Shown: positions 1 through 64,000 of the stretch, one piece after another | How the letters are laid out: every line of letters begins with the position of its first letter | Position numbering within the stretch: position 1 is the first letter of the stretch | Assembly: GCA_017462915.1 (NCBI GenBank) | Contig: JAFTQG010000044.1 | Coordinates: forward strand, 48,699 to 112,698 | Reading direction: 5' to 3' | DNA: 64,000 nucleotides | Origin: Prevotella sp. | GTDB lineage: Bacteria > Bacteroidota > Bacteroidia > Bacteroidales > Bacteroidaceae | The notes under the pieces: generated by a model | Told to the model about the DNA's origin: nothing | The model's database searches: none | The model's input: only the letters and a program-made list of their open reading frames with translations | Program-made: the position numbers and the translations under genes

Positions 1-57
1 AACATCTCAAAAATAACCAAGTTTTATACTATACATTAATTTTTGTGACTTACTTAT
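1..57. repeat. Partial copy of a MITE-like repeat at the window edge
   Basis: Bases 1-50 are the reverse complement of 58668-58717 with a single mismatch (49/50). Bases 36-57 also match the right end of the same element at 58829-58850. The outer end carries TTAATTTTTGTGACT. The copy lies directly downstream of the uvrB stop codon and is cut by the window edge. Confidence 0.8.
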
Positions 58-77
58 GTGTTGTTGTTTCTACGGTT

Positions 78-2198
78 TTATTGCTCTTTTGGCAGAAGGT
101 CCTGCAGGCGGAGCAGTTCGTCGCGGTACTGCGCCGCCTGTATGAAGTCGAGGTTCTTGGCGGCCTCTTTCATCATGTTGGTCGTATGCTGGATGGATTT
201 GCGCAGTTCTGCCTCTGTCATGTTGCGCATGATAGGGTCTGCCACCATCTGGCGGTCGTCCTCGGGAAGGATGTATTTGCGCTCTGAGGGCTCAATGTAT
301 GCGCCGTCTTCGATATGCAGCTTTTTCTTCCTCTCGTCGTATGCGCTCTGGCGGGATGTCTTGGCTGTGCCCTTGACGGCATCGAAGGCCTGCTGGCGCA
401 TGGCGGAGAGTCCTCCGTCCTGTATGTCCTTGACTATCTGCTGAGGTACGATGCCGTGCTCCTCGTTATACTGCATCTGCTTGGCACGGCGGCGGGCGGT
501 CTCGTCGATGGTGACCTGCATGGATTGCGTCATGCGGTCGGCATACATTATCACAAGTCCGTTGACGTTTCTTGCGGCGCGGCCTGCCATCTGTGTCATG
601 CCACGGGCGTTGCGGAGGAATCCTTCCTTGTCGGCATCAAGTATGGCGACAAGGGAGACCTCCGGAATGTCAAGTCCTTCACGCAGGAGATTGACTCCCA
701 CAAGTACGTCATAGGCTCCGGCACGAAGTTCGTTGATGATTTTTATACGGTCAAGTGTATCTACATCGGAGTGTATATAAGCCGTTGGAATATCGTGGTT
801 TAACAGGTATTCCGTCATCTCCTCTGCCATGCGCTTCGTGAGCGTGATGACAAGCGTCCGCTCTCCTTTCTCCCTGTGCTCGACAATCTCGTTGAGAAGG
901 TCGTCTACCTGGTTAGCAGTAGGTCGGACCTCTATTCTCGGATCAAGGAGTCCCGTCGGACGGATGATCTGCTCAACGACAATGCCTTCTGCCTGCTCCA
1001 GCTCGTATGGGGCAGGTGTTGCGGATATATATACGACCTGCCTCGCGAGAGCCTCGAACTCCTCGAATTTCAAGGGGCGATTGTCGAAAGCGGCAGGAAG
1101 TCTGAAGGCATATTCTACAAGATTCTGCTTCCTCGACCGGTCGTTGCCGTACATCGCGTGGAGCTGAGGTATTGAGGCGTGGCTCTCGTCGATGAAGAGG
1201 AGCATGTCTTCTGGGAAGAAATCGAACAGGCAGTAGGGGCGTTGACCTGGCTCGCGACCATCGAAATACCGCGAGTAGTTCTCTATGCCGGAGCAGTGGC
1301 CCATCTCCTTTATCATGTCGATGTCGTACTCGACACGCTCCTTGATGCGCTGGGCGCGGACAGGGTCGCCTATCTCCTCGTAGAATGTCACACGGTCCAT
1401 GAGGTCGTCCTGTATGTTGCGGACGGCGATGTCTATCTGCTCTTTTGATGTCACGAAGATATTGGCAGGGTAGACCTGATATTCCTCGAAAGACTCGAGC
1501 CGCGCGAAAGTGACGGCGTCAAGTTCGGCTATGGAGTCTATCGTGTCGTCCCACATCTCGATGCGCAGGATACGCTCGGAATATGCCATGGCAACGTCTA
1601 TCGTGTCGCCTTTCACGCGGAAATTGCCTCGCTCAAGGGCGATGTCGTTGCGTACATACAGAGCCTCGACAAGCTTTCTCAGCAAGTCGTTGCGGTATAT
1701 CTGCATACCGCTTTTCAGCGTGATGACCGACCCCTTCATCGCGGCAGGGCCTCCCATGCCGTATATGCACGACACGGAGGCGACTACGATGACGTCACGC
1801 CTGCCTGACAGCAGTGACGACACAGCGGACAGACGCAGACGGTCGATCTCTTCATTTATGGCGAGGTCTTTCTCTATATATGTGTCGGAGGAAGGCAGAT
1901 AGGCCTCAGGCTGATAATAGTCGTAGTAGGAGACGTAATACTCCACGGCATTGTCAGGGAAGAACGCCTTCATCTCCCTGTACAGCTGTGCCGCAAGGGT
2001 CTTGTTGTGTGAGAAGATGAGTGTCGGACGGTTGCATTCGGCTATGACGTTTGCCATGGTGAAGGTCTTGCCGGAACCAGTCACACCCAGCAACACTTGT
2101 GCAGGGTCGCCACGCTTTATGCCTTCTGTCAACTGGCGTATTGCTTCAGGCTGGTCGCCGGTAGGCTTGTATTCTGATGTTAGATTGAATCTGTGCAT
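78..2198 (-). CDS. uvrB: Excinuclease ABC subunit B
   Basis: UvrB is the helicase-like damage-verification subunit of nucleotide excision repair; UvrA loads it and it recruits UvrC. The 706-residue length is normal. Walker A GVTGSGKT is at residues 38-45. The aromatic beta-hairpin that clamps DNA is near residues 87-115 (YYVSYYDYYQPEAYLP), and DESH is near residue 337. The C-terminal UVR coiled-coil motif that contacts UvrC is at about 665-700. The start MHRFNLTSEYKPTGDQ matches the usual UvrB N-terminus. It is a single-gene unit, divergent from bamD. Mfd, which recruits the same repair pathway to stalled RNA polymerase, is encoded at 36868. Confidence 0.97.
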   Translation of the reverse strand: MHRFNLTSEYKPTGDQPEAIRQLTEGIKRGDPAQVLLGVTGSGKTFTMANVIAECNRPTLIFSHNKTLAAQLYREMKAFFPDNAVEYYVSYYDYYQPEAYLPSSDTYIEKDLAINEEIDRLRLSAVSSLLSGRRDVIVVASVSCIYGMGGPAAMKGSVITLKSGMQIYRNDLLRKLVEALYVRNDIALERGNFRVKGDTIDVAMAYSERILRIEMWDDTIDSIAELDAVTFARLESFEEYQVYPANIFVTSKEQIDIAVRNIQDDLMDRVTFYEEIGDPVRAQRIKERVEYDIDMIKEMGHCSGIENYSRYFDGREPGQRPYCLFDFFPEDMLLFIDESHASIPQLHAMYGNDRSRKQNLVEYAFRLPAAFDNRPLKFEEFEALARQVVYISATPAPYELEQAEGIVVEQIIRPTGLLDPRIEVRPTANQVDDLLNEIVEHREKGERTLVITLTKRMAEEMTEYLLNHDIPTAYIHSDVDTLDRIKIINELRAGAYDVLVGVNLLREGLDIPEVSLVAILDADKEGFLRNARGMTQMAGRAARNVNGLVIMYADRMTQSMQVTIDETARRRAKQMQYNEEHGIVPQQIVKDIQDGGLSAMRQQAFDAVKGTAKTSRQSAYDERKKKLHIEDGAYIEPSERKYILPEDDRQMVADPIMRNMTEAELRKSIQHTTNMMKEAAKNLDFIQAAQYRDELLRLQDLLPKEQ

Positions 2199-2203
2199 AG
2201 ATG

Positions 2204-2211
2204 CAAAATTA
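2204..2211 (-). promoter_or_regulatory. -7 box candidate for uvrB
   Basis: TAATTTTG on the minus strand fits TAnnTTTG but lies only 6 bp before the uvrB ATG. Transcription would begin at or next to the start codon, giving an almost leaderless message. No clear -33 TTTG is seen. Confidence 0.4.
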
Positions 2212-2273
2212 CGGAATTTTTCTGAAAGAATTGTTATAAATGATGAATAATTTGGGAAAAACGCTGCAGTTCT

Positions 2274-2304
2274 TTTGAAATATGGAAAAATATGAGTAAT
2301 TTTG
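2274..2304 (+). promoter_or_regulatory. Promoter of the bamD operon
   Basis: TTTG ending at 2277 and TAATTTTG at 2297-2304 are separated by 19 bp, the consensus Bacteroidota primary-sigma promoter. It implies a leader of about 48 nt before the bamD ATG. Confidence 0.75.
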
Positions 2305-2358
2305 TAGCCTAAATGTGCGCATGGATTGCCACTATTGCAGAATATTCAGTAGTAAGGA

Positions 2359-3189
2359 ATGAAAAATATTTTTGTATCGTTATTTATAGCCGTTTTGCTT
2401 ACAGGGTGTGCCAAGGAGTTCAACTCTGTATACAAGCTTTCTGACAACGAATATAAATATGAATATGCCAAGCAGTGCTTTGCTGCCGGGAAATACAATC
2501 AGGCATCGGCTTTACTTGGTGATCTCGTGACACCGATGAAGGGAACGGACAATGCAGAAGAGTCCCTTTATATGTATGCAATGTCGCTTTATAAAGGAAA
2601 GGACTATGAGGTAGCCAATGAGGCTTTCAAGCGTTATACTACATCTTACCCTCGTGGCTCGTTTGCAGAGATGGCGTATTTTTATGCGGCAGAGAGCCTC
2701 TCCGAAAGTTCTCCAGAGCCTCGTCTTGACCAGACCCCGACACTGGCGGCTATAAAGGCTTATCAGGATTATCTTGATATCTATCCGCAGGCAGTTCGCC
2801 GCAAGGAGGCGCAGCAGCGGATGATTGCTTTGCAGGATAAGCTCGTGATGAAGGAATACCACAATGCAAAACTGTACTATAATCTGGGAACTTATTTCGG
2901 AAATTGCCTTTCAGGCGGTTCCAACTATGAGGCGTGCATCATAACGGCCGAGAACGCCTTGAAGGATTATCCTTATATGGATATGCGTGAGGATTTCTCC
3001 TTGCTTATAATGAAGAGCAAGTTCTATCTGGCACAGCACAGCATAGAAGCAAAGAGGAACGAACGCTATCAGAATGCCGAGGATGAATGTTACGGATTCA
3101 TAAACGAGTATCCGGATTCAAAGAACCGTGACATCGCAGAGCAGTTTATAACGGTCTGCAAGAAATATACTGGTAACCAGGCTCAATAG
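2359..3189 (+). CDS. bamD: Outer membrane assembly lipoprotein BamD
   Basis: BamD is a periplasmic-facing lipoprotein of the BAM complex, which inserts beta-barrel proteins into the outer membrane. The 276-residue protein starts with a lipoprotein signal peptide and the lipobox LLTGC (Cys17). TPR-like helical repeats follow, such as YAKQCFAAGKYNQASALLGDL and SLYKGKDYEVANEAFKRY. Length and repeat content fit the family. It has its own consensus promoter and is followed after 66 bp by the omega-like gene, with which it probably forms an operon. Confidence 0.9.
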   Translation: MKNIFVSLFIAVLLTGCAKEFNSVYKLSDNEYKYEYAKQCFAAGKYNQASALLGDLVTPMKGTDNAEESLYMYAMSLYKGKDYEVANEAFKRYTTSYPRGSFAEMAYFYAAESLSESSPEPRLDQTPTLAAIKAYQDYLDIYPQAVRRKEAQQRMIALQDKLVMKEYHNAKLYYNLGTYFGNCLSGGSNYEACIITAENALKDYPYMDMREDFSLLIMKSKFYLAQHSIEAKRNERYQNAEDECYGFINEYPDSKNRDIAEQFITVCKKYTGNQAQ

Positions 3190-3250
3190 AGGTTTAGGTT
3201 AAGGTTAGCATTATCGTTAAGGTTAAGATAAAAGTTAGAATAAAAGATAT
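3190..3250. repeat. Low-complexity GGTTAAGGTTAG spacer
   Basis: The bamD-omega gap is made of degenerate GGTTA units (AGGTTTAGGTTAAGGTTAG, GTTAAGGTTAAG). They resemble in style the tandem-unit spacers at 19-43 kb, but no facing complementary arm is seen. Confidence 0.5.
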
Positions 3251-3255
3251 TATAT

Positions 3256-3591
3256 ATGGACTACAAGAAATCAAAAGCCCCTACAAACACTGTTACACGT
3301 AACATTGTAGAACTTAGCAATGACACTGGCAACATATACGAAAGTGTTGCCATAATGGCTAAGCGTGCAAATCAGATTGCTGCAGAGATAAAGCAGGATC
3401 TGAACAAGAAACTTGCAGAGTTCTCTTCTTATAACGACTCTCTTGAAGAGGTGTTCGAGAACCGTGAGCAGATAGAGATATCACGTTATTATGAAAAATT
3501 GCCAAAACCGACCCTTCTTGCCGCCGAGGAATTTGAGCAGGGACAGGTTTATTGGCGTGACCCTTCCCGCGAGAAGGTTGAGGAGGACTGA
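3256..3591 (+). CDS. rpoZ: RNA polymerase omega-like subunit (Bacteroidota type)
   Basis: This 111-residue soluble protein has the pattern of the Bacteroidota omega/RpoZ-like family. The N-terminal TVTRNIVELSNDTGNIYES is followed by VAIMAKRANQIAAEI, which corresponds to the omega helix that wraps the beta-prime C-terminus (A-x-x-A-R-Q-I in other bacteria). Its position between bamD and a DUF4293 gene is a common Bacteroidales arrangement. The call rests on the helix motif and neighbourhood; overall similarity to proteobacterial omega is low. Confidence 0.8.
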   Translation: MDYKKSKAPTNTVTRNIVELSNDTGNIYESVAIMAKRANQIAAEIKQDLNKKLAEFSSYNDSLEEVFENREQIEISRYYEKLPKPTLLAAEEFEQGQVYWRDPSREKVEED

Positions 3592-3593
3592 TT

Positions 3594-4052
3594 ATGATTC
3601 AACGCATACAGAGCGTATATCTCTTCCTTTCCATTGTGGCAATGGTTGTCTGTGCATGTCTGCCTGTTGCCTCAATTGCCCCAACAGGTATGGGCATCGC
3701 CTCTGATATGTATAATCTATGTATCATAGACGGTAATGACGGAAGTTTGAGCTTTGCTGTTTCTGGACTGTTCGCTCTTCTTGCTGCTGGTGTTATAACC
3801 TCTGTCATCAACATCTTCAGCTACAATAACAGAAAGGCACAGAGCAGAGATTGTCTGGTGACCATAATGCTCATGTTGCTGTGGATTGGCCTATATGCTT
3901 TTGAAGCATATACATATAACACAGAGAAAGCTACATTTGACGTTCGTTTTACAGCGTGCCTGCCGATTGTAGCCATTATCTTGCAGTGGCTTGCACGTGT
4001 TGCAATACGGAAAGACGAAAAACTTATACGTTCGATAGACAGAATAAGGTAA
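3594..4052 (+). CDS. DUF4293 family membrane protein
   Basis: The 152-residue protein has four hydrophobic segments (about residues 7-29, 48-70, 80-100 and 118-138) and begins MIQRIQSVYL, typical of the Bacteroidota-only DUF4293 family. Function is unknown. The ATG lies 2 bp after the stop of the omega-like gene, so the two are probably translationally coupled. A strong hairpin about 140 bp downstream closes the operon. Confidence 0.85.
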   Translation: MIQRIQSVYLFLSIVAMVVCACLPVASIAPTGMGIASDMYNLCIIDGNDGSLSFAVSGLFALLAAGVITSVINIFSYNNRKAQSRDCLVTIMLMLLWIGLYAFEAYTYNTEKATFDVRFTACLPIVAIILQWLARVAIRKDEKLIRSIDRIR

Positions 4053-4193
4053 TTCATCGGTCATTGTTGAAGGAAGGTTCTGTCTTATCATCGCCATTTG
4101 TGCATCCTGAATATTGAAAGATCTATGTATTATAGGTTGGCAATGGCCTATTATATAATAATGTAAGACATATAACGACAGTGTTTTTACATA

Positions 4194-4245
4194 AAACAGA
4201 CTGTATTCCGAAGGTTTATAAACTTCTTCTGGATGCAGTCTGTTT
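4194..4245 (+). terminator. Hairpin terminator of the bamD operon
   Basis: AAACAGACTGTATTCCGAAG and CTTCTGGATGCAGTCTGTTT form a near-perfect stem of about 19 bp around a 9-nt loop, followed by CTTTTG. It sits downstream of DUF4293. Confidence 0.65.
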
Positions 4246-4276
4246 CTTTTGCCTCGTTATAGGCCTAATTGTAGGC

Positions 4277-4374
4277 CTAATTGTAAAATGTAGGCTGAAA
4301 ATGGCTGGTAAAGATGGTGTGTTTTTGGGGGCTATTGCCTTTGCATCATTTTCAGCCTGTCCTCTTACAATTAG
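4277..4374. other. Two-step inverted repeat of unknown role
   Basis: CTAATTGTAA (4277-4286) pairs with TTACAATTAG (4365-4374). Just inside it, AGGCTGAAAATG (4292-4303) pairs with CATTTTCAGCCT (4347-4358). This gives a 98-nt stem with a small internal loop. The 12-bp unit AGGCCTAATTGT is also directly repeated at 4261-4284. No credible gene overlaps it. Together with the hairpins on either side it fills the 478-bp gap between DUF4293 and the next gene. Confidence 0.6.
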
Positions 4375-4428
4375 ACTCACTTTTCCCACTTTTTCTCAAT
4401 AACATTAGATACTTTCAAGGCAAAATAT

Positions 4429-4481
4429 GCAGAAAGAATAGACCGCATCGGTTTTTTCCGGTGCGGTCTATTCATTTCTGC
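4429..4481. terminator. Long hairpin, probable bidirectional terminator
   Basis: AATAGACCGCATCGG (4437-4451) pairs with CCGGTGCGGTCTATT (4458-4472) with one G-T wobble. The stem extends outward through GCAGAAA and TTTCTGC. The loop is a T run. It lies 50 bp past the stop of the minus-strand gene at 4531-4962. Confidence 0.65.
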
Positions 4482-4530
4482 ATGTCTCACTCTACCTGTT
4501 TTCTTTTGCAAAAGTGGGGAGAGCTTTGCT

Positions 4531-4962
4531 TTATTTCTTGTAGTAAGGAGTGTTGTAAGTAAGTCTGATACCGTCACCTGTCTTTGAGAGGACGAGAGTT
4601 GTACCATCATTGCCAATGTTGTAGATATATGCACCGTTCTCGGTTGAGACCAAATGGTAGATGACATTGAAAGTTGTTGCTATGTCAGCAAGAGCATCTT
4701 TTGATTTCATCGGGATGTCAACAGTGAGCTGACCGATCTTGTTCTTCTGCTTAACGTCCTGATAGTTTATTGAAAGGTAGATTTCCGTACCTTGGCAATT
4801 ACCTTTAAGGCAGTCTTTTGTTTCGTCATAGACATAACCCTTTGCTGAAATCTGACGTGTGATTTCCACTACGTTACCGTTCAGGTCGATACCGTCAAAA
4901 TCAAAAGCGTGTGCACCGATGCTCATTATGAGTGCTGTGAGTGCAAGAAAAATCTTTTTCAT
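4531..4962 (-). CDS. Small secreted protein of unknown function
   Basis: The product is 143 residues. MKKIFLALTALIMSIGAHA is a clear signal peptide with a likely AHA-F cleavage site, so the mature protein is periplasmic or exported. The mature part looks beta-rich (FDFDGIDLNGNVVEITRQIS, IYLSINYQDV, GAYIYNIGNDGTTLVLSKTGDGIRLTY) and contains a Cys pair (CLKGNC). I do not recognise a family. It has its own -7 box at 5005-5012 and its own terminator, so it appears to be transcribed alone. Confidence 0.8.
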   Translation of the reverse strand: MKKIFLALTALIMSIGAHAFDFDGIDLNGNVVEITRQISAKGYVYDETKDCLKGNCQGTEIYLSINYQDVKQKNKIGQLTVDIPMKSKDALADIATTFNVIYHLVSTENGAYIYNIGNDGTTLVLSKTGDGIRLTYNTPYYKK

Positions 4963-5004
4963 TTTAATTACAGATAAATTTTATGTTGTTGTTGAAAACA
5001 GGTG

Positions 5005-5012
5005 CAAAATTA
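5005..5012 (-). promoter_or_regulatory. -7 box of the small secreted protein gene
   Basis: TAATTTTG on the minus strand, about 42 bp before the ATG at 4962. Confidence 0.55.
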
Positions 5013-5196
5013 CATAATATTTTAGAAAAATGTAAGTACAACCATGAAAAAGTTGTGTATATTATGATTTGTTAACGTCAGTATGTCGCAAGAAAGCGTG
5101 GAATGTATATATTCTGTCACTTAGTTCTACTTCTCATACACCCCTGATGTGCTCATGTCTTATCGTCGTTTTTATCAATGATAGGGTATAAAATAA

Positions 5197-5224
5197 AAGG
5201 CTCTCACGAAAATGTGAGAGCCTT
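5197..5224 (-). terminator. Rho-independent terminator of nifJ
   Basis: AAGGCTCTCAC and GTGAGAGCCTT form a perfect 11-bp stem with a 6-nt loop, 17 bp past the nifJ stop. On the minus strand it continues into TTTATTTTA. Confidence 0.85.
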
Positions 5225-5240
5225 CTATTGTTATGAGAGA

Positions 5241-8200
5241 TTAGTCTTCCCAATTCTCTGCTGCCTTACGTACGTAAGTCTTGTAGCGGAGCTGAGCCAT
5301 GCGCTTTGCCTCTGCAAAGAGTTCGTCAGCCTCCTGTGGGTAAGCCTTCTTCACTGAGAGGTAACGAACCTCACCGTCGAGGAAGTCCTGGAAGAGATCC
5401 CAGTTAGGCTCCTTAGAGTCAAGAGTGAATGGGTTCTTGCCCTGCTCTGCGAGCTCTGGGTTGTAACGCCACAGATGCCAGTAACCGCAAGCCACGGCAC
5501 GAGCCTCCTCAGCCTGTGAGCGTCCCATGCCACCCTTAATCTTCAGACCGTGGTTGATACATGGAGCGTATGCAATCACGATAGATGGTCCATGGTAAGC
5601 CTCTGCCTCTCTGAATGCCTTGAGACACTGAGCGTTGTCAGCACCCATAGCAACCTGTGCGGCATATACGTAGCCGTATGTTGTAGCAATCATGCCGAGA
5701 TCCTTCTTGCGGATACGCTTGCCCTGAGCAGCAAACTGTGCGATAGCACCGAGTGGAGTAGCCTTAGAAGCCTGACCGCCAGTGTTAGAGTAAACCTCTG
5801 TATCGATAACGAAGATGTTAAGATCCTCACCTGATGCGAGTACGTGGTCGAGACCGCCGTAACCGATATCGTAAGAAGCACCGTCACCGCCGATAATCCA
5901 CTGTGAACGCTTCACGAGGTAGTGATCCAGAGTCTTGAGCTCCTGGCATACAGGGCATCCAGCCTCTGCACCCTTTGCAATCTCAGGCTTCAGGATTTCT
6001 GCAAGACGCTTTGTCTCGTCAGCATCGTTCTGCTTCTCGATCCATTCAGCGGCAGCAGCCTGGTACTCTGCAGAGCCCATCTTCTCGTCAATAACCTTCT
6101 TGAGGAGGATTGTCACGCGCTCCTTCATCTTCTTATTACCCATTACCATACCGAGACCGAACTCGCAGAAGTCCTCGAACAGTGAGTTGTCGAATGCAGG
6201 ACCCTGTCCCTTCTCGTTTGTTGTGTAAGGTGTTGATGGGATAGAAGCTGAGTAGATAGAAGAACAGCCTGTTGCGTTTGCGATAATCTCACGGTCACCG
6301 AAGAGCTGTGAGATGAGCTTTACATAAGGAGTCTCGCCACAGCCAGAGCAAGCGCCAGAGAACTCGAAGAGTGGGGTTGCGAACTGTGAGTTCTTCGGAT
6401 TTGCCTTGATGTCGATGAGGTTCTGCTTTGATACGACATTATCAATGAGATAATCCCAGTCCTTAGCAAGCTTCTTCATATCCTCTGCATCCGGGTTGTA
6501 AGGAACCATCTTGAGAGCCTTCTCGACCTCGCCAGTCTCCTTGTTCTTCTTGCCAGGACATACATCGGCACAGTTGCCGCAGCCAAGACAGTCAAGAACA
6601 GACGGCTGGATGATGAAGTGCATACCCTTCAGAGCAGCTGGAGCCTTGATTTCCTGCATAGCAGCATCGATGCCCTGCTTCTCCTCGTCAGTGAGAGCGA
6701 ATGGACGGATAGCAGCGTGTGGACAAACGAAAGAACACTTGTTACACTGGATACAGTTGTCTACATTCCATACAGGGACGAATGCAGAAACGCCGCGCTT
6801 CTCCCAGCGTGCAGCACCGTTGTACCATGTGCCGTCTACTGTGTCGAACTTCACGAAGTCTGAAACCTTCAGGTCTGCGCCCATCTGAGCGTTGATAGGA
6901 CGTACAAGTTCCTTGATGAATGCAGGAGCGTTGTCCTCCTCGACAGCGTCGTCGGCAAGTTTTGCCCAAGCTGGGTCTACGTCAAGCTTCTTGTATTCGC
7001 CGCCACGGTCAACAGCTGCATAGTTCTTGTTTACGACATCCTCACCCTTCTTTCCGTAAGACTTGACGATGAACTTCTTCATCTGCTCTACGGCGAGATC
7101 TACAGGGATAACCTCTGTAATACGGAAGAATGCAGACTGGAGGATGGTGTTGGTACGGTTGCCAAGACCTATTTCCTGTGCAATCTTTGTAGCGTTGATG
7201 TAGTAGACTGTGATGTTCTTCTGAGCGAAGATACGCTTAACCTTGTTAGGGATGAAGTTGACAAGCTCCTCACCCTCGAAGATAGTATTGAGGAGGAATG
7301 AGCCGTTCTCACGGATACCGCGTGTAACGTCATACATGTTCAGATAAGCCTGAACGTGGCAAGCCACGAAGTTAGGTGTCGTAATCTGATATGTAGAACG
7401 GATAGGCTCGTCGCCGAAGCGGAGGTGTGAACATGTGAAGCCGCCGGACTTCTTTGAGTCATAAGAGAAATAAGCCTGGCAGTGCTTGTCGGTGTTGTCA
7501 CCGATGATCTTCACAGAGTTCTTGTTTGCACCTACAGTACCGTCAGCACCAAGACCGAAGAACTTAGCCTCGTAGATAGACTTTCCGCCGAGAGCCATCT
7601 CCTCTACTACAGGGAGAGAGGTGAATGTCACGTCGTCGACGATACCTACAGTGAAGTGGTTCTTTGGCTCTGGGAGCTCAAGGTTGTTGAATACAGAGAT
7701 GATCTTTGCAGGAGTGATGTCTGAGGAGCCGAGACCATAACGTCCGCCTACGATTACAGGGCGGTTCTCTGCGTCATAGAATGCAGACTTGACATCGAGG
7801 TAGAGAGGCTCGCCTTCTGCGCCCGGCTCCTTTGTACGGTCAAGTACGGCAATTCTCTTCACGGTCTTTGGCACAGCCTTCATCAGGTACTCTACAGAGA
7901 ATGGACGGTAGAGGTGAACAGCAACCATACCGACCTTCTTGCCTTCGCCTACGAGGTGGTCGATAGCCTCACGTGCAGCCTCTGTTGCAGAGCCCATGAG
8001 GATAATGATGTTCTCTGCGTCAGCAGCACCATAGTAGTTGAAGTTGTGGTACTCACGGCCTGTAATCTTGGAAATCTCGCCAAGGTAGTGCTCTACTACG
8101 TCAGGGATAGCGTCGTAGTACTGGTTGCAAGCCTCACGGTGAGTGAAGAATGTCTCAGGGTTCTCGGCAGTACCGCGTGTCACAGGACGCTCTGGAGAGA

Positions 8201-8828
8201 GGGCACGGTCACGGAAGTTCTTGATATCCTCCTCGTCAACGAGTGGACGGAGATCCTCCATATCCATAACCTCAATCTTGTGATACTCGTGTGATGTACG
8301 GAAACCGTCGAAGAAGTTCACGAATGGGACGTGTGTCTTCAGTGTAGCGAGGTGAGGTACAGCAGTGAGGTCCATAACTTCCTGTACAGAACCTGAGCAG
8401 AACATAGCGAAGCCTGTCTGACGGCAAGCGTATACATCCTGGTGGTCGCCGAAGATACAGAGCGAGTGTGATGCAAGTGTACGTGCAGATACGTCAAACA
8501 CGCAAGGGAGCAGCTCACCGGCAATCTTGTACATCTTAGGAATCATCAGCAACAGACCCTGTGAAGCGGTGAATGTTGTTGTCAGCGCACCAGCCTGCAG
8601 AGAACCGTGAACGGCACCGGCAGCACCGCCCTCAGACTGCATTTCCTGTACACTTACTGTCTGACCCCATAGATTCTTACGGCCGTGGGCAGCCCAGTCG
8701 TCTGTGTGCTCCGCCATTGGAGATGACGGTGTGATAGGATAGATGGCAGCAACTTCACTGAACATGTAGCTCACGTGTGCAGCAGCCTCATTACCATCAC
8801 AAGTAATGAATTTCTTTTCTTTTGCCAT
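5241..8828 (-). CDS. nifJ: Pyruvate:ferredoxin (flavodoxin) oxidoreductase, single chain
   Basis: The enzyme oxidatively decarboxylates pyruvate to acetyl-CoA and CO2 and reduces ferredoxin or flavodoxin, the central pyruvate step of an anaerobe. All domains of the homodimeric PFOR type are fused in 1195 residues: the N-terminal pyrimidine-binding part (YPITPSSPMAEHTD), two [4Fe-4S] motifs near residue 690 (CIQCNKCSFVC) and 746 (CLGCGNCADVCPG), the extra cluster ligand region near 824 (GACSGCGE), and the TPP/Mg site in the C-terminal third (GGDGASYDIGYGGLDH). It is monocistronic, with a -7 box at 8908-8915 and a terminator at 5197-5224. Confidence 0.97.
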   Translation of the reverse strand: MAKEKKFITCDGNEAAAHVSYMFSEVAAIYPITPSSPMAEHTDDWAAHGRKNLWGQTVSVQEMQSEGGAAGAVHGSLQAGALTTTFTASQGLLLMIPKMYKIAGELLPCVFDVSARTLASHSLCIFGDHQDVYACRQTGFAMFCSGSVQEVMDLTAVPHLATLKTHVPFVNFFDGFRTSHEYHKIEVMDMEDLRPLVDEEDIKNFRDRALSPERPVTRGTAENPETFFTHREACNQYYDAIPDVVEHYLGEISKITGREYHNFNYYGAADAENIIILMGSATEAAREAIDHLVGEGKKVGMVAVHLYRPFSVEYLMKAVPKTVKRIAVLDRTKEPGAEGEPLYLDVKSAFYDAENRPVIVGGRYGLGSSDITPAKIISVFNNLELPEPKNHFTVGIVDDVTFTSLPVVEEMALGGKSIYEAKFFGLGADGTVGANKNSVKIIGDNTDKHCQAYFSYDSKKSGGFTCSHLRFGDEPIRSTYQITTPNFVACHVQAYLNMYDVTRGIRENGSFLLNTIFEGEELVNFIPNKVKRIFAQKNITVYYINATKIAQEIGLGNRTNTILQSAFFRITEVIPVDLAVEQMKKFIVKSYGKKGEDVVNKNYAAVDRGGEYKKLDVDPAWAKLADDAVEEDNAPAFIKELVRPINAQMGADLKVSDFVKFDTVDGTWYNGAARWEKRGVSAFVPVWNVDNCIQCNKCSFVCPHAAIRPFALTDEEKQGIDAAMQEIKAPAALKGMHFIIQPSVLDCLGCGNCADVCPGKKNKETGEVEKALKMVPYNPDAEDMKKLAKDWDYLIDNVVSKQNLIDIKANPKNSQFATPLFEFSGACSGCGETPYVKLISQLFGDREIIANATGCSSIYSASIPSTPYTTNEKGQGPAFDNSLFEDFCEFGLGMVMGNKKMKERVTILLKKVIDEKMGSAEYQAAAAEWIEKQNDADETKRLAEILKPEIAKGAEAGCPVCQELKTLDHYLVKRSQWIIGGDGASYDIGYGGLDHVLASGEDLNIFVIDTEVYSNTGGQASKATPLGAIAQFAAQGKRIRKKDLGMIATTYGYVYAAQVAMGADNAQCLKAFREAEAYHGPSIVIAYAPCINHGLKIKGGMGRSQAEEARAVACGYWHLWRYNPELAEQGKNPFTLDSKEPNWDLFQDFLDGEVRYLSVKKAYPQEADELFAEAKRMAQLRYKTYVRKAAENWED

Positions 8829-8907
8829 GTTTTTGTAAATAAAAGGTATATTAATGTTATATGTGCATTATCTATGTCTTTCCACTGATGTGGTTTTCTT
8901 GGCAATG

Positions 8908-8915
8908 CAAAGATA
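8908..8915 (-). promoter_or_regulatory. -7 box of nifJ
   Basis: TATCTTTG on the minus strand, giving a leader of about 73 nt. The remaining sequence up to 9041 is AT-rich with nothing further recognised. Confidence 0.6.
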
Positions 8916-9041
8916 ATAAATTATTTTTGTAAAGGAGTTTTGCGGTGCTTAATCAAATGACTAATTTTAGACATTTTAACAGATTAAGCATTTTTTATTA
9001 CTTAATTTATGTCAACTTTTCTGTTTTGCTGAAATTATCAT

Positions 9042-9049
9042 TACCTTTG
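9042..9049 (+). promoter_or_regulatory. -7 box of the ATP-grasp-like gene
   Basis: TACCTTTG, about 53 bp before the ATG at 9103. Confidence 0.6.
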
Positions 9050-9102
9050 CAATAGCTTGATGTCGTATATACGGCGAACGGCCAACACATGAAAGTTAGA
9101 TT

Positions 9103-10191
9103 ATGACATTGCATATTTTCAATCCTGAACACGACCTTGCCCTTGCGGCAAATTCTCCCTTTTGGACAGCGCCAAAGGCTGGTGCTCGTCTTCGTCATGA
9201 CCTCGGCTGGTTGCCGGTGTTATGGGCAAAGTCTGGAGATATCATCGTTGTCGGTGATGTATCCGCTTCATATTCAGATGTTTCTGCATTGGAAAAATGT
9301 CTTGGGCAGAAACGTGGGAATATGTGTTTCTGTACATTGAGTGACATATCAGTGAAGGTTCTCTCTGGCAAGATAGACCGTGTGGAGGCATGGGGATGGG
9401 ACTTGGCGGTTGTGAATCAGTTGCACAGGGCTGGCATTCCCCGTGAACTTATGCCTTCGGAGGCTTTGCTGGAGCGTCAGCGCGCCTTGTCTGACAGAGC
9501 CGTTTCGGCAAGGCTTCTTGAGCATCTTGTAAGTGAGCATGATGGTGTTTGCGGCGATGCCGTTGCTATATATAATATAAATAATGTGGACTGCCTTATG
9601 GAAAAGTGGGGCAGTGTCGTTCTGAAGTCTCCATGGAGCAGCAGTGGCAGAGGCGTAAGGACCTGGGGCGGGACATGCCCCAATACACGGCGCTGGATGG
9701 AAAAGGTCATCAGGTCTCAGGGGCACATTATGGCAGAGCGGTTTCTTGACAAGGTGGTGGACTTTGCCATGGAGTTTTATGCCGACAATGACGGTGCGGT
9801 AAGATACGAAGGGCTGTCGCTCTTTGCCACGTCCGGCGGTGCATATATTGGCAATATGCTTGCTTCTGAGGAGGAAAAGGTCAGCAGGTTGTCGGCGTAT
9901 GTCCCGGTAGGGCTGCTTTGTGATGTCCGCGAAAGCATCTGCCGATGGATGGAGGACACGCTTTCCGGATGTTATGTCGGTCCGTTCGGTGTCGATATGA
10001 TGATAGTCCGCCGGCAGGAATCTGGCGGTTTCCTTCTCGACCCGTGCGTGGAAATCAATCTTCGCCGCACCATGGGACATGTCGCCCTTAGTCTCTCGAC
10101 GGTCGAGTGTGTGCAGGGCATGGTGATGAAGGTGCTTTTTGATGACGGGAAATACCGTTTCCGTATTGGTCATGGGGATTGGAATATGTAG
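9103..10191 (+). CDS. ATP-grasp-like conserved protein, substrate unknown
   Basis: The 362-residue protein has no signal peptide. MTLHIFNPEHDLALAANSP opens it. VVLKSPWSSSGRGV (about 172-185) looks like the nucleotide-binding Lys and glycine/serine-rich loop of ATP-grasp ligases. DFAMEFYAD (about 221-229) and EINLRRTMGHVAL (about 315-327) look like the late acidic/asparagine Mg-binding strand. These positions fit an ATP-grasp fold, but I know no characterised member with this N-terminus. It is transcribed alone from a -7 box at 9042. Confidence 0.65.
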   Translation: MTLHIFNPEHDLALAANSPFWTAPKAGARLRHDLGWLPVLWAKSGDIIVVGDVSASYSDVSALEKCLGQKRGNMCFCTLSDISVKVLSGKIDRVEAWGWDLAVVNQLHRAGIPRELMPSEALLERQRALSDRAVSARLLEHLVSEHDGVCGDAVAIYNINNVDCLMEKWGSVVLKSPWSSSGRGVRTWGGTCPNTRRWMEKVIRSQGHIMAERFLDKVVDFAMEFYADNDGAVRYEGLSLFATSGGAYIGNMLASEEEKVSRLSAYVPVGLLCDVRESICRWMEDTLSGCYVGPFGVDMMIVRRQESGGFLLDPCVEINLRRTMGHVALSLSTVECVQGMVMKVLFDDGKYRFRIGHGDWNM

Positions 10192-10257
10192 AATCCTGTG
10201 TAGGGATGAGGGTGAAGACACTTTGAGAAAATAAGAAAACTCATGCGTTTTTTAGCT

Positions 10258-10293
10258 GTAAGGATTCGCGTAAAAAGTGCGAAGAGTCCTTAC
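10258..10293. other. Imperfect hairpin
   Basis: GTAAGGATTCGC faces GCGAAGAGTCCTTAC. It could be the terminator of the ATP-grasp-like gene, but no T run follows. Confidence 0.4.
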
Positions 10294-10390
10294 TGTCATG
10301 AAAATGCGTTATTTTGCTGGTTTTGCTATATTGTTGATAGCCAGTAGGTAACGGTCGATAGTGTGCGGGTGCTTTATTGAACGTGTGGCG

Positions 10391-10427
10391 AAAGGTGACC
10401 TTTTACATCGAAAAAGGTCACCTTTTA
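10391..10427. repeat. GGTGACC inverted repeat, copy 1
   Basis: AAAGGTGACCTTTT and AAAAGGTCACCTTTT face each other around a short spacer. Related motifs recur at 36506-36580 and 55791-55864, always between genes. Confidence 0.6.
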
Positions 10428-10461
10428 TATGACAGAAGGTTATCATTTGTCTCCCGAATCG

Positions 10462-10485
10462 GCATGTTTTGCTGCCAAAACATGC
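10462..10485 (+). terminator. Perfect hairpin followed by T run
   Basis: GCATGTTTTG and CAAAACATGC form a 10-bp stem with tetraloop CTGC, then TGTTTTTC. It lies 271 bp past the ATP-grasp-like gene, so which gene it serves is uncertain. Confidence 0.6.
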
Positions 10486-10621
10486 TGTTTTTCTATTGAA
10501 AACCGTATAAATATGCTTTGCAGAGTGGTGTGAATTGCCATTTGTACTCTCGGTTTCCCGATTATGATAAACAGCGCATGAGAAAACTCATGTAAATCAT
10601 TTGAATTTTTCATGTCCGGAT

Positions 10622-10652
10622 TTTGATAATTCAGCAAAATCATGTATTTTTG
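10622..10652 (+). promoter_or_regulatory. Promoter of the cyclophilin gene
   Basis: TTTG ending at 10625 and TATTTTTG at 10645-10652 are spaced by 19 bp. The predicted leader is about 110 nt. Confidence 0.65.
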
Positions 10653-10768
10653 CAACGTATATGGAAATATGGAAGTTGTGGCAGGTGTTTGGCACACTAT
10701 GATGTCGGGTGAGACACGCATCTGCTTCTGTATGAAAATCATTATATTATGTAATATCAAATAAAATC

Positions 10769-11503
10769 GTGATGAAAAATTTTGATTATATAGCCTCTCG
10801 GCTTCGTGCCATGCAGGCAATCGTTGCCTCCATGGTGGTCTTCATGGCATTCTCTGTCTCTGTTTCAGCCCAGAATGGTGATGACGGCAGGACACAGATA
10901 ATGATAGAGACAACAATGGGAAACATCAAGGTCGTACTGTATGACGAGACACCGCTTCACAGTAACAATTTCAAGTCGCTTGTGAACCGTGGATTCTACG
11001 ACGGCGTGCTGTTTCATAGAGTCATAAACAAGTTCATGATTCAGGCAGGAGACTCCACAAGCCGCTCTGCCAGTCCAGGAGAACTACTCGGCGATGCGAC
11101 GGAACCTTATACGATTCCTGCGGAAATCCGTTATCCCGAAATCCTGCATAAACGCGGAGCACTGTGTATGGCGCGTGAAGGAGACAATGTCAATCCGCAG
11201 AGAGTTTCTTCAGCGTATCAGTTCTATATCGTGTATGGAACGCGCTTTGACGACAACATGCTTGACCGTGTGCAGGCACGTCTTGACGCGACAACGGGAG
11301 GGAGCGTCGTACTCAGTCCCGAGGTCAGGGACGTTTACAAGCGTATTGGCGGAACGCCACATCTTGACGGCCAGTATACCGTTTTCGGAGAGGTCGTCGA
11401 GGGAATCGATATCGTGAGGAATATACAATGGATTGACACAGATGCCAATGACCGTCCGCTGACTGATGTCCGCATCATCAAGGCGTATGAGGTTACGCGA
11501 TAA
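10769..11503 (+). CDS. Exported cyclophilin-type peptidyl-prolyl isomerase
   Basis: Cyclophilins catalyse cis-trans isomerisation of X-Pro bonds; this one probably acts on exported proteins. In the 244-residue product, residues 1-34 contain a hydrophobic signal segment ending VSVSAQ. The cyclophilin core begins IMIETTMGNIKVVLYDE. VLFHRVINKFMIQAGD holds the catalytic-loop F-H-R and Q of the family, and YTVFGEVVEGIDIVRNI is the usual C-terminal signature. A second ATG immediately follows the first, so the start may be 3 bp downstream. A region of about 30 residues (QARLDATTGGSVVLSPEVRD) is inserted relative to minimal bacterial cyclophilins, as in other Bacteroidales forms. Confidence 0.9.
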   Translation: MMKNFDYIASRLRAMQAIVASMVVFMAFSVSVSAQNGDDGRTQIMIETTMGNIKVVLYDETPLHSNNFKSLVNRGFYDGVLFHRVINKFMIQAGDSTSRSASPGELLGDATEPYTIPAEIRYPEILHKRGALCMAREGDNVNPQRVSSAYQFYIVYGTRFDDNMLDRVQARLDATTGGSVVLSPEVRDVYKRIGGTPHLDGQYTVFGEVVEGIDIVRNIQWIDTDANDRPLTDVRIIKAYEVTR

Positions 11504-11801
11504 ATCATAGTTTATCATGTTTGCCGTTTGCCGTTGTGGGCCATGGACGTCTGTTTTCATGCTTGGGATTTCATCGCCGCGTCAGCGTGCAGAGACTGTG
11601 AATCTGTGATTTGTGAAATAAGAAGAGAGGATAATCGTGGATATTTTGCCTCTATGACGGGCACATGAAAATGATTAATGTTAAAAAAAAATAAATAGGA
11701 GTTCTGGCGATAATAGATGCTTGGCGTTCTCGTAAAAAATATGTAATTTTGCACTCTGTTTGGAATAAGTATCAATTAGAAACGCAAAAATTAAGATAGA
11801 A
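11504..11801. other. Gap between cyclophilin and rpmB
   Basis: Apart from the rpmB -7 box at 11744-11751, I see no gene, strong hairpin or repeat in this 298-bp AT-rich stretch. Confidence 0.5.
11721..11751 (+). promoter_or_regulatory. Promoter of the L28-L33-DUF4295 operon
   Basis: TTG at 11721-11723 and TAATTTTG at 11744-11751, spacing 20 bp. The leader to the rpmB ATG is about 44 nt. Confidence 0.6.
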
Positions 11802-12065
11802 ATGTCTAAGATTTGTATGATTACGGGAAAGAAAGCCATGGTCGGCAATAACGTTTCCCACTCAAAGCATCGCACAAAGCGTAGCTTTGATGTGAACCTC
11901 TTCAGCAAGAAGTTCTACTATGTAGAAGAGCAGTGCTGGATTTCACTTAAGGTTAGTGCAGCTGGTCTGCGTCTGATCAACAAGATCGGTCTCGATGCGG
12001 CTCTCAAGAAGGCCGTTGCAAACGGTTATGTTGATTGGAAGGACATTAAAGTTATAGGAGAATAA
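11802..12065 (+). CDS. rpmB: 50S ribosomal protein L28
   Basis: The protein is 87 residues, basic, and of normal length. [27 protein letters not shown] is the classical L28 N-terminus (C-x-x-x-G-K-x-x-x-x-G-N-x-V-S-H). It is first gene of a three-gene ribosomal operon, ending 5 bp before rpmG. Confidence 0.97.
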
Positions 12066-12070
12066 TCAAT

Positions 12071-12259
12071 ATGGCAAAGAAAGCTAAAGGCAACAGAGTG
12101 CAGGTTATCCTCGAGTGCACTGAGATGAAGGAAAGTGGTCTTCCTGGAACAAGCCGTTACGTAACGGTGAAGAACCACAAGAACACTCCTGAGCGTATGG
12201 AGCTCAAGAAGTATAATCCAATCCTGAAGCGCATGACTGTGCATAAGGAAATTAAATAA
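12071..12259 (+). CDS. rpmG: 50S ribosomal protein L33
   Basis: The protein is 62 residues. [29 protein letters not shown] and [12 protein letters not shown] are the conserved L33 blocks. The zinc-binding cysteine pairs of C+ forms are missing (one Cys only), so this is a C- type L33 that does not need zinc. Confidence 0.96.
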
Positions 12260-12279
12260 TCCATTAAACCTATTAGACA

Positions 12280-12435
12280 ATGGCAAAGAAAGCGGTCGCA
12301 ACCCTCCACGAAGGCAAGCAGGATGGTCGCGCTTATACTAAGGTTATTAAGATGGTGAAAAGTCCTAAGACCGGTGCTTATGTTTTCGATGAGCAGATGG
12401 TCAAGAACGAGGACGTAAAGGATTTCTTTAAATAG
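12280..12435 (+). CDS. DUF4295 family small basic protein
   Basis: A 51-codon gene runs from ATG at 12280 to TAG at 12435. The product starts MAKKAVATLHEGKQ and ends VKDFFK. It is lysine-rich and follows L33 by 20 bp, the conserved place of DUF4295 in Bacteroidota L28-L33 operons. Its function is unknown; size, charge and context suggest a ribosome-associated protein. A strong terminator follows, so it is the last gene of the operon. Confidence 0.9.
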   Translation: MAKKAVATLHEGKQDGRAYTKVIKMVKSPKTGAYVFDEQMVKNEDVKDFFK

Positions 12436-12475
12436 ACAAGACTTCTTTCACCGTAATTTCGAAAAGATACTTTTG

Positions 12476-12519
12476 TCCGCACAAAGTTCTGCAACGCAGA
12501 GCGTTGTGCGGATTTTTTT
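12476..12519 (+). terminator. Rho-independent terminator of the L28 operon
   Basis: TCCGCACAA (12476-12484) pairs with TTGTGCGGA (12504-12512), with an inner stem TCTGC/GCAGA, and is followed directly by seven T. Confidence 0.92.
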
Positions 12520-12533
12520 AATAAGACTACCGA

Positions 12534-13460
12534 TTGAATAAGTTCAAAGGACACATAGCGCTCATTGGAGCGAATATCATTTGGGGACTATATGCTCCTC
12601 TATGCAAGGACCTGCTTAATGCACAGATTATCCCGCCGATGGTTCTTGCCGGAATAAAGACAGCCGGAGCGGCTTTGCTGTTCTGGGTTTTGTGGGCGGT
12701 GTTCAAGCTGGTATATCCTTCCCATGCCATATCTACAGAACGGATAGAGCGGGAAGATTATCCGAAGATAGTCCTTTCGTCGATGATGATTATCGCTGCC
12801 AATCAGATATTCATCACCTTAGGATTGCAGTATGCCAGCCCTGTAGACGGCACGGTATTGTGTGGAATAACACCATTCTTCACTCTGATTCTCGGAGCTG
12901 TATTCATGAAGCAGAGAGCCGGATGGATAAAAGGCGTCGGTGCCGCACTCGGATTTTCCGGCATGTTGCTGTTCCTGTTCGGCAGCGAGGTCAATACGGA
13001 GATGCACGTAAGCAATCCTTTGCTCGGCGATACTCTGTTCGTCTTGAGTCAGGTCTGCGGAGCGGTCTATCTGGTGTTCTCCGGCAATATCTTGGGAAAG
13101 TATTCACCTTTCACACTGATGAAGTGGATGTTTCTCATTTCTGCCATAAGCATGATACCGTTATATGTCCCTGAACTGCTGATGCTTGACTTTGCATGGC
13201 TGTATGCTGAAATGTCTGCCGCGATGTGGATAGAGCTGGGGTATATCATCGTCTTCGCCACATTCCTTGCCTTCCTGCTCCTTCCGGTAGGACAGAAGCA
13301 TGTGTCGCCGACAACAGTAGCCATGTACAACTATCTGCAACCTGTCGTCACGGCAATATATGCCGTGATGTTCGGGCTGGCGCAGTTGAACATGCATACA
13401 ATAATAGCCACGGCGCTGATATTCATCGGCGTGTGGATAGTAAACAGAGAAAAACAATAA
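12534..13460 (+). CDS. EamA/DMT-family transporter
   Basis: This 308-residue inner-membrane protein has about ten hydrophobic helices arranged as two EamA repeats. The first is IALIGANIIWGLYAPLCKDLL and on; the second starts near LLGDTLFVLSQVCGAVYLVFSG. The family exports or imports small metabolites by a drug/metabolite-transporter fold; the substrate cannot be told from sequence. The frame starts at a TTG (12534). The next in-frame ATG is about 35 codons downstream and would remove the first helix, so TTG is preferred. It is followed after 12 bp by ftsY. Confidence 0.88.
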   Translation: MNKFKGHIALIGANIIWGLYAPLCKDLLNAQIIPPMVLAGIKTAGAALLFWVLWAVFKLVYPSHAISTERIEREDYPKIVLSSMMIIAANQIFITLGLQYASPVDGTVLCGITPFFTLILGAVFMKQRAGWIKGVGAALGFSGMLLFLFGSEVNTEMHVSNPLLGDTLFVLSQVCGAVYLVFSGNILGKYSPFTLMKWMFLISAISMIPLYVPELLMLDFAWLYAEMSAAMWIELGYIIVFATFLAFLLLPVGQKHVSPTTVAMYNYLQPVVTAIYAVMFGLAQLNMHTIIATALIFIGVWIVNREKQ

Positions 13461-13472
13461 AAATCACTACCC

Positions 13473-14423
13473 ATGGGAATATTCAGTATTTTCAAGAAGA
13501 AAGAGACACTTGACAAGGGACTTGAGAAGACAAAGACCAGTGTGTTTGAGAAAATCAGCCGTGCTATTGCCGGCAAGACCACTGTCGATGACGATGTGCT
13601 TGACGAACTTGAGGAGGTGCTCATAACATCGGATGTCGGAGTCGACACGACGCTTGAAATCATAGACCGTATACAGCAGCGTGTCGCCCGTGACAAGTAT
13701 GTCTCGACCTCAGAGCTGAACGAGATTCTCCGCGAAGAGATTGCCGCACTGTTGGAGGAGAACAATACCGGCGACCTTGACGATTGGGATCTTCCTTCCG
13801 ACCATAGGCCTTATGTCATTCTCGTGGTCGGAGTGAATGGGGTAGGCAAGACGACGACAATCGGCAAGCTGGCATACCAGTTCAAGCAGGCAGGAAAGAA
13901 GGTTTATCTTGGAGCGGCAGATACATTCCGTGCCGCTGCTGTGGAGCAGATAGCCATTTGGGGTGAGCGTGTCGGCGTTCCTGTCATCAAGCAGCAGATG
14001 GGCAGCGACCCTGCATCGGTGGCATTCGACACCCTTTCTTCCGCCAAGGCGAACAATGCCGATGTGGTGATAATAGACACAGCTGGGCGTCTCCATAACA
14101 AGGTGGGGCTGATGAACGAGCTTAAGAAAATCAAGGACGTCATGAAGAAGGTCCTTCCTGAAGCTCCGGATGAGGTCATGCTCGTCCTTGACGGCTCTAC
14201 TGGACAGAATGCCTTTGAGCAGGCAAAGCAGTTTGCTGCCGTTACGGAGGTCTCTTCGCTTGCCATCACCAAACTTGACGGTACGGCAAAGGGCGGAGTG
14301 GTTATCGGAATCTCCGACCAGTTGAAAGTTCCTGTGAAATATATAGGACTTGGCGAGAATATGGAAGACCTCCAGCTGTTCAACCGCAGGAACTTTGTCG
14401 ACTCTCTGTTCGGCAAGAAATAA
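13473..14423 (+). CDS. ftsY: Signal recognition particle receptor FtsY
   Basis: FtsY is the membrane-associated GTPase that docks Ffh-bound ribosomes at SecYEG. The 316-residue form is the compact N-G type without the long acidic A domain. The N domain is at about residues 8-95. The P-loop GVNGVGKTTTIGKLA is near 122-136, DTFRAAAVEQ near 150-159, DTAGR near 204-208, and TKLDGTAKGG near 267-276 gives guanine specificity. Its partner ffh is at 56972-58321. It is probably co-transcribed with the upstream transporter. Confidence 0.97.
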   Translation: MGIFSIFKKKETLDKGLEKTKTSVFEKISRAIAGKTTVDDDVLDELEEVLITSDVGVDTTLEIIDRIQQRVARDKYVSTSELNEILREEIAALLEENNTGDLDDWDLPSDHRPYVILVVGVNGVGKTTTIGKLAYQFKQAGKKVYLGAADTFRAAAVEQIAIWGERVGVPVIKQQMGSDPASVAFDTLSSAKANNADVVIIDTAGRLHNKVGLMNELKKIKDVMKKVLPEAPDEVMLVLDGSTGQNAFEQAKQFAAVTEVSSLAITKLDGTAKGGVVIGISDQLKVPVKYIGLGENMEDLQLFNRRNFVDSLFGKK

Positions 14424-14497
14424 GAAACAGGGGATTGTGATTTTGGCAGGGGAAGATGTATTTTTCTTGATTTACTCCCTGAAACTGTTATACGGAT

Positions 14498-15802
14498 ATG
14501 ATAAAAGGTAGAATTGACATAATCACTATGGGATGTTCGAAGAATCTTGTTGACAGCGAGTCTTTGATGCGTCTGTTGGGGAAGAAAGGGTATGATGTAC
14601 ATCACGACTCTGACAATCCCCAAGGTGAATATGTTGTAGTGAATACTTGTGGATTCATCGGAGACGCAAAGGAAGAGAGCATCAACGCCATACTGGAGCT
14701 TGCAGAGGCGAAGGCTGAAGGAGTGATAGGAAAACTCGTTGTCATGGGATGTCTCTCTGAACGGTATCTTGCTGATTTAGAGGAGTCGATACCGGAAGTG
14801 GACAAGTATTACGGGAAGTTCGATTTCAAGGATTTTGCAGAGTCATTACCAGAAAATGAAAACATGTCCGGCAGTGTGAAGGCACGGCTCACCACAACTC
14901 CCAAGCACTATGCATACTTAAAAATCAGCGAGGGGTGTGACCGCCGTTGTGCCTACTGTGCAATACCTCTTATTACAGGCAGACACAAGAGCCGCCCTAT
15001 GGAGGAGATACTTGATGAAGTCCGTCTCCTTGTAGCTAATGGTGTACGTGAGTTCAATGTCATCGCCCAGGAACTGACATACTACGGCATAGACCTGTAC
15101 GGCGAGCGTCGCATAGCGCAGCTGGTAGAAGCCATAGCACACGAGAAAGGAGTGCGGTGGATACGTCTCCACTATGCATATCCTAACCAGTTCCCAATGG
15201 AATTGCTTGAAGTGATGCGCAACAACAGTAATGTATGCAAGTATCTTGACATAGCCTTGCAGCATATCTCAGACAATATGCTCGAGCGTATGCATCGCCA
15301 CACGACGAAGGAAGAGACCATGCAGCTCATTGCGCGGCTCAGGGATGCTGTCCCCGGGATACACCTGCGCACGACACTTATGGTAGGTTTTCCAGGAGAG
15401 ACGGAAGAGGATTTCCGCGAACTTGTAGAGTTTGTAAAGTGGGCTCGCTTTGAATGTATGGGTGCATTCGCCTATTCGGAGGAGGACGGCACATACAGCG
15501 CTGCACATTACAAGGACGAGATACCGGCAGAGACCAAGCAGATGCGTCTGGACAAGCTCATGCGCATACAGCAGAACATATCGGCAGAACTGCAGGCGGA
15601 GCAGATAGGGAAGACCTTGACGGTCGTCGTTGACAGGAAAGAGGGTGATTATTACGTCTGCCGCTCGGAGTTCAGTTCTCCGGAGGTTGACCCCGAAATC
15701 CTCGTCCCTGCCGGTGACAAGACACTCCGTAAAGGATGTTTCTATGATGTGAAGATTACAGCGGCAGAAGAGTTTGACCTCTATGCCACAATAATCAGAT
15801 AG
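14498..15802 (+). CDS. rimO: Ribosomal protein S12 methylthiotransferase RimO
   Basis: RimO is a radical-SAM enzyme that adds a methylthio group to a conserved aspartate of ribosomal protein S12. The 434-residue protein has the N-terminal UPF0004 domain with its cluster cysteines (MGCSKNLVDSE, VNTCGFIGDAKEES, VMGCLSERY). The radical-SAM motif SEGCDRRCAYCAIP lies near residues 145-158, and a TRAM domain is C-terminal. MGCSKN and GCDRRCAYC favour RimO over MiaB. It lies 74 bp after ftsY. Confidence 0.95.
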   Translation: MIKGRIDIITMGCSKNLVDSESLMRLLGKKGYDVHHDSDNPQGEYVVVNTCGFIGDAKEESINAILELAEAKAEGVIGKLVVMGCLSERYLADLEESIPEVDKYYGKFDFKDFAESLPENENMSGSVKARLTTTPKHYAYLKISEGCDRRCAYCAIPLITGRHKSRPMEEILDEVRLLVANGVREFNVIAQELTYYGIDLYGERRIAQLVEAIAHEKGVRWIRLHYAYPNQFPMELLEVMRNNSNVCKYLDIALQHISDNMLERMHRHTTKEETMQLIARLRDAVPGIHLRTTLMVGFPGETEEDFRELVEFVKWARFECMGAFAYSEEDGTYSAAHYKDEIPAETKQMRLDKLMRIQQNISAELQAEQIGKTLTVVVDRKEGDYYVCRSEFSSPEVDPEILVPAGDKTLRKGCFYDVKITAAEEFDLYATIIR

Positions 15803-15832
15803 TTTTCTTCACCACAATAAAATATACAGACA

Positions 15833-16120
15833 GTGAATAACAAGGAATTTATAGCTACTTTGGCAAAGAATACAGGCGTTGGCAAGGAAAAGACGCAGAC
15901 CTTGGTCAATGCTGTAATAGCTGCCATGTCTTCCGCTTTTGACGAGGGAGACAATGTCACTGTTGCCAATTTCGGTACGTTTGAACCCAAGAAGCGTATG
16001 GAACGTATCATAGTCAACCCGTCATCGGGACAGCGTATGCTTGTCCCGCCGAAGATAGTGCTTAATTTCAAGCCTGCAGCAAATGTCAAGGACAATATGA
16101 AGAAAGGAGGCGCGGAATGA
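15833..16120 (+). CDS. HU-family DNA-binding protein
   Basis: The protein has 95 residues with a GTG start (15833), 30 bp after rimO. NKEFIATLAKNTGVGKEKTQTLVNAVIAAM is the HU dimerisation helix pair. VTVANFGTFEPKKRMERIIVNPSSGQRMLVPP is the DNA-gripping beta-arm, including the conserved Pro at the arm tip, so it should bend or bind DNA as a dimer. The stop overlaps the ATG of the next gene by 4 bp (ATGA), so the two products are coupled and may work as a pair. Confidence 0.93.
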   Translation: MNNKEFIATLAKNTGVGKEKTQTLVNAVIAAMSSAFDEGDNVTVANFGTFEPKKRMERIIVNPSSGQRMLVPPKIVLNFKPAANVKDNMKKGGAE

Positions 16121-17298
16121 GTACCATGAAGGATCTTGCCCGTATTGTTGCTGAGAAACAAGGCATCACGCGTGCCGAGTCGGAGCAGTTCGTGGCAGCG
16201 ATGTTTGAGCTTCTGAAGTCTACCCTCAATACCGATGACCAGGTGAAAGTCAAAGGCTTGGGGACATTCAAGATACAGACCGTGAAGTCGCGCAGCAGTA
16301 TCAATGTGAATACAGGCGAAAGGGTTGTCATCGATTCCCATGACAGGATAGCGTTCACGCCAGACAAGGCGATGGCCGAGTCTGTCAACAAGCCATTCGG
16401 CCACTTCGAGACCGTAGTGCTGAACGACGGTGTCGTCTTTGATGATATGGAGGATGCACCTGATGCTGTAGATAACACTGGCGTCCAGCCAGTAGAAGAT
16501 CCTGTGCAGGAAGAAACCGTTGCGGTAACCGAACCGCAGCCTGTGAAGCCTGATGAGGAGGTGGAGCAGGAAGCCGTTCAGATACATGCACCATTGGAAA
16601 CCGCTTACACTGCACATGAGCAATCAGAGGATGCGCCTGTGGCAGATATTATAGACGAACAAGTGGAAGAGACTTCTGCTGTGCAGGAGCCGCAATCGCT
16701 GGAGACAGTTCCCGCCATACAGGTACCGCAGGAGGACGCAGGCGTGCAGGAAGAGCTCTACCGTGAAGAAGATGAAGACATGGCGGAAGAGAAGGGTAAG
16801 GGCAATAGGGTGATGTACCTCTTGTTTGGCGTTTTCCTTGTAGTCTTCTTTGTAGCCGGATTCTTTACGGGGCGTATGACAATGGATAATACTGTGAAGA
16901 CAGAAGCTTCTGTAAAGAAAGTTGTAAGGAAAAAAGTCGTGAAGGTCGTCCCGAAGCCTGTCGTTGCAAAAGACGTTGACACAGTCAAGACCGAACGTCT
17001 GGAAACGAAGATAGCAGAGCAACAGCATGTAAAACAGCCTGCCAAGGATAAGGAAGAATCTTCTGCCACGACGTATGACTCCGACCCAAGGATACGTACT
17101 GGCGCATACCGCATAACTGGTATAGACAGGACTGTAACTGTATCCAAGGGGCAAACGCTGGAAGGCATATCGAAGACATATCTCGGTCCGGGAATGGAGT
17201 GTTATGTTGAGGCGGTAAACGGTGGCATAAAGGACGTTAAGGAAGGACAGAAGATAAAGATTCCAGCCCTTAAAGTCAAGAAAAAGAAGGCGATGTGA
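16117..17298 (+). CDS. HU domain - transmembrane helix - LysM fusion protein
   Basis: This 393-residue protein has four parts. Residues 1-95 form an HU domain (MKDLARIVAEKQGITRAESEQ; VKGLGTFKIQTVKSRSSINVNTGERV). Residues 105-228 are an acidic, Glu/Pro/Val-rich linker. Residues 232-251 form one hydrophobic helix. Residues about 339-383 form a LysM domain (TVSKGQTLEGISKTYLG...VNGG...VKEGQKIKIP). With the HU part in the cytoplasm, the LysM would face peptidoglycan in the periplasm, a possible nucleoid-to-wall link. A basic run just after the helix (267-280) weakens the positive-inside argument for that orientation. It is translationally coupled to the preceding HU gene. Confidence 0.88.
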   Translation: MSTMKDLARIVAEKQGITRAESEQFVAAMFELLKSTLNTDDQVKVKGLGTFKIQTVKSRSSINVNTGERVVIDSHDRIAFTPDKAMAESVNKPFGHFETVVLNDGVVFDDMEDAPDAVDNTGVQPVEDPVQEETVAVTEPQPVKPDEEVEQEAVQIHAPLETAYTAHEQSEDAPVADIIDEQVEETSAVQEPQSLETVPAIQVPQEDAGVQEELYREEDEDMAEEKGKGNRVMYLLFGVFLVVFFVAGFFTGRMTMDNTVKTEASVKKVVRKKVVKVVPKPVVAKDVDTVKTERLETKIAEQQHVKQPAKDKEESSATTYDSDPRIRTGAYRITGIDRTVTVSKGQTLEGISKTYLGPGMECYVEAVNGGIKDVKEGQKIKIPALKVKKKKAM

Positions 17299-17370
17299 TA
17301 GTTCCTTCTCTATTGCTCCTTATTATGCCGAGGGGTGTAATGTATATCCCTCTCTATGCGTTATATCAAT

Positions 17371-17420
17371 GACAGCCGCCTGACCGTAAATTATTATTGG
17401 GCAATGGTCAGGCGGCTGTC
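17371..17420 (+). terminator. Terminator after the HU-LysM gene
   Basis: GACAGCCGCCTGACC and GGTCAGGCGGCTGTC form a perfect 15-bp stem around a 20-nt AT-rich loop, followed by ATTTGTTGTCTTT. Confidence 0.75.
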
Positions 17421-17499
17421 ATTTGTTGTCTTTATTCAATAAAAATGTTATTGTTTTAAAAAAGTAACAGGAGAGGGAAAATATTTCATTATTTTTTAT

Positions 17500-17507
17500 T
17501 ACCTTTG
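17500..17507 (+). promoter_or_regulatory. -7 box of the PurF-like gene
   Basis: TACCTTTG, about 40 bp before the ATG at 17547. Confidence 0.65.
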
Positions 17508-17546
17508 CAGAAATTAAGGATAATAACAATTATTTTTCTCTAAACA

Positions 17547-19064
17547 ATGGGTGGTTTTTTCGGGACGATTCAAAAGAAAAGATGTGTCGAGGAGTTGTTT
17601 TATGGCATAGACTATCAGTCACATCTTGGTACAAAACGTGGAGGTATGGCAACTTACAGCAAGGAGACGGGCGGCTTCAAGCGTTCTATCCACAATCTGG
17701 AGAGCACATATTTCCGTACAAAGTTTGAAGACGAGTTGCCCAAGTTCTTCGGCGAACAAGGCATCGGCGTGATTTCTGATACAGATGCACAGCCGTTGCT
17801 GATGAATTCTCATCTGGGCAGATTTGCCATCGTCACGGTGGCGAAGATAAACAATGCGGAGGAGATAGCTCACAAGCTGCTTGCCGAGAACATGGTGCTT
17901 TCAGAATTCTCCTCAGGCAGAATCAATCCAACAGAGCTCATAGGCCTCTTGATTATCAAGGGCAAGGATTTCGTTTCTGGTATAGAGAATGTCTATCGGA
18001 ACGTTCAGGGCTCCTGCTCTATGCTCATTCTTACCGACAACGGTATCATTGCCGCCCGTGATTTCTGGGGCAGGACACCGGTAGTCATAGGTCAGCGGAA
18101 AGGAGCCGACGGCAAGGTAGAGGCGATGGCGGCGACGTCAGAGACGACGGCGTTCCCCAATCTCGGTTTCGAGGTATCCCATTTCCTTGGCTCAGGCGAG
18201 ATTGTCAAGCTGACAGCCGACGGGATGCAGCAGCTCCGCAAGCCCGAGAAGCACATGCAGGTCTGCTCATTCCTGTGGATATATTACGGTTTCCCAACAT
18301 CGATATACGAAGGGCAGAATGTCGAGAAGATGCGTTACCAGACAGGTTTCTCCATGGGACAGGAAGATGATACAGAGGTCGACTGTGTCGGCGGCATCCC
18401 TGATTCCGGCATAGGAATGGCTGTAGGGTATGCGGCAGGTCATCATGTACCCTTCCAGCGTGCCATATCCAAGTACACGCCGACATGGCCGCGCTCTTTC
18501 ATGCCTACTAATCAGGAGGTGCGCAATCTTGTGGCGAAGATGAAACTCATCCCTAATGAGTCCATGCTCCGCGGCAAGCGTTGCCTGTTCTGCGACGACT
18601 CCATCGTCCGTGGCACCCAGCTCCGCGAGAACACGAAAGTGCTGAAGGAGTTGGGCGCAAAGGAGGTGCACATGCGCATAGCCTGTCCTCCGCTTATCTG
18701 GGGCTGTCCGTTCATAAACTTCTCGGCATCGAAGAATGCCCTTGAACTCATCACGCGCCGTGTCATCGACGATTTCGAGTCGGGCAGGACAGAGGCCACA
18801 AAACTGAGCGATGTTTCCGGCACAAGGGGAGATAATGTCGAGGAGTTGCACATATCCGAGGAGCGCCTGCAGCAGTATGCCAAGACAGGCTCAGCCGAGT
18901 ACAACGCCATGGTGGCAGAGATAGCGAGACGTCTGAACCTCGACTCCTTGAAATATACAACGATAGAGAATATTATCGAGGCGATAGGCCTGCCGAAATG
19001 CCAGGTCTGCACACACTGCTTCGACGGCAGCTCAAGCCATACCATACAGACGCCGTCAAAGTGA
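17547..19064 (+). CDS. PurF-like amidophosphoribosyltransferase homologue without the catalytic Cys
   Basis: PurF makes phosphoribosylamine from PRPP and glutamine. This 505-residue homologue keeps the whole layout: class II glutaminase-like domain (1 to about 235), then a phosphoribosyltransferase domain with GIPDSG (283-288) and the PRPP loop DDSIVRGT (350-357). Cysteines matching the Fe-S ligands of Bacillus-type PurF also seem kept (Cys240, the ACPPLIWGC region, and CQVCTHC near the end). But the N-terminus is MGGFFG: the nucleophile Cys that follows Met in PurF (MCGI) is Gly. The HRGQ loop is GTKRGG. Glutamine-dependent activity is therefore doubtful, and ammonia use or a different role is possible. 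I recall Bacteroidota paralogues with the same start, so this is probably not a local mutation. Confidence 0.85.
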   Translation: MGGFFGTIQKKRCVEELFYGIDYQSHLGTKRGGMATYSKETGGFKRSIHNLESTYFRTKFEDELPKFFGEQGIGVISDTDAQPLLMNSHLGRFAIVTVAKINNAEEIAHKLLAENMVLSEFSSGRINPTELIGLLIIKGKDFVSGIENVYRNVQGSCSMLILTDNGIIAARDFWGRTPVVIGQRKGADGKVEAMAATSETTAFPNLGFEVSHFLGSGEIVKLTADGMQQLRKPEKHMQVCSFLWIYYGFPTSIYEGQNVEKMRYQTGFSMGQEDDTEVDCVGGIPDSGIGMAVGYAAGHHVPFQRAISKYTPTWPRSFMPTNQEVRNLVAKMKLIPNESMLRGKRCLFCDDSIVRGTQLRENTKVLKELGAKEVHMRIACPPLIWGCPFINFSASKNALELITRRVIDDFESGRTEATKLSDVSGTRGDNVEELHISEERLQQYAKTGSAEYNAMVAEIARRLNLDSLKYTTIENIIEAIGLPKCQVCTHCFDGSSSHTIQTPSK

Positions 19065-19085
19065 CGGCTGTTGAGGTGGTATAAG

Positions 19086-19152
19086 TTTATGCGGTTTGAC
19101 GGTTATAAGTTCACAGGAGAGATATCTTTGTATAACCGTCAAACCGCATAAA
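19086..19152. terminator. Perfect 22-bp hairpin between convergent genes (spacer family A)
   Basis: The arms 19086-19107 and 19131-19152 are perfectly complementary and contain GCGGTTTGACGGTT. The loop carries CAGGAGAGATATC. It lies between the PurF-like gene and the convergent DUF5103 gene and can serve both as a terminator. It is the simplest member of the CGGTT spacer family found also at 23.2, 32.7, 33.4, 35.2, 36.8, 40.6 and 41.9 kb. Confidence 0.7.
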
Positions 19153-19177
19153 CCGTATAATCACATAATAGCCAAAC

Positions 19178-20437
19178 CTATCGGCCTGTTTCACCGAAGC
19201 CGTACAACAGGTCGGTCCGTCCTCCCGTAGGGCGATAATAGAAGAGACACCCGTAGCGGTTCTCCGTTTGGTAGAAGTTGCCGTCGGAAGGGAGAACCGT
19301 TGTCTCTCTATCTTTCTGCTCCAGGAGATACTGGTACGAGTAGTAGCCCATCTTCAGCCTTACGGCACAGTGGTACATCCCCTGCTCCGGGTCATACTCC
19401 ATCTTGTATTGCGGAAGGGTCCTGTCCAGAGTCCATTGTCCATTCAGGTAGACATCGCCGTCAAAAGGAACTGGTGCCTTGTACGTGAAATGGCAGACGA
19501 AATACTCTGACTCTGTGTCGTTGTTACTGTTGTCCGTATTACGGATATAGAACGCTCCGTCGGCATCCTCGTCATAGATATAGTTAGGGCGAGGCTCGTC
19601 GGTATATAGCCAAACATGATAGTCCTTGCCGTCAAAGTCCGTATGGTCGACACCCATGGAGTTTCTGTGCAGGTCAAGATACTCGAATTTGCGGTACTCG
19701 TTCGTTGCCGGGAATATCAGGTCGCGGCAGTGTTGCCACGCCATCCCCTCGGCGTTGCGGAACGGCGCTCGGGATATTCTCCTCGCAGTGGACCAGCGGT
19801 TGTTCTGCATGACAATGCCCTTCACCTGCCGCTCCGGGTCCGTGACGCTGACCCCGTTGTATTGCAGCCTTACGTTCACCTGCTGGTACGACTTGTTGAA
19901 CCCAGCATCAGTGTTCGTCGTCATCTCGAGCCCCACGCCGAATTTTCTGTCCAGCACCATGAAGCAGCATCTTGCTACAGGCTTCCCTTCGTCGTCATCG
20001 ATCACCGTCAGCCTGTAGTTGCCCGACAACTTCAGCCTGCACAGGCTGTTGGGTATACGCAGCCTGTAGTGTGTATAGAGTTCCGCCGTGTTCAGCGATT
20101 CCTCGTAGTCGTCTATTGTCAGCCCGTTGTAGAAGCCGTCAATGTAGTCCGTCTCGAAAAGCCCTTGGCTAACGCTCCAGTCCGCCTCGCAGTGCTCTAT
20201 GTTATACGTATAGCGCCGATAGTTGTGCGACATGTCGTCAAACGCTATGTTGATAGCCTCCCCTTCGCCGATAGTGATAATTGGCATTCCGAGCCAGTCT
20301 TGTCCCGCCACGACCTGTAGCGTCCGTATCTCTGGCGACAGTATCTCATGGCGCTGCGCGCGCAATGCAGAGGGGAAAAACACCGATATGCTGGCGGCAA
20401 TAGTCATGATGGCAAGATGTCTTATTCCTTTTTTCAT
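19178..20437 (-). CDS. DUF5103 domain exported protein
   Basis: The protein is 419 residues from the ATG at 20437 (MKKGIRHLAIMTIAASISVF...ALRAQR). This start gives a proper signal peptide; the frame can be extended 23 codons upstream, but that would add a basic tail before it. The mature protein is beta-rich and matches the Bacteroidota DUF5103 family in its N-terminal block (EILSPEIRTLQVVAGQDWLG) and in the DGDVYLNGQWT region, which looks like a carbohydrate-binding or immunoglobulin-type sheet. Function is unknown. It is convergent with the PurF-like gene. Confidence 0.82.
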   Translation of the reverse strand: MKKGIRHLAIMTIAASISVFFPSALRAQRHEILSPEIRTLQVVAGQDWLGMPIITIGEGEAINIAFDDMSHNYRRYTYNIEHCEADWSVSQGLFETDYIDGFYNGLTIDDYEESLNTAELYTHYRLRIPNSLCRLKLSGNYRLTVIDDDEGKPVARCCFMVLDRKFGVGLEMTTNTDAGFNKSYQQVNVRLQYNGVSVTDPERQVKGIVMQNNRWSTARRISRAPFRNAEGMAWQHCRDLIFPATNEYRKFEYLDLHRNSMGVDHTDFDGKDYHVWLYTDEPRPNYIYDEDADGAFYIRNTDNSNNDTESEYFVCHFTYKAPVPFDGDVYLNGQWTLDRTLPQYKMEYDPEQGMYHCAVRLKMGYYSYQYLLEQKDRETTVLPSDGNFYQTENRYGCLFYYRPTGGRTDLLYGFGETGR

Positions 20438-20476
20438 TTTTTTCTTCTTTTTTGCCTTTTGCAGGCTAATCCGTTG

Positions 20477-20484
20477 CAAAGATA
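20477..20484 (-). promoter_or_regulatory. -7 box of the DUF5103 gene
   Basis: TATCTTTG on the minus strand, about 40 bp before the ATG. A second TATCTTTG at 20544-20551 could be an upstream promoter. Confidence 0.55.
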
Positions 20485-20717
20485 ATGCAACTCGAACGCA
20501 ATTCAAACTTGTTTGAAATTGCTGAGGTGCAGCTTATCTTCTGCAAAGATACGAAAATAAAATGACATATCGCCTGTATTTCCCCTTATCATAGACCATT
20601 CAGCGGCAGTTTTTATGGCATAGCTGTGGTTTAGTGTTTATAGGTTAATAACTCACAGTCGTCTAACCACATAACTGTACCCAGCCGTCCGCCTGCATCT
20701 TGCATGGGTAGGGAAAA

Positions 20718-20739
20718 GCAGGAAGCAACCGCTTCCTGC
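20718..20739. terminator. Hairpin in the guaA-DUF5103 gap
   Basis: GCAGGAAGC and GCTTCCTGC form a 9-bp stem with loop AACC, with CTTTTTCTTCTT on the plus side and TTTTCCC on the minus side. It lies about 80 bp past the guaA stop and probably ends guaA. The rest of 20485-20815 shows only promoter boxes. Confidence 0.6.
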
Positions 20740-20815
20740 ATCTTTTTCTTCTTATATGCAGTGGAGGTCGGCTGCTTCCTGTTTGATGATGTCATATTTG
20801 TGTACGTATGCTCTG

Positions 20816-22432
20816 TTATTCCCACTCGATCGTTGACGGCGGTTTTGAGGAAATGTCGTAGCATACGCGGTTGACTCCCTTTACCTTGTTTATTATCTCG
20901 TTGGAGCATTTTGCCATGAAATCGTAGGGGAGGTGTGCCCAGTCTGCCGTCATGGCATCGGTCGATGTCACGGCACGGAGAGCCACGGGATGTTCGTATG
21001 TGCGTTCGTCACCCATAACTCCTACGGAGCGTACGGTGGAGAGGAGTACGGTACCTGCCTGCCAGATTTGGTCGTATAGAGAGACTTCTATCTCTCCGTT
21101 CTCCATATCAGCGGGAACCCCTGCGGCGAGCACGGCGCGTGCATGTTCGCCTGAGAGCCTTGTCTTGTATGCACGCAGTCCGCGGATATAGATGTCATCG
21201 GCATCCTGGAGGATGCGCACTTTCTCTCGTGTGATATCTCCGAGGATACGTACGGCAAGTCCAGGGCCAGGGAAGGGATGGCGTGTGATGAGGTGTTCAG
21301 GCATTCCCATGGAGCGTCCGACGCGACGCACCTCATCCTTGAAAAGCCATTTGAGGGGTTCGCAGAGCGAGAGATGCATTTCTTCGGGGAGACCTCCGAC
21401 GTTATGGTGTGACTTGATGACTTTCCCGGTGATGTTGAGCGACTCGATGCGGTCAGGGTAAATGGTGCCCTGTGCGAGCCACTTGGCGTCCTTGATTTTC
21501 TTTGCCTCGGCGTTGAAGACTTCCACGAAGTCGCGTCCTATGATCTTGCGCTTCTGCTCGGGGTCTGTGACTCCAGCGAGGTCTGCGAAGAACTTCTCGC
21601 TTGCGTCTATGCCTATGACGTTAAGACCGAGGCACTTGTAGTCTTCCATTACATCGCGGAATTCGTTCTTGCGGAGCATACCATGGTCAACGAAAATACA
21701 TGTGAGGCGATCTCCGATGGCTTTGTTTAGGAGGACGGCGGCTACAGAGGAGTCTACGCCACCCGAGAGACCAAGGATGACGCGGTCTGTGCCTATCTGT
21801 GCTTTCAACTCGTTGACTGTCGTTTCAACGAAGGAGTCGGCGCTCCAATCCTGCCGTGAGCCACAGATATCGACGACGAAGTTTCGGAGTAGTTGTGTGC
21901 CTTGCACGGAGTGGAATACTTCGGGATGGAACTGCACGGCCCATACGGGTTTCTCGGTGGAGGCGTAGGCGGCGTACTGCACATCGGCGGTGGAGGCTAT
22001 GCATCGGCAGTCATTAGGTATGGCTGTGATGGAGTCGCCGTGCGACATCCATACCTGTGAGTTGTCGTCGAAGCCGGCGAAGAGCTTGTCGGTCTTGTCT
22101 ATGTAGGCGAGGTTTGCCCTGCCGTACTCCCGGGTATCGGTCTTCTCTACCTTTCCGCCGTTGGCATAGGAATAGTACTGAGCGCCGTAGCAGATACCGA
22201 GGACGGGAAGCCTGCCGACGAAGCGCGAGAGGTCGGGCTTGAAGCCTTCAGGATCGTGTACCGAGAACGGTGAGCCGGAGAGGATAACGCCTATGACGTC
22301 AGAGCCGTCCTCCGGGTACTTGTTGTAGGGCATGATCTCGCAGAATGTGTCAAGTTCGCGGACACGGCGGCCTATCAACTGTGTTGTCTGGCTGCCAAAG
22401 TCGAGGATGATAATCTTTTGCATTCGGTTCAT
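20816..22432 (-). CDS. guaA: GMP synthase (glutamine-hydrolysing)
   Basis: GuaA converts XMP to GMP using glutamine and ATP. The 538-residue protein has an N-terminal class I amidotransferase (LGICYGAQ with nucleophile Cys; [10 protein letters not shown] with the His and Glu). Next comes the ATP pyrophosphatase P-loop ([16 protein letters not shown]). The C-terminal dimerisation domain ends [15 protein letters not shown], the invariant GuaA tail. Its ATG overlaps the stop of the preceding nucleotidyltransferase gene by 4 bp; a second ATG three codons later (MQKIII) would also be a plausible start. Confidence 0.97.
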
Positions 22433-23205
22433 ATTTGATTGAGAAATTCTGTTGCGTCTCTGAGAGTATCGGGCTTGCCGACATCAAGCAGTCTCAGGTC
22501 TTCTTTCACGAGGCCTCTGACATCGTGTCTGGCGCAGATGTCAAGGTAGAAGTCCATGATGCTGAATCTTTCGGGCCATGGTGTCATCAGGGGCAGGAGT
22601 GTCTGTGAGAGGATGTGTATGCCTGAGAATGCGAACTTCCGCAGCGGGGCGGAGTGGAGCGTCAGGCTTTCGGGAGTCTTGCCTTGCTGGGCTTTAAGCT
22701 CGGGATATGGCGACTTTATCTCCCCTGTGGCGGTGTTAATCCATCCGGCAAGGCGCATGTCGCTGTCGAAAAGGAGGTATCGTGATGTCTTGCGCGGCGA
22801 GACAAGCAGTGTGGCTCCGTTACGGGTGTTTTGCCTGTAGAAGTCTTCAAGGTCAACATTTGAGAGGATGTCGACATTGTGTATGAGTATCGGTTCCTCC
22901 TTTTTTGCCGGATGAAACAGTGGTGCCGCTTTCCTGATGCCGCCGCCTGTGTCGAGGAGTGTCTCTGTCTCGTCGGAGAGTAGTATGTCTGATGCCCATC
23001 GTCCTCTCGTCGTCTCTATGAAATTGCGTATCTGACCGCTGTGGTGATGTATGTTGATGACGACGGTATTGCCTTCGGAGTCGACACGCTCAAGGATGCG
23101 TTGCAGCAGTGGCTTGTCTCCTACAGGTACGAGGGCCTTGGGAATGATGTCTGTCAGGGGTTTGAGCCGTGTGCCGAGACCTGCGGCGAAGATCATTATG
23201 TTCAT
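22429..23205 (-). CDS. Sugar-1-phosphate nucleotidyltransferase
   Basis: The 258-residue NTP_transferase protein has the signature [20 protein letters not shown] (G-x-G-T-R-L and the K of P-K-A-L) at residues 5-25. [11 protein letters not shown] carries the metal-binding Asp. The family activates sugar phosphates to NDP-sugars. The short length and the [10 protein letters not shown] region resemble MurU/mannose-1-phosphate uridylyl- or guanylyltransferase-like proteins; the sugar is not predictable. It is coupled to guaA by a 4-bp overlap. Confidence 0.85.
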
Positions 23206-23211
23206 TTTTAT

Positions 23212-23306
23212 ACGGTATATATGATTGTACGGTTATATGCGGTTGTGTGACTATGCGGTTACGGCAGGAGATATCCTTATAACTGTCAAAACCTTATAAC
23301 CGCACC
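23212..23306. repeat. Spacer family A copy between fbp and the nucleotidyltransferase gene
   Basis: ACGGTTATATGCGGTTG and ATGCGGTTACGG on one side face TTATAACTGTC and CTTATAACCGCACC on the other, around a GGAGATATCC core. It makes a long imperfect hairpin made of CGGTT-type units. Confidence 0.6.
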
Positions 23307-25280
23307 TTACTTCTTTATCTCGCGTTCCTTGATGAATCCATGGCGGTATGCGTAGAGGAGTTTCTGTAGATTGCTTATCTGCTCCCTCAGTTCCGCGCCC
23401 TTGTCTATATCGGCGACATGCATACGGCGGTTTGCCATCTCTATGATCTGTATTGTGGAGACGATGTCCGTACCTCGTAGCACGGCGTCTTCCGCACTTG
23501 TGAAGGGCTCGTGCTGCACGAGCTGGAAGCCACGGGAATGGTATACGAGGGTGTAGCCGGCTATGCCTGTCTCCTTGTGGTAGGCCTCGGAAAATCCGCC
23601 GTCGATGACCATCAGCTTTCCGTTGGCCTTTATGGGGTTCTCGCCGTTGGCGACATGTACGGGGACATGGCCGTTGATGATATGGCGGTTGGGGCCTGCA
23701 AGACCGAAGGCGTCCATTATGCCGTCGATGATCTTCTCATCGTCACGGAGCTTGAAGTAGTATCCTTTCTCCTCCTTGTGGGTTGCTTTGTCGGCGATGA
23801 AGTAGCGTTCGAATGTTGACATCTTGGACTTGTCGAATAGTGGGGAGTCCTTTCCGCACCACAGGTACAGGAAATAGTCTCGGGCATACTCCCGGTCTTC
23901 GGGTGTGGAGTCCTGCTGGAATGCTGAGCGTACAAGCATACCGATGTTGTGCATGAGTTCTTTGCCTTTCAGGTATGTGCCGGGCATTATCTCTACCTCT
24001 TTCAGTGTGCCGTCCTCCATCAGCGGTATTGATGCATGGAAGAGCAGATTGCCGTTGTATATGGCATACATGCAACCGTGGGATAGCATGAGACGGATAT
24101 GCTTCTGCAGTTTCTCTGAGACGCGGAATGAGTGGTGCAGGCGCTTCATCAACAGGCGTTCCTCGTCTGTGAGCGCGATGCCAGTGGGGAAGGTGGCGTA
24201 CTGCATCTTATATTCCTTGCCGTCGACACGGCAGGTGTTGGTTTCCAGATTGACAGTGGAGATGATGTCACGGTCCTCCATGTGCCAGTTAGGATGCTTG
24301 TGGAACAGTTCTGCCTCGAGCTTGAACTGTATTATTGATATCGCTTTGTGCATCATTGCCGTAAGGCGTCTCTGCTTCTCGTCGAGATTCGTATTGCCGT
24401 CGAGGATGATAGGCTCGAAACCTGTGCATGGGTCGTCGCTGTAATGCTCCATGGCGAATGTGGCAAGCGGCACGAGGTTAATGCCGTAGCCTTCCTCTAT
24501 GGTCGTAAGGTTGGCATATCTCAGGCAGATGCGTATAACGTGGCAGATGCATGCGTCATTGCCGGCTCCAGCGCCCATCCAGAGTATGTCGTGGTTGCCC
24601 CACTGTATATCCCAGGAATGGTAGTTTGTCAGGGTGTCCATGATGATGTGTGCTCCAGGGCCACGGTCGTAGATGTCTCCGAGTATGTGCAGCTGGTCAA
24701 TGGACAGACGCTGTATGACGTTGCAGATGGCTATGATGAAGTCGTCTGCACGCTGTGTGGATATGATTGTCTCGATGATCACATTGACATACGCGGCCTT
24801 GTTTTGGTCGTCCGTACGCTCATGGAGAAGCTCTTGGATGATGTACGAAAACTCCTCTGGAAGTGATTTCCTCACTTTGGAGCGTGTGTATTTCGAGCAT
24901 ACGTCGCGCAGTACGGAGACGAGCTGGTGCAGGGTGATGTGGTACCAGTCGCCGAGATCGTCTTCATTGGCCTTTACCAGCTCGAGTTTCTGCTCTGGAT
25001 AGTATATGAGTGTGCACAGTTCCTTTTTCTCCTGCTCACGGAGTGTGTTGCCGAATATCTCGTTAACCTTTCGCTTGATATTGCCAGAGGCATTCTTGAG
25101 GACATGCAAGAAGGCCTCGTGCTCGCCGTGTATGTCGGCAAGGAAATGCTCTGTGCTCTTGGGAAGGTTGAGTATGGCGGAGAGGTTTATGATCTCCGTC
25201 GCGGCTGATGATATGGTAGGGAAGTTACGCGCAAGCAGCTGCAGGTAGCGCATGTCTTTCTCTATTTCATTATTTGTCAT
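23307..25280 (-). CDS. fbp: Fructose-1,6-bisphosphatase class III
   Basis: This enzyme hydrolyses fructose-1,6-bisphosphate to fructose-6-phosphate in gluconeogenesis. The 657-residue length is typical of the class III (Firmicutes/Bacteroidota) metallophosphatase, not of the 330-residue class I. HFLADIHGEHEAF, LGDIYDRGP and WGNHDILWMGA are the calcineurin-like metal-binding blocks, and INGHVPVHVANGENP is the late conserved block. It is last of a minus-strand run with the two glycosyltransferase-like genes (20-bp spacing). Confidence 0.96.
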   Translation of the reverse strand: MTNNEIEKDMRYLQLLARNFPTISSAATEIINLSAILNLPKSTEHFLADIHGEHEAFLHVLKNASGNIKRKVNEIFGNTLREQEKKELCTLIYYPEQKLELVKANEDDLGDWYHITLHQLVSVLRDVCSKYTRSKVRKSLPEEFSYIIQELLHERTDDQNKAAYVNVIIETIISTQRADDFIIAICNVIQRLSIDQLHILGDIYDRGPGAHIIMDTLTNYHSWDIQWGNHDILWMGAGAGNDACICHVIRICLRYANLTTIEEGYGINLVPLATFAMEHYSDDPCTGFEPIILDGNTNLDEKQRRLTAMMHKAISIIQFKLEAELFHKHPNWHMEDRDIISTVNLETNTCRVDGKEYKMQYATFPTGIALTDEERLLMKRLHHSFRVSEKLQKHIRLMLSHGCMYAIYNGNLLFHASIPLMEDGTLKEVEIMPGTYLKGKELMHNIGMLVRSAFQQDSTPEDREYARDYFLYLWCGKDSPLFDKSKMSTFERYFIADKATHKEEKGYYFKLRDDEKIIDGIMDAFGLAGPNRHIINGHVPVHVANGENPIKANGKLMVIDGGFSEAYHKETGIAGYTLVYHSRGFQLVQHEPFTSAEDAVLRGTDIVSTIQIIEMANRRMHVADIDKGAELREQISNLQKLLYAYRHGFIKEREIKK

Positions 25281-25300
25281 AAGGCATCATATAGGTTATG

Positions 25301-26509
25301 TTATGTCGTTTCTTTTGATATGTTGAATTCATTCAGTTGTCTGTACAGTCTCCTTGCCGTCTTGCCGGATATCGGGTCAAGGGGCATATAGCCCAACGGG
25401 AGTTGCAGTCTCTCTGAGAGTATATGCATGACATGGGCACAGAAAGATTCCATGCCAAGCTTTCGTACCATGTTGCAGAAAATGTCTTCATCATACATGG
25501 AATACATTAGACGCTCGTATATGGACATGACAAGCACGAATGGAGGCTGCCATTCTTTGTTGTACTGGTTCTTCTCCAATATTTTACTTAATTTCAGCAG
25601 ATCCGTTATCAGTGCTGCGGTCTCTTGGGACGATGTGCATCCGCGGATTATGCCATGCTCCTTGTCGGATATATGGCCGTCGCTGATTGTAGACTTGACT
25701 TTGAAGCGTGCAGGTAAAGCGTCTACATGTATCGGTAGATGAAGAGACAGAGCCTTGGCACCAGACAGCAGTTCCTCCATTATGCCATGATCTATGGCGT
25801 ATACCTGGATATTCTTCCAGTTGTGGACGGAAAGCTGCTGCAACATATCTGGGTATTCCTGTGCCTGCGAATGTGCCGCAGTGGTATTCTGCACATGTTT
25901 CGCTTCGGCGTCTTGGCTTGCATGTCGCATATTTATAGCAGCAAGAAGAAGTGTCCATATACATTTCTCTTCCTTCTCGGAGAGTTTGTTGCGCTGAACA
26001 GTGTCGATGACCTTCTGGTATAAGGCGCGGAATGTCTCTGTTGTCTGCGGATATTCATTCTCGTTGCTTGGCCCAGGAATAAGTGCTACGCGTTTCTTCC
26101 AGCCCAGTTGTTTTATGTCTTCCAGTTCCTGTGACGATGTGGTATGCAAGACCATTGCCTTACGTATGGCAAGGAACTGGTAGGCAATGAGACTGGGCAG
26201 TTTCCTCTTCCAGAAATCAGCTTGAAGTTCTTTGGGAGATAGACCGTTGTGAGGTGAGAGGACAACGGGAATCCTGCTGCGCAGTGCCCATGATTCCACG
26301 ATGGCGGCCTTGAAACTCCAGCATCCATGTATATGGATAACATCCGGCTGCAGCTTCTCTATACGCCTGCAAAAGTCGGCGTTAGATATATTGCCGGAGA
26401 TTATATGTGTCTCTACAGTCTTTCCCATAACGACTTGAAGCATCTGGACAAACCTTGCGGCCTGTCCCATACTCTTCTTGAAGTTAGGTATGTAATGTAG
26501 AACTTTCAT
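25301..26509 (-). CDS. GT4-like glycosyltransferase with a degenerate C-terminal half
   Basis: The product is 402 residues. The N-terminal half reads as the acceptor domain of a GT-B family 4 enzyme: LHYIPNFKKSMGQAARFVQML, PDVIHIHGCWSFKAAIVESW, PVVLSPHNGLSPKEL, VLHTTSSQELEDIKQLGW, ALIPGPSNENEY. After about residue 145 the expected nucleotide-sugar domain (G-R-x-x-x-x-K-G-x-x-x-L and E-x7-E) is absent. In its place is a Lys/Glu/Gln-rich helical region ending in a 200-residue tail I cannot assign. It may be inactive, or use an altered site. It lies 19 bp after the GT2-like gene. Confidence 0.7.
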   Translation of the reverse strand: MKVLHYIPNFKKSMGQAARFVQMLQVVMGKTVETHIISGNISNADFCRRIEKLQPDVIHIHGCWSFKAAIVESWALRSRIPVVLSPHNGLSPKELQADFWKRKLPSLIAYQFLAIRKAMVLHTTSSQELEDIKQLGWKKRVALIPGPSNENEYPQTTETFRALYQKVIDTVQRNKLSEKEEKCIWTLLLAAINMRHASQDAEAKHVQNTTAAHSQAQEYPDMLQQLSVHNWKNIQVYAIDHGIMEELLSGAKALSLHLPIHVDALPARFKVKSTISDGHISDKEHGIIRGCTSSQETAALITDLLKLSKILEKNQYNKEWQPPFVLVMSIYERLMYSMYDEDIFCNMVRKLGMESFCAHVMHILSERLQLPLGYMPLDPISGKTARRLYRQLNEFNISKETT

Positions 26510-26528
26510 GCTGTAGAGTCAAGTCTGT

Positions 26529-27131
26529 TTATACAGTTACATGTCTGTATATTATATTGCGGAGTGACATGTCGTCGATGTAGCTCCGATGTAGGAATAT
26601 GATAGGAAAAAGTCCCGCATTCTCCTTGTTGAGATACAGTGTCTCGCGTTTTACCCCGTTTGTCCTGCACCAGCTTTTCAGCAGCTTCCTTACAGTCTTC
26701 TTATGCTTGTGGCGTTTAAAGAATCCGAGATGTCTGATATGCATGTCGCCCAGAATTAACGGCCTGTTTTCAGATAGCGGATTGCTTTCCAGAAAATCAC
26801 CGACTCTCTCAAGCCATTTCTCTGAATCTGGTGCAAATGAGGGCGGTATGATGATGACATGGTCATATTCGGCGGCCTTCACTCCAAGCAATATCTCTAT
26901 CTCCTCGCCCGTGACATATTGTGGTCGGTCGGGCAGATATGTCGAACGGAGATTCTTATATTCTGCATAGAACGGCTCAAGAATATCCTTTATGTCCCCC
27001 TTCATCGTTTCACGGACAGCTACAACTTCAAATCCGGCATCGTACTGTTGGGACAGAACCATGGGTAGTGTCTCACGTAGTACGATGTCATTGTCGTTGG
27101 TGATTATTATTATTGAAATGTTCTTGCTCAT
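26529..27131 (-). CDS. GT2-like protein lacking the DxD motif
   Basis: The 200-residue protein starts like a family 2 glycosyltransferase (NISIIIITNDNDIVLRETLPMVLSQQY...FEVVAVRE). At the place where GT2 enzymes show D-x-D it has VIIIPPSFAPDSEKW. The metal-binding acidic pair is thus missing, and the protein is shorter than the usual GT2. It may be a non-catalytic relative that works with the adjacent GT4-like protein. It follows lysA by 42 bp. Confidence 0.65.
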   Translation of the reverse strand: MSKNISIIIITNDNDIVLRETLPMVLSQQYDAGFEVVAVRETMKGDIKDILEPFYAEYKNLRSTYLPDRPQYVTGEEIEILLGVKAAEYDHVIIIPPSFAPDSEKWLERVGDFLESNPLSENRPLILGDMHIRHLGFFKRHKHKKTVRKLLKSWCRTNGVKRETLYLNKENAGLFPIIFLHRSYIDDMSLRNIIYRHVTV

Positions 27132-27173
27132 ATACTTCTTGGTCAGGAAGTTATATCCATGACCTAAACGCGT

Positions 27174-28328
27174 TTATTTGAAATCTTCAGATATATATCC
27201 GACAGGCAATGGTCGGCAATTGTATTGCGAAGCCATGATTTCTCCGTATGCTCCAGCCGAGCGTATGGCGATGAAGTCTCCGCGATGTGTCTCTTCCATA
27301 CTGTAGTCTTTGGCAAAGACATCTGAAGATTCGCATATCGGACCTACAACATCATAGACTTTCTTTATGCCGTCAGGGTTGGAAATGTTCATGATGCTGT
27401 GGAACGCGCCGTAGAGTGCCGGACGTATAAGTTCTGTCATGCCTGCATCAAGTATACAGAAATCCTTATTCGTGCCTTTCTTTATATATATGGTACGTGC
27501 AATCAACGAGCCCATCTGCCCGACGACAGAGCGTCCCGGTTCAAAGTGGACTTTCTGCCCGGGACGGACTTTCAGTCTCTTTGCATAGGCCTCGAAGAAT
27601 GCATGGAAGTCTGGTATCGGAGCACTGTCTGGGTCTTCATAATCAATACCCAGTCCACCGCCGACATTGATGTTCTGTATCGTTATACCTTGTTCCTCAA
27701 GACGATCCTGCAACTCGTTGACACGGTTACAGAGAGCCTCGAAATCGTCCATCTGCAGAATCTGGCTTCCTATATGGAAATGCAGACCGACAAACTCGAT
27801 GTTTGTCATGTTTCTTGCCAGCATGATAACCTTCTCCATATCGGCCATAGGTATGCCGAATTTGTTCTCGGCAAGTCCTGTCGTGATGTTTGCGTGTGTA
27901 TGCGCACCTACATCGGGATTGATTCTGAAAGCTATCCTTGCCTTCTTGCCGCGTGATGCGGCGAGCTGTTGTATTATCTCCAGTTCCTCGATGCTCTCGC
28001 AGTTGAAGCAAAAGATGTCATTATCTATTCCGAGAAGTATCTCCTTATCGGTTTTTGCCACTCCTGCATAGACGATTTTCTCTGCGGGGAATCCTGCTTC
28101 GATGGCGGCTTTTATCTCATTCCCGCTGACACAGTCCGCTCCAAGTCCGGCCTCTGATATTATCCTCAGTATCTTTGGATTGGCGTTGGCCTTTATGGCA
28201 TAATGAATGCAGAAGTTTTCATATTTGCCTGCCTCGGAGTTGATAGTGTCCAGAGTCTTGCGCAGCAGTTCCGTATCATAATAATAGAACGGGGTCTCTA
28301 TGTCCTTGAATTTCTCTATTGGAAACAT
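27174..28328 (-). CDS. lysA: Diaminopimelate decarboxylase
   Basis: LysA is the PLP enzyme that makes L-lysine from meso-diaminopimelate, the last lysine step. The protein is 384 residues. HYAIKANANPKIL carries the PLP lysine (K48). HFHIGSQI, GGGLGIDY and FEPGRSVVGQ are the PLP-phosphate and substrate blocks, and CESSDVFAKD supplies the dimer-interface Cys. It lies 117 bp after lysC with no terminator seen, so both lysine genes are probably read together. Confidence 0.95.
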   Translation of the reverse strand: MFPIEKFKDIETPFYYYDTELLRKTLDTINSEAGKYENFCIHYAIKANANPKILRIISEAGLGADCVSGNEIKAAIEAGFPAEKIVYAGVAKTDKEILLGIDNDIFCFNCESIEELEIIQQLAASRGKKARIAFRINPDVGAHTHANITTGLAENKFGIPMADMEKVIMLARNMTNIEFVGLHFHIGSQILQMDDFEALCNRVNELQDRLEEQGITIQNINVGGGLGIDYEDPDSAPIPDFHAFFEAYAKRLKVRPGQKVHFEPGRSVVGQMGSLIARTIYIKKGTNKDFCILDAGMTELIRPALYGAFHSIMNISNPDGIKKVYDVVGPICESSDVFAKDYSMEETHRGDFIAIRSAGAYGEIMASQYNCRPLPVGYISEDFK

Positions 28329-28445
28329 TGTCGTTGGAATATTAGTGTCTGTGTATTTGTAATGGTTTTCTCATAATAGCCGAACATGTACATCGTGTCG
28401 CACAAGCATTGCTTAGTGTGCCGCGTACTGTCGTGCTCCCCTGAT

Positions 28446-29762
28446 TTACTTGAACAATGCATCCGACAGGTTCTGCAGAGCCTGCTTCTTGTCACACTCA
28501 CGGATGAGGAATGATATGTTATAGTTTGAACCGCCGTAAGATATCATGCGTACAGGGATGTCTTTCATTGCCGTTGTTGCCTTCGCTTCAAATCCGACAT
28601 TCTCCCAATCGAGGTCTCCTGCAACACAGATGATACACATGTCTTTGTCTACGGTCACAGTGCCATAGTGCTTCAGTTTGTCGACAATGGCATCAAGGTG
28701 GGTCGTATTGTCGATGGACATGGACACTCCGACTTCAGATGTGCAGACCATATCGATAGATGTCTTGAACTCCTCAAATGTATTGAAGACTTTACTGAGG
28801 AACCCAGAAGCGAGGAGCATACGTGAAGACTTGATTTTGATGGCCGTGATATTGTCCTTGGCGGCAACAGCCTTTATTGTGCCTCGTTGCAGGTCGTTAT
28901 TGATTATCGTGCCGGCGGCATCAGGATCCATGGTGTTCTTCAATGCTACAGGAATTCCAGCATTCCTTGCAGGTTGCACACAAGTAGGGTGGAGTATCTT
29001 TGCGCCGAAATATGCCAGTTCTGCAGCTTCCTCAAAGTTCAACTGGTGAACAGGTTCTGTCTGCTCTACTATGCGTGGGTCATTGTTGTGCATACCGTCA
29101 ATATCCGTCCATATCTGTATCTCCTCTGCTCTGATGGCAGCACCGATGATGGAGGCTGTATAGTCTGAACCGCCACGTTGCAGATTGTCTATCTCTCCGT
29201 AAGCGTTACGGCATATAAAGCCTTGTGTGATATAAATCTGGTATCCAGTGTTTTCATCGAGAAGATTTTTGAGATTCTCCTTTATGAAAGTCATGTCCGG
29301 CTCTTGGTTCTTGTCGATTTTCATGAAATCCAGCGCAGGAAGCAGTGTTGCCTTTATCCCTATCTGCTTGAGGTAGGCGACAACCATATTTGTCGACATG
29401 ATTTCACCCTGTGCCACTACAGCACGCTCTTCAAAACTTGTAAAGGTATCCTTGGAGAAGGCATGCAGGTACTGAAAACGGTCATTGAGAAGTTCTGTTA
29501 TCTCGGCCTTTATGTCATTATCCGTGTATAATTCATCAACATGCTTCATATATTTCTTTTTCAGCTGGTTGATGATGTCGTGTGCGCCGTCGATATTCTT
29601 CTTGTAGAAATAGTTGGAAATCTCAAGAAGAGAGTTCGTTGTACCAGACATTGCTGACAGAACGATAAACGTAGGCTCGCCACTCTTGGTGATGAGCTTG
29701 CATACATCTTTCATTCTTTCAGGCGAGCCGACAGATGTGCCGCCAAATTTCATTACTTTCAT
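28446..29762 (-). CDS. lysC: Aspartate kinase
   Basis: Aspartate kinase phosphorylates aspartate at the head of the lysine/threonine/methionine pathway. The protein is 438 residues: catalytic domain with [17 protein letters not shown] at the start and [15 protein letters not shown] near residues 196-210, and two ACT regulatory domains from about residue 295. It is monofunctional, unlike the ThrA at 53017-55452 that carries its own kinase, so the cell has at least two isoforms, probably with separate feedback. Next to lysA, a lysine-directed role is likely. Confidence 0.95.
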
Positions 29763-29780
29763 AATCCTATCCGTTTGTTT

Positions 29781-30449
29781 TTATTGTTTTACTTCCGTTA
29801 ATGTACCGTTCTCACACCGGTATACGATACCGGGGAACTTATCAAGCATGGGTATGTTGTGTGTAGACATTACTACCGTCGTTCCTGTGCGTGTAATGCC
29901 TTTCAACAATGTCACGATATTCTCCGCTGTCTCAGGGTCAAGATTGCCTGTCGGCTCATCGGCAATGATTATCTTTGGTTTGTTCAGCAAGGCACGCGCT
30001 ATGGCGATACGCTGTTGTTCGCCTCCCGACAGCTCATGAGGCAGGCTACCTTTTGCCTCTGTCATGCCGACATCCTCAAGCACTTCATTGATTCGGGCGT
30101 CAATATCGGCTTTCTTCTGCCAGCCCGTAGCTTTCAGTACGAAATACAAGTTATTGTATACCGTGCGGTCATGCAGAAGCTGGAAATCCTGGAATATAAT
30201 GCCCATCTCACGGCGCAACTCCGGGATATGCTTGCGTTTTATCTTCATGATTTCACGGTCAAGGACTACAGCATTCTCTGCTTCGTCAAGGTCGAGCTCG
30301 CAATAGAATGTCTTCAGCAGCGAACTCTTGCCTGAGCCGACTTTTCCTATGAGGTAGATGAATTCACCCTCATCGGCGCGGAAATTTATGTCTTTCAGGA
30401 TGCACAGGTCATCCTGGTATATTGTTGCATTCCTGTAATCTATAAGCAT
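29781..30449 (-). CDS. ftsE: FtsE-like ABC transporter ATPase
   Basis: The protein is 222 residues. Walker A is [12 protein letters not shown] (about 36-47), the ABC signature [19 protein letters not shown], and Walker [13 protein letters not shown], with the switch His in VVMSTHNIP. The sequence ([21 protein letters not shown]) is that of FtsE, which with FtsX controls cell-wall hydrolases at the division site. No ftsX lies next to it: its neighbours are hisE (21 bp) and lysC (18 bp). Other MacB/LolD-type roles cannot be excluded. Confidence 0.83.
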
Positions 30450-30470
30450 GGCATTACATTTTGTTTCTTG

Positions 30471-30788
30471 TTAATGTTTGTGCCAGTTTGGGTCATGGCG
30501 CACTTGTAACTCCTTTGCCAGGTCTTCTATACGCAGGCCCTTGGAGGTGAGGAGCACAATAAGATGGTAGAGCATGTCCGAACCTTCATAAACCAAACGT
30601 TCATCCGTACCGTTTGTAGCCTCTATGACAAGTTCGAGCGCCTCTTCTCCGACTTTCTGTGCCATGCGGTTCAGACCGTCTTTGAACAGTGATGTAGTGT
30701 ATGAGCCTTCCGGCATTTCCTTGTAGCGCTTCTCTATGAAATCCTGCAATTCGGAAAGGAACAGGAGTGGATTGCTTTCGTTATTCAT
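30471..30788 (-). CDS. hisE: Phosphoribosyl-ATP pyrophosphatase
   Basis: HisE hydrolyses phosphoribosyl-ATP to phosphoribosyl-AMP, step 2 of histidine synthesis. The protein is 105 residues. GLNRMAQKVGEEALELVIEA and SDMLYHLIVLL carry the Glu/Asp residues that bind Mg in the MazG-like fold. It is encoded separately here, not fused to HisI as in enteric bacteria; a 104-bp AT-rich gap without an obvious signal separates them. Confidence 0.94.
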   Translation of the reverse strand: MNNESNPLLFLSELQDFIEKRYKEMPEGSYTTSLFKDGLNRMAQKVGEEALELVIEATNGTDERLVYEGSDMLYHLIVLLTSKGLRIEDLAKELQVRHDPNWHKH

Positions 30789-30892
30789 TTTTATATTGTA
30801 TATCTGAAAAATGTATGTTCTTTGTTTATATTGCAGCTAACACATACGGTTTGCATTATGCATGTTTACACATTATATTTATATAAGGCATC

Positions 30893-31204
30893 TTATTTAT
30901 TTTCCTCACCCCAGCAGGTGTCGGTACCGGTATGGCAGGTAGGGCCGTGTGGATGCACCTTTACAAGAAGCGTGTCATGGTCGCAGTCAGACTTGATGTC
31001 CACAAGGTCAAGGAAATTGCCGCTTGTCTCGCCTTTGGTCCACAGACATTTTCTGCCACGGCTCCAGAATGTCACTTTCTTTGTCGCGATGGTCTTCTGC
31101 AACGCCTCTTCGTTCATATATCCGAGCATCAAGACATTCTTTGTCTCTGCATCTTGGATGATGGCGGGCACGAGACCTCCGCCTTTTTCAAAATCTATCT
31201 TCAT
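30893..31204 (-). CDS. hisI: Phosphoribosyl-AMP cyclohydrolase
   Basis: HisI opens the adenine ring of phosphoribosyl-AMP, step 3 of histidine synthesis. The protein is 103 residues. [23 protein letters not shown] (Mg-binding Asp and zinc Cys) and [11 protein letters not shown] (zinc Cys) are all present. Its ATG overlaps the hisF stop by 4 bp. Confidence 0.94.
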
Positions 31205-31959
31205 AATCTTACATTTACACCTTCATTATTTAAATACTCCTTTAACTCGGGAATGGATATTTCACCGAAATGGAATACAGAGGCTGCGAGAGCGGCATCC
31301 GCTTTGCCGATGGTGAAGGCATCCTTGAAATGCTCCATCGCTCCTGCACCTCCGGAGGCTATGACAGGGATGGAAAGCTCGTCGGAAAGACGTGCCAACG
31401 CTTCATTGGCATACCCTGTCTTCACACCGTCATGATCCATTGAGGTGAAGAGAATCTCACCTGCGCCACGCTCCTGCGCTTCATGAGCCCATTCAAACAG
31501 TCCGCGGTCGGTACGTACACGTCCGCCATTAAGGTAGCAGTGCCAACCGTCCTCGTCCATACGGGCATCTATGGCGCATACGCATACCTGTGAACCGTAC
31601 TGTGAAGTAATCTCCGAAATCAGCTCTGGACGACGTAACGCGGCACTGTTTACGCTCACCTTGTCGGCACCGGCATTCAGCAGTACGGTGACATCTTCGA
31701 GCTGGTTGATGCCGCCTCCTACGGTAAACGGTATGCTTATCTCCCGTGCCACCCTGCTGACCATGTCCTTGAATGTCTTCCTGCCTTCAAAGGACGCTGT
31801 TATATCAAGGAACACAAGCTCGTCGGCTCCATTCTCGGAGTAGATCTTCCCCAGCTCCACAGGGTCACCGGCAGAGCGCAGATTCACGAAATTCGTGCCT
31901 TTGACAGTCTCGCCGTTCTTTACATCGAGACAAGGAATTATTCTTTTCGCCAGACTCAT
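31201..31959 (-). CDS. hisF: Imidazole glycerol phosphate synthase, cyclase subunit
   Basis: HisF uses ammonia channelled from HisH to close the imidazole ring and release AICAR. From the ATG at 31959 the product is 252 residues, starting [21 protein letters not shown], the standard HisF N-terminus with catalytic Asp11. The frame is open 14 codons further upstream, but that extension is not seen in the family and would run into the hisA gene. The second catalytic Asp lies in [13 protein letters not shown]. It is a (beta/alpha)8 barrel with an internal repeat. Confidence 0.96.
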
Positions 31960-31978
31960 TTGCAAAATAATCTTTATA

Positions 31979-32692
31979 TTACAGGGGCAGTTTTGCGACA
32001 TCTATGCGTCCCTCGTAGAACGCTTTCCCGAATACCACGGCAGGGATGCCGTTACGCTCAAGGTCGTCAATGTCATCATTGGACGATACTCCGCCGGAAG
32101 CTATGAGGTGCATATCGGGAAATTCCTGCATCACCTGTCTGTACAGCTCTGTTGCCGGTCCTTGGAGTGTACCGTCCTTGCTTATCTCAGTACACAGGAC
32201 ATTCCTTATGCCTTGCTCCGTATATTTGCGCAGGAAAGGGATGAGTTCCTCTTCGGAGTCCTCTTTCCATCCATTGATGCTTATCTTTCCGTTGCGCACA
32301 TCGGCACCGAGAATTATCCTCTCTGCACCGTATTTCCTGATCCATTCCGCACACAGCTCCCTGTTTGTCACAGCTATGCTGCCCAGCGTCACCATGGCGG
32401 CTCCTGCATCAAATGCCTTCTCTATGTCTTCAGCGGTCTTTATTCCTCCGCCGAAGTCGACAATGAGACTTGTGGCAGAGGTTATGGCGCGGAGCACGGC
32501 GTCATTGACGATATGTCGGGACTTGGCACCGTCGAGGTCCACTACATGCAACCGCTTGAAGCCCAGCCGTTCAAACTCTACGGCGACGGCGACAGGGTCT
32601 TCGTTGTATACCTTTTTACGGTCATAGTCACCCTTTGTAAGCCGGACGCATTTGCCGTCGATAATGTCTATGGCTGGTATGAGGTCTATCAT
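31979..32692 (-). CDS. hisA: ProFAR isomerase
   Basis: HisA is a (beta/alpha)8 barrel that isomerises ProFAR to PRFAR, the substrate of HisF/HisH. The 237-residue protein begins [22 protein letters not shown], with catalytic Asp8. [12 protein letters not shown] and [13 protein letters not shown] (second Asp) are family blocks. It ends 19 bp before the hisF ATG. Confidence 0.95.
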
Positions 32693-32797
32693 GTTTTTTT
32701 ACGGTTTTACGGTCTTTCGGTCATACGGATATTGGTTTCTGGTTATAGGAAGAGCAATCTCCGTTTAACCGTCAAACCATATAACCGCTTAACCGCA
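32693..32797. repeat. Spacer family A copy between hisA and hisH
   Basis: ACGGTTTTACGGTCTTTCGG units face TTTAACCGTCAAACC and ATAACCGCTTAACCGC units. The core GGTTATAGGAAGAGCAATC is shared with the copies at 33.4, 35.2, 36.8, 40.6 and 41.9 kb. Because hisH and hisA are co-directional, the hairpin would be transcribed inside the his mRNA. Confidence 0.7.
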
Positions 32798-33391
32798 TTA
32801 TAGCTCTATGAAATTCTTTAATATCCGTGAGCCGACACTGCCGCTTTTCTCGGGATGGAACTGTGTGGCATAGAAGTTTCCTGTATGTATTGCCGCTGAG
32901 TATGGCAGTGTGAAATCGGCTGTAGCTATGGTGTATTCGTCATGGAGTGGGACATAATAACTGTGCACGAAATACACATAGTCCTGCTCCTTAATGCCGT
33001 TGAACAGTGGAGTCTTAAGCCCTGTCAAGCTATTCCACCCCATTTGAGGAATCTTCTCCTCATGGCATGTCGGCTGGAAACGCTTCACATCCATAGGGAA
33101 GATGCCTATGCAGTCAGTGTCCCCTTCTTCCGAATGGCGGCAGAGCAGCTGCTGGCCGACACAGATGCCGAGAACCGGTTGGGTCAAGGAGCGTATTACA
33201 TCGTCAAGATTGCGCTCGCGCAGGTATTCCATGGCGGTCTTTGCCTCTCCCTGTCCCGGGAATATCACTTTGTCGGCACAGCGAAGCTGGTCGGCATCGT
33301 CCGTTATTACAGGTTCTATGCCTATCCGCCGTAGTGCATTGACTACGGAATAGATATTTCCGGCATTGTATTTTACTATCGCTACGGTCAT
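32798..33391 (-). CDS. hisH: Imidazole glycerol phosphate synthase, glutamine amidotransferase subunit
   Basis: HisH hydrolyses glutamine and passes ammonia to HisF. The 197-residue class I amidotransferase has the nucleophile in LGICVGQQLLC, the oxyanion region GQGEAKTAMEYL near residues 50-61, and the His-Glu pair in TQFHPEKSGSVG. Earlier his genes (G, D, C, B) are not in the window. A spacer repeat separates it from hisA. Confidence 0.95.
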   Translation of the reverse strand: MTVAIVKYNAGNIYSVVNALRRIGIEPVITDDADQLRCADKVIFPGQGEAKTAMEYLRERNLDDVIRSLTQPVLGICVGQQLLCRHSEEGDTDCIGIFPMDVKRFQPTCHEEKIPQMGWNSLTGLKTPLFNGIKEQDYVYFVHSYYVPLHDEYTIATADFTLPYSAAIHTGNFYATQFHPEKSGSVGSRILKNFIEL

Positions 33392-33514
33392 TGTTGCGGT
33401 TTTTACGGTTTTACGGTTGTGCGGTTGTGCGGTCTTTCGGATATCGGTTTTTGATTATAGGAAAAGCATTCTCCACATAACCGCCTAACCGTATAACCGC
33501 AAGACCTCACCGTC
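33392..33514. repeat. Spacer family A copy upstream of hisH
   Basis: ACGGTTTTACGGTTGTGCGG units face CATAACCGCCTAACCGTATA units around the core GATTATAGGAAAAGCATTCT. It forms a long imperfect hairpin. Confidence 0.65.
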
Positions 33515-34261
33515 TCACTCCTTGATGGCAGGATATTTTCTGAACCATCCGTCAAGTCTGAGTCTCATCACTCCGAAGAATGCTTCTCCGAAAATGCCGC
33601 CGGACATCTTGCTGGTGCCTTCGCGGCGGTTGACGAATATAACAGGAACTTCCTTGATCTTGAATCCTATCTTGTAGGCTGTGAACTTCATCTCTATCTG
33701 GAAAGCATATCCCTTGAACTTTATCTTGTCCAGTTCGATGGTCTTCAGCACACGGCGTTTGTAGCACTTGAAGCCGGCTGTCGTGTCATGGATCTGAAAA
33801 CCTGTGACGGCCTTCACATATTTTGACGCGAAATATGACATCAGCACTCGTCCTATAGGCCAGTTGACGACATTCACTCCGCTCACGTAACGCGAACCGA
33901 TGGCGACATCGTATCCTTCGTCTGCACATGCCGAATACAGGCGCGGAAGGTCGTTCGGATCGTGTGAGAAGTCTGCGTCCATCTCGAAGATGTATTCATA
34001 ATCCTTGTCGAGAGCCCACTTGAAACCGGTGATATACGCGGTGCCGAGTCCGAGTTTGCCCGAGCGCTCGATAATATACAGACGGTTCTTGAATTCTCCA
34101 TCCATCAGTCTCTTCACAATATCGGCAGTCCCGTCGGGAGAGCCATCGTCGATGACGAGGATGTCAAAGGTCTTCTCGAGGCCGGACACCGCACGTATGA
34201 TCTTCTCGATGTTCTCCTTTTCGTTGTACGTCGGTATGATAACAATGCTGTCACTTTTCAT
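33515..34261 (-). CDS. Polyprenol monophosphomannose synthase (DPM1-like GT2)
   Basis: The 248-residue family 2 glycosyltransferase has IVIIPTYNEKENIEKIIRAV at the start, DDGSPDGTADIVKRL, the metal motif EMDADFSHDP (D-x-D) and SRYVSGVNVVNWPIGR. These are the blocks of dolichol/polyprenol-phosphate mannose synthases, which load mannose (or a related sugar) on a lipid carrier at the inner membrane. There is no C-terminal membrane domain, so it is the soluble, DPM1-type form. Confidence 0.88.
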   Translation of the reverse strand: MKSDSIVIIPTYNEKENIEKIIRAVSGLEKTFDILVIDDGSPDGTADIVKRLMDGEFKNRLYIIERSGKLGLGTAYITGFKWALDKDYEYIFEMDADFSHDPNDLPRLYSACADEGYDVAIGSRYVSGVNVVNWPIGRVLMSYFASKYVKAVTGFQIHDTTAGFKCYKRRVLKTIELDKIKFKGYAFQIEMKFTAYKIGFKIKEVPVIFVNRREGTSKMSGGIFGEAFFGVMRLRLDGWFRKYPAIKE

Positions 34262-34382
34262 GGTTGCTTTGTGGGTTGTTTAGTCGTTTGGTTGTTTGGT
34301 CGTTTAGTTGTTTGGTTGATGGCCGTTTGGGATAGCATATAACTAAACCACTAAACAACCAGGCGACCAAACCACTAATTGT
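34262..34382. repeat. Spacer family B: TTGTTTAGT/ACTAAACAA facing arms
   Basis: GGTTGTTTAGTCGTTTGG and GTTTAGTTGTTTGG units on the left face ACTAAACCACTAAACAACC and CGACCAAACCACTAA on the right, around a loop with GGGATAGCATATAAC. The repeat has the same architecture as family A, with a different unit. Confidence 0.65.
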
Positions 34383-35156
34383 TCAGTCCTTGCTCAGCTT
34401 GTTCCACATGTATATGCCGTAGAAGGAGTTGATGAGGTAGACGCTGTATTTTGCCACGGTCATGAACGAGAAGTCTGATGCCGACATGAGCCACATCGCG
34501 ATATACGCGACATTTATGGCAAGCCACATGTACCACTGTTCCACGAACGCCTTGACAGAGACATACATCGTGATGACCGACATCACCGTGGTGAAAGAGT
34601 CGAGCCACAGCTGCAGAGGGTGGTCATAGTCCATCTTCAATGTCTTGAACTGCATGTCGGGCAGCACGCTCTGCATGGCGTCTATCATCCATGGACCGAA
34701 ATATATCAGGAACACGCCGAGGGCGAGTGTGCCTGCCGTCACTGCAAGGGTGGTGGCGAGACGCTGCTTCCATGTCATATAGCGTGTGTGGATAGTCTGC
34801 GAGTCATCGTCGCGCATACGCTTTTTCCATTTGTTCCAGCCTACAAACTGCATCGGGAGGTTGTAGACAAGTCTCTGGAGCATATCGCCGTAGATATGTG
34901 TGCAGAAACATATATAGATGTGCAGGAAGGCTTCCACTGTGCCGAATATCCAGTTTGCCATGGAGCCCTTTGCTCCGAGCACGACACAGAAGACGCCCAG
35001 TATCGCCGCCACTGCCGCTACAGAGGTGTTGAAGGTCACCTCGCCTTTCAGCAGGAAGCCTACAGCCGTAAGGGCAAGTATGGCGACGAGAAGCAGGGTC
35101 TCAAACTTGTTGAGTCCCGTGATGGATTTCTTTGTTATGTAGAGATACTTGTTCAT
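34383..35156 (-). CDS. PnuC-like nicotinamide riboside transporter
   Basis: The 257-residue protein has about seven hydrophobic helices. The C-terminal pair EQWYMWLAINVAYIAMW and YLINSFYGIYMWNKL is the PnuC signature region (W-x-W...N...W), and the N-terminal GSMANWIFGTVEAFLHIYIC matches the family. PnuC proteins bring vitamin B3 nucleosides into the cell by facilitated diffusion. No NAD-salvage kinase (nadR) is adjacent, so the exact vitamin (nicotinamide riboside or thiamin) is open. Confidence 0.82.
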   Translation of the reverse strand: MNKYLYITKKSITGLNKFETLLLVAILALTAVGFLLKGEVTFNTSVAAVAAILGVFCVVLGAKGSMANWIFGTVEAFLHIYICFCTHIYGDMLQRLVYNLPMQFVGWNKWKKRMRDDDSQTIHTRYMTWKQRLATTLAVTAGTLALGVFLIYFGPWMIDAMQSVLPDMQFKTLKMDYDHPLQLWLDSFTTVMSVITMYVSVKAFVEQWYMWLAINVAYIAMWLMSASDFSFMTVAKYSVYLINSFYGIYMWNKLSKD

Positions 35157-35292
35157 TTTGTTCGGTTTTGTTCGGTTGTGCGGTCTTACGGTTTCTACGG
35201 TCTTACGGTTCTACGGATATTGTTTTTTGGTTATAGTAAGAGTAATCTCCGCCTAACCGTATAACCGTCAAACCGCTAAACCGAAAAAACGC
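35157..35292. repeat. Spacer family A copy between pnuC-like and esterase genes
   Basis: Units GTTCGGTTGTGCGGTC and TTACGGTTCTACGG face CGCCTAACCGTATAACCG and TCAAACCGCTAAACCG. The core is GGTTATAGTAAGAGTAATC. Confidence 0.7.
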
Positions 35293-36300
35293 CTAACCGC
35301 CACGCTTGAACACCGTGTCGAGAAAGTGCACCGTATACTCGACGGTAGGAGTGAACCACGGATGGAAGAACCAGAATGTGTGCAGCGGCGCATCATGCTT
35401 ATGGACCTCGTGGTATATGCCATACGTGTCAAGCTTCCCGATGAGTTCCTCCTTGCCGTCGGAATAGCGCGGAAGCTGGCTGTTGATGAAGCATACCGGA
35501 GCAGACCTCTGTGAGACCCATGCCACTGGCGATGCCTCTATCCAGTTTTCCCTCGCGTCTTCATACAACCCTCCGAGCCATTGCGCCGTGAGCGGCATCT
35601 TGTGCTGCCGCCGCATCCTCTCCTCGGTGTCTTCTATGTTGTGTCGGGAGATGAATGTCGAGCATCCGTCCATGCTCACCACAGCCTGTATGTCGCTGCT
35701 GTGCTGTGCCCATTCGCCGTTCCCCTCATGGCGCGCCGACCCGTTTGTCATGCCCACAAGCGTGGCGAGATGACCTCCGGCAGAGCATCCGGACATGGCA
35801 ATCCTTGTGGTGTCTATGCCGTACTGTGCCGCATGAGCCCGTGCCCAGCGTACAGCCGTCTTCAGGTCGTGGAGTGCGGCAGGATAGACGGCTTCCGGTC
35901 TGAGGCGGTACTCCACAGCTATCGTGACATACCCCTTAGCAGCAATAGCCATAGCCATGGGCACCTGCAGGGATTTGTCACCCGAGTTCCATCCTCCTCC
36001 ATGAACCATAATCAGTGCCGGACGTCGCTTCTTGTCCGATGGACGGTAGACATTCAGGCGCAGCTCGCGGTCGCCGTATGGTGTGCCGTGCAGGGTAGTG
36101 TACACCACATCCTCGTATGCGGTGACGCCTTTCGGCAGTTCCTGCCTCGCCGGCTCTATCTCCGGATGGTATTTCTTGTTGTGGAGATAGGTGGAGAGGA
36201 TTGTATACGACGTGTCTCTCGGCACTTGCACATTCTGAGCCTGCATACCGATATGGCAATATGCAAGCAGGAATGATATGACGAGACACAGCTTTTTCAT
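35293..36300 (-). CDS. Exported alpha/beta-hydrolase esterase
   Basis: From the ATG at 36300 the protein is 335 residues with signal peptide MKKLCLVISFLLAYCHIGMQAQ. The open frame extends 43 codons further, but it would run through the -7 box at 36323. MVHGGGWNSGDK is the oxyanion-hole motif of the carboxylesterase/BD-FAE family, and MSGCSAGGHLATLVG carries the nucleophile Ser (G-x-S-x-G variant G-C-S-A-G). The His is probably in HKHDAPLHTFWFFHP. It probably removes acyl groups from exported substrates such as acetylated glycans. Confidence 0.85.
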   Translation of the reverse strand: MKKLCLVISFLLAYCHIGMQAQNVQVPRDTSYTILSTYLHNKKYHPEIEPARQELPKGVTAYEDVVYTTLHGTPYGDRELRLNVYRPSDKKRRPALIMVHGGGWNSGDKSLQVPMAMAIAAKGYVTIAVEYRLRPEAVYPAALHDLKTAVRWARAHAAQYGIDTTRIAMSGCSAGGHLATLVGMTNGSARHEGNGEWAQHSSDIQAVVSMDGCSTFISRHNIEDTEERMRRQHKMPLTAQWLGGLYEDARENWIEASPVAWVSQRSAPVCFINSQLPRYSDGKEELIGKLDTYGIYHEVHKHDAPLHTFWFFHPWFTPTVEYTVHFLDTVFKRGG

Positions 36301-36322
36301 GAAATCTTTGTATTTTTGGCTG

Positions 36323-36330
36323 CAAAGGTA
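36323..36330 (-). promoter_or_regulatory. -7 box of the esterase gene
   Basis: TACCTTTG on the minus strand, 23 bp before the ATG at 36300. Confidence 0.65.
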
Positions 36331-36505
36331 CTGAAAAAAAACGATATTGGCAAAATATATTAAATAAATTCGCGTGTGCGCTGAAATTATTAGTCTGTAT
36401 ACGCGCAGAATGCCGTTTCGTACATGCAAAATGCTCTGTCATCGCATTGCGGAATGTCGTGCGCCGAGATTTGGGCGAGGTGGTCGTAACCGAAGACGAA
36501 GTTCA

Positions 36506-36580
36506 GGGTCACCTTTCATCCTGCAAATGGTGACACTTAATGTGGTGAAAGGTGACCCTTTGCCTTGTAAAAGGTGACCT
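36506..36580. repeat. GGTGACC inverted repeat, copy 2
   Basis: GGGTCACCTTTCA faces TGAAAGGTGACCCTT, followed by another AAAAGGTGACCTT. It lies in the 567-bp gap between the esterase and mfd, upstream of the mfd promoter. Confidence 0.6.
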
Positions 36581-36701
36581 TCTGTTAACCCTTTTGCCTA
36601 TAACAGAATAAATACTTGTAATACAGCGACTAACATGATAATACCAAGAAGTCACTTGAAGCTACAGGCAACTCTGTATAATGCCGTTCGTCCGGCATTT
36701 T

Positions 36702-36733
36702 TTTGCATATTAGAAAATATTATTGTAACTTTG
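36702..36733 (+). promoter_or_regulatory. Promoter of mfd
   Basis: TTTG ends near 36705 and TAACTTTG is at 36726-36733, spacing about 20 bp. The predicted leader of about 128 nt contains the spacer repeat at 36749-36860. Confidence 0.65.
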
Positions 36734-36748
36734 CAGCCGATTACCACG

Positions 36749-36860
36749 GTTGTATGCGGGTTTGCGGTTATACGGTCAGGCGGTTATGCGGAGAGAACCC
36801 TTCCTATAGCCCAAAACCAATATCCGTATAACCGCAAGACCGCACAACCGTACATAACCC
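36749..36860. repeat. Spacer family A copy inside the mfd leader
   Basis: GCGGGTTTGCGGTTATACGG and AGGCGGTTATGCGGAG face CCGTATAACCGCAAGACCGC and ACAACCGTACATAACCC. It is in inverse orientation to the copies at 32.7-35.2 kb. Confidence 0.7.
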
Positions 36861-36867
36861 ACAGAAA

Positions 36868-39800
36868 ATGAAGGAAAACAAGCTCCTTTCGCGTTATACT
36901 AAATCCGCACAGGCAGGTGCTTTAGCCAGGACATTGGCCAAAAGTTCCGTACATTCGGTCTTCCTGGAAGGTCTGTCGTGCTCAGCCGTCCCCTTGATGC
37001 TTTCCGCTGCCAACAGCAGGCTTGCGGAGATGGAGAGCGCGTCGGGTGACGACAGGGCCTGTGGAGGCATGATGCTCTTTGTGCTCAACGATGCTGACGA
37101 GGCAGGGTATATGTATCACGACCTGTGCCAGTTGGCCGGCGAGGGGAAGGCTCTGTTTTTCCCTTCGTCATACAAGCGTGCCGTGAAATACGGGCAGCAC
37201 GATCCGGCAAACGAGATTTTAAGGACGGAGGTCTTGGCAAGACTTTCCGAGAGGCAGCGTCTCGGGGCCGTTGCCGCTGGCGAGGGGCTGATGGTCGTGA
37301 CATACCCGGAGGCGTTGGCGGAACTCGTTGTGTCGCAGCGTGATGTGGAGACGCGCAAGATCTCGCTGGCGCGCGGACAGCAGATAGATATCGTCGATGT
37401 GGAGCATCAGCTCCGCGAGCTCGGCTTCCGGCAGGTGGACTATGTCTACGAGCCGGGGCAGTTTGCCGTGAGAGGTTCCATAGTCGATGTCTTCTCGTTC
37501 TCTTCAGAGCTGCCCTTACGACTTGATTTCTTTGACGATGAGATAGATACGATACGTACCTTCGAGGTCGAGAGCCAGCTTTCCAAGGACAGGAAGGAGC
37601 AGGTAGTCATTGTGCCGCAGCTCTCAGGCATAGAGACGGAAAAGCGTCCGCTTACGTCTTTCCTTCCCGACGGCACTCCGCTGATTGCCAAGGACGTGGA
37701 CTTCGTGCTTGAAAGGGTGGGGCAGGTCTTTGAGGAAGGCTTCTCAAAGCAGGCTCTCGCGGAGCGTCTCGCCAATGCCACGGAGATGGAAGAGGCGCAT
37801 ATCATGGAGGAGATGCGCCGTGAGTCGCAGCTGTGCACGCAGACGGTGATGCTTGCCGAGCTGTCGAGGATGACGACCGTGGAGTATGGCATACAGGTGC
37901 AGGACGGCAGGAGATATGATGCAAGGATGACGTTTCATATTGTCCCGCAGCCGTTGTTCCACAAGAATTTCGGACTTCTTCGCGATACGCTCCGCCAATA
38001 TGCCGATGCAGGGTACCGCATAGGCATACTCGCCGACAGTGAAAAGCAGGTGGAGAGACTTGATGACATACTTTCTGCCGAAACAGATAACAACTTCTCT
38101 GACAAGAGGATAAGCATAAATAGTGTAGGCTATACTTTACATGAAGGCTTCATCGATAACGACCTGAAGATGTGCCTGTTTACAGACCATCAGATTTTCG
38201 ACAGATTCCATAAGTACAACCTTAAGTCCGACAAGGCGCGTCATGGCAAGATGGCTCTTACGATGAAGGAGCTGCAGGAGATGGAGCCAGGGGATTTCAT
38301 CGTGCATGTCGACTTCGGCATAGGGAAATTCGCCGGTCTGGTGCGCGTGCCTGTGGGCAACTCTTATCAGGAGGTCATCCGCATCGTCTATCAGAACAAC
38401 GACAAGGTGGATGTGTCGATACATTCCCTGTACAAGATAAGCAAATACCGCAGCAGTACAACCGGCGAGCCGCCGCGTCTGTCACATCTCGGCACCGGGG
38501 CATGGGAGCGTCTGAAGGAGCGTGCGAAGAAGAAGATCAAGGATATAGCGCGCGACCTTATCAGGCTTTACGCCAAGCGCCGTCACGAGAAAGGGTTCAG
38601 CTTCTCGCCCGACTGCTATCTCCAGAATGAGCTTGAGGCCTCGTTCCTTTATGAAGACACTCCAGACCAGCTGAAGGCAACGCAGGAGGTGAAGCACGAT
38701 ATGGAGTCTTCACGTCCCATGGACAGACTCGTATGCGGCGATGTCGGATTCGGCAAGACGGAGGTTGCCATGCGTGCCGCCTTCAAGGCTGCCTGCGACA
38801 GCAAGCAAGTGGCTGTGCTGGTGCCGACTACAGTCCTTGCGTTCCAGCATTACAAGACGTTCAGCAAGCGTCTCGAAGGGCTGCCGGTGAGAGTGGATTA
38901 TCTGTCCCGTGCGCGCACGGCGAAGCAGACATCGGCTGTGCTGAAAGACCTGGCGGAGGGAAAGATAGACATCCTTGTAGGCACTCACAAGCTCATCGGC
39001 AAGTCTGTCAAGTGGAAAGACCTCGGACTGCTGATTATAGACGAGGAGCAGAAGTTCGGCGTCTCTACAAAGGAGAAGCTGCGCCAGGTGAAGACAAACA
39101 TCGACACGCTGACGATGTCCGCGACCCCTATACCGCGCACCTTGCAGTTCTCGCTGATGGGAGCAAGAGACATGAGCATCATGCGCACCCCTCCTCCCAA
39201 CCGCCATCCTATACATACGGAACTGGGGACATACGGCCACGAGATAATAGCCGACGCCATCGGCTTTGAGATGTCTCGCAACGGACAGGTGTTTTTCGTC
39301 AATCCGCGTATATCCAACCTTGTGGAAATCGCGCGCCTGATAGAGAAGCATGTGCCAGACTGCAGGGTCGCCATAGGCCACGGGCAGATGAATCCTGACG
39401 AACTGGAGAAGATCATCATGGGTTTCATGAACCATGACTACGATGTCCTGCTGTCCACGACCATTGTCGAGAACGGCATAGACATTCCCAATGCCAACAC
39501 TATCATCATAAACGATGCACACAAGTTCGGCCTGAGCGACCTCCACCAGATGCGCGGACGTGTAGGACGAGGCAACAAGAAGGCGTTCTGCTACCTGCTT
39601 TCTCCGCCGTTGTCGTATCTTTCCCATGACGCACGGACGCGTCTGGAGGCTTTGGAGACCTTCTCCGACCTCGGCAGCGGGTTCTCGCTTGCCATGCAGG
39701 ACCTTGACCTCCGCGGGGCAGGAAACCTGCTCGGCTCGGAGCAGAGCGGTTTCATGGAAGACCTCGGATACGAGACGTACCAGAAGATCCTGAAGCAGGC

Positions 39801-40383
39801 TGTGCAGGAGCTGAAGAACGAGGAGTTTCAGGACCTGCAGGAGGAGCAGGTCCTTGAGGCGCAGACGGAGGGACGTGACATGGAGAGCCTGGAGTTTGTC
39901 GACGATTGCGGTGTGGAGAGCGACCTCGAGATGTTCTTCCCAGACCTTTATGTTCCGGGGAGTGCGGAGCGTATGCTTCTCTACCGCGAGCTTGACCAGA
40001 TAGAGACAGACAGGGACTTGGCAGAGTACCGCAGGAGGCTGGAGGACAGGTTCGGCCCCGTTCCCCATGAGGGCGAGGAGCTCATGTCCGTCGTCATGCT
40101 CCGCCGCCTTGGCAAACGTCTTGGCTGTGAGAAGATTGTGCTGAAGCAGGGACTTATGCAGCTGCATCTCCTGCGTGACCAAAGCAGCCCGTATTACAAG
40201 ACAACGGCCTTCGGACGCATTATCGGGTATGCCACATCCAATCCGCGCCGCTGCCAGTTCAAGACGGTGAACGGTTCTCCGCGCATTGTCATTTCAAGCG
40301 TCCCTACTGTCGGCGATGCCCTGAAGGTGCTGTCGGAAATAGCAGGCAGGGAGAGGGCTGGAGCGGGCAAGGCCGGTGTGTAA
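36868..40383 (+). CDS. mfd: Transcription-repair coupling factor
   Basis: Mfd removes RNA polymerase stalled at lesions and recruits UvrA/UvrB. The protein is 1171 residues with the usual order: UvrB-like N-terminal region (about 1-350), the RNA-polymerase-interaction domain near 470-560 (GDFIVHVDFGIGKFAGLVRV), and the RecG-like helicase with Walker A CGDVGFGKTEVA near residue 621, DEEQ near 724, SATPIPRTLQFS and QMRGRVGRG. The C-terminal TRCF domain is at about 1010-1130. The leader carries a spacer repeat. Confidence 0.97.
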   Translation: MKENKLLSRYTKSAQAGALARTLAKSSVHSVFLEGLSCSAVPLMLSAANSRLAEMESASGDDRACGGMMLFVLNDADEAGYMYHDLCQLAGEGKALFFPSSYKRAVKYGQHDPANEILRTEVLARLSERQRLGAVAAGEGLMVVTYPEALAELVVSQRDVETRKISLARGQQIDIVDVEHQLRELGFRQVDYVYEPGQFAVRGSIVDVFSFSSELPLRLDFFDDEIDTIRTFEVESQLSKDRKEQVVIVPQLSGIETEKRPLTSFLPDGTPLIAKDVDFVLERVGQVFEEGFSKQALAERLANATEMEEAHIMEEMRRESQLCTQTVMLAELSRMTTVEYGIQVQDGRRYDARMTFHIVPQPLFHKNFGLLRDTLRQYADAGYRIGILADSEKQVERLDDILSAETDNNFSDKRISINSVGYTLHEGFIDNDLKMCLFTDHQIFDRFHKYNLKSDKARHGKMALTMKELQEMEPGDFIVHVDFGIGKFAGLVRVPVGNSYQEVIRIVYQNNDKVDVSIHSLYKISKYRSSTTGEPPRLSHLGTGAWERLKERAKKKIKDIARDLIRLYAKRRHEKGFSFSPDCYLQNELEASFLYEDTPDQLKATQEVKHDMESSRPMDRLVCGDVGFGKTEVAMRAAFKAACDSKQVAVLVPTTVLAFQHYKTFSKRLEGLPVRVDYLSRARTAKQTSAVLKDLAEGKIDILVGTHKLIGKSVKWKDLGLLIIDEEQKFGVSTKEKLRQVKTNIDTLTMSATPIPRTLQFSLMGARDMSIMRTPPPNRHPIHTELGTYGHEIIADAIGFEMSRNGQVFFVNPRISNLVEIARLIEKHVPDCRVAIGHGQMNPDELEKIIMGFMNHDYDVLLSTTIVENGIDIPNANTIIINDAHKFGLSDLHQMRGRVGRGNKKAFCYLLSPPLSYLSHDARTRLEALETFSDLGSGFSLAMQDLDLRGAGNLLGSEQSGFMEDLGYETYQKILKQAVQELKNEEFQDLQEEQVLEAQTEGRDMESLEFVDDCGVESDLEMFFPDLYVPGSAERMLLYRELDQIETDRDLAEYRRRLEDRFGPVPHEGEELMSVVMLRRLGKRLGCEKIVLKQGLMQLHLLRDQSSPYYKTTAFGRIIGYATSNPRRCQFKTVNGSPRIVISSVPTVGDALKVLSEIAGRERAGAGKAGV

Positions 40384-40439
40384 ACGATGAGAAAAATGCC
40401 GTTTGGAATGATTCAACGGTAAAAAATCCTGTAAAACTG

Positions 40440-40470
40440 TTGCACATCTCATCGAAAAGTTGTACTTTTG
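40440..40470 (+). promoter_or_regulatory. Promoter of tRNA-Ser
   Basis: TTG at 40440-40442 and TACTTTTG at 40463-40470, with 20-bp spacing. Start is predicted near 40477, about 44 bp before the mature tRNA. Confidence 0.7.
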
Positions 40471-40520
40471 CATCCGATTTGCAGTCATATATATTTATCG
40501 TCTGTACACAGAACAGCCAA

Positions 40521-40607
40521 GGAGAGATGCCGGAGTGGTCGATCGGGACGGTCTCGAAAACCGTTGTACTCTTACGGGTACCCAGGGTTCGAATCCCTGT
40601 CTCTCCG
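40521..40607 (+). tRNA. tRNA-Ser(CGA)
   Basis: The acceptor stem GGAGAGA (40521-40527) pairs with TCTCTCC (40600-40606). The anticodon loop CTCGAAA, flanked by ACGGT and ACCGT, gives anticodon CGA. A long variable arm (TTGTACTCTTACGGGTACC) marks it as a class II serine tRNA, and the T arm is CAGGG-TTCGAAT-CCCTG. The 3' CCA is not encoded. Confidence 0.95.
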
Positions 40608-40629
40608 CTTTTTGATGTTAACTTGCAAC

Positions 40630-40692
40630 GGTTATGCAGTTTGACGGTTGTACGGTTTGACGGTTGTACGGTTATGCGGAGATTACTCTCCT
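40630..40692. repeat. Spacer family A copy, one arm only
   Basis: Tandem GTTTGACGGTTGTACG units run into GCGGAGATTACTCTCCTAT, the family core. The second CGGTT arm is replaced by the 21-bp repeats that follow. Confidence 0.65.
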
Positions 40693-40780
40693 ATAACTCA
40701 TAACTCATAGCTTATAACTCATAACTCATAGCTTATAACTCATAACTCATAGCTTATAACTTATAACTCATAACTCATAA
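40693..40780. repeat. 21-bp tandem repeat (family C)
   Basis: Three identical 21-bp units start at 40693, 40714 and 40735 (each runs ATAACTCATAACTC and then ATAGCTT), followed by degenerate ATAACTCATAACC units. A shorter run of the same unit is at 42020-42052. Confidence 0.8.
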
Positions 40781-40784
40781 CCTA

Positions 40785-40857
40785 CACCCCAAACGACCAA
40801 ACCACTAAACGACCAAACCACCAAACCACTAAACAACCAAACCACCAAACCACCAAA
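40785..40857. repeat. Spacer family B tract before manA
   Basis: Tandem AACGACCAAACCACTAAAC and AACCAAACCACCAAACC units run right up to the manA ATG, so they form its 5' leader. Confidence 0.7.
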
Positions 40858-41901
40858 ATGTATCCGCTTTTATTTGAACCGAATCTGCACACTGTAGTCT
40901 GGGGAGGGAAGAGACTTGAGGAATGGAAAGGAATGGCAAAGAGCGGTTCGCCTGTCGGTGAATCCTGGGAAGTCAGCTGTGTCCCCTCATCCACATCTGT
41001 CATATCCAACGGAAAATGGAAAGGCAGGCTGCTTACAGATATAATCAAGGAACATCCCCACGAGATACTCGGAGAGAAAGTTGCCGTGAAATACGGCAAC
41101 GAGCTGCCGCTGCTTGTGAAATTCATCGATGCCGAACGCGACCTGTCTATCCAGGTGCATCCTGATGACGCCATGGCGCAGCGTGAACACGGCAAGATGG
41201 GGAAGAGCGAGATGTGGTACATCATCGACGCCAAGCCGGGAGCATACCTCTATGCAGGGTTCAGTGAACGCCTTACTCCGGAAGAGTATGCCCGGAAAGT
41301 CGCGGACGGGACAATATGCGGAAGCCTTGCACGACACGAGGTGCACAAGGGAGACGTGTTCTATCTCCCTGCCGGCAGAGTCCACGCCATCTGTGGCGGA
41401 ATACTCCTTGCCGAGGTGCAGCAGTCGTCCGATGTGACTTACCGCATATTCGACTATAACCGTCCGGGGATGGACGGCAAGCCGCGCGAACTGCATACAG
41501 ACCTTGCCTCCAAGGCTCTCGACTTCGAGGTGCTGGACCAATACCGCACGGTCTACGACGATGACGCGCATCGCGCCAATCATTGCATAGACTCCCCGTA
41601 TTTCAATGTACGTGTGGTGGACATTGAAGCGCCGTTCCATCGCAACCTCCTCAAGTATGATTCATTCATAATAACAATGTGCCTGAAAGGCGACTGCAAG
41701 ATACGGATGCGCACGCCTTCGTCTGAGGAGCACGAGATAACGCTGAAGGAAGGCCATTCAAGCCTTATCCCCGCAGCGATAGCCGACTATGACGTCATCC
41801 CGCTGGACGGCAAGACACTGCTGCTTGACGCCTTCATCGACAACAAGGACCGCTCTCTGCTGTCCATGGCGACAAGATTCCTGCATATTACAGACAAGTA
41901 G
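40858..41901 (+). CDS. manA: Class I mannose-6-phosphate isomerase
   Basis: ManA interconverts mannose-6-phosphate and fructose-6-phosphate. The zinc protein is 347 residues. It starts MYPLLFEPNLHTVVWGGKRL, with SIQVHPDDAMAQREHGKMGKSEMWYII near residues 95-121 (zinc-binding Gln, His and Glu). AGRVHAICGG carries a later zinc His and EVQQSSDVTYRIFDYNR the catalytic Arg region. It supplies mannose units for GDP-mannose or glycan pathways, possibly linked to the mannosyl-type transferase at 33515. Confidence 0.94.
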   Translation: MYPLLFEPNLHTVVWGGKRLEEWKGMAKSGSPVGESWEVSCVPSSTSVISNGKWKGRLLTDIIKEHPHEILGEKVAVKYGNELPLLVKFIDAERDLSIQVHPDDAMAQREHGKMGKSEMWYIIDAKPGAYLYAGFSERLTPEEYARKVADGTICGSLARHEVHKGDVFYLPAGRVHAICGGILLAEVQQSSDVTYRIFDYNRPGMDGKPRELHTDLASKALDFEVLDQYRTVYDDDAHRANHCIDSPYFNVRVVDIEAPFHRNLLKYDSFIITMCLKGDCKIRMRTPSSEEHEITLKEGHSSLIPAAIADYDVIPLDGKTLLLDAFIDNKDRSLLSMATRFLHITDK

Positions 41902-42019
41902 GCGGTTGCGTACGGTTGCGTACGGTTTGACGGTTGTACGGTTGTACGGTCGTGCGGTTTGACGGTTGCGTACGGTTATGCGGTTATGCGGTTTGTCGGT
42001 TTTACGGAGATTACTCTCC
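41902..42019. repeat. Spacer family A copy after manA
   Basis: Tandem GGTTGCGTACGGTT, TGTACGGTTGTACGG and TTATGCGGTTATGCGG units, ending in the core ACGGAGATTACTCTCCTAT. As at 40630-40692, only the CGGTT arm is present. Confidence 0.7.
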
Positions 42020-42051
42020 TATAACTCATAGCTTATAACTCATAACTCATA

Positions 42052-42135
42052 ACCCACAAAGTTCCGATTAAGCGAGAACAGCCGGAAGCTTGCTTTCAGC
42101 CTGTCGAGCGGAAGGAACTTCGAGCGAAGCTCAAC
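42052..42135. repeat. 84-bp structured repeat, copy 1 (family D)
   Basis: It matches 42921-43004 at 81 of 84 positions. Outer arms AAGTTCC and GGAACTT pair, and a mini-hairpin CTTCG-AG-CGAAG follows. The inner stem GCCGGAAGC...TTTCAGCC is weaker than in copy 2. No reading frame of note. Confidence 0.8.
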
Positions 42136-42285
42136 TCATAACCAAACAACCAAACCACTAAACAACCAAACCACTAAATCACCAAACCACCAAATAACCA
42201 AACCACCAAATAACCAAACCACCAAACAACCAAACCACTAAACAACCAAACCACTAAACAACCAAATCACCAAACAACAATAATC
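42136..42285. repeat. Spacer family B tract before slyD
   Basis: About 150 bp of tandem AACCAAACCACTAAACAACC and CAAATAACCAAACCACC units end 2 bp before the slyD ATG. They show strong C-A / G-T strand bias and no facing arm. Confidence 0.75.
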
Positions 42286-42864
42286 ATGGCAGACATAAAG
42301 AATTACAGAATTGGAGTGGACTACAAGCTCTATACCATCGGCGAGGACGGGAAACGCGTGCTCGAGGAAGAGACGACAAGAGAAGTGCCGTTCCGCTACC
42401 TGTCGGGCTTTGCAATGACCCTTGACAAGTTTGAGGAGCAGACCGTCGGACTCAATGTCGGTGACACATTCGACTTCATCGTGGAGAAGGACGAGGCATA
42501 CGGAGACTATCATGCCGACCGCATACTGGACCTGGACAAGGAGATGTTCACCATCGACGGCAAGTTTGACTCACAGCATATCAAGGTAGGAGCCATCGTC
42601 CCTCTCAACAACGAGGACGGCGCACACTTCTTCGGACATGTGCTTGAAATCACCGACACGACAGTCAAGATGGACCTTAACCACCCTCTGGCAGGCAAGA
42701 CATTGAACTTTGTCGGCAGCATCGTCGAGAAGCTCGAAGCATCCCCGCAGGAGATACAGGCCATGATGGCACATCTCGCAGGAGAAGGCGGCTGCGGAAA
42801 CTGCGGCGGCTGCCACGGAGGAGACTGCCACAGCTGTGACGGCGGTTGCGGCGGCTGCAATTAA
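42286..42864 (+). CDS. slyD: SlyD-like FKBP peptidyl-prolyl isomerase
   Basis: The 192-residue cytoplasmic FKBP-type isomerase has YRIGVDYKLYTIGEDGKRVLEE at the start and VGDTFDFIVEKDEAYGDY, the SlyD FKBP core. The IF (insert-in-flap) chaperone domain is at about 78-125, and EITDTTVKMDLNHPLAGKTLNFVGSI closes the FKBP fold. The last 25 residues are almost only Gly, Cys and His, a metal-binding tail (nickel in E. coli SlyD) used in metalloenzyme maturation. Its leader is a family B repeat tract. Confidence 0.94.
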   Translation: MADIKNYRIGVDYKLYTIGEDGKRVLEEETTREVPFRYLSGFAMTLDKFEEQTVGLNVGDTFDFIVEKDEAYGDYHADRILDLDKEMFTIDGKFDSQHIKVGAIVPLNNEDGAHFFGHVLEITDTTVKMDLNHPLAGKTLNFVGSIVEKLEASPQEIQAMMAHLAGEGGCGNCGGCHGGDCHSCDGGCGGCN

Positions 42865-42868
42865 TATA

Positions 42869-42915
42869 GGGGTTTTAGGTTTTAGGTTTTTGGTTTTAGG
42901 TCTTTGGTTAATTAC
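42869..42915. repeat. GGTTTTAGGTTTTTGG tract
   Basis: Directly after slyD, units of GGTTTTAGGTTTTAGG and TTTTTGGTTTTAGG form another short-unit G-T tract. It may be a diverged arm of family B. Confidence 0.5.
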
Positions 42916-42920
42916 CTACA

Positions 42921-43004
42921 ACCCACAAAGTTCCGATTAAGCGAGAACAGCCGGAATCTTGCTTTCCGGCTGTCGAGCGGAAGGAACTTCGAGCGAAGCT
43001 CAAC
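42921..43004. repeat. 84-bp structured repeat, copy 2 (family D)
   Basis: It is near-identical to 42052-42135. Here the inner stem AGCCGGAA/TTCCGGCT is perfect (8 bp), nested in AAGTTCC/GGAACTT, followed by CTTCG-AG-CGAAG. Confidence 0.8.
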
Positions 43005-43051
43005 CTACAACCAAACGACCAAACAACTAAACAACCAAACCACCAAACCAC
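43005..43051. repeat. Spacer family B tract before aroC
   Basis: CAACCAAACGACCAAACAAC and ACCAAACCACCAAACC units run to the aroC ATG. Confidence 0.65.
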
Positions 43052-44131
43052 ATGTCAAACAGCACAGGAACGATATTCACCCTGACCACCTTCGGCGAGA
43101 GCCACGGCACCGCTGTCGGCGGCGTCGTCGACGGCATGCCCGCAGGGATAGACATCGACATGACCTTCATCCAGCAAGAACTCAACCGCCGCCGTCCGGG
43201 ACAGAGCGCCATAACGACAAGCCGCAACGAGGAAGACAAGGTAGAGCTCCTCAGCGGAGTCTTCGAAGGTAAATCGACAGGAGCCCCGATAGGCTTCATT
43301 GTCCGCAACCGCGACCACCATTCCCAGGACTACGAGAACATGCGCCACATCTTCCGCCCCTCACATGCAGACTACACCTACCACGAGAAATACGGCATCC
43401 GCGACCACCGCGGCGGAGGCCGCACATCCGCACGCGTCACGATAAGCAGATGCGTCGCCGGAGCCCTGGCAAAACTCGCGCTGGACAAGCTGGGCATCGC
43501 CATCCATGCCTACACCATGCAGGTAGGCAATATCCATATAGACAAGGACTACAGCCACTACGACCTCACCATGTCCGAGCAGAACGCCGTCCGCTGTCCC
43601 GACCGGCAGAAGGCGCAGGAGATGGAACAGCTGATCCGGGAAGTCAAGAACTCCGGCGACACCGTCGGAGGCATCATACAGTGCGTCGTGACAGGCTGCC
43701 CCGCAGGGCTCGGCTCACCGGAGTTCGACAAGCTCCACGCCCTCCTCGGGAAAGCCATGCTGAGCATCAACGCCGTCAAGGGCTTCGAATACGGCGAAGG
43801 CTTCAGCGGAGCATCGGCACGCGGCTCAGAGCAGAACGACGCGTTCTTCACAGACGCCGAAGGCCGCGTCCGGACAAGGACAAACCACAGCGGAGGCATC
43901 CAGGGCGGACTGTCAAACGGTCAGGACATCGTCTTCCGCGTAGCCTTCAAGCCCGTAGCCACACTCCTCATGGAGCAGGAGACCATAGACACCCGAGGCA
44001 ACGCCACTGTGCTGAAAGCCAAGGGACGCCACGACCCCTGCGTCCTGCCGCGAGCCGTACCTGTCGTGGAGGCAATGGCCGCAATGGTGATCCTCGACGA
44101 ATACCTCAAGAACAAGTGCGTGAAGATGTAG
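43052..44131 (+). CDS. aroC: Chorismate synthase
   Basis: AroC converts 5-enolpyruvylshikimate-3-phosphate to chorismate with reduced FMN, the last common aromatic step. The protein is 359 residues. [19 protein letters not shown] near residues 12-30 and [17 protein letters not shown] near 104-120 are two of the three AroC signatures; the third, [11 protein letters not shown], has Val where most enzymes have Glu (R-E-T). Third-position GC is higher than in neighbours. It ends in a strong terminator. Confidence 0.96.
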
Positions 44132-44159
44132 AGATACGTATCTGATTATATTGAAAAAC

Positions 44160-44197
44160 GGGGCTGACTCCTTTCAATAGGTGCCAGCCCCTTTTTT
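44160..44197. terminator. Bidirectional terminator after aroC
   Basis: GGGGCTG (44160-44166) pairs with CAGCCCC (44185-44191), then six T. On the minus strand GTTTTTC follows the stem, so it can also end the converging lipoprotein gene. Confidence 0.85.
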
Positions 44198-44245
44198 GTA
44201 ATTCAGAATTTGACTGAAGGTTATAGTGATGGATAGAGAATCATG

Positions 44246-45592
44246 TTAATTCAACCATTTTTTCGTTTTCGTGTTATAAACCTTCGCTCCAGCGGTGAAC
44301 GAACCTTTGGCGTTGCTTACTACGATACCGCATTTTACATACCCGTCATTGTCAATCTTGTTCGTGTAAGTGAACGACGCAGACGTTGCTGTTGCGCTTA
44401 ATTCCGAATCCTGCCACTCTCCTGCATAAGGATTCCATACCCTTAACACAACTTTTGTAGCCTTGCCATAGCCACTTCCTGTGAGATTTGTCCACCGTAA
44501 TGTTATGGTTGAGCCACTGGCGGTACAACTGCCATATTTATATCCAGGTGCGAATGCCTCATCGTTCTTCTCTGATGTATACTGTGCGTAATCGCTGTAA
44601 TCGCTCGTAAAGCCTGCACTATTCACAGACTTTACCTTATAGTAGGCAGACTTTCCATTTGTCGGAGGTGTCTGGTCTGTAAATACATTGTACTGCGCTG
44701 AACCAATCATGGAATATGTACCGGTAGCAGAGGAAGCTTTATATACATTATATTTAGTAGCTCCACTTACTTCGTTCCAGCGGATTACTACAGAAGGTAG
44801 CATGGCGTTCCCTTCATTTGAAACCCTCACGCCAGTAGGAGCTGCCGGCTTTTGCTGACCGCCTTCGTTGCCGCCACTGCTTCCTCCTGAAACATACGCA
44901 TAGACAGAAGTCGACATTTCGCTGGAACTTGTGCTGTTTGCTGCTTGGATTTTGTAATAGTTCTTTTCCGCAGGATTGCTATCTGTTGCACTGTTTGTAT
45001 AAACCGTAGACATCAGACTGTAATTGCCAGAACCAGTATTTCTGTATACGTAATATTTTGTCGCGCCACTGACAGCACTCCATGTGATGCTGACACTCTT
45101 GCCGTTGACAGTCGCTTTAACATTTTGTGGCGTACCCAGTGAAGATGTTCCTGAGGAGCCTGAACCAGAGGACTGTACGACCGTCAGGTAACATTCTCCG
45201 TCACTATCATCGGACGGAAGAAAATACACGTTGGTGTTCCTTGGGTATGAATATGGATTCGGGTCAACTGTTATTGTGATGCTTTTGCTACCAGACCCTT
45301 GCATAGGAGACACATGAACCCAGTCTGCGGATTTCGAGACGTACCATTGTACATTGCTTGTAATGTATCTGTTTGCTGAGCCTCCTTCGCTACCGACCTC
45401 TACAGAAGGAGAGTCGATATTAAGCTGTGCAGTCGCTGTCCCATTATCGTCATCGCTTGAACATGCGCACAACACTATCGTAGACATGAGGAGCAACATC
45501 TTGAATGATAGGCTGAAGATGCCAGAATTCAGCTGTTTGTGCAAGCCTTGTATAGCAGTGTGGATTCGTTTGGTTTTTTCGTTTGTTTCCAT
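44246..45592 (-). CDS. Surface lipoprotein with BACON and fibronectin type III domains
   Basis: From METNEKTKRIH (ATG 45592) the protein is 448 residues. The hydrophobic segment FKMLLLMSTIVLCACSSDDD contains a lipobox (L-C-A-C), and the SSDDD after the Cys is typical of Bacteroidota lipoproteins exported to the surface. Order: a BACON-like domain (SPSVEVGSEGGSANRYITSN...WVHVSP), two FN3 domains (PQNVKATVNGKSVSITWSAV; PTGVRVSNEGNAML), and a third beta domain at the C-terminus. An ATG at 45499 just before the hydrophobic segment is an alternative start. It probably binds an extracellular polymer; no catalytic domain is seen. Confidence 0.83.
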   Translation of the reverse strand: METNEKTKRIHTAIQGLHKQLNSGIFSLSFKMLLLMSTIVLCACSSDDDNGTATAQLNIDSPSVEVGSEGGSANRYITSNVQWYVSKSADWVHVSPMQGSGSKSITITVDPNPYSYPRNTNVYFLPSDDSDGECYLTVVQSSGSGSSGTSSLGTPQNVKATVNGKSVSITWSAVSGATKYYVYRNTGSGNYSLMSTVYTNSATDSNPAEKNYYKIQAANSTSSSEMSTSVYAYVSGGSSGGNEGGQQKPAAPTGVRVSNEGNAMLPSVVIRWNEVSGATKYNVYKASSATGTYSMIGSAQYNVFTDQTPPTNGKSAYYKVKSVNSAGFTSDYSDYAQYTSEKNDEAFAPGYKYGSCTASGSTITLRWTNLTGSGYGKATKVVLRVWNPYAGEWQDSELSATATSASFTYTNKIDNDGYVKCGIVVSNAKGSFTAGAKVYNTKTKKWLN

Positions 45593-45646
45593 GAATGAAA
45601 TGTTTTTACTAATGAATACGAAAAAGGCGTGCAACCATTCTTTCTG

Positions 45647-45785
45647 CTTGTTTTTCGATTGGGTTACCGCCAAGTGACCTGCTATGTAACAAGCACAGAA
45701 TAGTCCACGCCTTATAAGCGTGAACTTCCAGTCTGCTTGTCCTCACATAGCGAATATTGGCGGTATTCAATCGAAAGAGAACAAG
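45647..45785. other. 139-bp imperfect inverted repeat
   Basis: Outer arms TTTCGATTG and CAATCGAAA, then TACCGCCAA and TTGGCGGTA, then GCTATGT and ACATAGC, then ACAAGCA and TGCTTGT, then CACGC and GCGTG close on loop CTTATAA (45711-45717). The fold spans the whole unit with small bulges. It begins 55 bp upstream of the lipoprotein ATG. Confidence 0.75.
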
Positions 45786-45996
45786 AGCTAAAAGCTCAAT
45801 ATATTATATGTTCATTATCAAGTGTGATGAATGGAGACGCTGTTTCGTTGTAGATGATTGTGCCGTCTGTAACGGCAGGTTTTGATTTCCAACTTGCGGA
45901 ATGTCACTCTTCCGAGTGGCGTTTTCCTGTAGCGTTCCGTTCCTGTTTTGTCTGTTTCTTGACCTCCTTTTTTAGGTGTTAATACTGTATTGAAAT

Positions 45997-46084
45997 TGTC
46001 TTATAAGACATTTTCAAGACTCTTATAAGACAATTTAAAATGTCTTATAGGACAATTCAAAATGTCTTATAGGACAATTTTATC
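45997..46084. repeat. Four 14-bp palindromes on an exact 22-bp period
   Basis: TGTCTTATAAGACA at 45997, ACTCTTATAAGACA at 46019, and TGTCTTATAGGACA at 46041 and 46063. The period of 22 bp is two helical turns, so all sites face the same side of the DNA. Spacers are AT-rich (ATTTAAAA, ATTCAAAA). This is the look of an operator or iteron array. It starts 57 bp past the stop of the HU-like gene. Confidence 0.85.
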
Positions 46085-46140
46085 GGAAATATGTCTTTGA
46101 TTATCAGTTGATTATGGATGGCGTTTTTTACTTTCGGGCA

Positions 46141-46551
46141 TCAGTCGTTCGTGATGTCTTCCTGCATGCTGAATTCTATGTTTGCTGGTGAGAGGGCGTC
46201 ACGCATTGCTGTGCTTTTTGTGAACTGCACGTTTACGGATTTTATGCCATCGGCACCTTTTCTCCTTGCTGTCTCGGAGGAGGGGCTGCCTTCTGCCTTC
46301 ATGGTGAGACGGAACGAGCCGAGGTCGCCGAGGCGTACGGAGTTGCCGTTCTGCAGGGCTTCTATCACCTCGTATTGCAGTGCGTCAAGCACGGCCTTGA
46401 CATCGGAGCTTGATACTGTGCTGCGTTTCTCCACGCGTTTTATTATCTGTGCAAGTGTCACTGGGGTGGAAGGTGCCATCTGCGGATAGTACTTCGCTGC
46501 CTCTTCTTTCTTCAGTGGGTTTTTCTTTGCCCTGATTACATACTTGATCAT
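46141..46551 (-). CDS. HU-family DNA-binding protein (long Bacteroidota type)
   Basis: The protein is 136 residues. After a basic N-terminus (MIKYVIRAKKNPLKKEEAAKYY), VTLAQIIKRVEKRSTVSSSDVKAVLDALQYEVIEALQNG is the HU helix pair. SVRLGDLGSFRLTMKAEGSPSSE begins the beta-arm region. It is longer than HU at both ends, like the Bacteroidota-specific HU relatives. A -7 box is at 46583. The palindrome array lies just downstream of its stop, so it is a candidate to bind there, though HU proteins usually have little sequence preference. Confidence 0.85.
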   Translation of the reverse strand: MIKYVIRAKKNPLKKEEAAKYYPQMAPSTPVTLAQIIKRVEKRSTVSSSDVKAVLDALQYEVIEALQNGNSVRLGDLGSFRLTMKAEGSPSSETARRKGADGIKSVNVQFTKSTAMRDALSPANIEFSMQEDITND

Positions 46552-46582
46552 GTTTTCTTGTATTTTAGGTTAAACATGTGTG

Positions 46583-46590
46583 CAAAGATA
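46583..46590 (-). promoter_or_regulatory. -7 box of the HU-like gene
   Basis: TATCTTTG on the minus strand, about 32 bp before the ATG at 46551. Confidence 0.6.
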
Positions 46591-46672
46591 TGTTTTTTCT
46601 TTGAGAAAAACGAATATCTTATAGGAAAAATGCTGTTAGGCGTATAAAATCCTTTAAAATCTTTTACTTTTC

Positions 46673-47296
46673 TCATTCTTCCCTCACCTTTTCAAATATT
46701 CTCTCGAAGTTCTTGCGCAGGAGTGTTGGTGAGGCGATGATGTTTCTGATGTCCTTCAGGTGTCGTTCGTTTTCCGAGCCTGGTATCCAGAGGTGGATAT
46801 ATCCGTGTACGGAGTATTTCTCTTCGAGATGTTTGCGGAAGCGTGAGAAATGTTCTTCCTTGCTTTTCCGGGGATAATGGTCGAGGCCGTACTCTATGGT
46901 GCGGCGCATGATGGTGTCGGGTTCCAGTTCGCGGTCTGCCTCGGCGACGATCTTCCCGTAGAGGCTTCTCGGGGCTTTGGATGCTGAGGCGCGGTGGTCT
47001 TCGACGGCTTCTTTCATTATCTTGATCTGTTCGGGAGAGAACCATCGCTTGAGTCTTGCGTCGGCAAGGAGTATCTTTCCTGATGTGATATGGTGTATGG
47101 CCCGCGGGCCTTCCAGTCCGAGGTCGTGGTATGCGGCTATGACGTATGCCATGTCTTCGTCTGCGCCTGTCTTGCGTGCCAGTTTCAGCGAGTTGTTTAT
47201 CACGTTGCCGGCATGGCGCATGGAGTGGGCGCGGTCGAAGCGGTTGTATCGAGGGAGTATCTCCGTCTCGATGAAGTGCATCAGTTCGAGGTTCAT
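46673..47296 (-). CDS. HD-domain phosphohydrolase
   Basis: From ATG 47296 the protein is 207 residues. HSMRHAGNVI near residues 24-33, AAYHDLG near 54-60 (the H-D metal pair) and ADREL near 120-124 follow the HD superfamily order. ENERHLKDIRNIIASP is near the end. Its substrate is not predictable. The start overlaps the stop of the porin gene as TGATG, so translation is coupled. A longer open frame in this phase reaches 47938, but it is a shadow of the porin gene rich in Arg/His/Pro. Confidence 0.82.
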   Translation of the reverse strand: MNLELMHFIETEILPRYNRFDRAHSMRHAGNVINNSLKLARKTGADEDMAYVIAAYHDLGLEGPRAIHHITSGKILLADARLKRWFSPEQIKIMKEAVEDHRASASKAPRSLYGKIVAEADRELEPDTIMRRTIEYGLDHYPRKSKEEHFSRFRKHLEEKYSVHGYIHLWIPGSENERHLKDIRNIIASPTLLRKNFERIFEKVREE

Positions 47297-49452
47297 CAGT
47301 TGTTGAATGTCCAGTTTAGTCCGAAGCGGAAGACGCGTCCGTTGATGGGGTTGTGGGGTGTGAGGAAATAGTTTCCCTTGCCTGTGCAGTTGACATGGCT
47401 CATCATGACGTAGAACCGGCACTGCTTCAGCTGGAAGTTGGCGTAGAGGTTGCATATCGGGTAGTTTCCTATCTTTGTGCGTATCTCCTCGTTGTCCTGT
47501 ATGGCGTATGTCTGCAGCTGCGGGACGTATTCGGGTGCGTGGTATCTGGTGAACCAGCGCATGTCGACGCCGAAGTCTGTGGCAAGCACCTTGGCGATCT
47601 TGAAGCGGAGGTACAGGGTGGTGTAGACATTGAGTTTCGGCAGCGGCAGCACGATGTCGTCTGAGCTCTGCTGGAATGTGAGCTGGTTGTCGAAGTGGAG
47701 TATGCCGAATCTCAGGTTCTGCATCAGCTGGGCTGTGATGACCTGTACGCTTGACGCCTGGTGTGGTGTGACTGTCGTGGCTATATGGGCGTTGTTCTCT
47801 CCCAGGGTGTATGATGTCCCGAGGTATGTGTAGTTGGTGATGTTGTCTACGGCAAAGCGCAGGTGTGTCTGTGTGCGTCGGAGGGAGAGGGCGCCTTCGA
47901 TGTGTGTGCGTGTCTCGTTGCTGAGGGATTCGTCCCACTGGAAATGGCGTGACGTGAATGTCTTGAGGTAGTCGTTTGGCTCGGCAAGGCTGAAGCCGCC
48001 CTTGGCGTGGAGACTGACTGTATCGCCGAGCAGGGGAAAATGGACATCGGCTTCGGCGTTGATGTCGAACTGTCCGACATCTTCTCCTATGACGCAGACT
48101 TTTCCCATGACATCGAAATGGAAGGTCTTGCCCTGGCGCTTTGACAGTTCGCCTCCGATGCTGAAATTGTGTTCGCTCCAGCTGTTGTATTCATAGGGTG
48201 ATATCGGGTTGGAGTAGTGGTTAAGCTCGCTTGTGGCGAAGACTTTCAGTCCGGCCTTTGCGTATTTGTTGAAGCCTTCGAGCAGGGCGATGCCGAAGGT
48301 ATTGCGCAGGCAGAGGTATTTGTAGCGGTCGTTTATGGAGTCTGTCTCAAGATGGTAGAAGTCGTCCTTGTAGTAGTCTGCCGGCGAGTCGTAGGCGATG
48401 TATTTCCTGCGGTAGTTGTCGAGCTGTGCTGTATGGAAGAAGCTTGTCACGGGGACATACTCTTCCTTTGTGAAGTCTTCTTCTTTCTCCTGCGGCTTGT
48501 CGTCGAGGATCTCGCCGGTGCCTGCTGCTTCCTTTGCCTTGCGCTCCTCGGCGGCTCTCTCCTTGGCGGCGGCGATGGCGAACTTTCTCGCCTCGATCTC
48601 CTGCTCTGTCATGGGGACGCGGCGCTTGAATCCGAGGCTGTAGCGGTGTGTGAAGAACAGATGCTGGTTGTCGTGGCGGTTCCAGTTGTCACGGAGTATT
48701 GTCGGTATCTCGTTCTCGCTCAGGTTTTCCGTGAACATCTCGGGATGCTTTATGTAGTTGTCGTCCTGGATGCCGCCGTTCTCGGCCTGCTTCTGGTGGT
48801 TGGTGGACATCAGGAGGTGTGCCTGGTATCTGTCGCCGAGATAGCTGCCCCACATGGTGTAGTTGAAGTGTGATGTGCTCTGGTTCTGATAGTATCCTCT
48901 GGCGTACAGGTAGTCGAACTTGAATCCCAGTCCCAGCTTCTTGCCGGCATTTACTGCAAACAGGGCTTTCAGATGGTCTTCGCCGTTTGTCTTGTTGCCG
49001 CATGTGTTATAGTCCAGGACCGTTATCGGGGAGAGGGTATTGGTGAAGCGGAACGCTTCGGGCTTTACGATGGTCTGCGTCCATCCGTTCGTGAACAGGA
49101 ATTCGTCTTTGTCGTCCCTGTCTATGAATATCCTGTTGATGCGTGGCGAGCCGTTGTTTCCAAGTGTCTGGTATTCACCGTATATCCCTGATGCGAAGAC
49201 ATGGTTCATGCGCAGGTATGATGTCGTGTCAGGGGTGGCAGGGGAGATGTCTCCTGATATGTCGTTCACAGTCCAGACATACAGTCCCTTGGGTATTTTC
49301 TTGTGCTGCCTGGTGGAGTCGCTTCTGCTTGTCGTCATCATGCCGTCGGCATCGACCATGGTTCCGTCGTCGGATAATATGGTGTCGTCAAACTGTGCAT
49401 TGGAGGTGACGGCACAGAAGAAGAAGAGTGTTATGATGAGAAGTCTTTCCAT
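47296..49452 (-). CDS. Putative outer-membrane porin (PF14121-like)
   Basis: The protein is 718 residues. Signal peptide MERLLIITLFFFCAVTSNAQ is followed by a long beta-rich sequence with alternating aromatic strands (YLRMNHVFASGIYGEYQTLG, FKFDYLYARGYYQNQS) and a C-terminal strand ending VFRFGLNWTFNN, typical of a beta-barrel. A charged segment in the middle (EIEARKFAIAAAKERAAEER, then EEDFTKEEYVPV) is probably a soluble plug or loop. Sequence style and length fit the Bacteroidota putative-porin family. It is near the end of the threonine-gene run. Confidence 0.85.
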   Translation of the reverse strand: MERLLIITLFFFCAVTSNAQFDDTILSDDGTMVDADGMMTTSRSDSTRQHKKIPKGLYVWTVNDISGDISPATPDTTSYLRMNHVFASGIYGEYQTLGNNGSPRINRIFIDRDDKDEFLFTNGWTQTIVKPEAFRFTNTLSPITVLDYNTCGNKTNGEDHLKALFAVNAGKKLGLGFKFDYLYARGYYQNQSTSHFNYTMWGSYLGDRYQAHLLMSTNHQKQAENGGIQDDNYIKHPEMFTENLSENEIPTILRDNWNRHDNQHLFFTHRYSLGFKRRVPMTEQEIEARKFAIAAAKERAAEERKAKEAAGTGEILDDKPQEKEEDFTKEEYVPVTSFFHTAQLDNYRRKYIAYDSPADYYKDDFYHLETDSINDRYKYLCLRNTFGIALLEGFNKYAKAGLKVFATSELNHYSNPISPYEYNSWSEHNFSIGGELSKRQGKTFHFDVMGKVCVIGEDVGQFDINAEADVHFPLLGDTVSLHAKGGFSLAEPNDYLKTFTSRHFQWDESLSNETRTHIEGALSLRRTQTHLRFAVDNITNYTYLGTSYTLGENNAHIATTVTPHQASSVQVITAQLMQNLRFGILHFDNQLTFQQSSDDIVLPLPKLNVYTTLYLRFKIAKVLATDFGVDMRWFTRYHAPEYVPQLQTYAIQDNEEIRTKIGNYPICNLYANFQLKQCRFYVMMSHVNCTGKGNYFLTPHNPINGRVFRFGLNWTFNN

Positions 49453-49488
49453 TTATCAGTTATAGAGAATATCGCTTTCCTTGCGTGC

Positions 49489-49704
49489 TCATTTTCTGAA
49501 CCGCAATACACATTCTGCCATTTTGAAGAACATGGATGTCATTATGACAAGTATGCCCAATGTAGGTTCCGGCATGAACCAATAGAGCAGACCGCCGGCG
49601 ACAGCGCCTATCATGAAGATGACGTTAAGTATCTGGCGTATAAGGAAAACACGGCTGCTGCCTGTCTTCTCCTCTGTGTCTTTTCCTCTTTTATGTATTT
49701 CCAT
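49489..49704 (-). CDS. Small inner-membrane protein of unknown function
   Basis: The protein is 71 residues with two hydrophobic helices (about VFLIRQILNVIFMIGAVAGG and LGILVIMTSMFFKMAECVL) around a short PEPT turn and charged ends. It lies 9 bp after the DUF4468 gene and 36 bp before the porin gene, as part of the same run. No family name recognised with confidence. Confidence 0.75.
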   Translation of the reverse strand: MEIHKRGKDTEEKTGSSRVFLIRQILNVIFMIGAVAGGLLYWFMPEPTLGILVIMTSMFFKMAECVLRFRK

Positions 49705-49713
49705 CGTTGTTCC

Positions 49714-50382
49714 TTATTTGATTGTTTGTGAAAAGTATCTGAAGATTTCCTCTACACGGTCTATCGTCTTCCTGCGGAACTTGCCGCTCAGAGGGTAGAG
49801 CTTCGTGCCTTTCCTGTTGATGGCCTTGCTGTCTGTTATCCATTCCTCTGCTGTGTATATTTCCTTCTTATTGACGTTGTATTCATAGGAAATGCGGCAG
49901 AGCCGGAGGTTTACAGCGCCATCTTCGCAATTTGCTATAAGTGTGTAGCGGAAGCGTGTATAGTCTTTTGAAAGAAAAGAGGACGAGAACACCATCTCTT
50001 CATCAAATTTCGCTGCAATGATATGCTCGCTTTTATTGACTGCGGCAATACGGCTGTCCTTTGATTGTATGGTATCTTTCGCCATCGCCTGTATTGCCTT
50101 CAGCGCACGGTCGTACAATTCGTCAGCGGATTTTCCTGAAGCGGTGATGGTCTTGTCCCATTCCACTTTCCCGTTGACTTCGGGCACTGTCCCTGCCGCA
50201 TATTTTGGGTCAATCCTCACAATGTCACTTCCCGAATTTTTATGGGACAGTGCTGTTGATTCTTTCTGTTCTTTTTTGCTCTCCTGCATCTTCGCTTTCA
50301 TGTCATCGGGCAATTCCCACTCGGACTGCGCCATCAGGCTTAACGGCATGACGGCAAGAGCGATAATCAGTAGTCTTTTCAT
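49714..50382 (-). CDS. DUF4468 domain exported protein
   Basis: The protein is 222 residues. MKRLLIIALAVMPLSLMAQ is a signal peptide. The mature part contains GKVEWDKTITASGKSADELYDRALKAI and an extended beta region (FRYTLIANCEDGAVNLRLCRISYEY), the pattern of the Bacteroidota DUF4468 (TBP-like fold) domain. Function is unknown, probably periplasmic. It follows thrC by 27 bp. Confidence 0.82.
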   Translation of the reverse strand: MKRLLIIALAVMPLSLMAQSEWELPDDMKAKMQESKKEQKESTALSHKNSGSDIVRIDPKYAAGTVPEVNGKVEWDKTITASGKSADELYDRALKAIQAMAKDTIQSKDSRIAAVNKSEHIIAAKFDEEMVFSSSFLSKDYTRFRYTLIANCEDGAVNLRLCRISYEYNVNKKEIYTAEEWITDSKAINRKGTKLYPLSGKFRRKTIDRVEEIFRYFSQTIK

Positions 50383-50387
50383 ATCTT

Positions 50388-50431
50388 TTATCTGTTAAGA
50401 AGAAATTCTTTATCTGTTAAGAAGAAATTCT
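50388..50431. repeat. Perfect 22-bp tandem duplication over the thrC stop codon
   Basis: 50388-50409 and 50410-50431 are identical. On the minus strand the unit covers the last codons of thrC and its TAA, so a second copy of the tail and stop follows the gene. Confidence 0.9.
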
Positions 50432-51723
50432 TTGAAATCATTGAAATCCTTTGTCATCGGCACAGCTTGCTTCTCTCCGCCCATAAACGCCTGAAGGCGT
50501 GCCGGGATGTCAATGTCGGAGGCAAGTATGCTGTCGACTGTCTCTTTGAACTTTGCCGGATGTGCTGTCTCGCAGAAGACACCGGCTTCTCCGTCATGCA
50601 GTGACTCCTGCAGAGCCCTGTAGCCACATGCGCCATGAGGGTCAAGGATATATCCTGTCTCCATGTAGCATGACTTCATTGTCTCACGAATCATATCGTC
50701 GCTGTATGCAGCTCCGGAGATGTCTGCGCATATATCCGCATGGCTGCCGTTGTAAAGCTCATGGATACGTGCAAAATTGGAAGGGGCTCCGACGTCCATG
50801 GCGTTCGCTATGGTCTGCACGGAAGCCTGCGGCGTATAGACGCCTGTCTGCAGATACTGGTAGAAGATGTCGTTGGCGTTGTTTGCCGCTATGAAACGCT
50901 TCACCGGCAGCCCCATCCGCTTGCCGAAAAGGGCAGAGCATATATTCCCGAAATTTCCTGACGGCACGCATATAACCAACTGGTCTGCAAGTCCTTTCTC
51001 TTTCATGCGTGCGTAGGCATTGAAGTAGTAGAATGCCTGCGGAAGGAAGCGTGCGACGTTTATGGAGTTGGCAGATGTCAGCTTCATGCGCCGGTTCAGC
51101 TCCTCATCCATGAACGCTGCCTTGACAAGAGCCTGGCAGTCGTCAAACACACCGTCTACCTCTATGGCCGTGATGTTCCTGCCAAGGGTCGTGAACTGAC
51201 ATTCCTGTATAGGACTGACCTTGCCTTTCGGGTAAAGGACATAGACATGAATGCCGTCGACGCCAAGGAATCCGTTTGCCACGGCAGACCCTGTATCGCC
51301 TGATGTCGCGACAAGGACATTCACCTCATGCTCCTTGTCCAGCTGACCTTCCTTTTTCAGGAAATATTGCAGCAGGCGAGCCATAAAGCGTGCACCGACA
51401 TCCTTGAAGGCAAGTGTCGGGCCATGAAACAGTTCAAGGGTGTATATGCTGTCCGTGACTTTCTCTACAGGGCAGTCGAACTGCAAGGTGTCGTACACGA
51501 TCTGCCGTAACGACTCGGCGTCAATGTCTTCGCCGAAGAACGCCTCGGCGACCTTGCAGGCTATCTCCTGAAAGGAGAGCTTCTCGATATTGTCGTAGAA
51601 CTCTTTCGGAAGAGGGTTGATGCGTTCTGGCATATAAAGTCCCTTGTCCTCTGCAAGGCCTTTTATGACAGCCTTTTCGAGTGTCGCGAGTGGGGCTTTC
51701 TTGTATGTTGAGTAATATAGCAT
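50410..51723 (-). CDS. thrC: Threonine synthase
   Basis: ThrC is the PLP enzyme that makes threonine from O-phosphohomoserine. The 437-residue length is of the long (yeast/E. coli-like) type. HGPTLAFKDVGARF holds the PLP lysine near residue 110, VLVATSGDTGSAVANGF is near 135-151, and VPSGNFGNICSAL near 255-267 is the phosphate-binding loop. It lies 31 bp after the PgmI-like gene in the same operon as thrA. Confidence 0.96.
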   Translation of the reverse strand: MLYYSTYKKAPLATLEKAVIKGLAEDKGLYMPERINPLPKEFYDNIEKLSFQEIACKVAEAFFGEDIDAESLRQIVYDTLQFDCPVEKVTDSIYTLELFHGPTLAFKDVGARFMARLLQYFLKKEGQLDKEHEVNVLVATSGDTGSAVANGFLGVDGIHVYVLYPKGKVSPIQECQFTTLGRNITAIEVDGVFDDCQALVKAAFMDEELNRRMKLTSANSINVARFLPQAFYYFNAYARMKEKGLADQLVICVPSGNFGNICSALFGKRMGLPVKRFIAANNANDIFYQYLQTGVYTPQASVQTIANAMDVGAPSNFARIHELYNGSHADICADISGAAYSDDMIRETMKSCYMETGYILDPHGACGYRALQESLHDGEAGVFCETAHPAKFKETVDSILASDIDIPARLQAFMGGEKQAVPMTKDFNDFKEFLLNR

Positions 51724-51754
51724 AATTGTCTTTTTTTGTCTATAATTGAAATAA

Positions 51755-53002
51755 TCAGATTTCCATCAAGGCCTTTATGAAGCCGTCTTTTTCAAGCAGT
51801 CCATAGCTTCCTTCCTTGCAGGAATCCTCATCATATTGCTGTACCGAATCAGGGGACATCCCTGGTGCATATATGAGAAACGGCACAGGCTCGGCAGTAT
51901 GAGTGCGGTGGCGGACAGGGGTAGGGTGGTCTGGCAATACCGAGATGGCGACGTCCTTGTCCTTTACAGCCTCATAGACAGGGCCGATGATACGGGAGTC
52001 AAGGTCTTCTATTGTCTTCATTTTCAGTTCGAGATTGCCCTCGTGTCCTGCCTCGTCACTTGCTTCTACATGGAGATAAACGAAATCGTCTCCGTCCTGC
52101 AGGGCCTTTATTGCTGCCTCGGCCTTGCCTTCGTAATTCGTGTCATACAGCCCTGTCGCGCCCTCGACATCGATACATCTCAGCCCGGCAAGAGTCCCTA
52201 TGCCGCGGATAAGGTCTACAGCTGTAATCACCGCCCCACGCTTCATCTGCGGGAAACGCTCCGGCAGCGGTTTCATGTGTGGCCTGTAACCGCCAGCCCA
52301 TGTCCAGATGCTGTTTGCAGGGTCTTTTCCTTGCGTCATGCGTTCCTTGTTCAGCCAATGCTTGGCAAGGAGTTCCTGCGACTTTACGGTAAGTTCATTG
52401 ATGATATCGGCTGTCTGCTGCGGTGTCAGTTCCGTCGCTTCAGCATGGCTTTCTGTTGTCTCCGACGCTTTCACGAGCAACGGACGCCATGGCTGGCCTG
52501 GCACATCATGAGGTGGGGTACACTGTATATGCTTGTTTCCGCCCTTTATGACGAGCAGATGCCGATACTGTATTCCCGGATAGAAGCGTACGCGGTCATT
52601 GCCGAGATTTTCTTGCAGATACTCTATAAGAATCCTTGCATCCTCGGTTTCCAGATGTCCGCAGGAGTGGTTCTTTATCTTTCCGTCCTCGATGCATATC
52701 AAGTTGCAGCGTATAGCCATATCGTCAGGACCGAGTGCCACTCCGATGGACGCTGCCTCAAGCGGGCCACGGCCCTCGTACACCTCACTCTGGTCGTAAC
52801 CGAGTATGGCGGAATTTGCCACTTCCGAGCCTGGATGGAATCCGTCCTGCACGGTTTTCAGCAGTCCCGTGCGTCCCTTTCGTGCAAGCAAGTCCATATA
52901 AGGAGTATTGGCAGCTTGCAACAGAGTCTTGCCGCCCAGCTCTTCATTATGCCAGTCGGCCATGCCGTCGCCTATAATGATAATGTGTTTCATGTCGTTC
53001 AT
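51755..53002 (-). CDS. PgmI/ApgM-like enzyme, probable alternative homoserine kinase
   Basis: The 415-residue alkaline-phosphatase-superfamily protein is annotated by motif as archaeal-type cofactor-independent phosphoglycerate mutase. HIIIIGDGMADWHNEELGGKT carries the first metal Asp; PGSEVANSAILGYD has the Ser that becomes phosphorylated; HVEASDEAGHEGNL and LPDHPTPVRHRTHTAEPVPF hold the other metal His and Asp residues. It sits between thrA and thrC, where a homoserine kinase is needed, and no GHMP-type ThrB is seen in the operon. Members of this family have been proposed to be the homoserine kinase of Bacteroides. The start may be the second ATG (MKHIII). Confidence 0.85.
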   Translation of the reverse strand: MNDMKHIIIIGDGMADWHNEELGGKTLLQAANTPYMDLLARKGRTGLLKTVQDGFHPGSEVANSAILGYDQSEVYEGRGPLEAASIGVALGPDDMAIRCNLICIEDGKIKNHSCGHLETEDARILIEYLQENLGNDRVRFYPGIQYRHLLVIKGGNKHIQCTPPHDVPGQPWRPLLVKASETTESHAEATELTPQQTADIINELTVKSQELLAKHWLNKERMTQGKDPANSIWTWAGGYRPHMKPLPERFPQMKRGAVITAVDLIRGIGTLAGLRCIDVEGATGLYDTNYEGKAEAAIKALQDGDDFVYLHVEASDEAGHEGNLELKMKTIEDLDSRIIGPVYEAVKDKDVAISVLPDHPTPVRHRTHTAEPVPFLIYAPGMSPDSVQQYDEDSCKEGSYGLLEKDGFIKALMEI

Positions 53003-53016
53003 CTCTTATCACATTA

Positions 53017-55452
53017 TTATATATTGGCAATGGACATCACATTGGCAAACACGCCGGCGGCTGTGACTGACGCTCCTGCTCCATAGCCTTGTATAAGCAT
53101 AGGATATTCCTTGTAGCGCTCCGTTGTCAGCAATACTATGTTGTTGGAACCGGCAAGTTTGAAGAACGGATGGTCGTGCGGCACTTTCTGTAAAGACACA
53201 CTCGTCTTGCCGTCTTCGAGCCTTGCGACAAAACGCCATCTCATGTTGTTCTCTTCCATGACTTTGCGCTCAGCCTCAAACTGCCCGTCGAGCTCAGGGA
53301 GCTTCTTCCAGAAGTCATCAACACTGCCCTCGAAGTATTCTTCCGGGACAAAGAGATGCTTCTCGACATCCTCCTGCTCGACCTTATATCCTGCCTCCCG
53401 TGCCAGAATGACAAGTTTGCGGACCACATCCATGCCTGAAAGGTCTATGCGTGGGTCCGGCTCTGAGTAACCTTCCACACTTGCACGGCGCACTGTCTCC
53501 GAGAATGGGACATCTGCGGAAAGCTCGTTGAAGATGAAATTCAGCGTTCCGGACAGCACGGCCTCAATCTTCAGTATGCGGTCGCCGGAATGTACGAGGT
53601 CGTTGATTGTGCCGATGATAGGCAGGCCTGCACCGACATTCGTTTCAAAATGGAACTTCACGCCATGGGCGAGAGCCGTCTCTTTAAGTCTCTTGTAGTT
53701 GTTGTATGTTGACGATGCCGCGATTTTATTACATGCAACCACACTGACATTGTGTTCAAGAAGGGATTGGTACAGCTTTGATACCTCAATGGAGGCCGTG
53801 CAGTCGACGAAGACGCTGTTGAAGATGTTCATCTTCAGGATGCCTTCAAGCATTTTCCGCGCATTGCTCGGCTCTGCCTTGTCGAGCTGTTCGCGGTAGG
53901 TCTGTAGGTCTATGCCGTCACGTGAGAAGATAGCCTTCTTGGAAGATGCTATTCCTACCACGTTGAGATTCAGACGGCTGTTCTTCTTCAGTATCTCCTG
54001 CTGGTCCCTTATCTGCTCTATCAGTTTGCCTCCCACGGTGCCGACGCCGCAGATGAAGATATTGAGCACCTTGTATTCAGACAGGAAAAAGGAGTCGTGT
54101 ATGACATTAAGGGACTTGCGGAGGAACTGCTCCTGGACGACAAACGAGATGTTTGTCTCTGACGCACCCTGTGCACAAGCTATGATGGAGATGCCGGAGC
54201 GTCCCAGCGCACCGAAAAGTTTGCCGGCAATGCCTGGGGTATGCTTCATGTTCTCGCCGACAATGGCAATCGTGGCAAGGCCGCTTTCCGCCGACATAGG
54301 ATACATGGCGCCTGTCTCTATCTCCTTTGCGAACTCGTTGTTGAGGACAGTCACTGCACGCTCTGCGTCATTGTCCTGTACACCTATTGATGTAGAGTTC
54401 TCTGACGAAGCCTGGGAGACAAGGAAAACGGAGATGCCCTGCTCGGCAAGGGCTGTGAAGATGCGGCGGTTGACACCGATGACACCTACCATAGAGAGGC
54501 CCGTCACCGTTATGAGTGTTGTCCCCTTGATGCTGGAGATGCCTTTTATCGGCTTGTTGTCGTCGTCGACTTTGTTCTTTATGAGTGTCCCCGGGTGCTG
54601 CGGATTGAATGTGTTCTTTACCCTGATTGGGATGTTCTTGACGCAGACGGGATAGATTGTCGGAGGGTATATGACCTTTGCGCCGAAGTTGCACAGCTCC
54701 ATGGCCTCTATGAAAGAGAGCTGATTGATGGTGTAGGCTGCAGGTATGACCTTCGGGTCTGCTGTCATGAAGCCGTCGACATCTGTCCATATCTCAAGGA
54801 CTTCAGCACCGAGCGCAGCGGCAATAATGGATGCCGTGTAGTCTGAGCCGCCACGACCGAGATTCGTCGTCTCGCCGTTGTCCTTGTCCATGGATATGAA
54901 ACCGGGCACGAGGGATATGTGCGGAAGGTCGGCAAAGGTCTTCTTGACAAGCCTGTTAGTCAGCTCTGAATCGAGGATGTGCTTGCCGTTCTTTGATGCA
55001 GTCTTGATAAAGTCGCGTGAGTCAAACCAGTGTGCGCCCTCTATAAGCGTCGCCACAATCTGTGATGACAGACGCTCGCCGTAAGAAACGATGGCATCCT
55101 GGGTCTTTGGAGAAAGATCGTGTATAAGGTATACGCCGGAATAGATGGAGCGCAACTGCTCGAGCAGTGCGTCTACAGTACAGAAAAGCTTTTCCCTATT
55201 CCTTGAATCCGTGATGATAGTGTCTATCATTTTATGATGGCGGTCAACCATCGCGTCAAACTCCTGCTTCCACTCTTCCTTGCCGTCTACAGCAAGTCGT
55301 GATGTAAGAAGGAGTTTGTCTGTTATGCCGCCGAGGGCACTGACAACAACCACTACAGGCTGCTCTGCGGCAGCACGGAGCACAATCCTCTTCAGGCTGA
55401 GGATACTTTCAACGGAACCGACACTCGTTCCGCCAAATTTCAATACTTTCAT
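53017..55452 (-). CDS. thrA: Bifunctional aspartate kinase / homoserine dehydrogenase
   Basis: ThrA carries out the first and third steps of threonine synthesis. The protein is 811 residues: aspartate kinase ([31 protein letters not shown]), two ACT domains near 315-460 for feedback, and homoserine dehydrogenase from about 470 (NIFICGVGTVGGKLIEQI as the NAD(P) loop). KIEAVLSGTLNFIFNEL and YSEPDPRIDLSGMDVVRKLVIL are the dehydrogenase signatures. It heads an operon with the PgmI-like gene (14 bp) and thrC. A 5' leader of about 180 nt with strong pairing precedes it. Confidence 0.97.
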   Translation of the reverse strand: MKVLKFGGTSVGSVESILSLKRIVLRAAAEQPVVVVVSALGGITDKLLLTSRLAVDGKEEWKQEFDAMVDRHHKMIDTIITDSRNREKLFCTVDALLEQLRSIYSGVYLIHDLSPKTQDAIVSYGERLSSQIVATLIEGAHWFDSRDFIKTASKNGKHILDSELTNRLVKKTFADLPHISLVPGFISMDKDNGETTNLGRGGSDYTASIIAAALGAEVLEIWTDVDGFMTADPKVIPAAYTINQLSFIEAMELCNFGAKVIYPPTIYPVCVKNIPIRVKNTFNPQHPGTLIKNKVDDDNKPIKGISSIKGTTLITVTGLSMVGVIGVNRRIFTALAEQGISVFLVSQASSENSTSIGVQDNDAERAVTVLNNEFAKEIETGAMYPMSAESGLATIAIVGENMKHTPGIAGKLFGALGRSGISIIACAQGASETNISFVVQEQFLRKSLNVIHDSFFLSEYKVLNIFICGVGTVGGKLIEQIRDQQEILKKNSRLNLNVVGIASSKKAIFSRDGIDLQTYREQLDKAEPSNARKMLEGILKMNIFNSVFVDCTASIEVSKLYQSLLEHNVSVVACNKIAASSTYNNYKRLKETALAHGVKFHFETNVGAGLPIIGTINDLVHSGDRILKIEAVLSGTLNFIFNELSADVPFSETVRRASVEGYSEPDPRIDLSGMDVVRKLVILAREAGYKVEQEDVEKHLFVPEEYFEGSVDDFWKKLPELDGQFEAERKVMEENNMRWRFVARLEDGKTSVSLQKVPHDHPFFKLAGSNNIVLLTTERYKEYPMLIQGYGAGASVTAAGVFANVMSIANI

Positions 55453-55468
55453 CAGTTATTCATGTTTT

Positions 55469-55617
55469 AGTCTGCTTTCATCCCCCCGCTACGTAAGAGG
55501 GGACAGAGACGATTTGACATCCGAGCAAACACAGGCTCTGTAGTGTCCTCGCTCAAGACCTCAAGACAAAAGAGGCTCTTTCCGCGTAAAACAGACTGCA
55601 AAGGCGGGCTTCACCCG
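55469..55617 (-). promoter_or_regulatory. Structured leader of the thr operon, candidate cis-regulatory RNA
   Basis: On the transcript, hairpin CGGG-TGAAG-CCCG comes first (55605-55617). Then AGTCTGTTTT (55588-55597) pairs with AAAGCAGACT (55469-55478), closing a multi-branched loop. Inside are CCTC/GAGG, GAGC...GACAC with GTGTTTGCTC, and CCCC/GGGG stems. I found no leader peptide rich in Thr or Ile codons and no match to a riboswitch class I know. Confidence 0.5.
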
Positions 55618-55635
55618 ATTAATGATAATTTTGTG

Positions 55636-55643
55636 CAAATATA
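55636..55643 (-). promoter_or_regulatory. -7 box of the thr operon
   Basis: TATATTTG on the minus strand. Transcription would start near 55629, giving the leader described above. Confidence 0.55.
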
Positions 55644-55790
55644 CTAATAATTTTTCAAGAAACGATGTTTTTCTTTCATTAAATGTACAATTTATTCATT
55701 TTTTAGTATTATTGTTGTTGCCCTGTTGGATGTTTCTGCAACTCAAACATTTTTACTGATATTGCCACTCTTATTTAGTGACGTCCTAAA

Positions 55791-55864
55791 GTGTGACGTT
55801 TCATATTTCCAAGTGTCACATTTTACAACATGAAACGTCACCTTTCGTGTGGTAAAAGGTGACC
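55791..55864. repeat. GGTGACC/GTGACGTTTCA inverted repeat, copy 3
   Basis: GTGTGACGTTTCAT faces ATGAAACGTCACCTTT, and GTAAAAGGTGACC follows. It lies in the 579-bp thrA-folD gap. Between it and the thr promoter I see only AT-rich sequence. Confidence 0.6.
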
Positions 55865-55946
55865 TCTGTAAAGCGTTGTAAATCAATATACTTTTACGGC
55901 AGAACGCACAGAATATTGCAGACAAATTTCACAGAAATAGAAAAGA

Positions 55947-55981
55947 TTTAGACTCAGTGAAGATACTCCACTGAGCCTAAA
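55947..55981 (-). terminator. Terminator of folD
   Basis: TTTAGGCTCAGTG and CACTGAGTCTAAA (minus-strand reading) form a 13-position stem with one G-T wobble around a 9-nt loop, then TCTTTTCT. Confidence 0.75.
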
Positions 55982-56031
55982 CAAACAATACCCTTAGCTT
56001 TTATATTATTCTGTATCTTAATGCTTTATGC

Positions 56032-56913
56032 TTATTTGTAAAATTCTTTCTTTCCTGCGGAGAGAGTGTTTTTCATAAGCGAGCAAATAGTCATCGGACC
56101 TACACCGCCAGGTACAGGAGTGATGAATGAACATTTCTCTGCAACCTCATCAAACTTCACGTCTCCTGTGAGCTTGAAGCCTGATTTGCGTGTAGAGTCC
56201 GGCACGCGAGTTGTGCCGACATCGACAATCACAGCACCGTCTTTTACCATATCAGCAGTAACGAAATTTGGACTGCCTATTGCTGCAATGATGATGTCTG
56301 CCTCACGACACTCTTTCTTCAAGTCTGCCGAATGGGAGTGGCATACGGTGACAGTAGAGTCGCCGTATTGCTTTTGCATCATGAGCTGTGCCATAGGTTT
56401 GCCTACAATGTTTGAACGGCCGAGGACTACACATTTCTTTCCGCTTGTCTCGATATTGTAACGCTTCAGCAGAGTTATGATGCCAAGTGGTGTGGCAGAA
56501 ATGAAACATGGGAGTCCGATAGCCATGCGGCCGACATTTATAGGATGGAATCCGTCGACGTCCTTCTTGTAGTCTATGGCTTCGATGACTTTCTGCTCAT
56601 TGATATGTTTCGGCAGAGGAAGCTGCACGATGAATCCGTCAACATCCTCATCCTTGTTGAGTTTGTCCACACACTCAAGCAATTCCTGCTCTGTGATATC
56701 ATCCTCATAGCGTATCAATGTCGACTTGAATCCACAAGCCTCGCAGGCGAGAACCTTGTTCTTCACATAAGTCTCGGAACCTCCGTCGTGTCCTACAAGC
56801 ACTGCGGCAAGATGCGGTTGCTTGCCGCCTTTTGCCATAATGTCCTTTACCTCTTCTGCAATCTCAGCCTTTATGGCTGTGGCTGTTGCCTTTCCGTCTA
56901 TTAACTGGTACAT
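56032..56913 (-). CDS. folD: Methylenetetrahydrofolate dehydrogenase / cyclohydrolase
   Basis: FolD interconverts methylene-, methenyl- and formyl-tetrahydrofolate. The protein is 293 residues. [15 protein letters not shown] near residues 49-63 contains the catalytic Tyr and Lys. [13 protein letters not shown] near 97-109, [15 protein letters not shown] (usually P-C-T-P-x-G; here Ser-Ala replace part of it), [16 protein letters not shown] as the NADP loop, and [11 protein letters not shown] near the end follow the family order. Confidence 0.95.
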
Positions 56914-56934
56914 TGAAGTGAAAATAAATTAAGA

Positions 56935-56960
56935 TGCGTTGCCGCGTATACGGCAACGCA
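56935..56960 (-). terminator. Hairpin between ffh and folD
   Basis: TGCGTTGCCG and CGGCAACGCA form a perfect 10-bp stem with a 6-nt loop. On the minus strand it is followed by TCTTAATTTATTTTC. It lies 11 bp past the ffh stop and 21 bp before the folD ATG, so it may end ffh or reduce read-through into folD. Confidence 0.65.
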
Positions 56961-56971
56961 CACATATAATG

Positions 56972-58321
56972 TTATCGTCTCATATTTTTCATTGCATTGG
57001 CCATTGCCATCATCTTGCCCGGTCCCATGCCCGTCACCATTTTCATCATCTTGCGTGTCTGGTCGAACTGTTTGAGCAGGCGGTTTACCTCCTGTATGTC
57101 TGTGCCAGAACCTTTTGCTATGCGCTGGCGGCGTGACTGGTTGATGATGTCCGGATTTTCGCGTTCCTTTGGTGTCATAGAACCGATGATGGCTTCTATG
57201 TTCTTGAATGGGTCTTCAGGTATCTCTATATCTTTGATGGCCTTTCCTACACCAGGAATCATTGCGGCAAGGTCTTTCACATTGCCCATCTTCTTCACTT
57301 GCTGAATCTGGCTCAGGAAGTCATTGAAGTCAAACTTGTTCTTACGTATCTTCTTCTCAAGACGCTTTGCTTCTTCTTCATCAAACTGCTGCTGGGCACG
57401 CTCCACGAGAGAGACAACGTCACCCATGCCGAGGATACGGTCGGCCATACGCTCAGGATGGAAGACATCGAAAGCCTCCATCTTCTCACCAGTGCCGATG
57501 AACTTTATAGGCTTGTCGACGACGGCACGTACAGACAGGGCTGCACCGCCACGTGTGTCACCGTCCAGCTTTGTGAGGATAACACCGTCTATTTCAAGTC
57601 TTTCATTAAAGGTCTTTGCTGTAGCAACAGCCTCCTGACCGATCATCGCATCAATGACGAGGAGTGTCTCGTCTGGATTTACAGCATCTTTGATGTTCCT
57701 GATCTGAACCATCAGTTCTTCATCTATGGACTGACGTCCCGCTGTATCGATAATGACGATGTCATTGCCGTTAAGACGTGCATGATTGATGGCTGCCTTT
57801 GCAACAGCAACAGGGTCTGTGGCACCAGCCTCTATATAGCACGGCACCTCTACTTGCTCGGCAAGTACACGGAGCTGTTCCATGGCGGCAGGACGGAATG
57901 TATCGCAGGCAGCGAGCAACGGATGCCTGTGCTGCTTGGACTTCAGCATCAGGGCAAGCTTTCCCGACATGGTTGTCTTACCTGCACCGTTAAGACCTGC
58001 CATCAGAATGACAGCAGGATGTCCAGGAGTAGATTCCAGTTTCAGGTCTGTAGCCTTTCCTCCCATCAGTGCCGCCAGCTCGTCATGAACCACCTTGACC
58101 ATCAGTTCGCCAGGCTTGATGGCTGTCAGCACATTCATGCCCAATGCCTTCTGCTTAACGGTATCAGTAAAAGTCTTCGCTACCTTATAGTTGACATCGG
58201 CATCAAGAAGCGCACGACGTACATCTTTAAGCGTTTCCGCTACGTTGATTTCGGTGATTTTCCCTTCACCCTTCAGTATCTTGAACGACCTTTCCAGACG
58301 TTCATTCAAGTTCTCAAACAT
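56972..58321 (-). CDS. ffh: Signal recognition particle protein Ffh
   Basis: Ffh binds 4.5S RNA and signal sequences and docks on FtsY. The protein is 449 residues: N domain (1 to about 88), G domain with P-loop GLNGAGKTTMSGKLA near 108-122, DTFRPAAMEQL near 140-150, DTAGRQ near 192-197 and TKLDGDTRGGAALS near 249-262. The M domain from about 300 is Met-rich and ends MGPGKMMAMANAMKNMRR. The SGxxGKT-type loop has Ala in place of Val/Ser (GAGKTT), also seen in other Ffh proteins. -7 box at 58354. Confidence 0.97.
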   Translation of the reverse strand: MFENLNERLERSFKILKGEGKITEINVAETLKDVRRALLDADVNYKVAKTFTDTVKQKALGMNVLTAIKPGELMVKVVHDELAALMGGKATDLKLESTPGHPAVILMAGLNGAGKTTMSGKLALMLKSKQHRHPLLAACDTFRPAAMEQLRVLAEQVEVPCYIEAGATDPVAVAKAAINHARLNGNDIVIIDTAGRQSIDEELMVQIRNIKDAVNPDETLLVIDAMIGQEAVATAKTFNERLEIDGVILTKLDGDTRGGAALSVRAVVDKPIKFIGTGEKMEAFDVFHPERMADRILGMGDVVSLVERAQQQFDEEEAKRLEKKIRKNKFDFNDFLSQIQQVKKMGNVKDLAAMIPGVGKAIKDIEIPEDPFKNIEAIIGSMTPKERENPDIINQSRRQRIAKGSGTDIQEVNRLLKQFDQTRKMMKMVTGMGPGKMMAMANAMKNMRR

Positions 58322-58353
58322 ATTTATCTATTATTGTGTTATTTTCTAAAGTG

Positions 58354-58361
58354 CAAAGATA
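58354..58361 (-). promoter_or_regulatory. -7 box of ffh
   Basis: TATCTTTG on the minus strand, about 33 bp before the ATG at 58321. Confidence 0.6.
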
Positions 58362-58622
58362 CAAAAATAATTTAATAACAGACAGTTGCAAATTCAGATT
58401 TTAAGTTACTATAACAAAATGTTGTCGCAAATCTGTTAATGATTCTTATTTCTGTCTATAATTGGTAATACAACAATATTGTCATCTCATTGTTCTTTAG
58501 ATGGTATTTTTACTATATTCATTTTTTGCGAACGAAATAATATACCTCTTGATTTTATGACATTTATTGTTAAGTTTATGTATAAAAATCCCAAAAGTCA
58601 GTAATAATACAGAAAAAATCAG

Positions 58623-58630
58623 TACCTTTG
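58623..58630 (+). promoter_or_regulatory. -7 box of mnmE, upstream of the inserted element
   Basis: TACCTTTG. Transcription would begin near 58637 and run through the whole MITE-like element (58661-58850) before reaching the mnmE ATG. The AT-rich stretch 58362-58622 shows nothing else. Confidence 0.55.
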
Positions 58631-58660
58631 TCATTCACAGGCTGTAATGTTTTCAGCCTG

Positions 58661-58850
58661 ATAACTGAGTCACAAAAATTAATGTATAGTATAAAGCTTG
58701 GTTATTTTTGAGATGTTTTCGTCTTGGAACGAGGGCTATGTGACTGAGAGACAAGGCAAAAACAACCAAAAAGAACAAGGTTTATACATACAAGATGTAA
58801 GTGCTTGCTTTACCATGGATTGTATCGTTTAATTTTTGTGACTTACTTAT
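58661..58850. mobile_element. MITE-like element in the mnmE leader
   Basis: The 22-bp ends (58661-58682 and 58829-58850) are inverted repeats matching at 20 of 22 positions; the inner 15 bp, AGTCACAAAAATTAA and its complement, are perfect. The 190-bp element has no open frame for a transposase. A second copy is cut by the left window edge (1-57). I see no clear target-site duplication. Its right end is 9 bp before the mnmE ATG. Confidence 0.7.
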
Positions 58851-58859
58851 ATTCAACTT

Positions 58860-60140
58860 ATGCCAATGAAAACAATATGCGCAATATGTACAGCACAAGG
58901 TGGTGCTATCGGAATCGTCAGAGTATCAGGTCCAGAGGCAATATCTGCGGTGAATAATATTTTCAGCAAAGATATCTCCTCGGCAGATGGCTATACCATG
59001 CATTATGGACATATATTGGATATAGATGATGTAATCATCACTTTATGTCGTGCGCCACGGAGCTATACAGGCGAAGATACAGTAGAAATATCGTGCCACG
59101 GCTCAAGCTATATCCTCCAACAGGTGCTGCAACTTCTTGTAGACAACGGATGTGCGTTGGCTGGGCCAGGTGAGTTTACACAGCGTGCATTCCTTAACGG
59201 CAAGATGGATCTCTCTCAAGCAGAGGCTGTCGCAGATCTCATTGCATCGCAAAATTCAGCACAGCATCATGTTGCAATGCAGCAGATGCGTGGCGGCATA
59301 TCGCTGAAATTGCGTGAGCTGCGTGACAAACTGCTGCATCTTACATCATTGCTTGAACTTGAACTTGACTTTTCGGACCATGAAGACCTTGAGTTTGCCG
59401 ATAGGGGAGAGCTGATGTCTCTTGCGCAACAAGTCTGCATGGAGATACGACATCTCTCGAATAGCTTTGCGCAAGGCAATGCTATAAAGAAAGGTATACC
59501 GGTTGCCATTATAGGTGCTCCTAACGTGGGAAAGTCAACATTGCTAAATGCTCTTCTTCGTGATGACCGCGCCATCGTTTCGGATATACAAGGTACAACA
59601 CGAGATGTCATCGAGGATACCATTACGATAGACGGCTATCTTTTCCGTTTTATAGATACAGCTGGTATCCGAAAGACCGACGACACTATTGAAAAGATGG
59701 GTATAGAGCGTTCTCTCAAGGCATCGGAAAAAGCACAGATTATCATCTTGCTGACCGAGCCTGATGTACCTTTTGCAGATATATGTCTTTCAGAAGGACA
59801 ACAAGTCATACGCATTGTAAACAAGACATCTGAATTTTCTGCACTGAATGGAGTAGGGATTGAGGAGCTTGAGCGTCAGCTTGTCGACTTTGTCAAGACC
59901 TCCGAGGCGGATACAAGTAATGCCTTGCTTATTACAAACCAGCGCCACAAAGCAGCTCTTGACCTCGCTCTCGATGACATCTGTCGCGCCATGGATGCCC
60001 TTAAGGCAGGTATAAGTGGAGACTTGGTGTCAGAAGACCTCCGACAGTGTATCACTCACCTGTCTGAGATTGTCGGTGGCGAAATCACTCCAGATGAAGT
60101 GCTCGGAAAGATTTTCTCGCATTTCTGTGTGGGAAAATAG
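58860..60140 (+). CDS. mnmE: tRNA modification GTPase MnmE
   Basis: With MnmG, MnmE makes the 5-carboxymethylaminomethyl group on wobble uridine of several tRNAs. The 426-residue protein is about 30-40 shorter than the family norm. The N-terminal folate-binding domain (TICAICTAQGGAIGIVRVSGPEA; RAPRSYTGEDTVEISCHG) is complete, and the embedded G domain has GAPNVGKST (near 219), TTRD and DTAGIRKT. The guanine-specificity motif reads NKTS instead of N-K-x-D, and the loop around it is where the length is lost. The C-terminus FCVGK keeps the invariant Cys. The start could be the second ATG at 58866. Confidence 0.94.
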   Translation: MPMKTICAICTAQGGAIGIVRVSGPEAISAVNNIFSKDISSADGYTMHYGHILDIDDVIITLCRAPRSYTGEDTVEISCHGSSYILQQVLQLLVDNGCALAGPGEFTQRAFLNGKMDLSQAEAVADLIASQNSAQHHVAMQQMRGGISLKLRELRDKLLHLTSLLELELDFSDHEDLEFADRGELMSLAQQVCMEIRHLSNSFAQGNAIKKGIPVAIIGAPNVGKSTLLNALLRDDRAIVSDIQGTTRDVIEDTITIDGYLFRFIDTAGIRKTDDTIEKMGIERSLKASEKAQIIILLTEPDVPFADICLSEGQQVIRIVNKTSEFSALNGVGIEELERQLVDFVKTSEADTSNALLITNQRHKAALDLALDDICRAMDALKAGISGDLVSEDLRQCITHLSEIVGGEITPDEVLGKIFSHFCVGK

Positions 60141-60293
60141 TTTTCTGCATCGGAAAGATGACAATTATGTCAGGTGGCAACTTCATACCAGAACCACGTC
60201 CAAGAGACGGAAGGATATGGAAATTACTGAAAAAAATGACTTAAAATTTAAGATAACCAAAACCTCTGCCACAATCTTGCGTACCCCTTAGCG

Positions 60294-60301
60294 TAACTTT
60301 G
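60294..60301 (+). promoter_or_regulatory. -7 box of the WYL gene
   Basis: TAACTTTG ends 19 bp before the ATG at 60320. TGCGTA and GCGTAA nearby form a short direct repeat. It supports 60320 as the original start of the WYL gene. Confidence 0.6.
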
Positions 60302-60319
60302 CGGAAAAAATCTAAGAAT

Positions 60320-61258
60320 ATGGCTAACAATGATAGAGGGCAAACGCTGACAAGTAAATATGTCTGGGTGATAGAAACCATTTAACGCAGAAAGAAAATT
60401 TCATTCAAAGAACTGAATGAAAGATGGGTTGATGATATAGATATCAGTAGAGGTGTTGATATCCCTAAACGTACTTTCGATAATTGGAGATATGCTATCC
60501 AAGATATGTTTGGCATTATCATTTCAAATGAAAATAGAGGAGAATACCGCTATTTCATTGAGAACGAGGAGGACATTAGCAAAAATGGGCTTCGGTCATG
60601 GCTCTACAAAACATTTTGCGTCAGTAATGCTTTAGCTAACAGCCAAAGCATAAAAGACAGGATTATGCTGGAGTATGTGCCTTCTGGCCAAGAGTACCTA
60701 CAAGCAATCATTGAAGCGATGAAGGAAAACCGTGTCCTGAACATTACGCATTACAACTATTGGAAAGGTCAAGAGTATAATTTCGACGTTCAGCCTTACT
60801 GTGTAAAACTGTTCCGTCAGCGGTGGTACCTGATTGGGAGAAGCACTTATACGTATTTCTATGAACAAGGACCAAGAATTTATTCTCTTGACCGACTCAG
60901 ACATGTTCACGTAAAAGAAGAAACCTTTGATATGCCAAAAGATTGGGATGCAAAGGATTATTTTGCTGGATGCTATGGTATCATTGCAGGTCAGAACAAG
61001 GAAATAGAACCTATCAAACTGAAGGTGTCAGCAGGTCAGGCCAACTACATTCGCGATCTCCCAATGCATGAGTCACAGAAAGAAATTGAACGTAATGATG
61101 AATACAGCATCTTCACCTATCAAATGCGTAACACTTTCGACCTCTTGCAGGAATTGCTGTGGAATGGTGGGGATGTGGAGGTCCTTGAACCGGCAGCCTT
61201 GCGCAAGGACATGGCAAATATGGTTAAACGGATGTGGGACAAATACAAGAATGACTGA
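60320..61258 (+). pseudogene. WYL-domain transcriptional regulator with an in-frame stop at codon 22
   Basis: Reading from ATG 60320 gives MANNDRGQTLTSKYVWVIET-I and then TAA (60383-60385). The same frame then continues without a break for 291 codons: KKISFKELNERWVDDIDISRG and VPKR-like PKRTFDNWRYAIQDMFG complete the winged-helix part, and FRQRWYLIG (the W-Y-L motif) and ILEY...HYNYWKG form the WYL domain. WYL proteins are ligand-sensing regulators often found with phage-defence genes. With the stop, only the WYL part from ATG 60506 could be made; a C-to-T change (CAA to TAA) would explain it. It is first of a run with the exonuclease gene. Confidence 0.8.
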
Positions 61259-61261
61259 AAT

Positions 61262-61753
61262 ATGAAAGACTTTGCAGCAATAGATTTTGAGACTGCCAAC
61301 AATGAGCGCAGCAGCGTGTGCAGCATCGGTATCGTTATTGTTCGGAATGGTGAGATAGTGGACTCTTTCTACTCTCTAATCCAACCTGAGCCTAACTATT
61401 ATCATTATTGGTGCAGCCAGGTACATGGCTTGTGCTGTGATGACACAGACGAAGCTCCTATTTTCCCCGAAGTGTGGAAACAGATAGAACCAATGATTGA
61501 AGGTTTACCTCTTGTGGCACACAACAAGCCATTTGATGAAGGTTGCCTGAAAGCCGTGTTCCGTGTATATCAGATGGACTACCCTGACTATGAGTTTTAC
61601 GACACGCTGTGCGTCTCGCGCCGCAAGATGCCGGAACTGGAGAATCATCAGTTGCATACTGTGGCTGCTGCCTGTGGCTATCAGTTAGAGAATCATCACC
61701 ATGCTTTAGCCGATGCTGAAGCCTGTGCGTGGATTGCAAGAGAGATATTATAA
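61262..61753 (+). CDS. DEDDh 3'-5' exonuclease (DnaQ-like)
   Basis: The 163-residue protein is a compact single-domain exonuclease. Exo I FAAIDFETAN gives Asp8 and Glu10; Exo II LVAHNKPFDEG gives Asp92; Exo III HHHALADAEA gives His146 and Asp151. All five catalytic residues of the DEDDh class are present, so it should be active on DNA or RNA 3' ends. It starts 3 bp after the stop of the WYL gene, so it belongs to the same unit. Its substrate is unknown; single-domain relatives in Bacteroidota often lie beside WYL genes. Confidence 0.88.
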   Translation: MKDFAAIDFETANNERSSVCSIGIVIVRNGEIVDSFYSLIQPEPNYYHYWCSQVHGLCCDDTDEAPIFPEVWKQIEPMIEGLPLVAHNKPFDEGCLKAVFRVYQMDYPDYEFYDTLCVSRRKMPELENHQLHTVAAACGYQLENHHHALADAEACAWIAREIL

Positions 61754-61851
61754 TTCTAATGAATATAGCTATGATAGAAAAAGAATTGACTTTCCTTTCC
61801 TCTTACGGCAATATACTTGACGAACATTGTTGAAGTATTGCGGACTTTATC

Positions 61852-62961
61852 TTGTCCTGTCATCGTGTTGCCAAAGAGTACTTTGATGGAAAAAAACACT
61901 CAAAAGAAGACAAATATAATCTCTTCCGTATAATATCTAATCTTTATTATAGGGAGAACTTTCATTCTGATATAATCTCATTCTTCCTTGATCCAAACTG
62001 CAATCATGGTTGCAAACACCTGATGCTTGATATATTTATCTCTATGCTGAATAAGGCTGGTTGCGATATTGATTACATGAATTATATTGATGCAGTTGTA
62101 GTCAGAGAGAAACCCAAAAAAATTGATATATTGATAAGTTCTGAAGAGAATAAAAGAGCTATTGTCATTGAGAATAAAATTAACAACGCTGGTGACATGC
62201 CTCGTCAACTGCCTCGTTATTATGATTATGTTACGAAAAATTACATTCTTGATGCTATAGTCTATCTTCCATTGGACTTCAATAAAAAACCAAATATGGA
62301 TGATTGGACAGAAGCGGATAAAAAACATGTACTTCCGCTTCTGAAGATAATCCCAGCATACGATAGACAACATCGAACTAACATAGTTGATGACTGGCTT
62401 TTGACATCCTTGCCTAAAATAGACAAAGTAGATGTGCTTTCTACAATTCATCAATACGCTGATTTGATAATATCTTTAAACAACTATAATATGGACAACA
62501 TCATTTTAGAAAAATTCCGTGATGAACTGTTGAAGGAAAATAACCTGAAAACAGCACAGTCTGTCAGAAACATGCTCAATGAATTACCTGCATATCTGGC
62601 GCAACGCATTTATGACCGCTTTAATGGTTCCAGCTCTCCATTTGAGAAAGTTTGGATATATAAGTCATGGGATACTGTGTTTGAGAAAGCCATTGTCGAT
62701 GATATTTATCTTAAGATGGATATTTGGTGCTACGAGGAACGTTATGACGTGGTTTTCTGGACTCCCACACCTGAAGTGGAAGAAAGTGTTTTCAATTCAT
62801 GTGTAGCTAAAATTCATTCATTGAAAGAATTCTCTCCTAAGTGTGATGCACGAAATCAGATAGTAAGACACTTTGCCTTTACAGAGGAAGCAGCATTGTT
62901 TGATTTCATTCAGGAACTACTTACAGAACTTAATACGATCATTTATAACAGCAAAGAATAG
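61852..62961 (+). CDS. PD-(D/E)XK nuclease family protein, 5' end interrupted by a stop
   Basis: The 369-residue frame opens at TTG 61852. KKIDILISSEENKRAIVIENKINN gives Asp92 and the E-N-K motif (Glu107, Lys109), and the following GDMPRQLPRYY helix is typical of PDDEXK_4-like nucleases. FHSDIISFFLDP near the start matches the family's N-terminal block. In the same frame, ATG 61759 or 61771 starts a plausible N-terminus (MIEKELTFLSSYGNILDEHC) broken by TGA at 61831-61833. So the gene may be a nonsense mutant, or may start at the TTG. Target and role unknown; a nuclease of a defence or mobile system is possible. Confidence 0.7.
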   Translation: MSCHRVAKEYFDGKKHSKEDKYNLFRIISNLYYRENFHSDIISFFLDPNCNHGCKHLMLDIFISMLNKAGCDIDYMNYIDAVVVREKPKKIDILISSEENKRAIVIENKINNAGDMPRQLPRYYDYVTKNYILDAIVYLPLDFNKKPNMDDWTEADKKHVLPLLKIIPAYDRQHRTNIVDDWLLTSLPKIDKVDVLSTIHQYADLIISLNNYNMDNIILEKFRDELLKENNLKTAQSVRNMLNELPAYLAQRIYDRFNGSSSPFEKVWIYKSWDTVFEKAIVDDIYLKMDIWCYEERYDVVFWTPTPEVEESVFNSCVAKIHSLKEFSPKCDARNQIVRHFAFTEEAALFDFIQELLTELNTIIYNSKE

Positions 62962-62972
62962 ATATTTTGCCT

Positions 62973-63779
62973 ATGGCCTCGATAGAACACGATTTATTCA
63001 TTGAGTGGATGAAGTGGCTGCAAACTCATTCACCTTCTCACAAGTTCACTTATGATGGTATTGTCTGTCTCGAAGAATGGCAAGCAACACCTATAAAGGT
63101 TCTGCTTGTGCTAAAGGACTACAACGATAGCAGCCAAACTGACCGACATCTTCCTTTGGACAAGTTCAATCTGGAGGATAGAGAGGCCGTCAAAGCAAAT
63201 GTTCCGAATCTACGTTATCATCTTGCTAACAGCATTTCGAACAAAAGGAGCTGGAGGACATGGAGCAATGCTGCCAGATGGGTTTATGGATTGTTTAATT
63301 CGCGATTGGGATATTATCCTCCATTTACAGAAGCTAATCCCCAAGGAAACTATAGACTCCGTACTACAAATATGCGAAAAATTGCCGTTCTTGATTTAAA
63401 GAAAAGTCCAGGTCGCTCTTCATGTAAGAAGTCAATGCTTGACACATATTTTGACCAACATCCAGAAGCATATTCATTCCTTGCTCGACAGATTTCCTTA
63501 TATGGTCATCTCAACTATATTGTGTGTTGCGGGGACGGAGTGTTCGACCATTTCCAGAAGATAATGCAAAACCATATGTTCCAAAATTCACATTATGTAG
63601 TTAAGCATAAAGGAAAGAACTATTTAATCACTGAAAGTGGTATCATAATAATAAACTATCGACATCCTTTGCTTCTACAGAAAAGTGTATCGTCGAAGTT
63701 AGCATATACACAACTTATGGATATTGTTCAGTCCGCATTAAAGGAGAGGGCTAACCAAATGAATATATCTCAGGGTTAA
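62973..63779 (+). CDS. Protein of unknown function, weak uracil-DNA-glycosylase-like pattern
   Basis: From ATG 62973 the protein is 268 residues (a TTG two codons upstream is possible). It is soluble, with no signal peptide. The order IKVLLVLKDYND (about 38-49), TNMRKIAVLDLKKSPGR (about 132-148), LNYIVCCGDGVFDHF (about 183-197) and IIINYRHPLLLQ (about 228-239) resembles the strand/motif order of UDG-superfamily proteins, with a final H-P. I cannot name the family. It follows the nuclease gene by 11 bp and is probably co-transcribed. Confidence 0.6.
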   Translation: MASIEHDLFIEWMKWLQTHSPSHKFTYDGIVCLEEWQATPIKVLLVLKDYNDSSQTDRHLPLDKFNLEDREAVKANVPNLRYHLANSISNKRSWRTWSNAARWVYGLFNSRLGYYPPFTEANPQGNYRLRTTNMRKIAVLDLKKSPGRSSCKKSMLDTYFDQHPEAYSFLARQISLYGHLNYIVCCGDGVFDHFQKIMQNHMFQNSHYVVKHKGKNYLITESGIIIINYRHPLLLQKSVSSKLAYTQLMDIVQSALKERANQMNISQG

Positions 63780-63799
63780 ACAATAAATATCAAACAGTT

Positions 63800-64000
63800 A
63801 TGGCATTATTTAAAGTATCTATTAAGCAGTCAGGTCAGTACAATGGCTGCAAAGTTGAAAAAGGCATGGAAGTAGAGGTTTCTTTCGATAGAGGAAGTAA
63901 TAATCTTACTGGTACTGTCCAAGGTCAAGAGATTATTATAGCTGCATTCCAACGAAAGTATGGACTGAACATTAAGCCCATAATGGGGGCTTGGAATACC
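63800..64000 (+). CDS. Small DUF6140-like protein, cut by window edge
   Basis: ATG at 63800 opens a frame that runs off the window after 67 codons. The product begins MALFKVSIKQSGQYNGCK and continues VEKGMEVEVSFDRGSNN, then IIIAAFQRKYGLNIKP. The MALFK start, the L/VEKGM block and the AF..KYG block resemble the small Bacteroidota family DUF6140. Function unknown. It lies 20 bp after the previous gene. Confidence 0.6.
   Translation, partial: MALFKVSIKQSGQYNGCKVEKGMEVEVSFDRGSNNLTGTVQGQEIIIAAFQRKYGLNIKPIMGAWNT

Follow-up and report, generated by a model that had tools for sequence, protein, structure and literature searches.

A modular family of hairpin-forming intergenic cassettes with a stop-to-start layout in Prevotella sp. 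and relatives

Introduction

Pneumococci carry BOX elements, modular intergenic repeats built of boxA-B-C parts, and cyanobacteria carry STRR heptamers, tandem repeats of a short unit. REP repeats are short palindromes for which mRNA protection and effects on ribosomes have been proposed (available portions of PMC3733652 and PMC3116915), and the available text of PMC12306157 places 446 of 4,072 of them (260 of 496 in an older dataset) no more than 15 nt from a stop codon. TAACTGA heptamers are found upstream of start codons in Beggiatoaceae, Cyanobacteria and five Bacteroidetes, as reported in the available part of MacGregor 2015 (PMC4679880). In P. gingivalis, a MITE containing a minisatellite has been described (available part of PMC4596501).

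Here we describe intergenic cassettes of a Prevotella sp. genome in which two of these traits meet, namely an extragenic palindrome close to a stop codon and direct repeats just ahead of a start codon. A literature search, largely outside subscription journals, found no description of this cassette family in Prevotella.

Results

The window analysed here is a 64,000-nt stretch of one contig. The original prediction held that the gaps at 19.1, 23.2, 32.7, 33.4, 35.2, 36.8, 40.6 and 41.9 kb consist of degenerate (A/G)CGGTT(n) units, mostly followed by a facing arm of AACCG(n) units around a shared core. We found the degenerate (A/G)CGGTT(n) arms at all of these positions and the AACCG(n) arm in most copies; the exceptions include the copies at 40.6 and 41.9 kb, where AACTCAT 7-mers and then AACCAAAC/AACCACTA 8-mers form the right arm. 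The shared core was also borne out, as CGGAGATTACTCTTCC (c1) matched the genome 37 times with up to two mismatches, against 0 times for its control. A cassette consists of a GGTT-type left arm and an AACC-type right arm, both built of degenerate 8-mers and pointing inward, on either side of one of several conserved cores. The repeat units observed are AACCGnnn, AACCAAAC and AACTCAT. There are at least three unit families (F1, F2 and F3 below), and arms from different families are combined in chimeric cassettes. As anticipated, unit number varies among copies, and the cassettes form a family of hairpin-forming intergenic spacers present in this genome and in relatives.

A search of the 2.93-Mb genome for three consecutive AACCGnnn units (up to two mismatches, overlapping matches included) returned 860 matches (390 + 470), whereas the pattern reversed as a control returned 8 (4 + 4). 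Of the 40 clusters of at least three exact units in the first 461 kb that we read, 39 were intergenic. Matches to arm units and core are spread over many contigs; the elements therefore occur elsewhere in the genome, and the proposed clustering within 24 kb does not hold. At the gathering score, Rfam 15 recognised a tRNA as the sole match in the window and assigned no RNA family to the cassettes.

The convergent gap at 19065..19177, without strand, holds an F1-type cassette with the long palindrome TATGCGGTTTGACGGTTATA / TATAACCGTCAAACCGCATA (MFE -53.6), and its counterpart in the sister species is a diverged F1-type hairpin of 75 nt. Three F1 cassettes on the minus strand are kept in the sister species, those at 23206..23306 (between codirectional genes, core degenerate and apparently reversed), 32693..32797 (core c1 at 32748-32763) and 33392..33514 (diverged core c1). 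Other F1 cassettes are exchanged: the one at 35157..35292 on the minus strand (core c1 at 35236-35251) has an F2 cassette in its place, as does the plus-strand cassette at 36742..36867, which fills the 5' untranslated stretch from a promoter-like TAACTTTG to the ATG and whose promoter region is conserved in the sister.

Two plus-strand cassettes are composite and end at an ATG. The one at 40608..40857 directly follows a tRNA-Ser gene (anticodon CGA, plus strand, 40521..40608 by ARAGORN; Rfam RF00005 match at 40521-40607, 55.2 bits) and comprises an F1 arm (40629-40673), core c1 (40677-40692), an AACTCAT 7-mer array (about 40692-40781) and an F3 array (about 40787-40857); the sister gap holds an F2 cassette of 100 nt. 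The cassette at 41902..42285 comprises a GGTT arm (41903-42001), core c1 (42005-42020), AACTCAT 7-mers, an inserted element B (42056-42132) and an F3 array (about 42137-42278). In the sister, element B is inverted within the GGTT arm.

Related cassettes with other arms had been overlooked. At 34262..34382 on the minus strand lies an F3 cassette with arms GGTTTGGTC.../AACCAAACAACTAAAC, where the sister has other sequence. At 42865..43051 on the plus strand, an F2 arm, element B (42925-43001) and an F3 array precede an ATG, and the 79-nt sister gap contains no recognisable cassette.

Read along the genes, the stop codon is followed by the GGTT-type arm of 8-mers, then by the conserved core and the AACC-type arm of 8-mers, and last by the ATG. 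We counted arms in codirectional gaps of 40-420 nt from 629 kb of this genome and 432 kb of the sister. Among 327 such gaps, 34 contained both arms in this order (GA), 44 the AACC arm only, 8 the GGTT arm only and 241 neither; both-arm gaps were inward-facing in 34 of 34 cases and outward-facing (AG) in 0. One shuffle per gap yielded 3 arms in total. The GGTT arm starts a median of 6 nt past the stop codon (n = 42) and the AACC arm ends a median of 8.5 nt ahead of the start codon (n = 78), start sites being approximate because genes were called with a home-made script. A single arm was scored in 52 of 86 arm-bearing codirectional gaps under the script's rule of three exact seeds, and many of these carry by eye a degenerate or other-family partner arm. 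Among gaps longer than 420 nt, we saw an AG gap, a convergent AGA gap and a GGTT arm standing alone close to a start.

Our choice of stretches was not random, since contigs C30, C29 and C43 were picked through core matches, 19 of 20 further stretches of this genome surround earlier matches and the sister contigs were likewise picked by matches; cassette densities are therefore inflated. In C30, C29 and C43, arms were present in 20 of the 123 codirectional gaps of 40-420 nt. By eye, arms that share a gap with a promoter-like motif are mostly confined to one side of it, and the A/C-rich right arm mostly reaches the ATG in codirectional gaps without a run of T such as follows the GC-rich hairpin of an intrinsic terminator. 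The best explanation is that cassettes fill untranslated stretches of three kinds (stop to start between codirectional genes, stop to the following promoter, and promoter to start), in gaps that are presumably transcribed.

The claim that copies occur in both orientations held along the contig and failed relative to the genes, where cores point nearly all one way. In codirectional gaps, the sense to antisense ratio was 20:0 for c1 and 19:1 for a second core, c3 (binomial p = 1.9e-6 and 4e-5, respectively), 13:3 for the 7-mer and 23:7 for F3 (plus 2 in both directions); inserted element B gave 5:6. The bias has an exception, an antisense c1 copy at C43:50130 whose gap, at 618 nt, exceeds the 420-nt cut-off used in the count. 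The distribution of c1 over gap types does not favour a promoter reading: it was present in 20 of 327 codirectional gaps, 4 of 40 convergent gaps and 1 of 41 divergent gaps. Since cores are nearly always sense-oriented, they may act, or be selected, on the transcribed strand.

Comparison with the sister species revealed turnover of the cassettes. Median identity, calculated as matches over the longer length and therefore also counting gain and loss of units, was 0.56 in 24 element gaps versus 0.84 in 15 other gaps, one of which (C43:73651) was scripted as lacking an element despite F3/F2-like arms seen by eye, so that its reassignment would strengthen the contrast. In at least 8 of the 24 element gaps, the arm family switched and the GT-then-AC layout was kept, and several of the switched gaps retain GGTT/AACC ends and flanks (both by eye). 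The corresponding gap of the sister often holds a clearly different cassette that follows the same layout. This suggests that the layout is kept while its sequence gets replaced. Predicted folding was strong (z < -2) in 22 of the 24 element gaps of this genome; 16 of the 24 fold strongly in both species, and the sister fold was no better than z -2 in 8 of 24. The layout is the part that endures, in the form of strong folding, arm polarity and core orientation.

The original prediction took the hairpin pairing itself to be the selected feature, which our results do not support. In nine gaps with the same element in the sister species, chosen by eye, 37 pairs were broken versus 39.0 +/- 4.0 with randomly placed substitutions (p = 0.36), and pair-keeping double changes numbered 3 versus 1.8 expected (p = 0.26). 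We also compared native arm pairs with arms swapped between copies. Among F1/F1 copies (n = 19), native arms were no stabler than mixed ones (mean residual -0.70 kcal/mol, p = 0.25). Neither the substitution test nor F1/F1 arm mixing thus gave a sign of selection on individual base pairs. Native pairs were favored in the larger mixed-family sets (p = 0.015 and 0.0007 for c1, n = 33; p = 0.06 and 0.04 for c3, n = 28), a preference that may reflect arm-family matching and a few near-perfect palindromes; a weak pairing effect may also contribute.

Core c1 matched 37 times in this genome, 17 times in the sister and 0-4 times in the 21 other genomes searched, and 200 kb of P. intestinalis contained none of seven modules. 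Across the genus, 16 of 299 genomes had at least 20 matches to AACC(N4)x4 (counted by eye). Genome G034 also seemed enriched, but most of its listed matches are of another kind, namely tandem repeats of 27-29 bp or with wider spacing. Stretches of five genomes (G131, G290, G053, G457 and G293), picked regardless of matches inside the contig, contained 3 GA codirectional gaps (two in G131, one of 978 nt, and one in G053), 10 gaps with the AACC arm alone, 2 with the GGTT arm alone and 1 GA divergent gap (G053), G290 being uninformative with merely 25.7 kb in small contigs. So few GA gaps indicate a low density outside the source lineage. Control genome G103 had 1 AACC arm in 68 codirectional gaps. 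At targeted loci of G053 and G004 (17 of 20 inspected, some uninformative owing to poor gene calls), several share the layout but with other, unrelated cores. Finally, of 27 genomes searched with the PF01797 (Y1/RAYT) profile, 12 gave a match, whereas this genome (99.97% complete), its sister and G101 each had 0.

Discussion

On balance, we lean towards the view that these elements are a superfamily of modular, non-coding palindromic cassettes of a Prevotella/Palleniella-like lineage, shaped by slippage and arm exchange and with a role for the core on the sense strand. Slippage would add and remove arm units, and arms, cores or whole cassettes would swap between gaps, most likely via recombination or template switching at the common GGTT/AACC arms. 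Spread would proceed without a resident Y1 transposase, and cores would work, or face selection, on the transcribed strand, consistent with a putative role of the cassettes at the RNA level.

Neutral or selfish filler is the rival that survives best, and we regard it as unlikely. Slippage and palindrome-making replication errors would expand functionless repeats wherever there is no coding or promoter sequence, and the repeats indeed tend by eye to occupy such space, are not conserved at the base-pair level and are amplified patchily in the genus (16 of 299 genomes). However, filler leaves unexplained both the 20:0 and 19:1 core orientation, given 5:6 for element B, and the zero outward-facing arm pairs among 327 codirectional gaps.

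Rather unlikely is a coupling hairpin, in which a stem with its base at stop and start hides the initiation region until a ribosome terminating upstream opens it and couples translation, much as proposed for REPs. The arms adjoin both codons, and in a folding simulation the last 25 nt ahead of the ATG go from 0.51 to 0.63 unpaired when a ribosome sits on the stop (19 tight GA gaps), with a gain above 0.1 in 10 of 19 tight GA gaps versus 16 of 190 armless gaps (Fisher p = 7e-6). REPs at most 15 nt from a stop are reported as ribosome-stalling (available text of PMC12306157, citing Liang 2015). Against coupling, base pairs are conserved no more than by chance, the cassettes at 36742 and 40608 have no cistron upstream, others lie in convergent gaps, and folding in the sister is no better than z -2 in 8 of 24 gaps; the gain was found in just 2 of 12 looser GA, 13 of 46 A-only and 3 of 12 G-only gaps.

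A bolder form of the cassette model strikes us as doubtful to a similar degree. Here, each gap would inherit its layout, with a GT-rich arm next to the stop, the core in sense and an AC-rich arm next to the start, and unrelated cassettes would replace the content wholesale, through a cassette-exchange system with its own machinery that tunes or couples neighbouring genes.

We find it less likely still that the repeats serve as leaders, with G-poor, unstructured arrays of AACC, AACTCAT and AACCAAAC aiding SD-independent initiation, possibly with S1 or another RNA-binding protein, and with the GGTT arm as a by-product. Sense AACC arms stop just short of the ATG, and the 7-mer and F3 are biased to the sense strand. 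A translational role has been proposed for start-proximal TAACTGA heptamers (available text of PMC4679880), and the SD is absent in Bacteroidetes, where low structure and an A at -3 favor initiation (available text of PMC6847099). Yet this leaves unexplained the sense-oriented cores and the GGTT arms behind stops, including those of convergent gaps without a start codon; moreover, the predicted unpaired fraction is 0.51 in GA gaps versus 0.60 in armless gaps (0.65 in A-only gaps).

Fused telomeres show inward repeat polarity. Healed breaks, in which a G-strand repeat-adding polymerase would extend both 3' ends before a head-to-head join into GGTT arm, junction (core) and AACC arm, would account for the inward polarity, the degenerate short tandem units and the same layout around unrelated cores in G053 and G004; such junctions would not yield conserved, sense-oriented cores, and we consider this origin very improbable. 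Mobilisation as REP/REPIN elements by a RAYT (Y1) transposase, suggested by many-copy intergenic palindromes close to stop codons, is rejected because no Y1 gene was found, which rules out a resident system barring a diverged transposase missed by the profile.

If the superfamily reading holds, a sizeable share of intergenic space in one gut-bacterial lineage would consist of interchangeable parts, which turn over far quicker than the adjoining genes while the layout tied to stop and start stays. This would provide a natural experiment on the intergenic needs of bacteria lacking Shine-Dalgarno sequences, and a case of a repeat family spreading without a resident Y1 transposase.

Among known systems, BOX and STRR repeats resemble the cassettes in being modular or short-unit tandem intergenic repeats of variable unit number; the cassettes differ in unit sequence, in their inward arms running from stop to start and in their sense cores. 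The P. gingivalis MITE, as far as the available part of its description goes, is likewise a Bacteroidales repeat joining a miniature inverted-repeat element to tandem units, whereas the cassettes have several arm and core families, no fixed ends noticed informally, and inverted arms that differ in length and family among copies. The TAACTGA repeats, in the available text, are also short direct forward units before start codons, patchy in distant taxa and with mostly whole-unit indels; the cassettes have, in addition, an arm of complementary units after the stop of the preceding gene, a core that is conserved and, in the sister, replacement by other families. Finally, the cassettes share with the REP, BIME and REPIN elements of enterobacteria and pseudomonads the form of short, multi-copy intergenic palindromes near stops, but their arms are built of a varying number of degenerate 8-mers in tandem, their arms and cores are interchangeable, and they occur without a Y1/RAYT gene.

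Anatomy and genome-wide distribution of the cassettes

The original prediction described CGGTT/AACCG units in intergenic spacers, and these are present at all eight places in the window where it located them. They are not a local feature of 24 kb as proposed. A search for three consecutive AACCGnnn units (≤2 mismatches) across the Prevotella-type source genome (2.93 Mb, 59 contigs, 99.97% complete) gave 860 overlapping matches against 8 for the reversed control, and the suggested search with the core CGGAGATTACTCTTCC (≤2 mismatches) gave 37 matches against 0. In the first 461 kb read, 39 of 40 clusters of at least three exact units were intergenic.

Along the direction of the genes, a cassette reads stop codon, GGTT-type arm, core, AACC-type arm, ATG. 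The arms belong to three 8-mer families: F1 (CGGTTnnn/AACCGnnn), F2 (GGTTTTAGGTTTTTGG/AACCTACAACC) and F3 (GGTTGTTTAGTCGTTT/AACCAAACAACTAAAC). The main cores are c1 (CGGAGATTACTCTTCCTATAACC, at times with CAAAAACCAATATCCG), c2 (GGTTAATTACC) and c3 (CTATTNCGGCTATNNMGGCTATTCCGGCTATC), beside rarer ones, and AACTCAT 7-mers sometimes lengthen the right side. Chimeric cassettes also occur, such as F1-c1-F3 at C30:57941 and F3-c3-F1 at L153:3065. Element B, a separate imperfect palindrome of ~78 nt (ACAAAGTTCCGATTAAGCGAGAACAG...GAACTTCGAGCGAAGCTC), is inserted into cassettes both ways round (42056-42132, 42925-43001, loci L001 and L104, C43:22786 and C30:124995); its 19-nt end has 13 matches in a 706-kb sample of the sister species, MAG SC0317_S2_2.

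Other repeats were seen nearby. Palindromic AAAGGTGACCTTTT-like motifs are repeated at 36500-36580, upstream of a promoter-like motif, and may form a different, older family because Palleniella muris and P. intestinalis have similar ones (L040, L041). At 20475-20570, a promoter-like motif is preceded by a stretch ~75-95 nt long, with 24 matching places listed in the sister genome. A convergent gap at C29:57753-57911 holds a tandem array of ~22-bp units (GATAAAAGGTGACGGTTGACAC).

Arms and cores mostly follow the direction of the genes

Our sample of the source genome (629 kb) comprised the window, contigs C30, C29 and C43 (397 kb, chosen because core matches named them) and 20 further stretches, 19 surrounding earlier matches and one adjoining the window; sister contigs were those named by sequence matches. 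Genes were called with a script trained on long ORFs, which makes start sites approximate. Arms were found in 20/123 codirectional gaps of 40-420 nt in C30, C29 and C43, 9/30 in the window and its flank, and 58/209 in the 706-kb sister sample.

Arm order was counted over the 629 kb together with 432 kb of the sister, calling an arm only with three exact GGTT or AACC seeds. Among 327 codirectional gaps of 40-420 nt, 34 had a GGTT arm followed by an AACC arm (GA), 44 an AACC arm alone, 8 a GGTT arm alone, none the reversed order and 241 no arm. Since three exact seeds were required, many AACC-only gaps contain, by eye, a degenerate or F3 left arm. Convergent gaps (n=40) included 5 GA, 6 GGTT-only, 1 AACC-only and 28 without arms, and divergent gaps (n=41) 3 GA, 2 AACC-only and 36 without; one shuffle per gap yielded 3 arms altogether. 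Raising the limit to 1,200 nt added one reversed pair (1,112-nt gap), one AACC-GGTT-AACC arrangement (convergent gap) and one GGTT arm standing alone near a start. The GGTT arm begins a median of 6 nt after the stop codon (n=42; quartiles 3-13.5), and the AACC arm ends a median of 8.5 nt before the start codon (n=78; quartiles 5-26). Where a gap holds a promoter-like motif (loose motif, judged by eye), arms mostly run from stop to promoter or from promoter to start.

Cores in codirectional gaps were mostly sense: c1 20 sense to 0 antisense, c3 19 to 1, the rarer c4 4 to 0 and c2 6 to 1. AACTCAT 7-mers (13 to 3) and F3 arrays (23 to 7, 2 both ways) were counted likewise, and element B was 5 to 6. 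Our first count in the source genome alone (≤3 edits, any gap length) had given 11 sense and 1 antisense, the latter in a 618-nt gap; the 23.2-kb window copy seems reversed, its core being too degenerate for inclusion. The sense orientation of the cores is the strongest hint of a role at the RNA level.

Hairpin pairing and a possible link to translation

The proposal that pairing itself is the target of selection failed in two tests. Native arm pairs were better than cross-copy pairs in mixed sets with core c1 (n=33; p 0.015 and 0.0007) and c3 (n=28; p 0.06 and 0.04); F1/F1 copies showed no such advantage (n=19; p 0.25). In nine retained gaps picked by eye, 37 pairs were broken against 39.0 +/- 4.0 by chance; 3 pairs had changed on both sides and still paired (chance 1.8). 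As both tests fail, complementarity seems to arise mainly from the common unit consensus, plus some near-perfect palindromes (window 19065, sister C15:9041, L156:8172).

In a coupling model, for which the support is computational only, a ribosome at the upstream stop codon could open the start region of the next gene. In tight GA gaps (n=19), the 25 nt before the start were 0.51 unpaired, rising to 0.63 with a simulated ribosome on the stop; a mid-gap mask gave 0.44. The gain exceeded 0.1 in 10/19 tight GA gaps vs 16/190 gaps without arms (AACC-only 13/46, GGTT-only 3/12, looser GA 2/12).

Turnover between closely related species

SC0317_S2_2 (G100; G113 is the same genome) aligns with the window at 82-95% identity and has 522 AACCG matches (control 11). 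We searched 327 own gaps of 25-900 nt against it and paired 53, of which 39 were of a length accepted by the fold test (24 with arms, 15 without). Median identity (matches / longer length) was 0.56 with arms vs 0.84 without, falling below 0.60 in 15/24 vs 1/15. Folding z was below -2 with arms in 22 own gaps, 16 sister gaps and 16 in both; without arms, in 5, 6 and 5. By eye, the arm family had switched at the same gap in at least 8/24 (window 35157, 36742 and 40608; C43:38630 and C43:63898; L143:4910; L143:7607 and L145:2997, both convergent), and the sister fold (z < -2) persisted in 5/8 of these. The sister gap matching 42865 has no recognisable cassette.

The gene at 40858-41901, which we take to be mannose-6-phosphate isomerase-like (manA-like), shares 86-88% identity with P. 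muris, P. intestinalis and MAG NALB_7861_17. For SC0317_S2_2 the figure is 97%, across residues 107-347. The gap downstream of this gene is ordinary in P. muris and P. intestinalis, with a promoter-like motif, and AACCG searches of both genomes gave background counts (8 and 7 matches, controls 7 and 14); NALB_7861_17 had 59 (control 2). Directly 3' of tRNA-Ser (40521-40857 region) lies a cassette; in its place, loci L040 and L041 from P. muris and P. intestinalis have, by eye, a T-tailed hairpin.

Spread across genomes and classification

Exact AACC(N4)x4 reached at least 20 matches, counted by eye, in 16/299 genomes of the genus (own and sister among them; G162, also counted, had 12 control matches) and in 9/198 of the order (own among them; G099 had 38 control matches). 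The own genome's 100 control matches are ascribed to its F3 arrays. The layout recurs with different cores in G053, G004 and G131, and c1 had 0-4 matches in each of the remaining 21 genomes searched. Separately, Candidatus Minthosoma equi (L044), of another Bacteroidales genus, has AACTTAT 7-mers arrayed immediately ahead of an ATG, shortly upstream of the manA-like gene, resembling the AACTCAT array at 40692-40781. A horse faeces MAG (G105, source of L043) carries AACCGnnTAATCG-type 8-mer arrays (33 matches vs 2 in the control), possibly an independent amplification.

The predicted elements are real and striking, and were underrated: they occur genome-wide, are modular and can be replaced, and are linked to stop and start codons. 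We class them as a variant of intergenic palindromic/tandem repeats and not as REPs.
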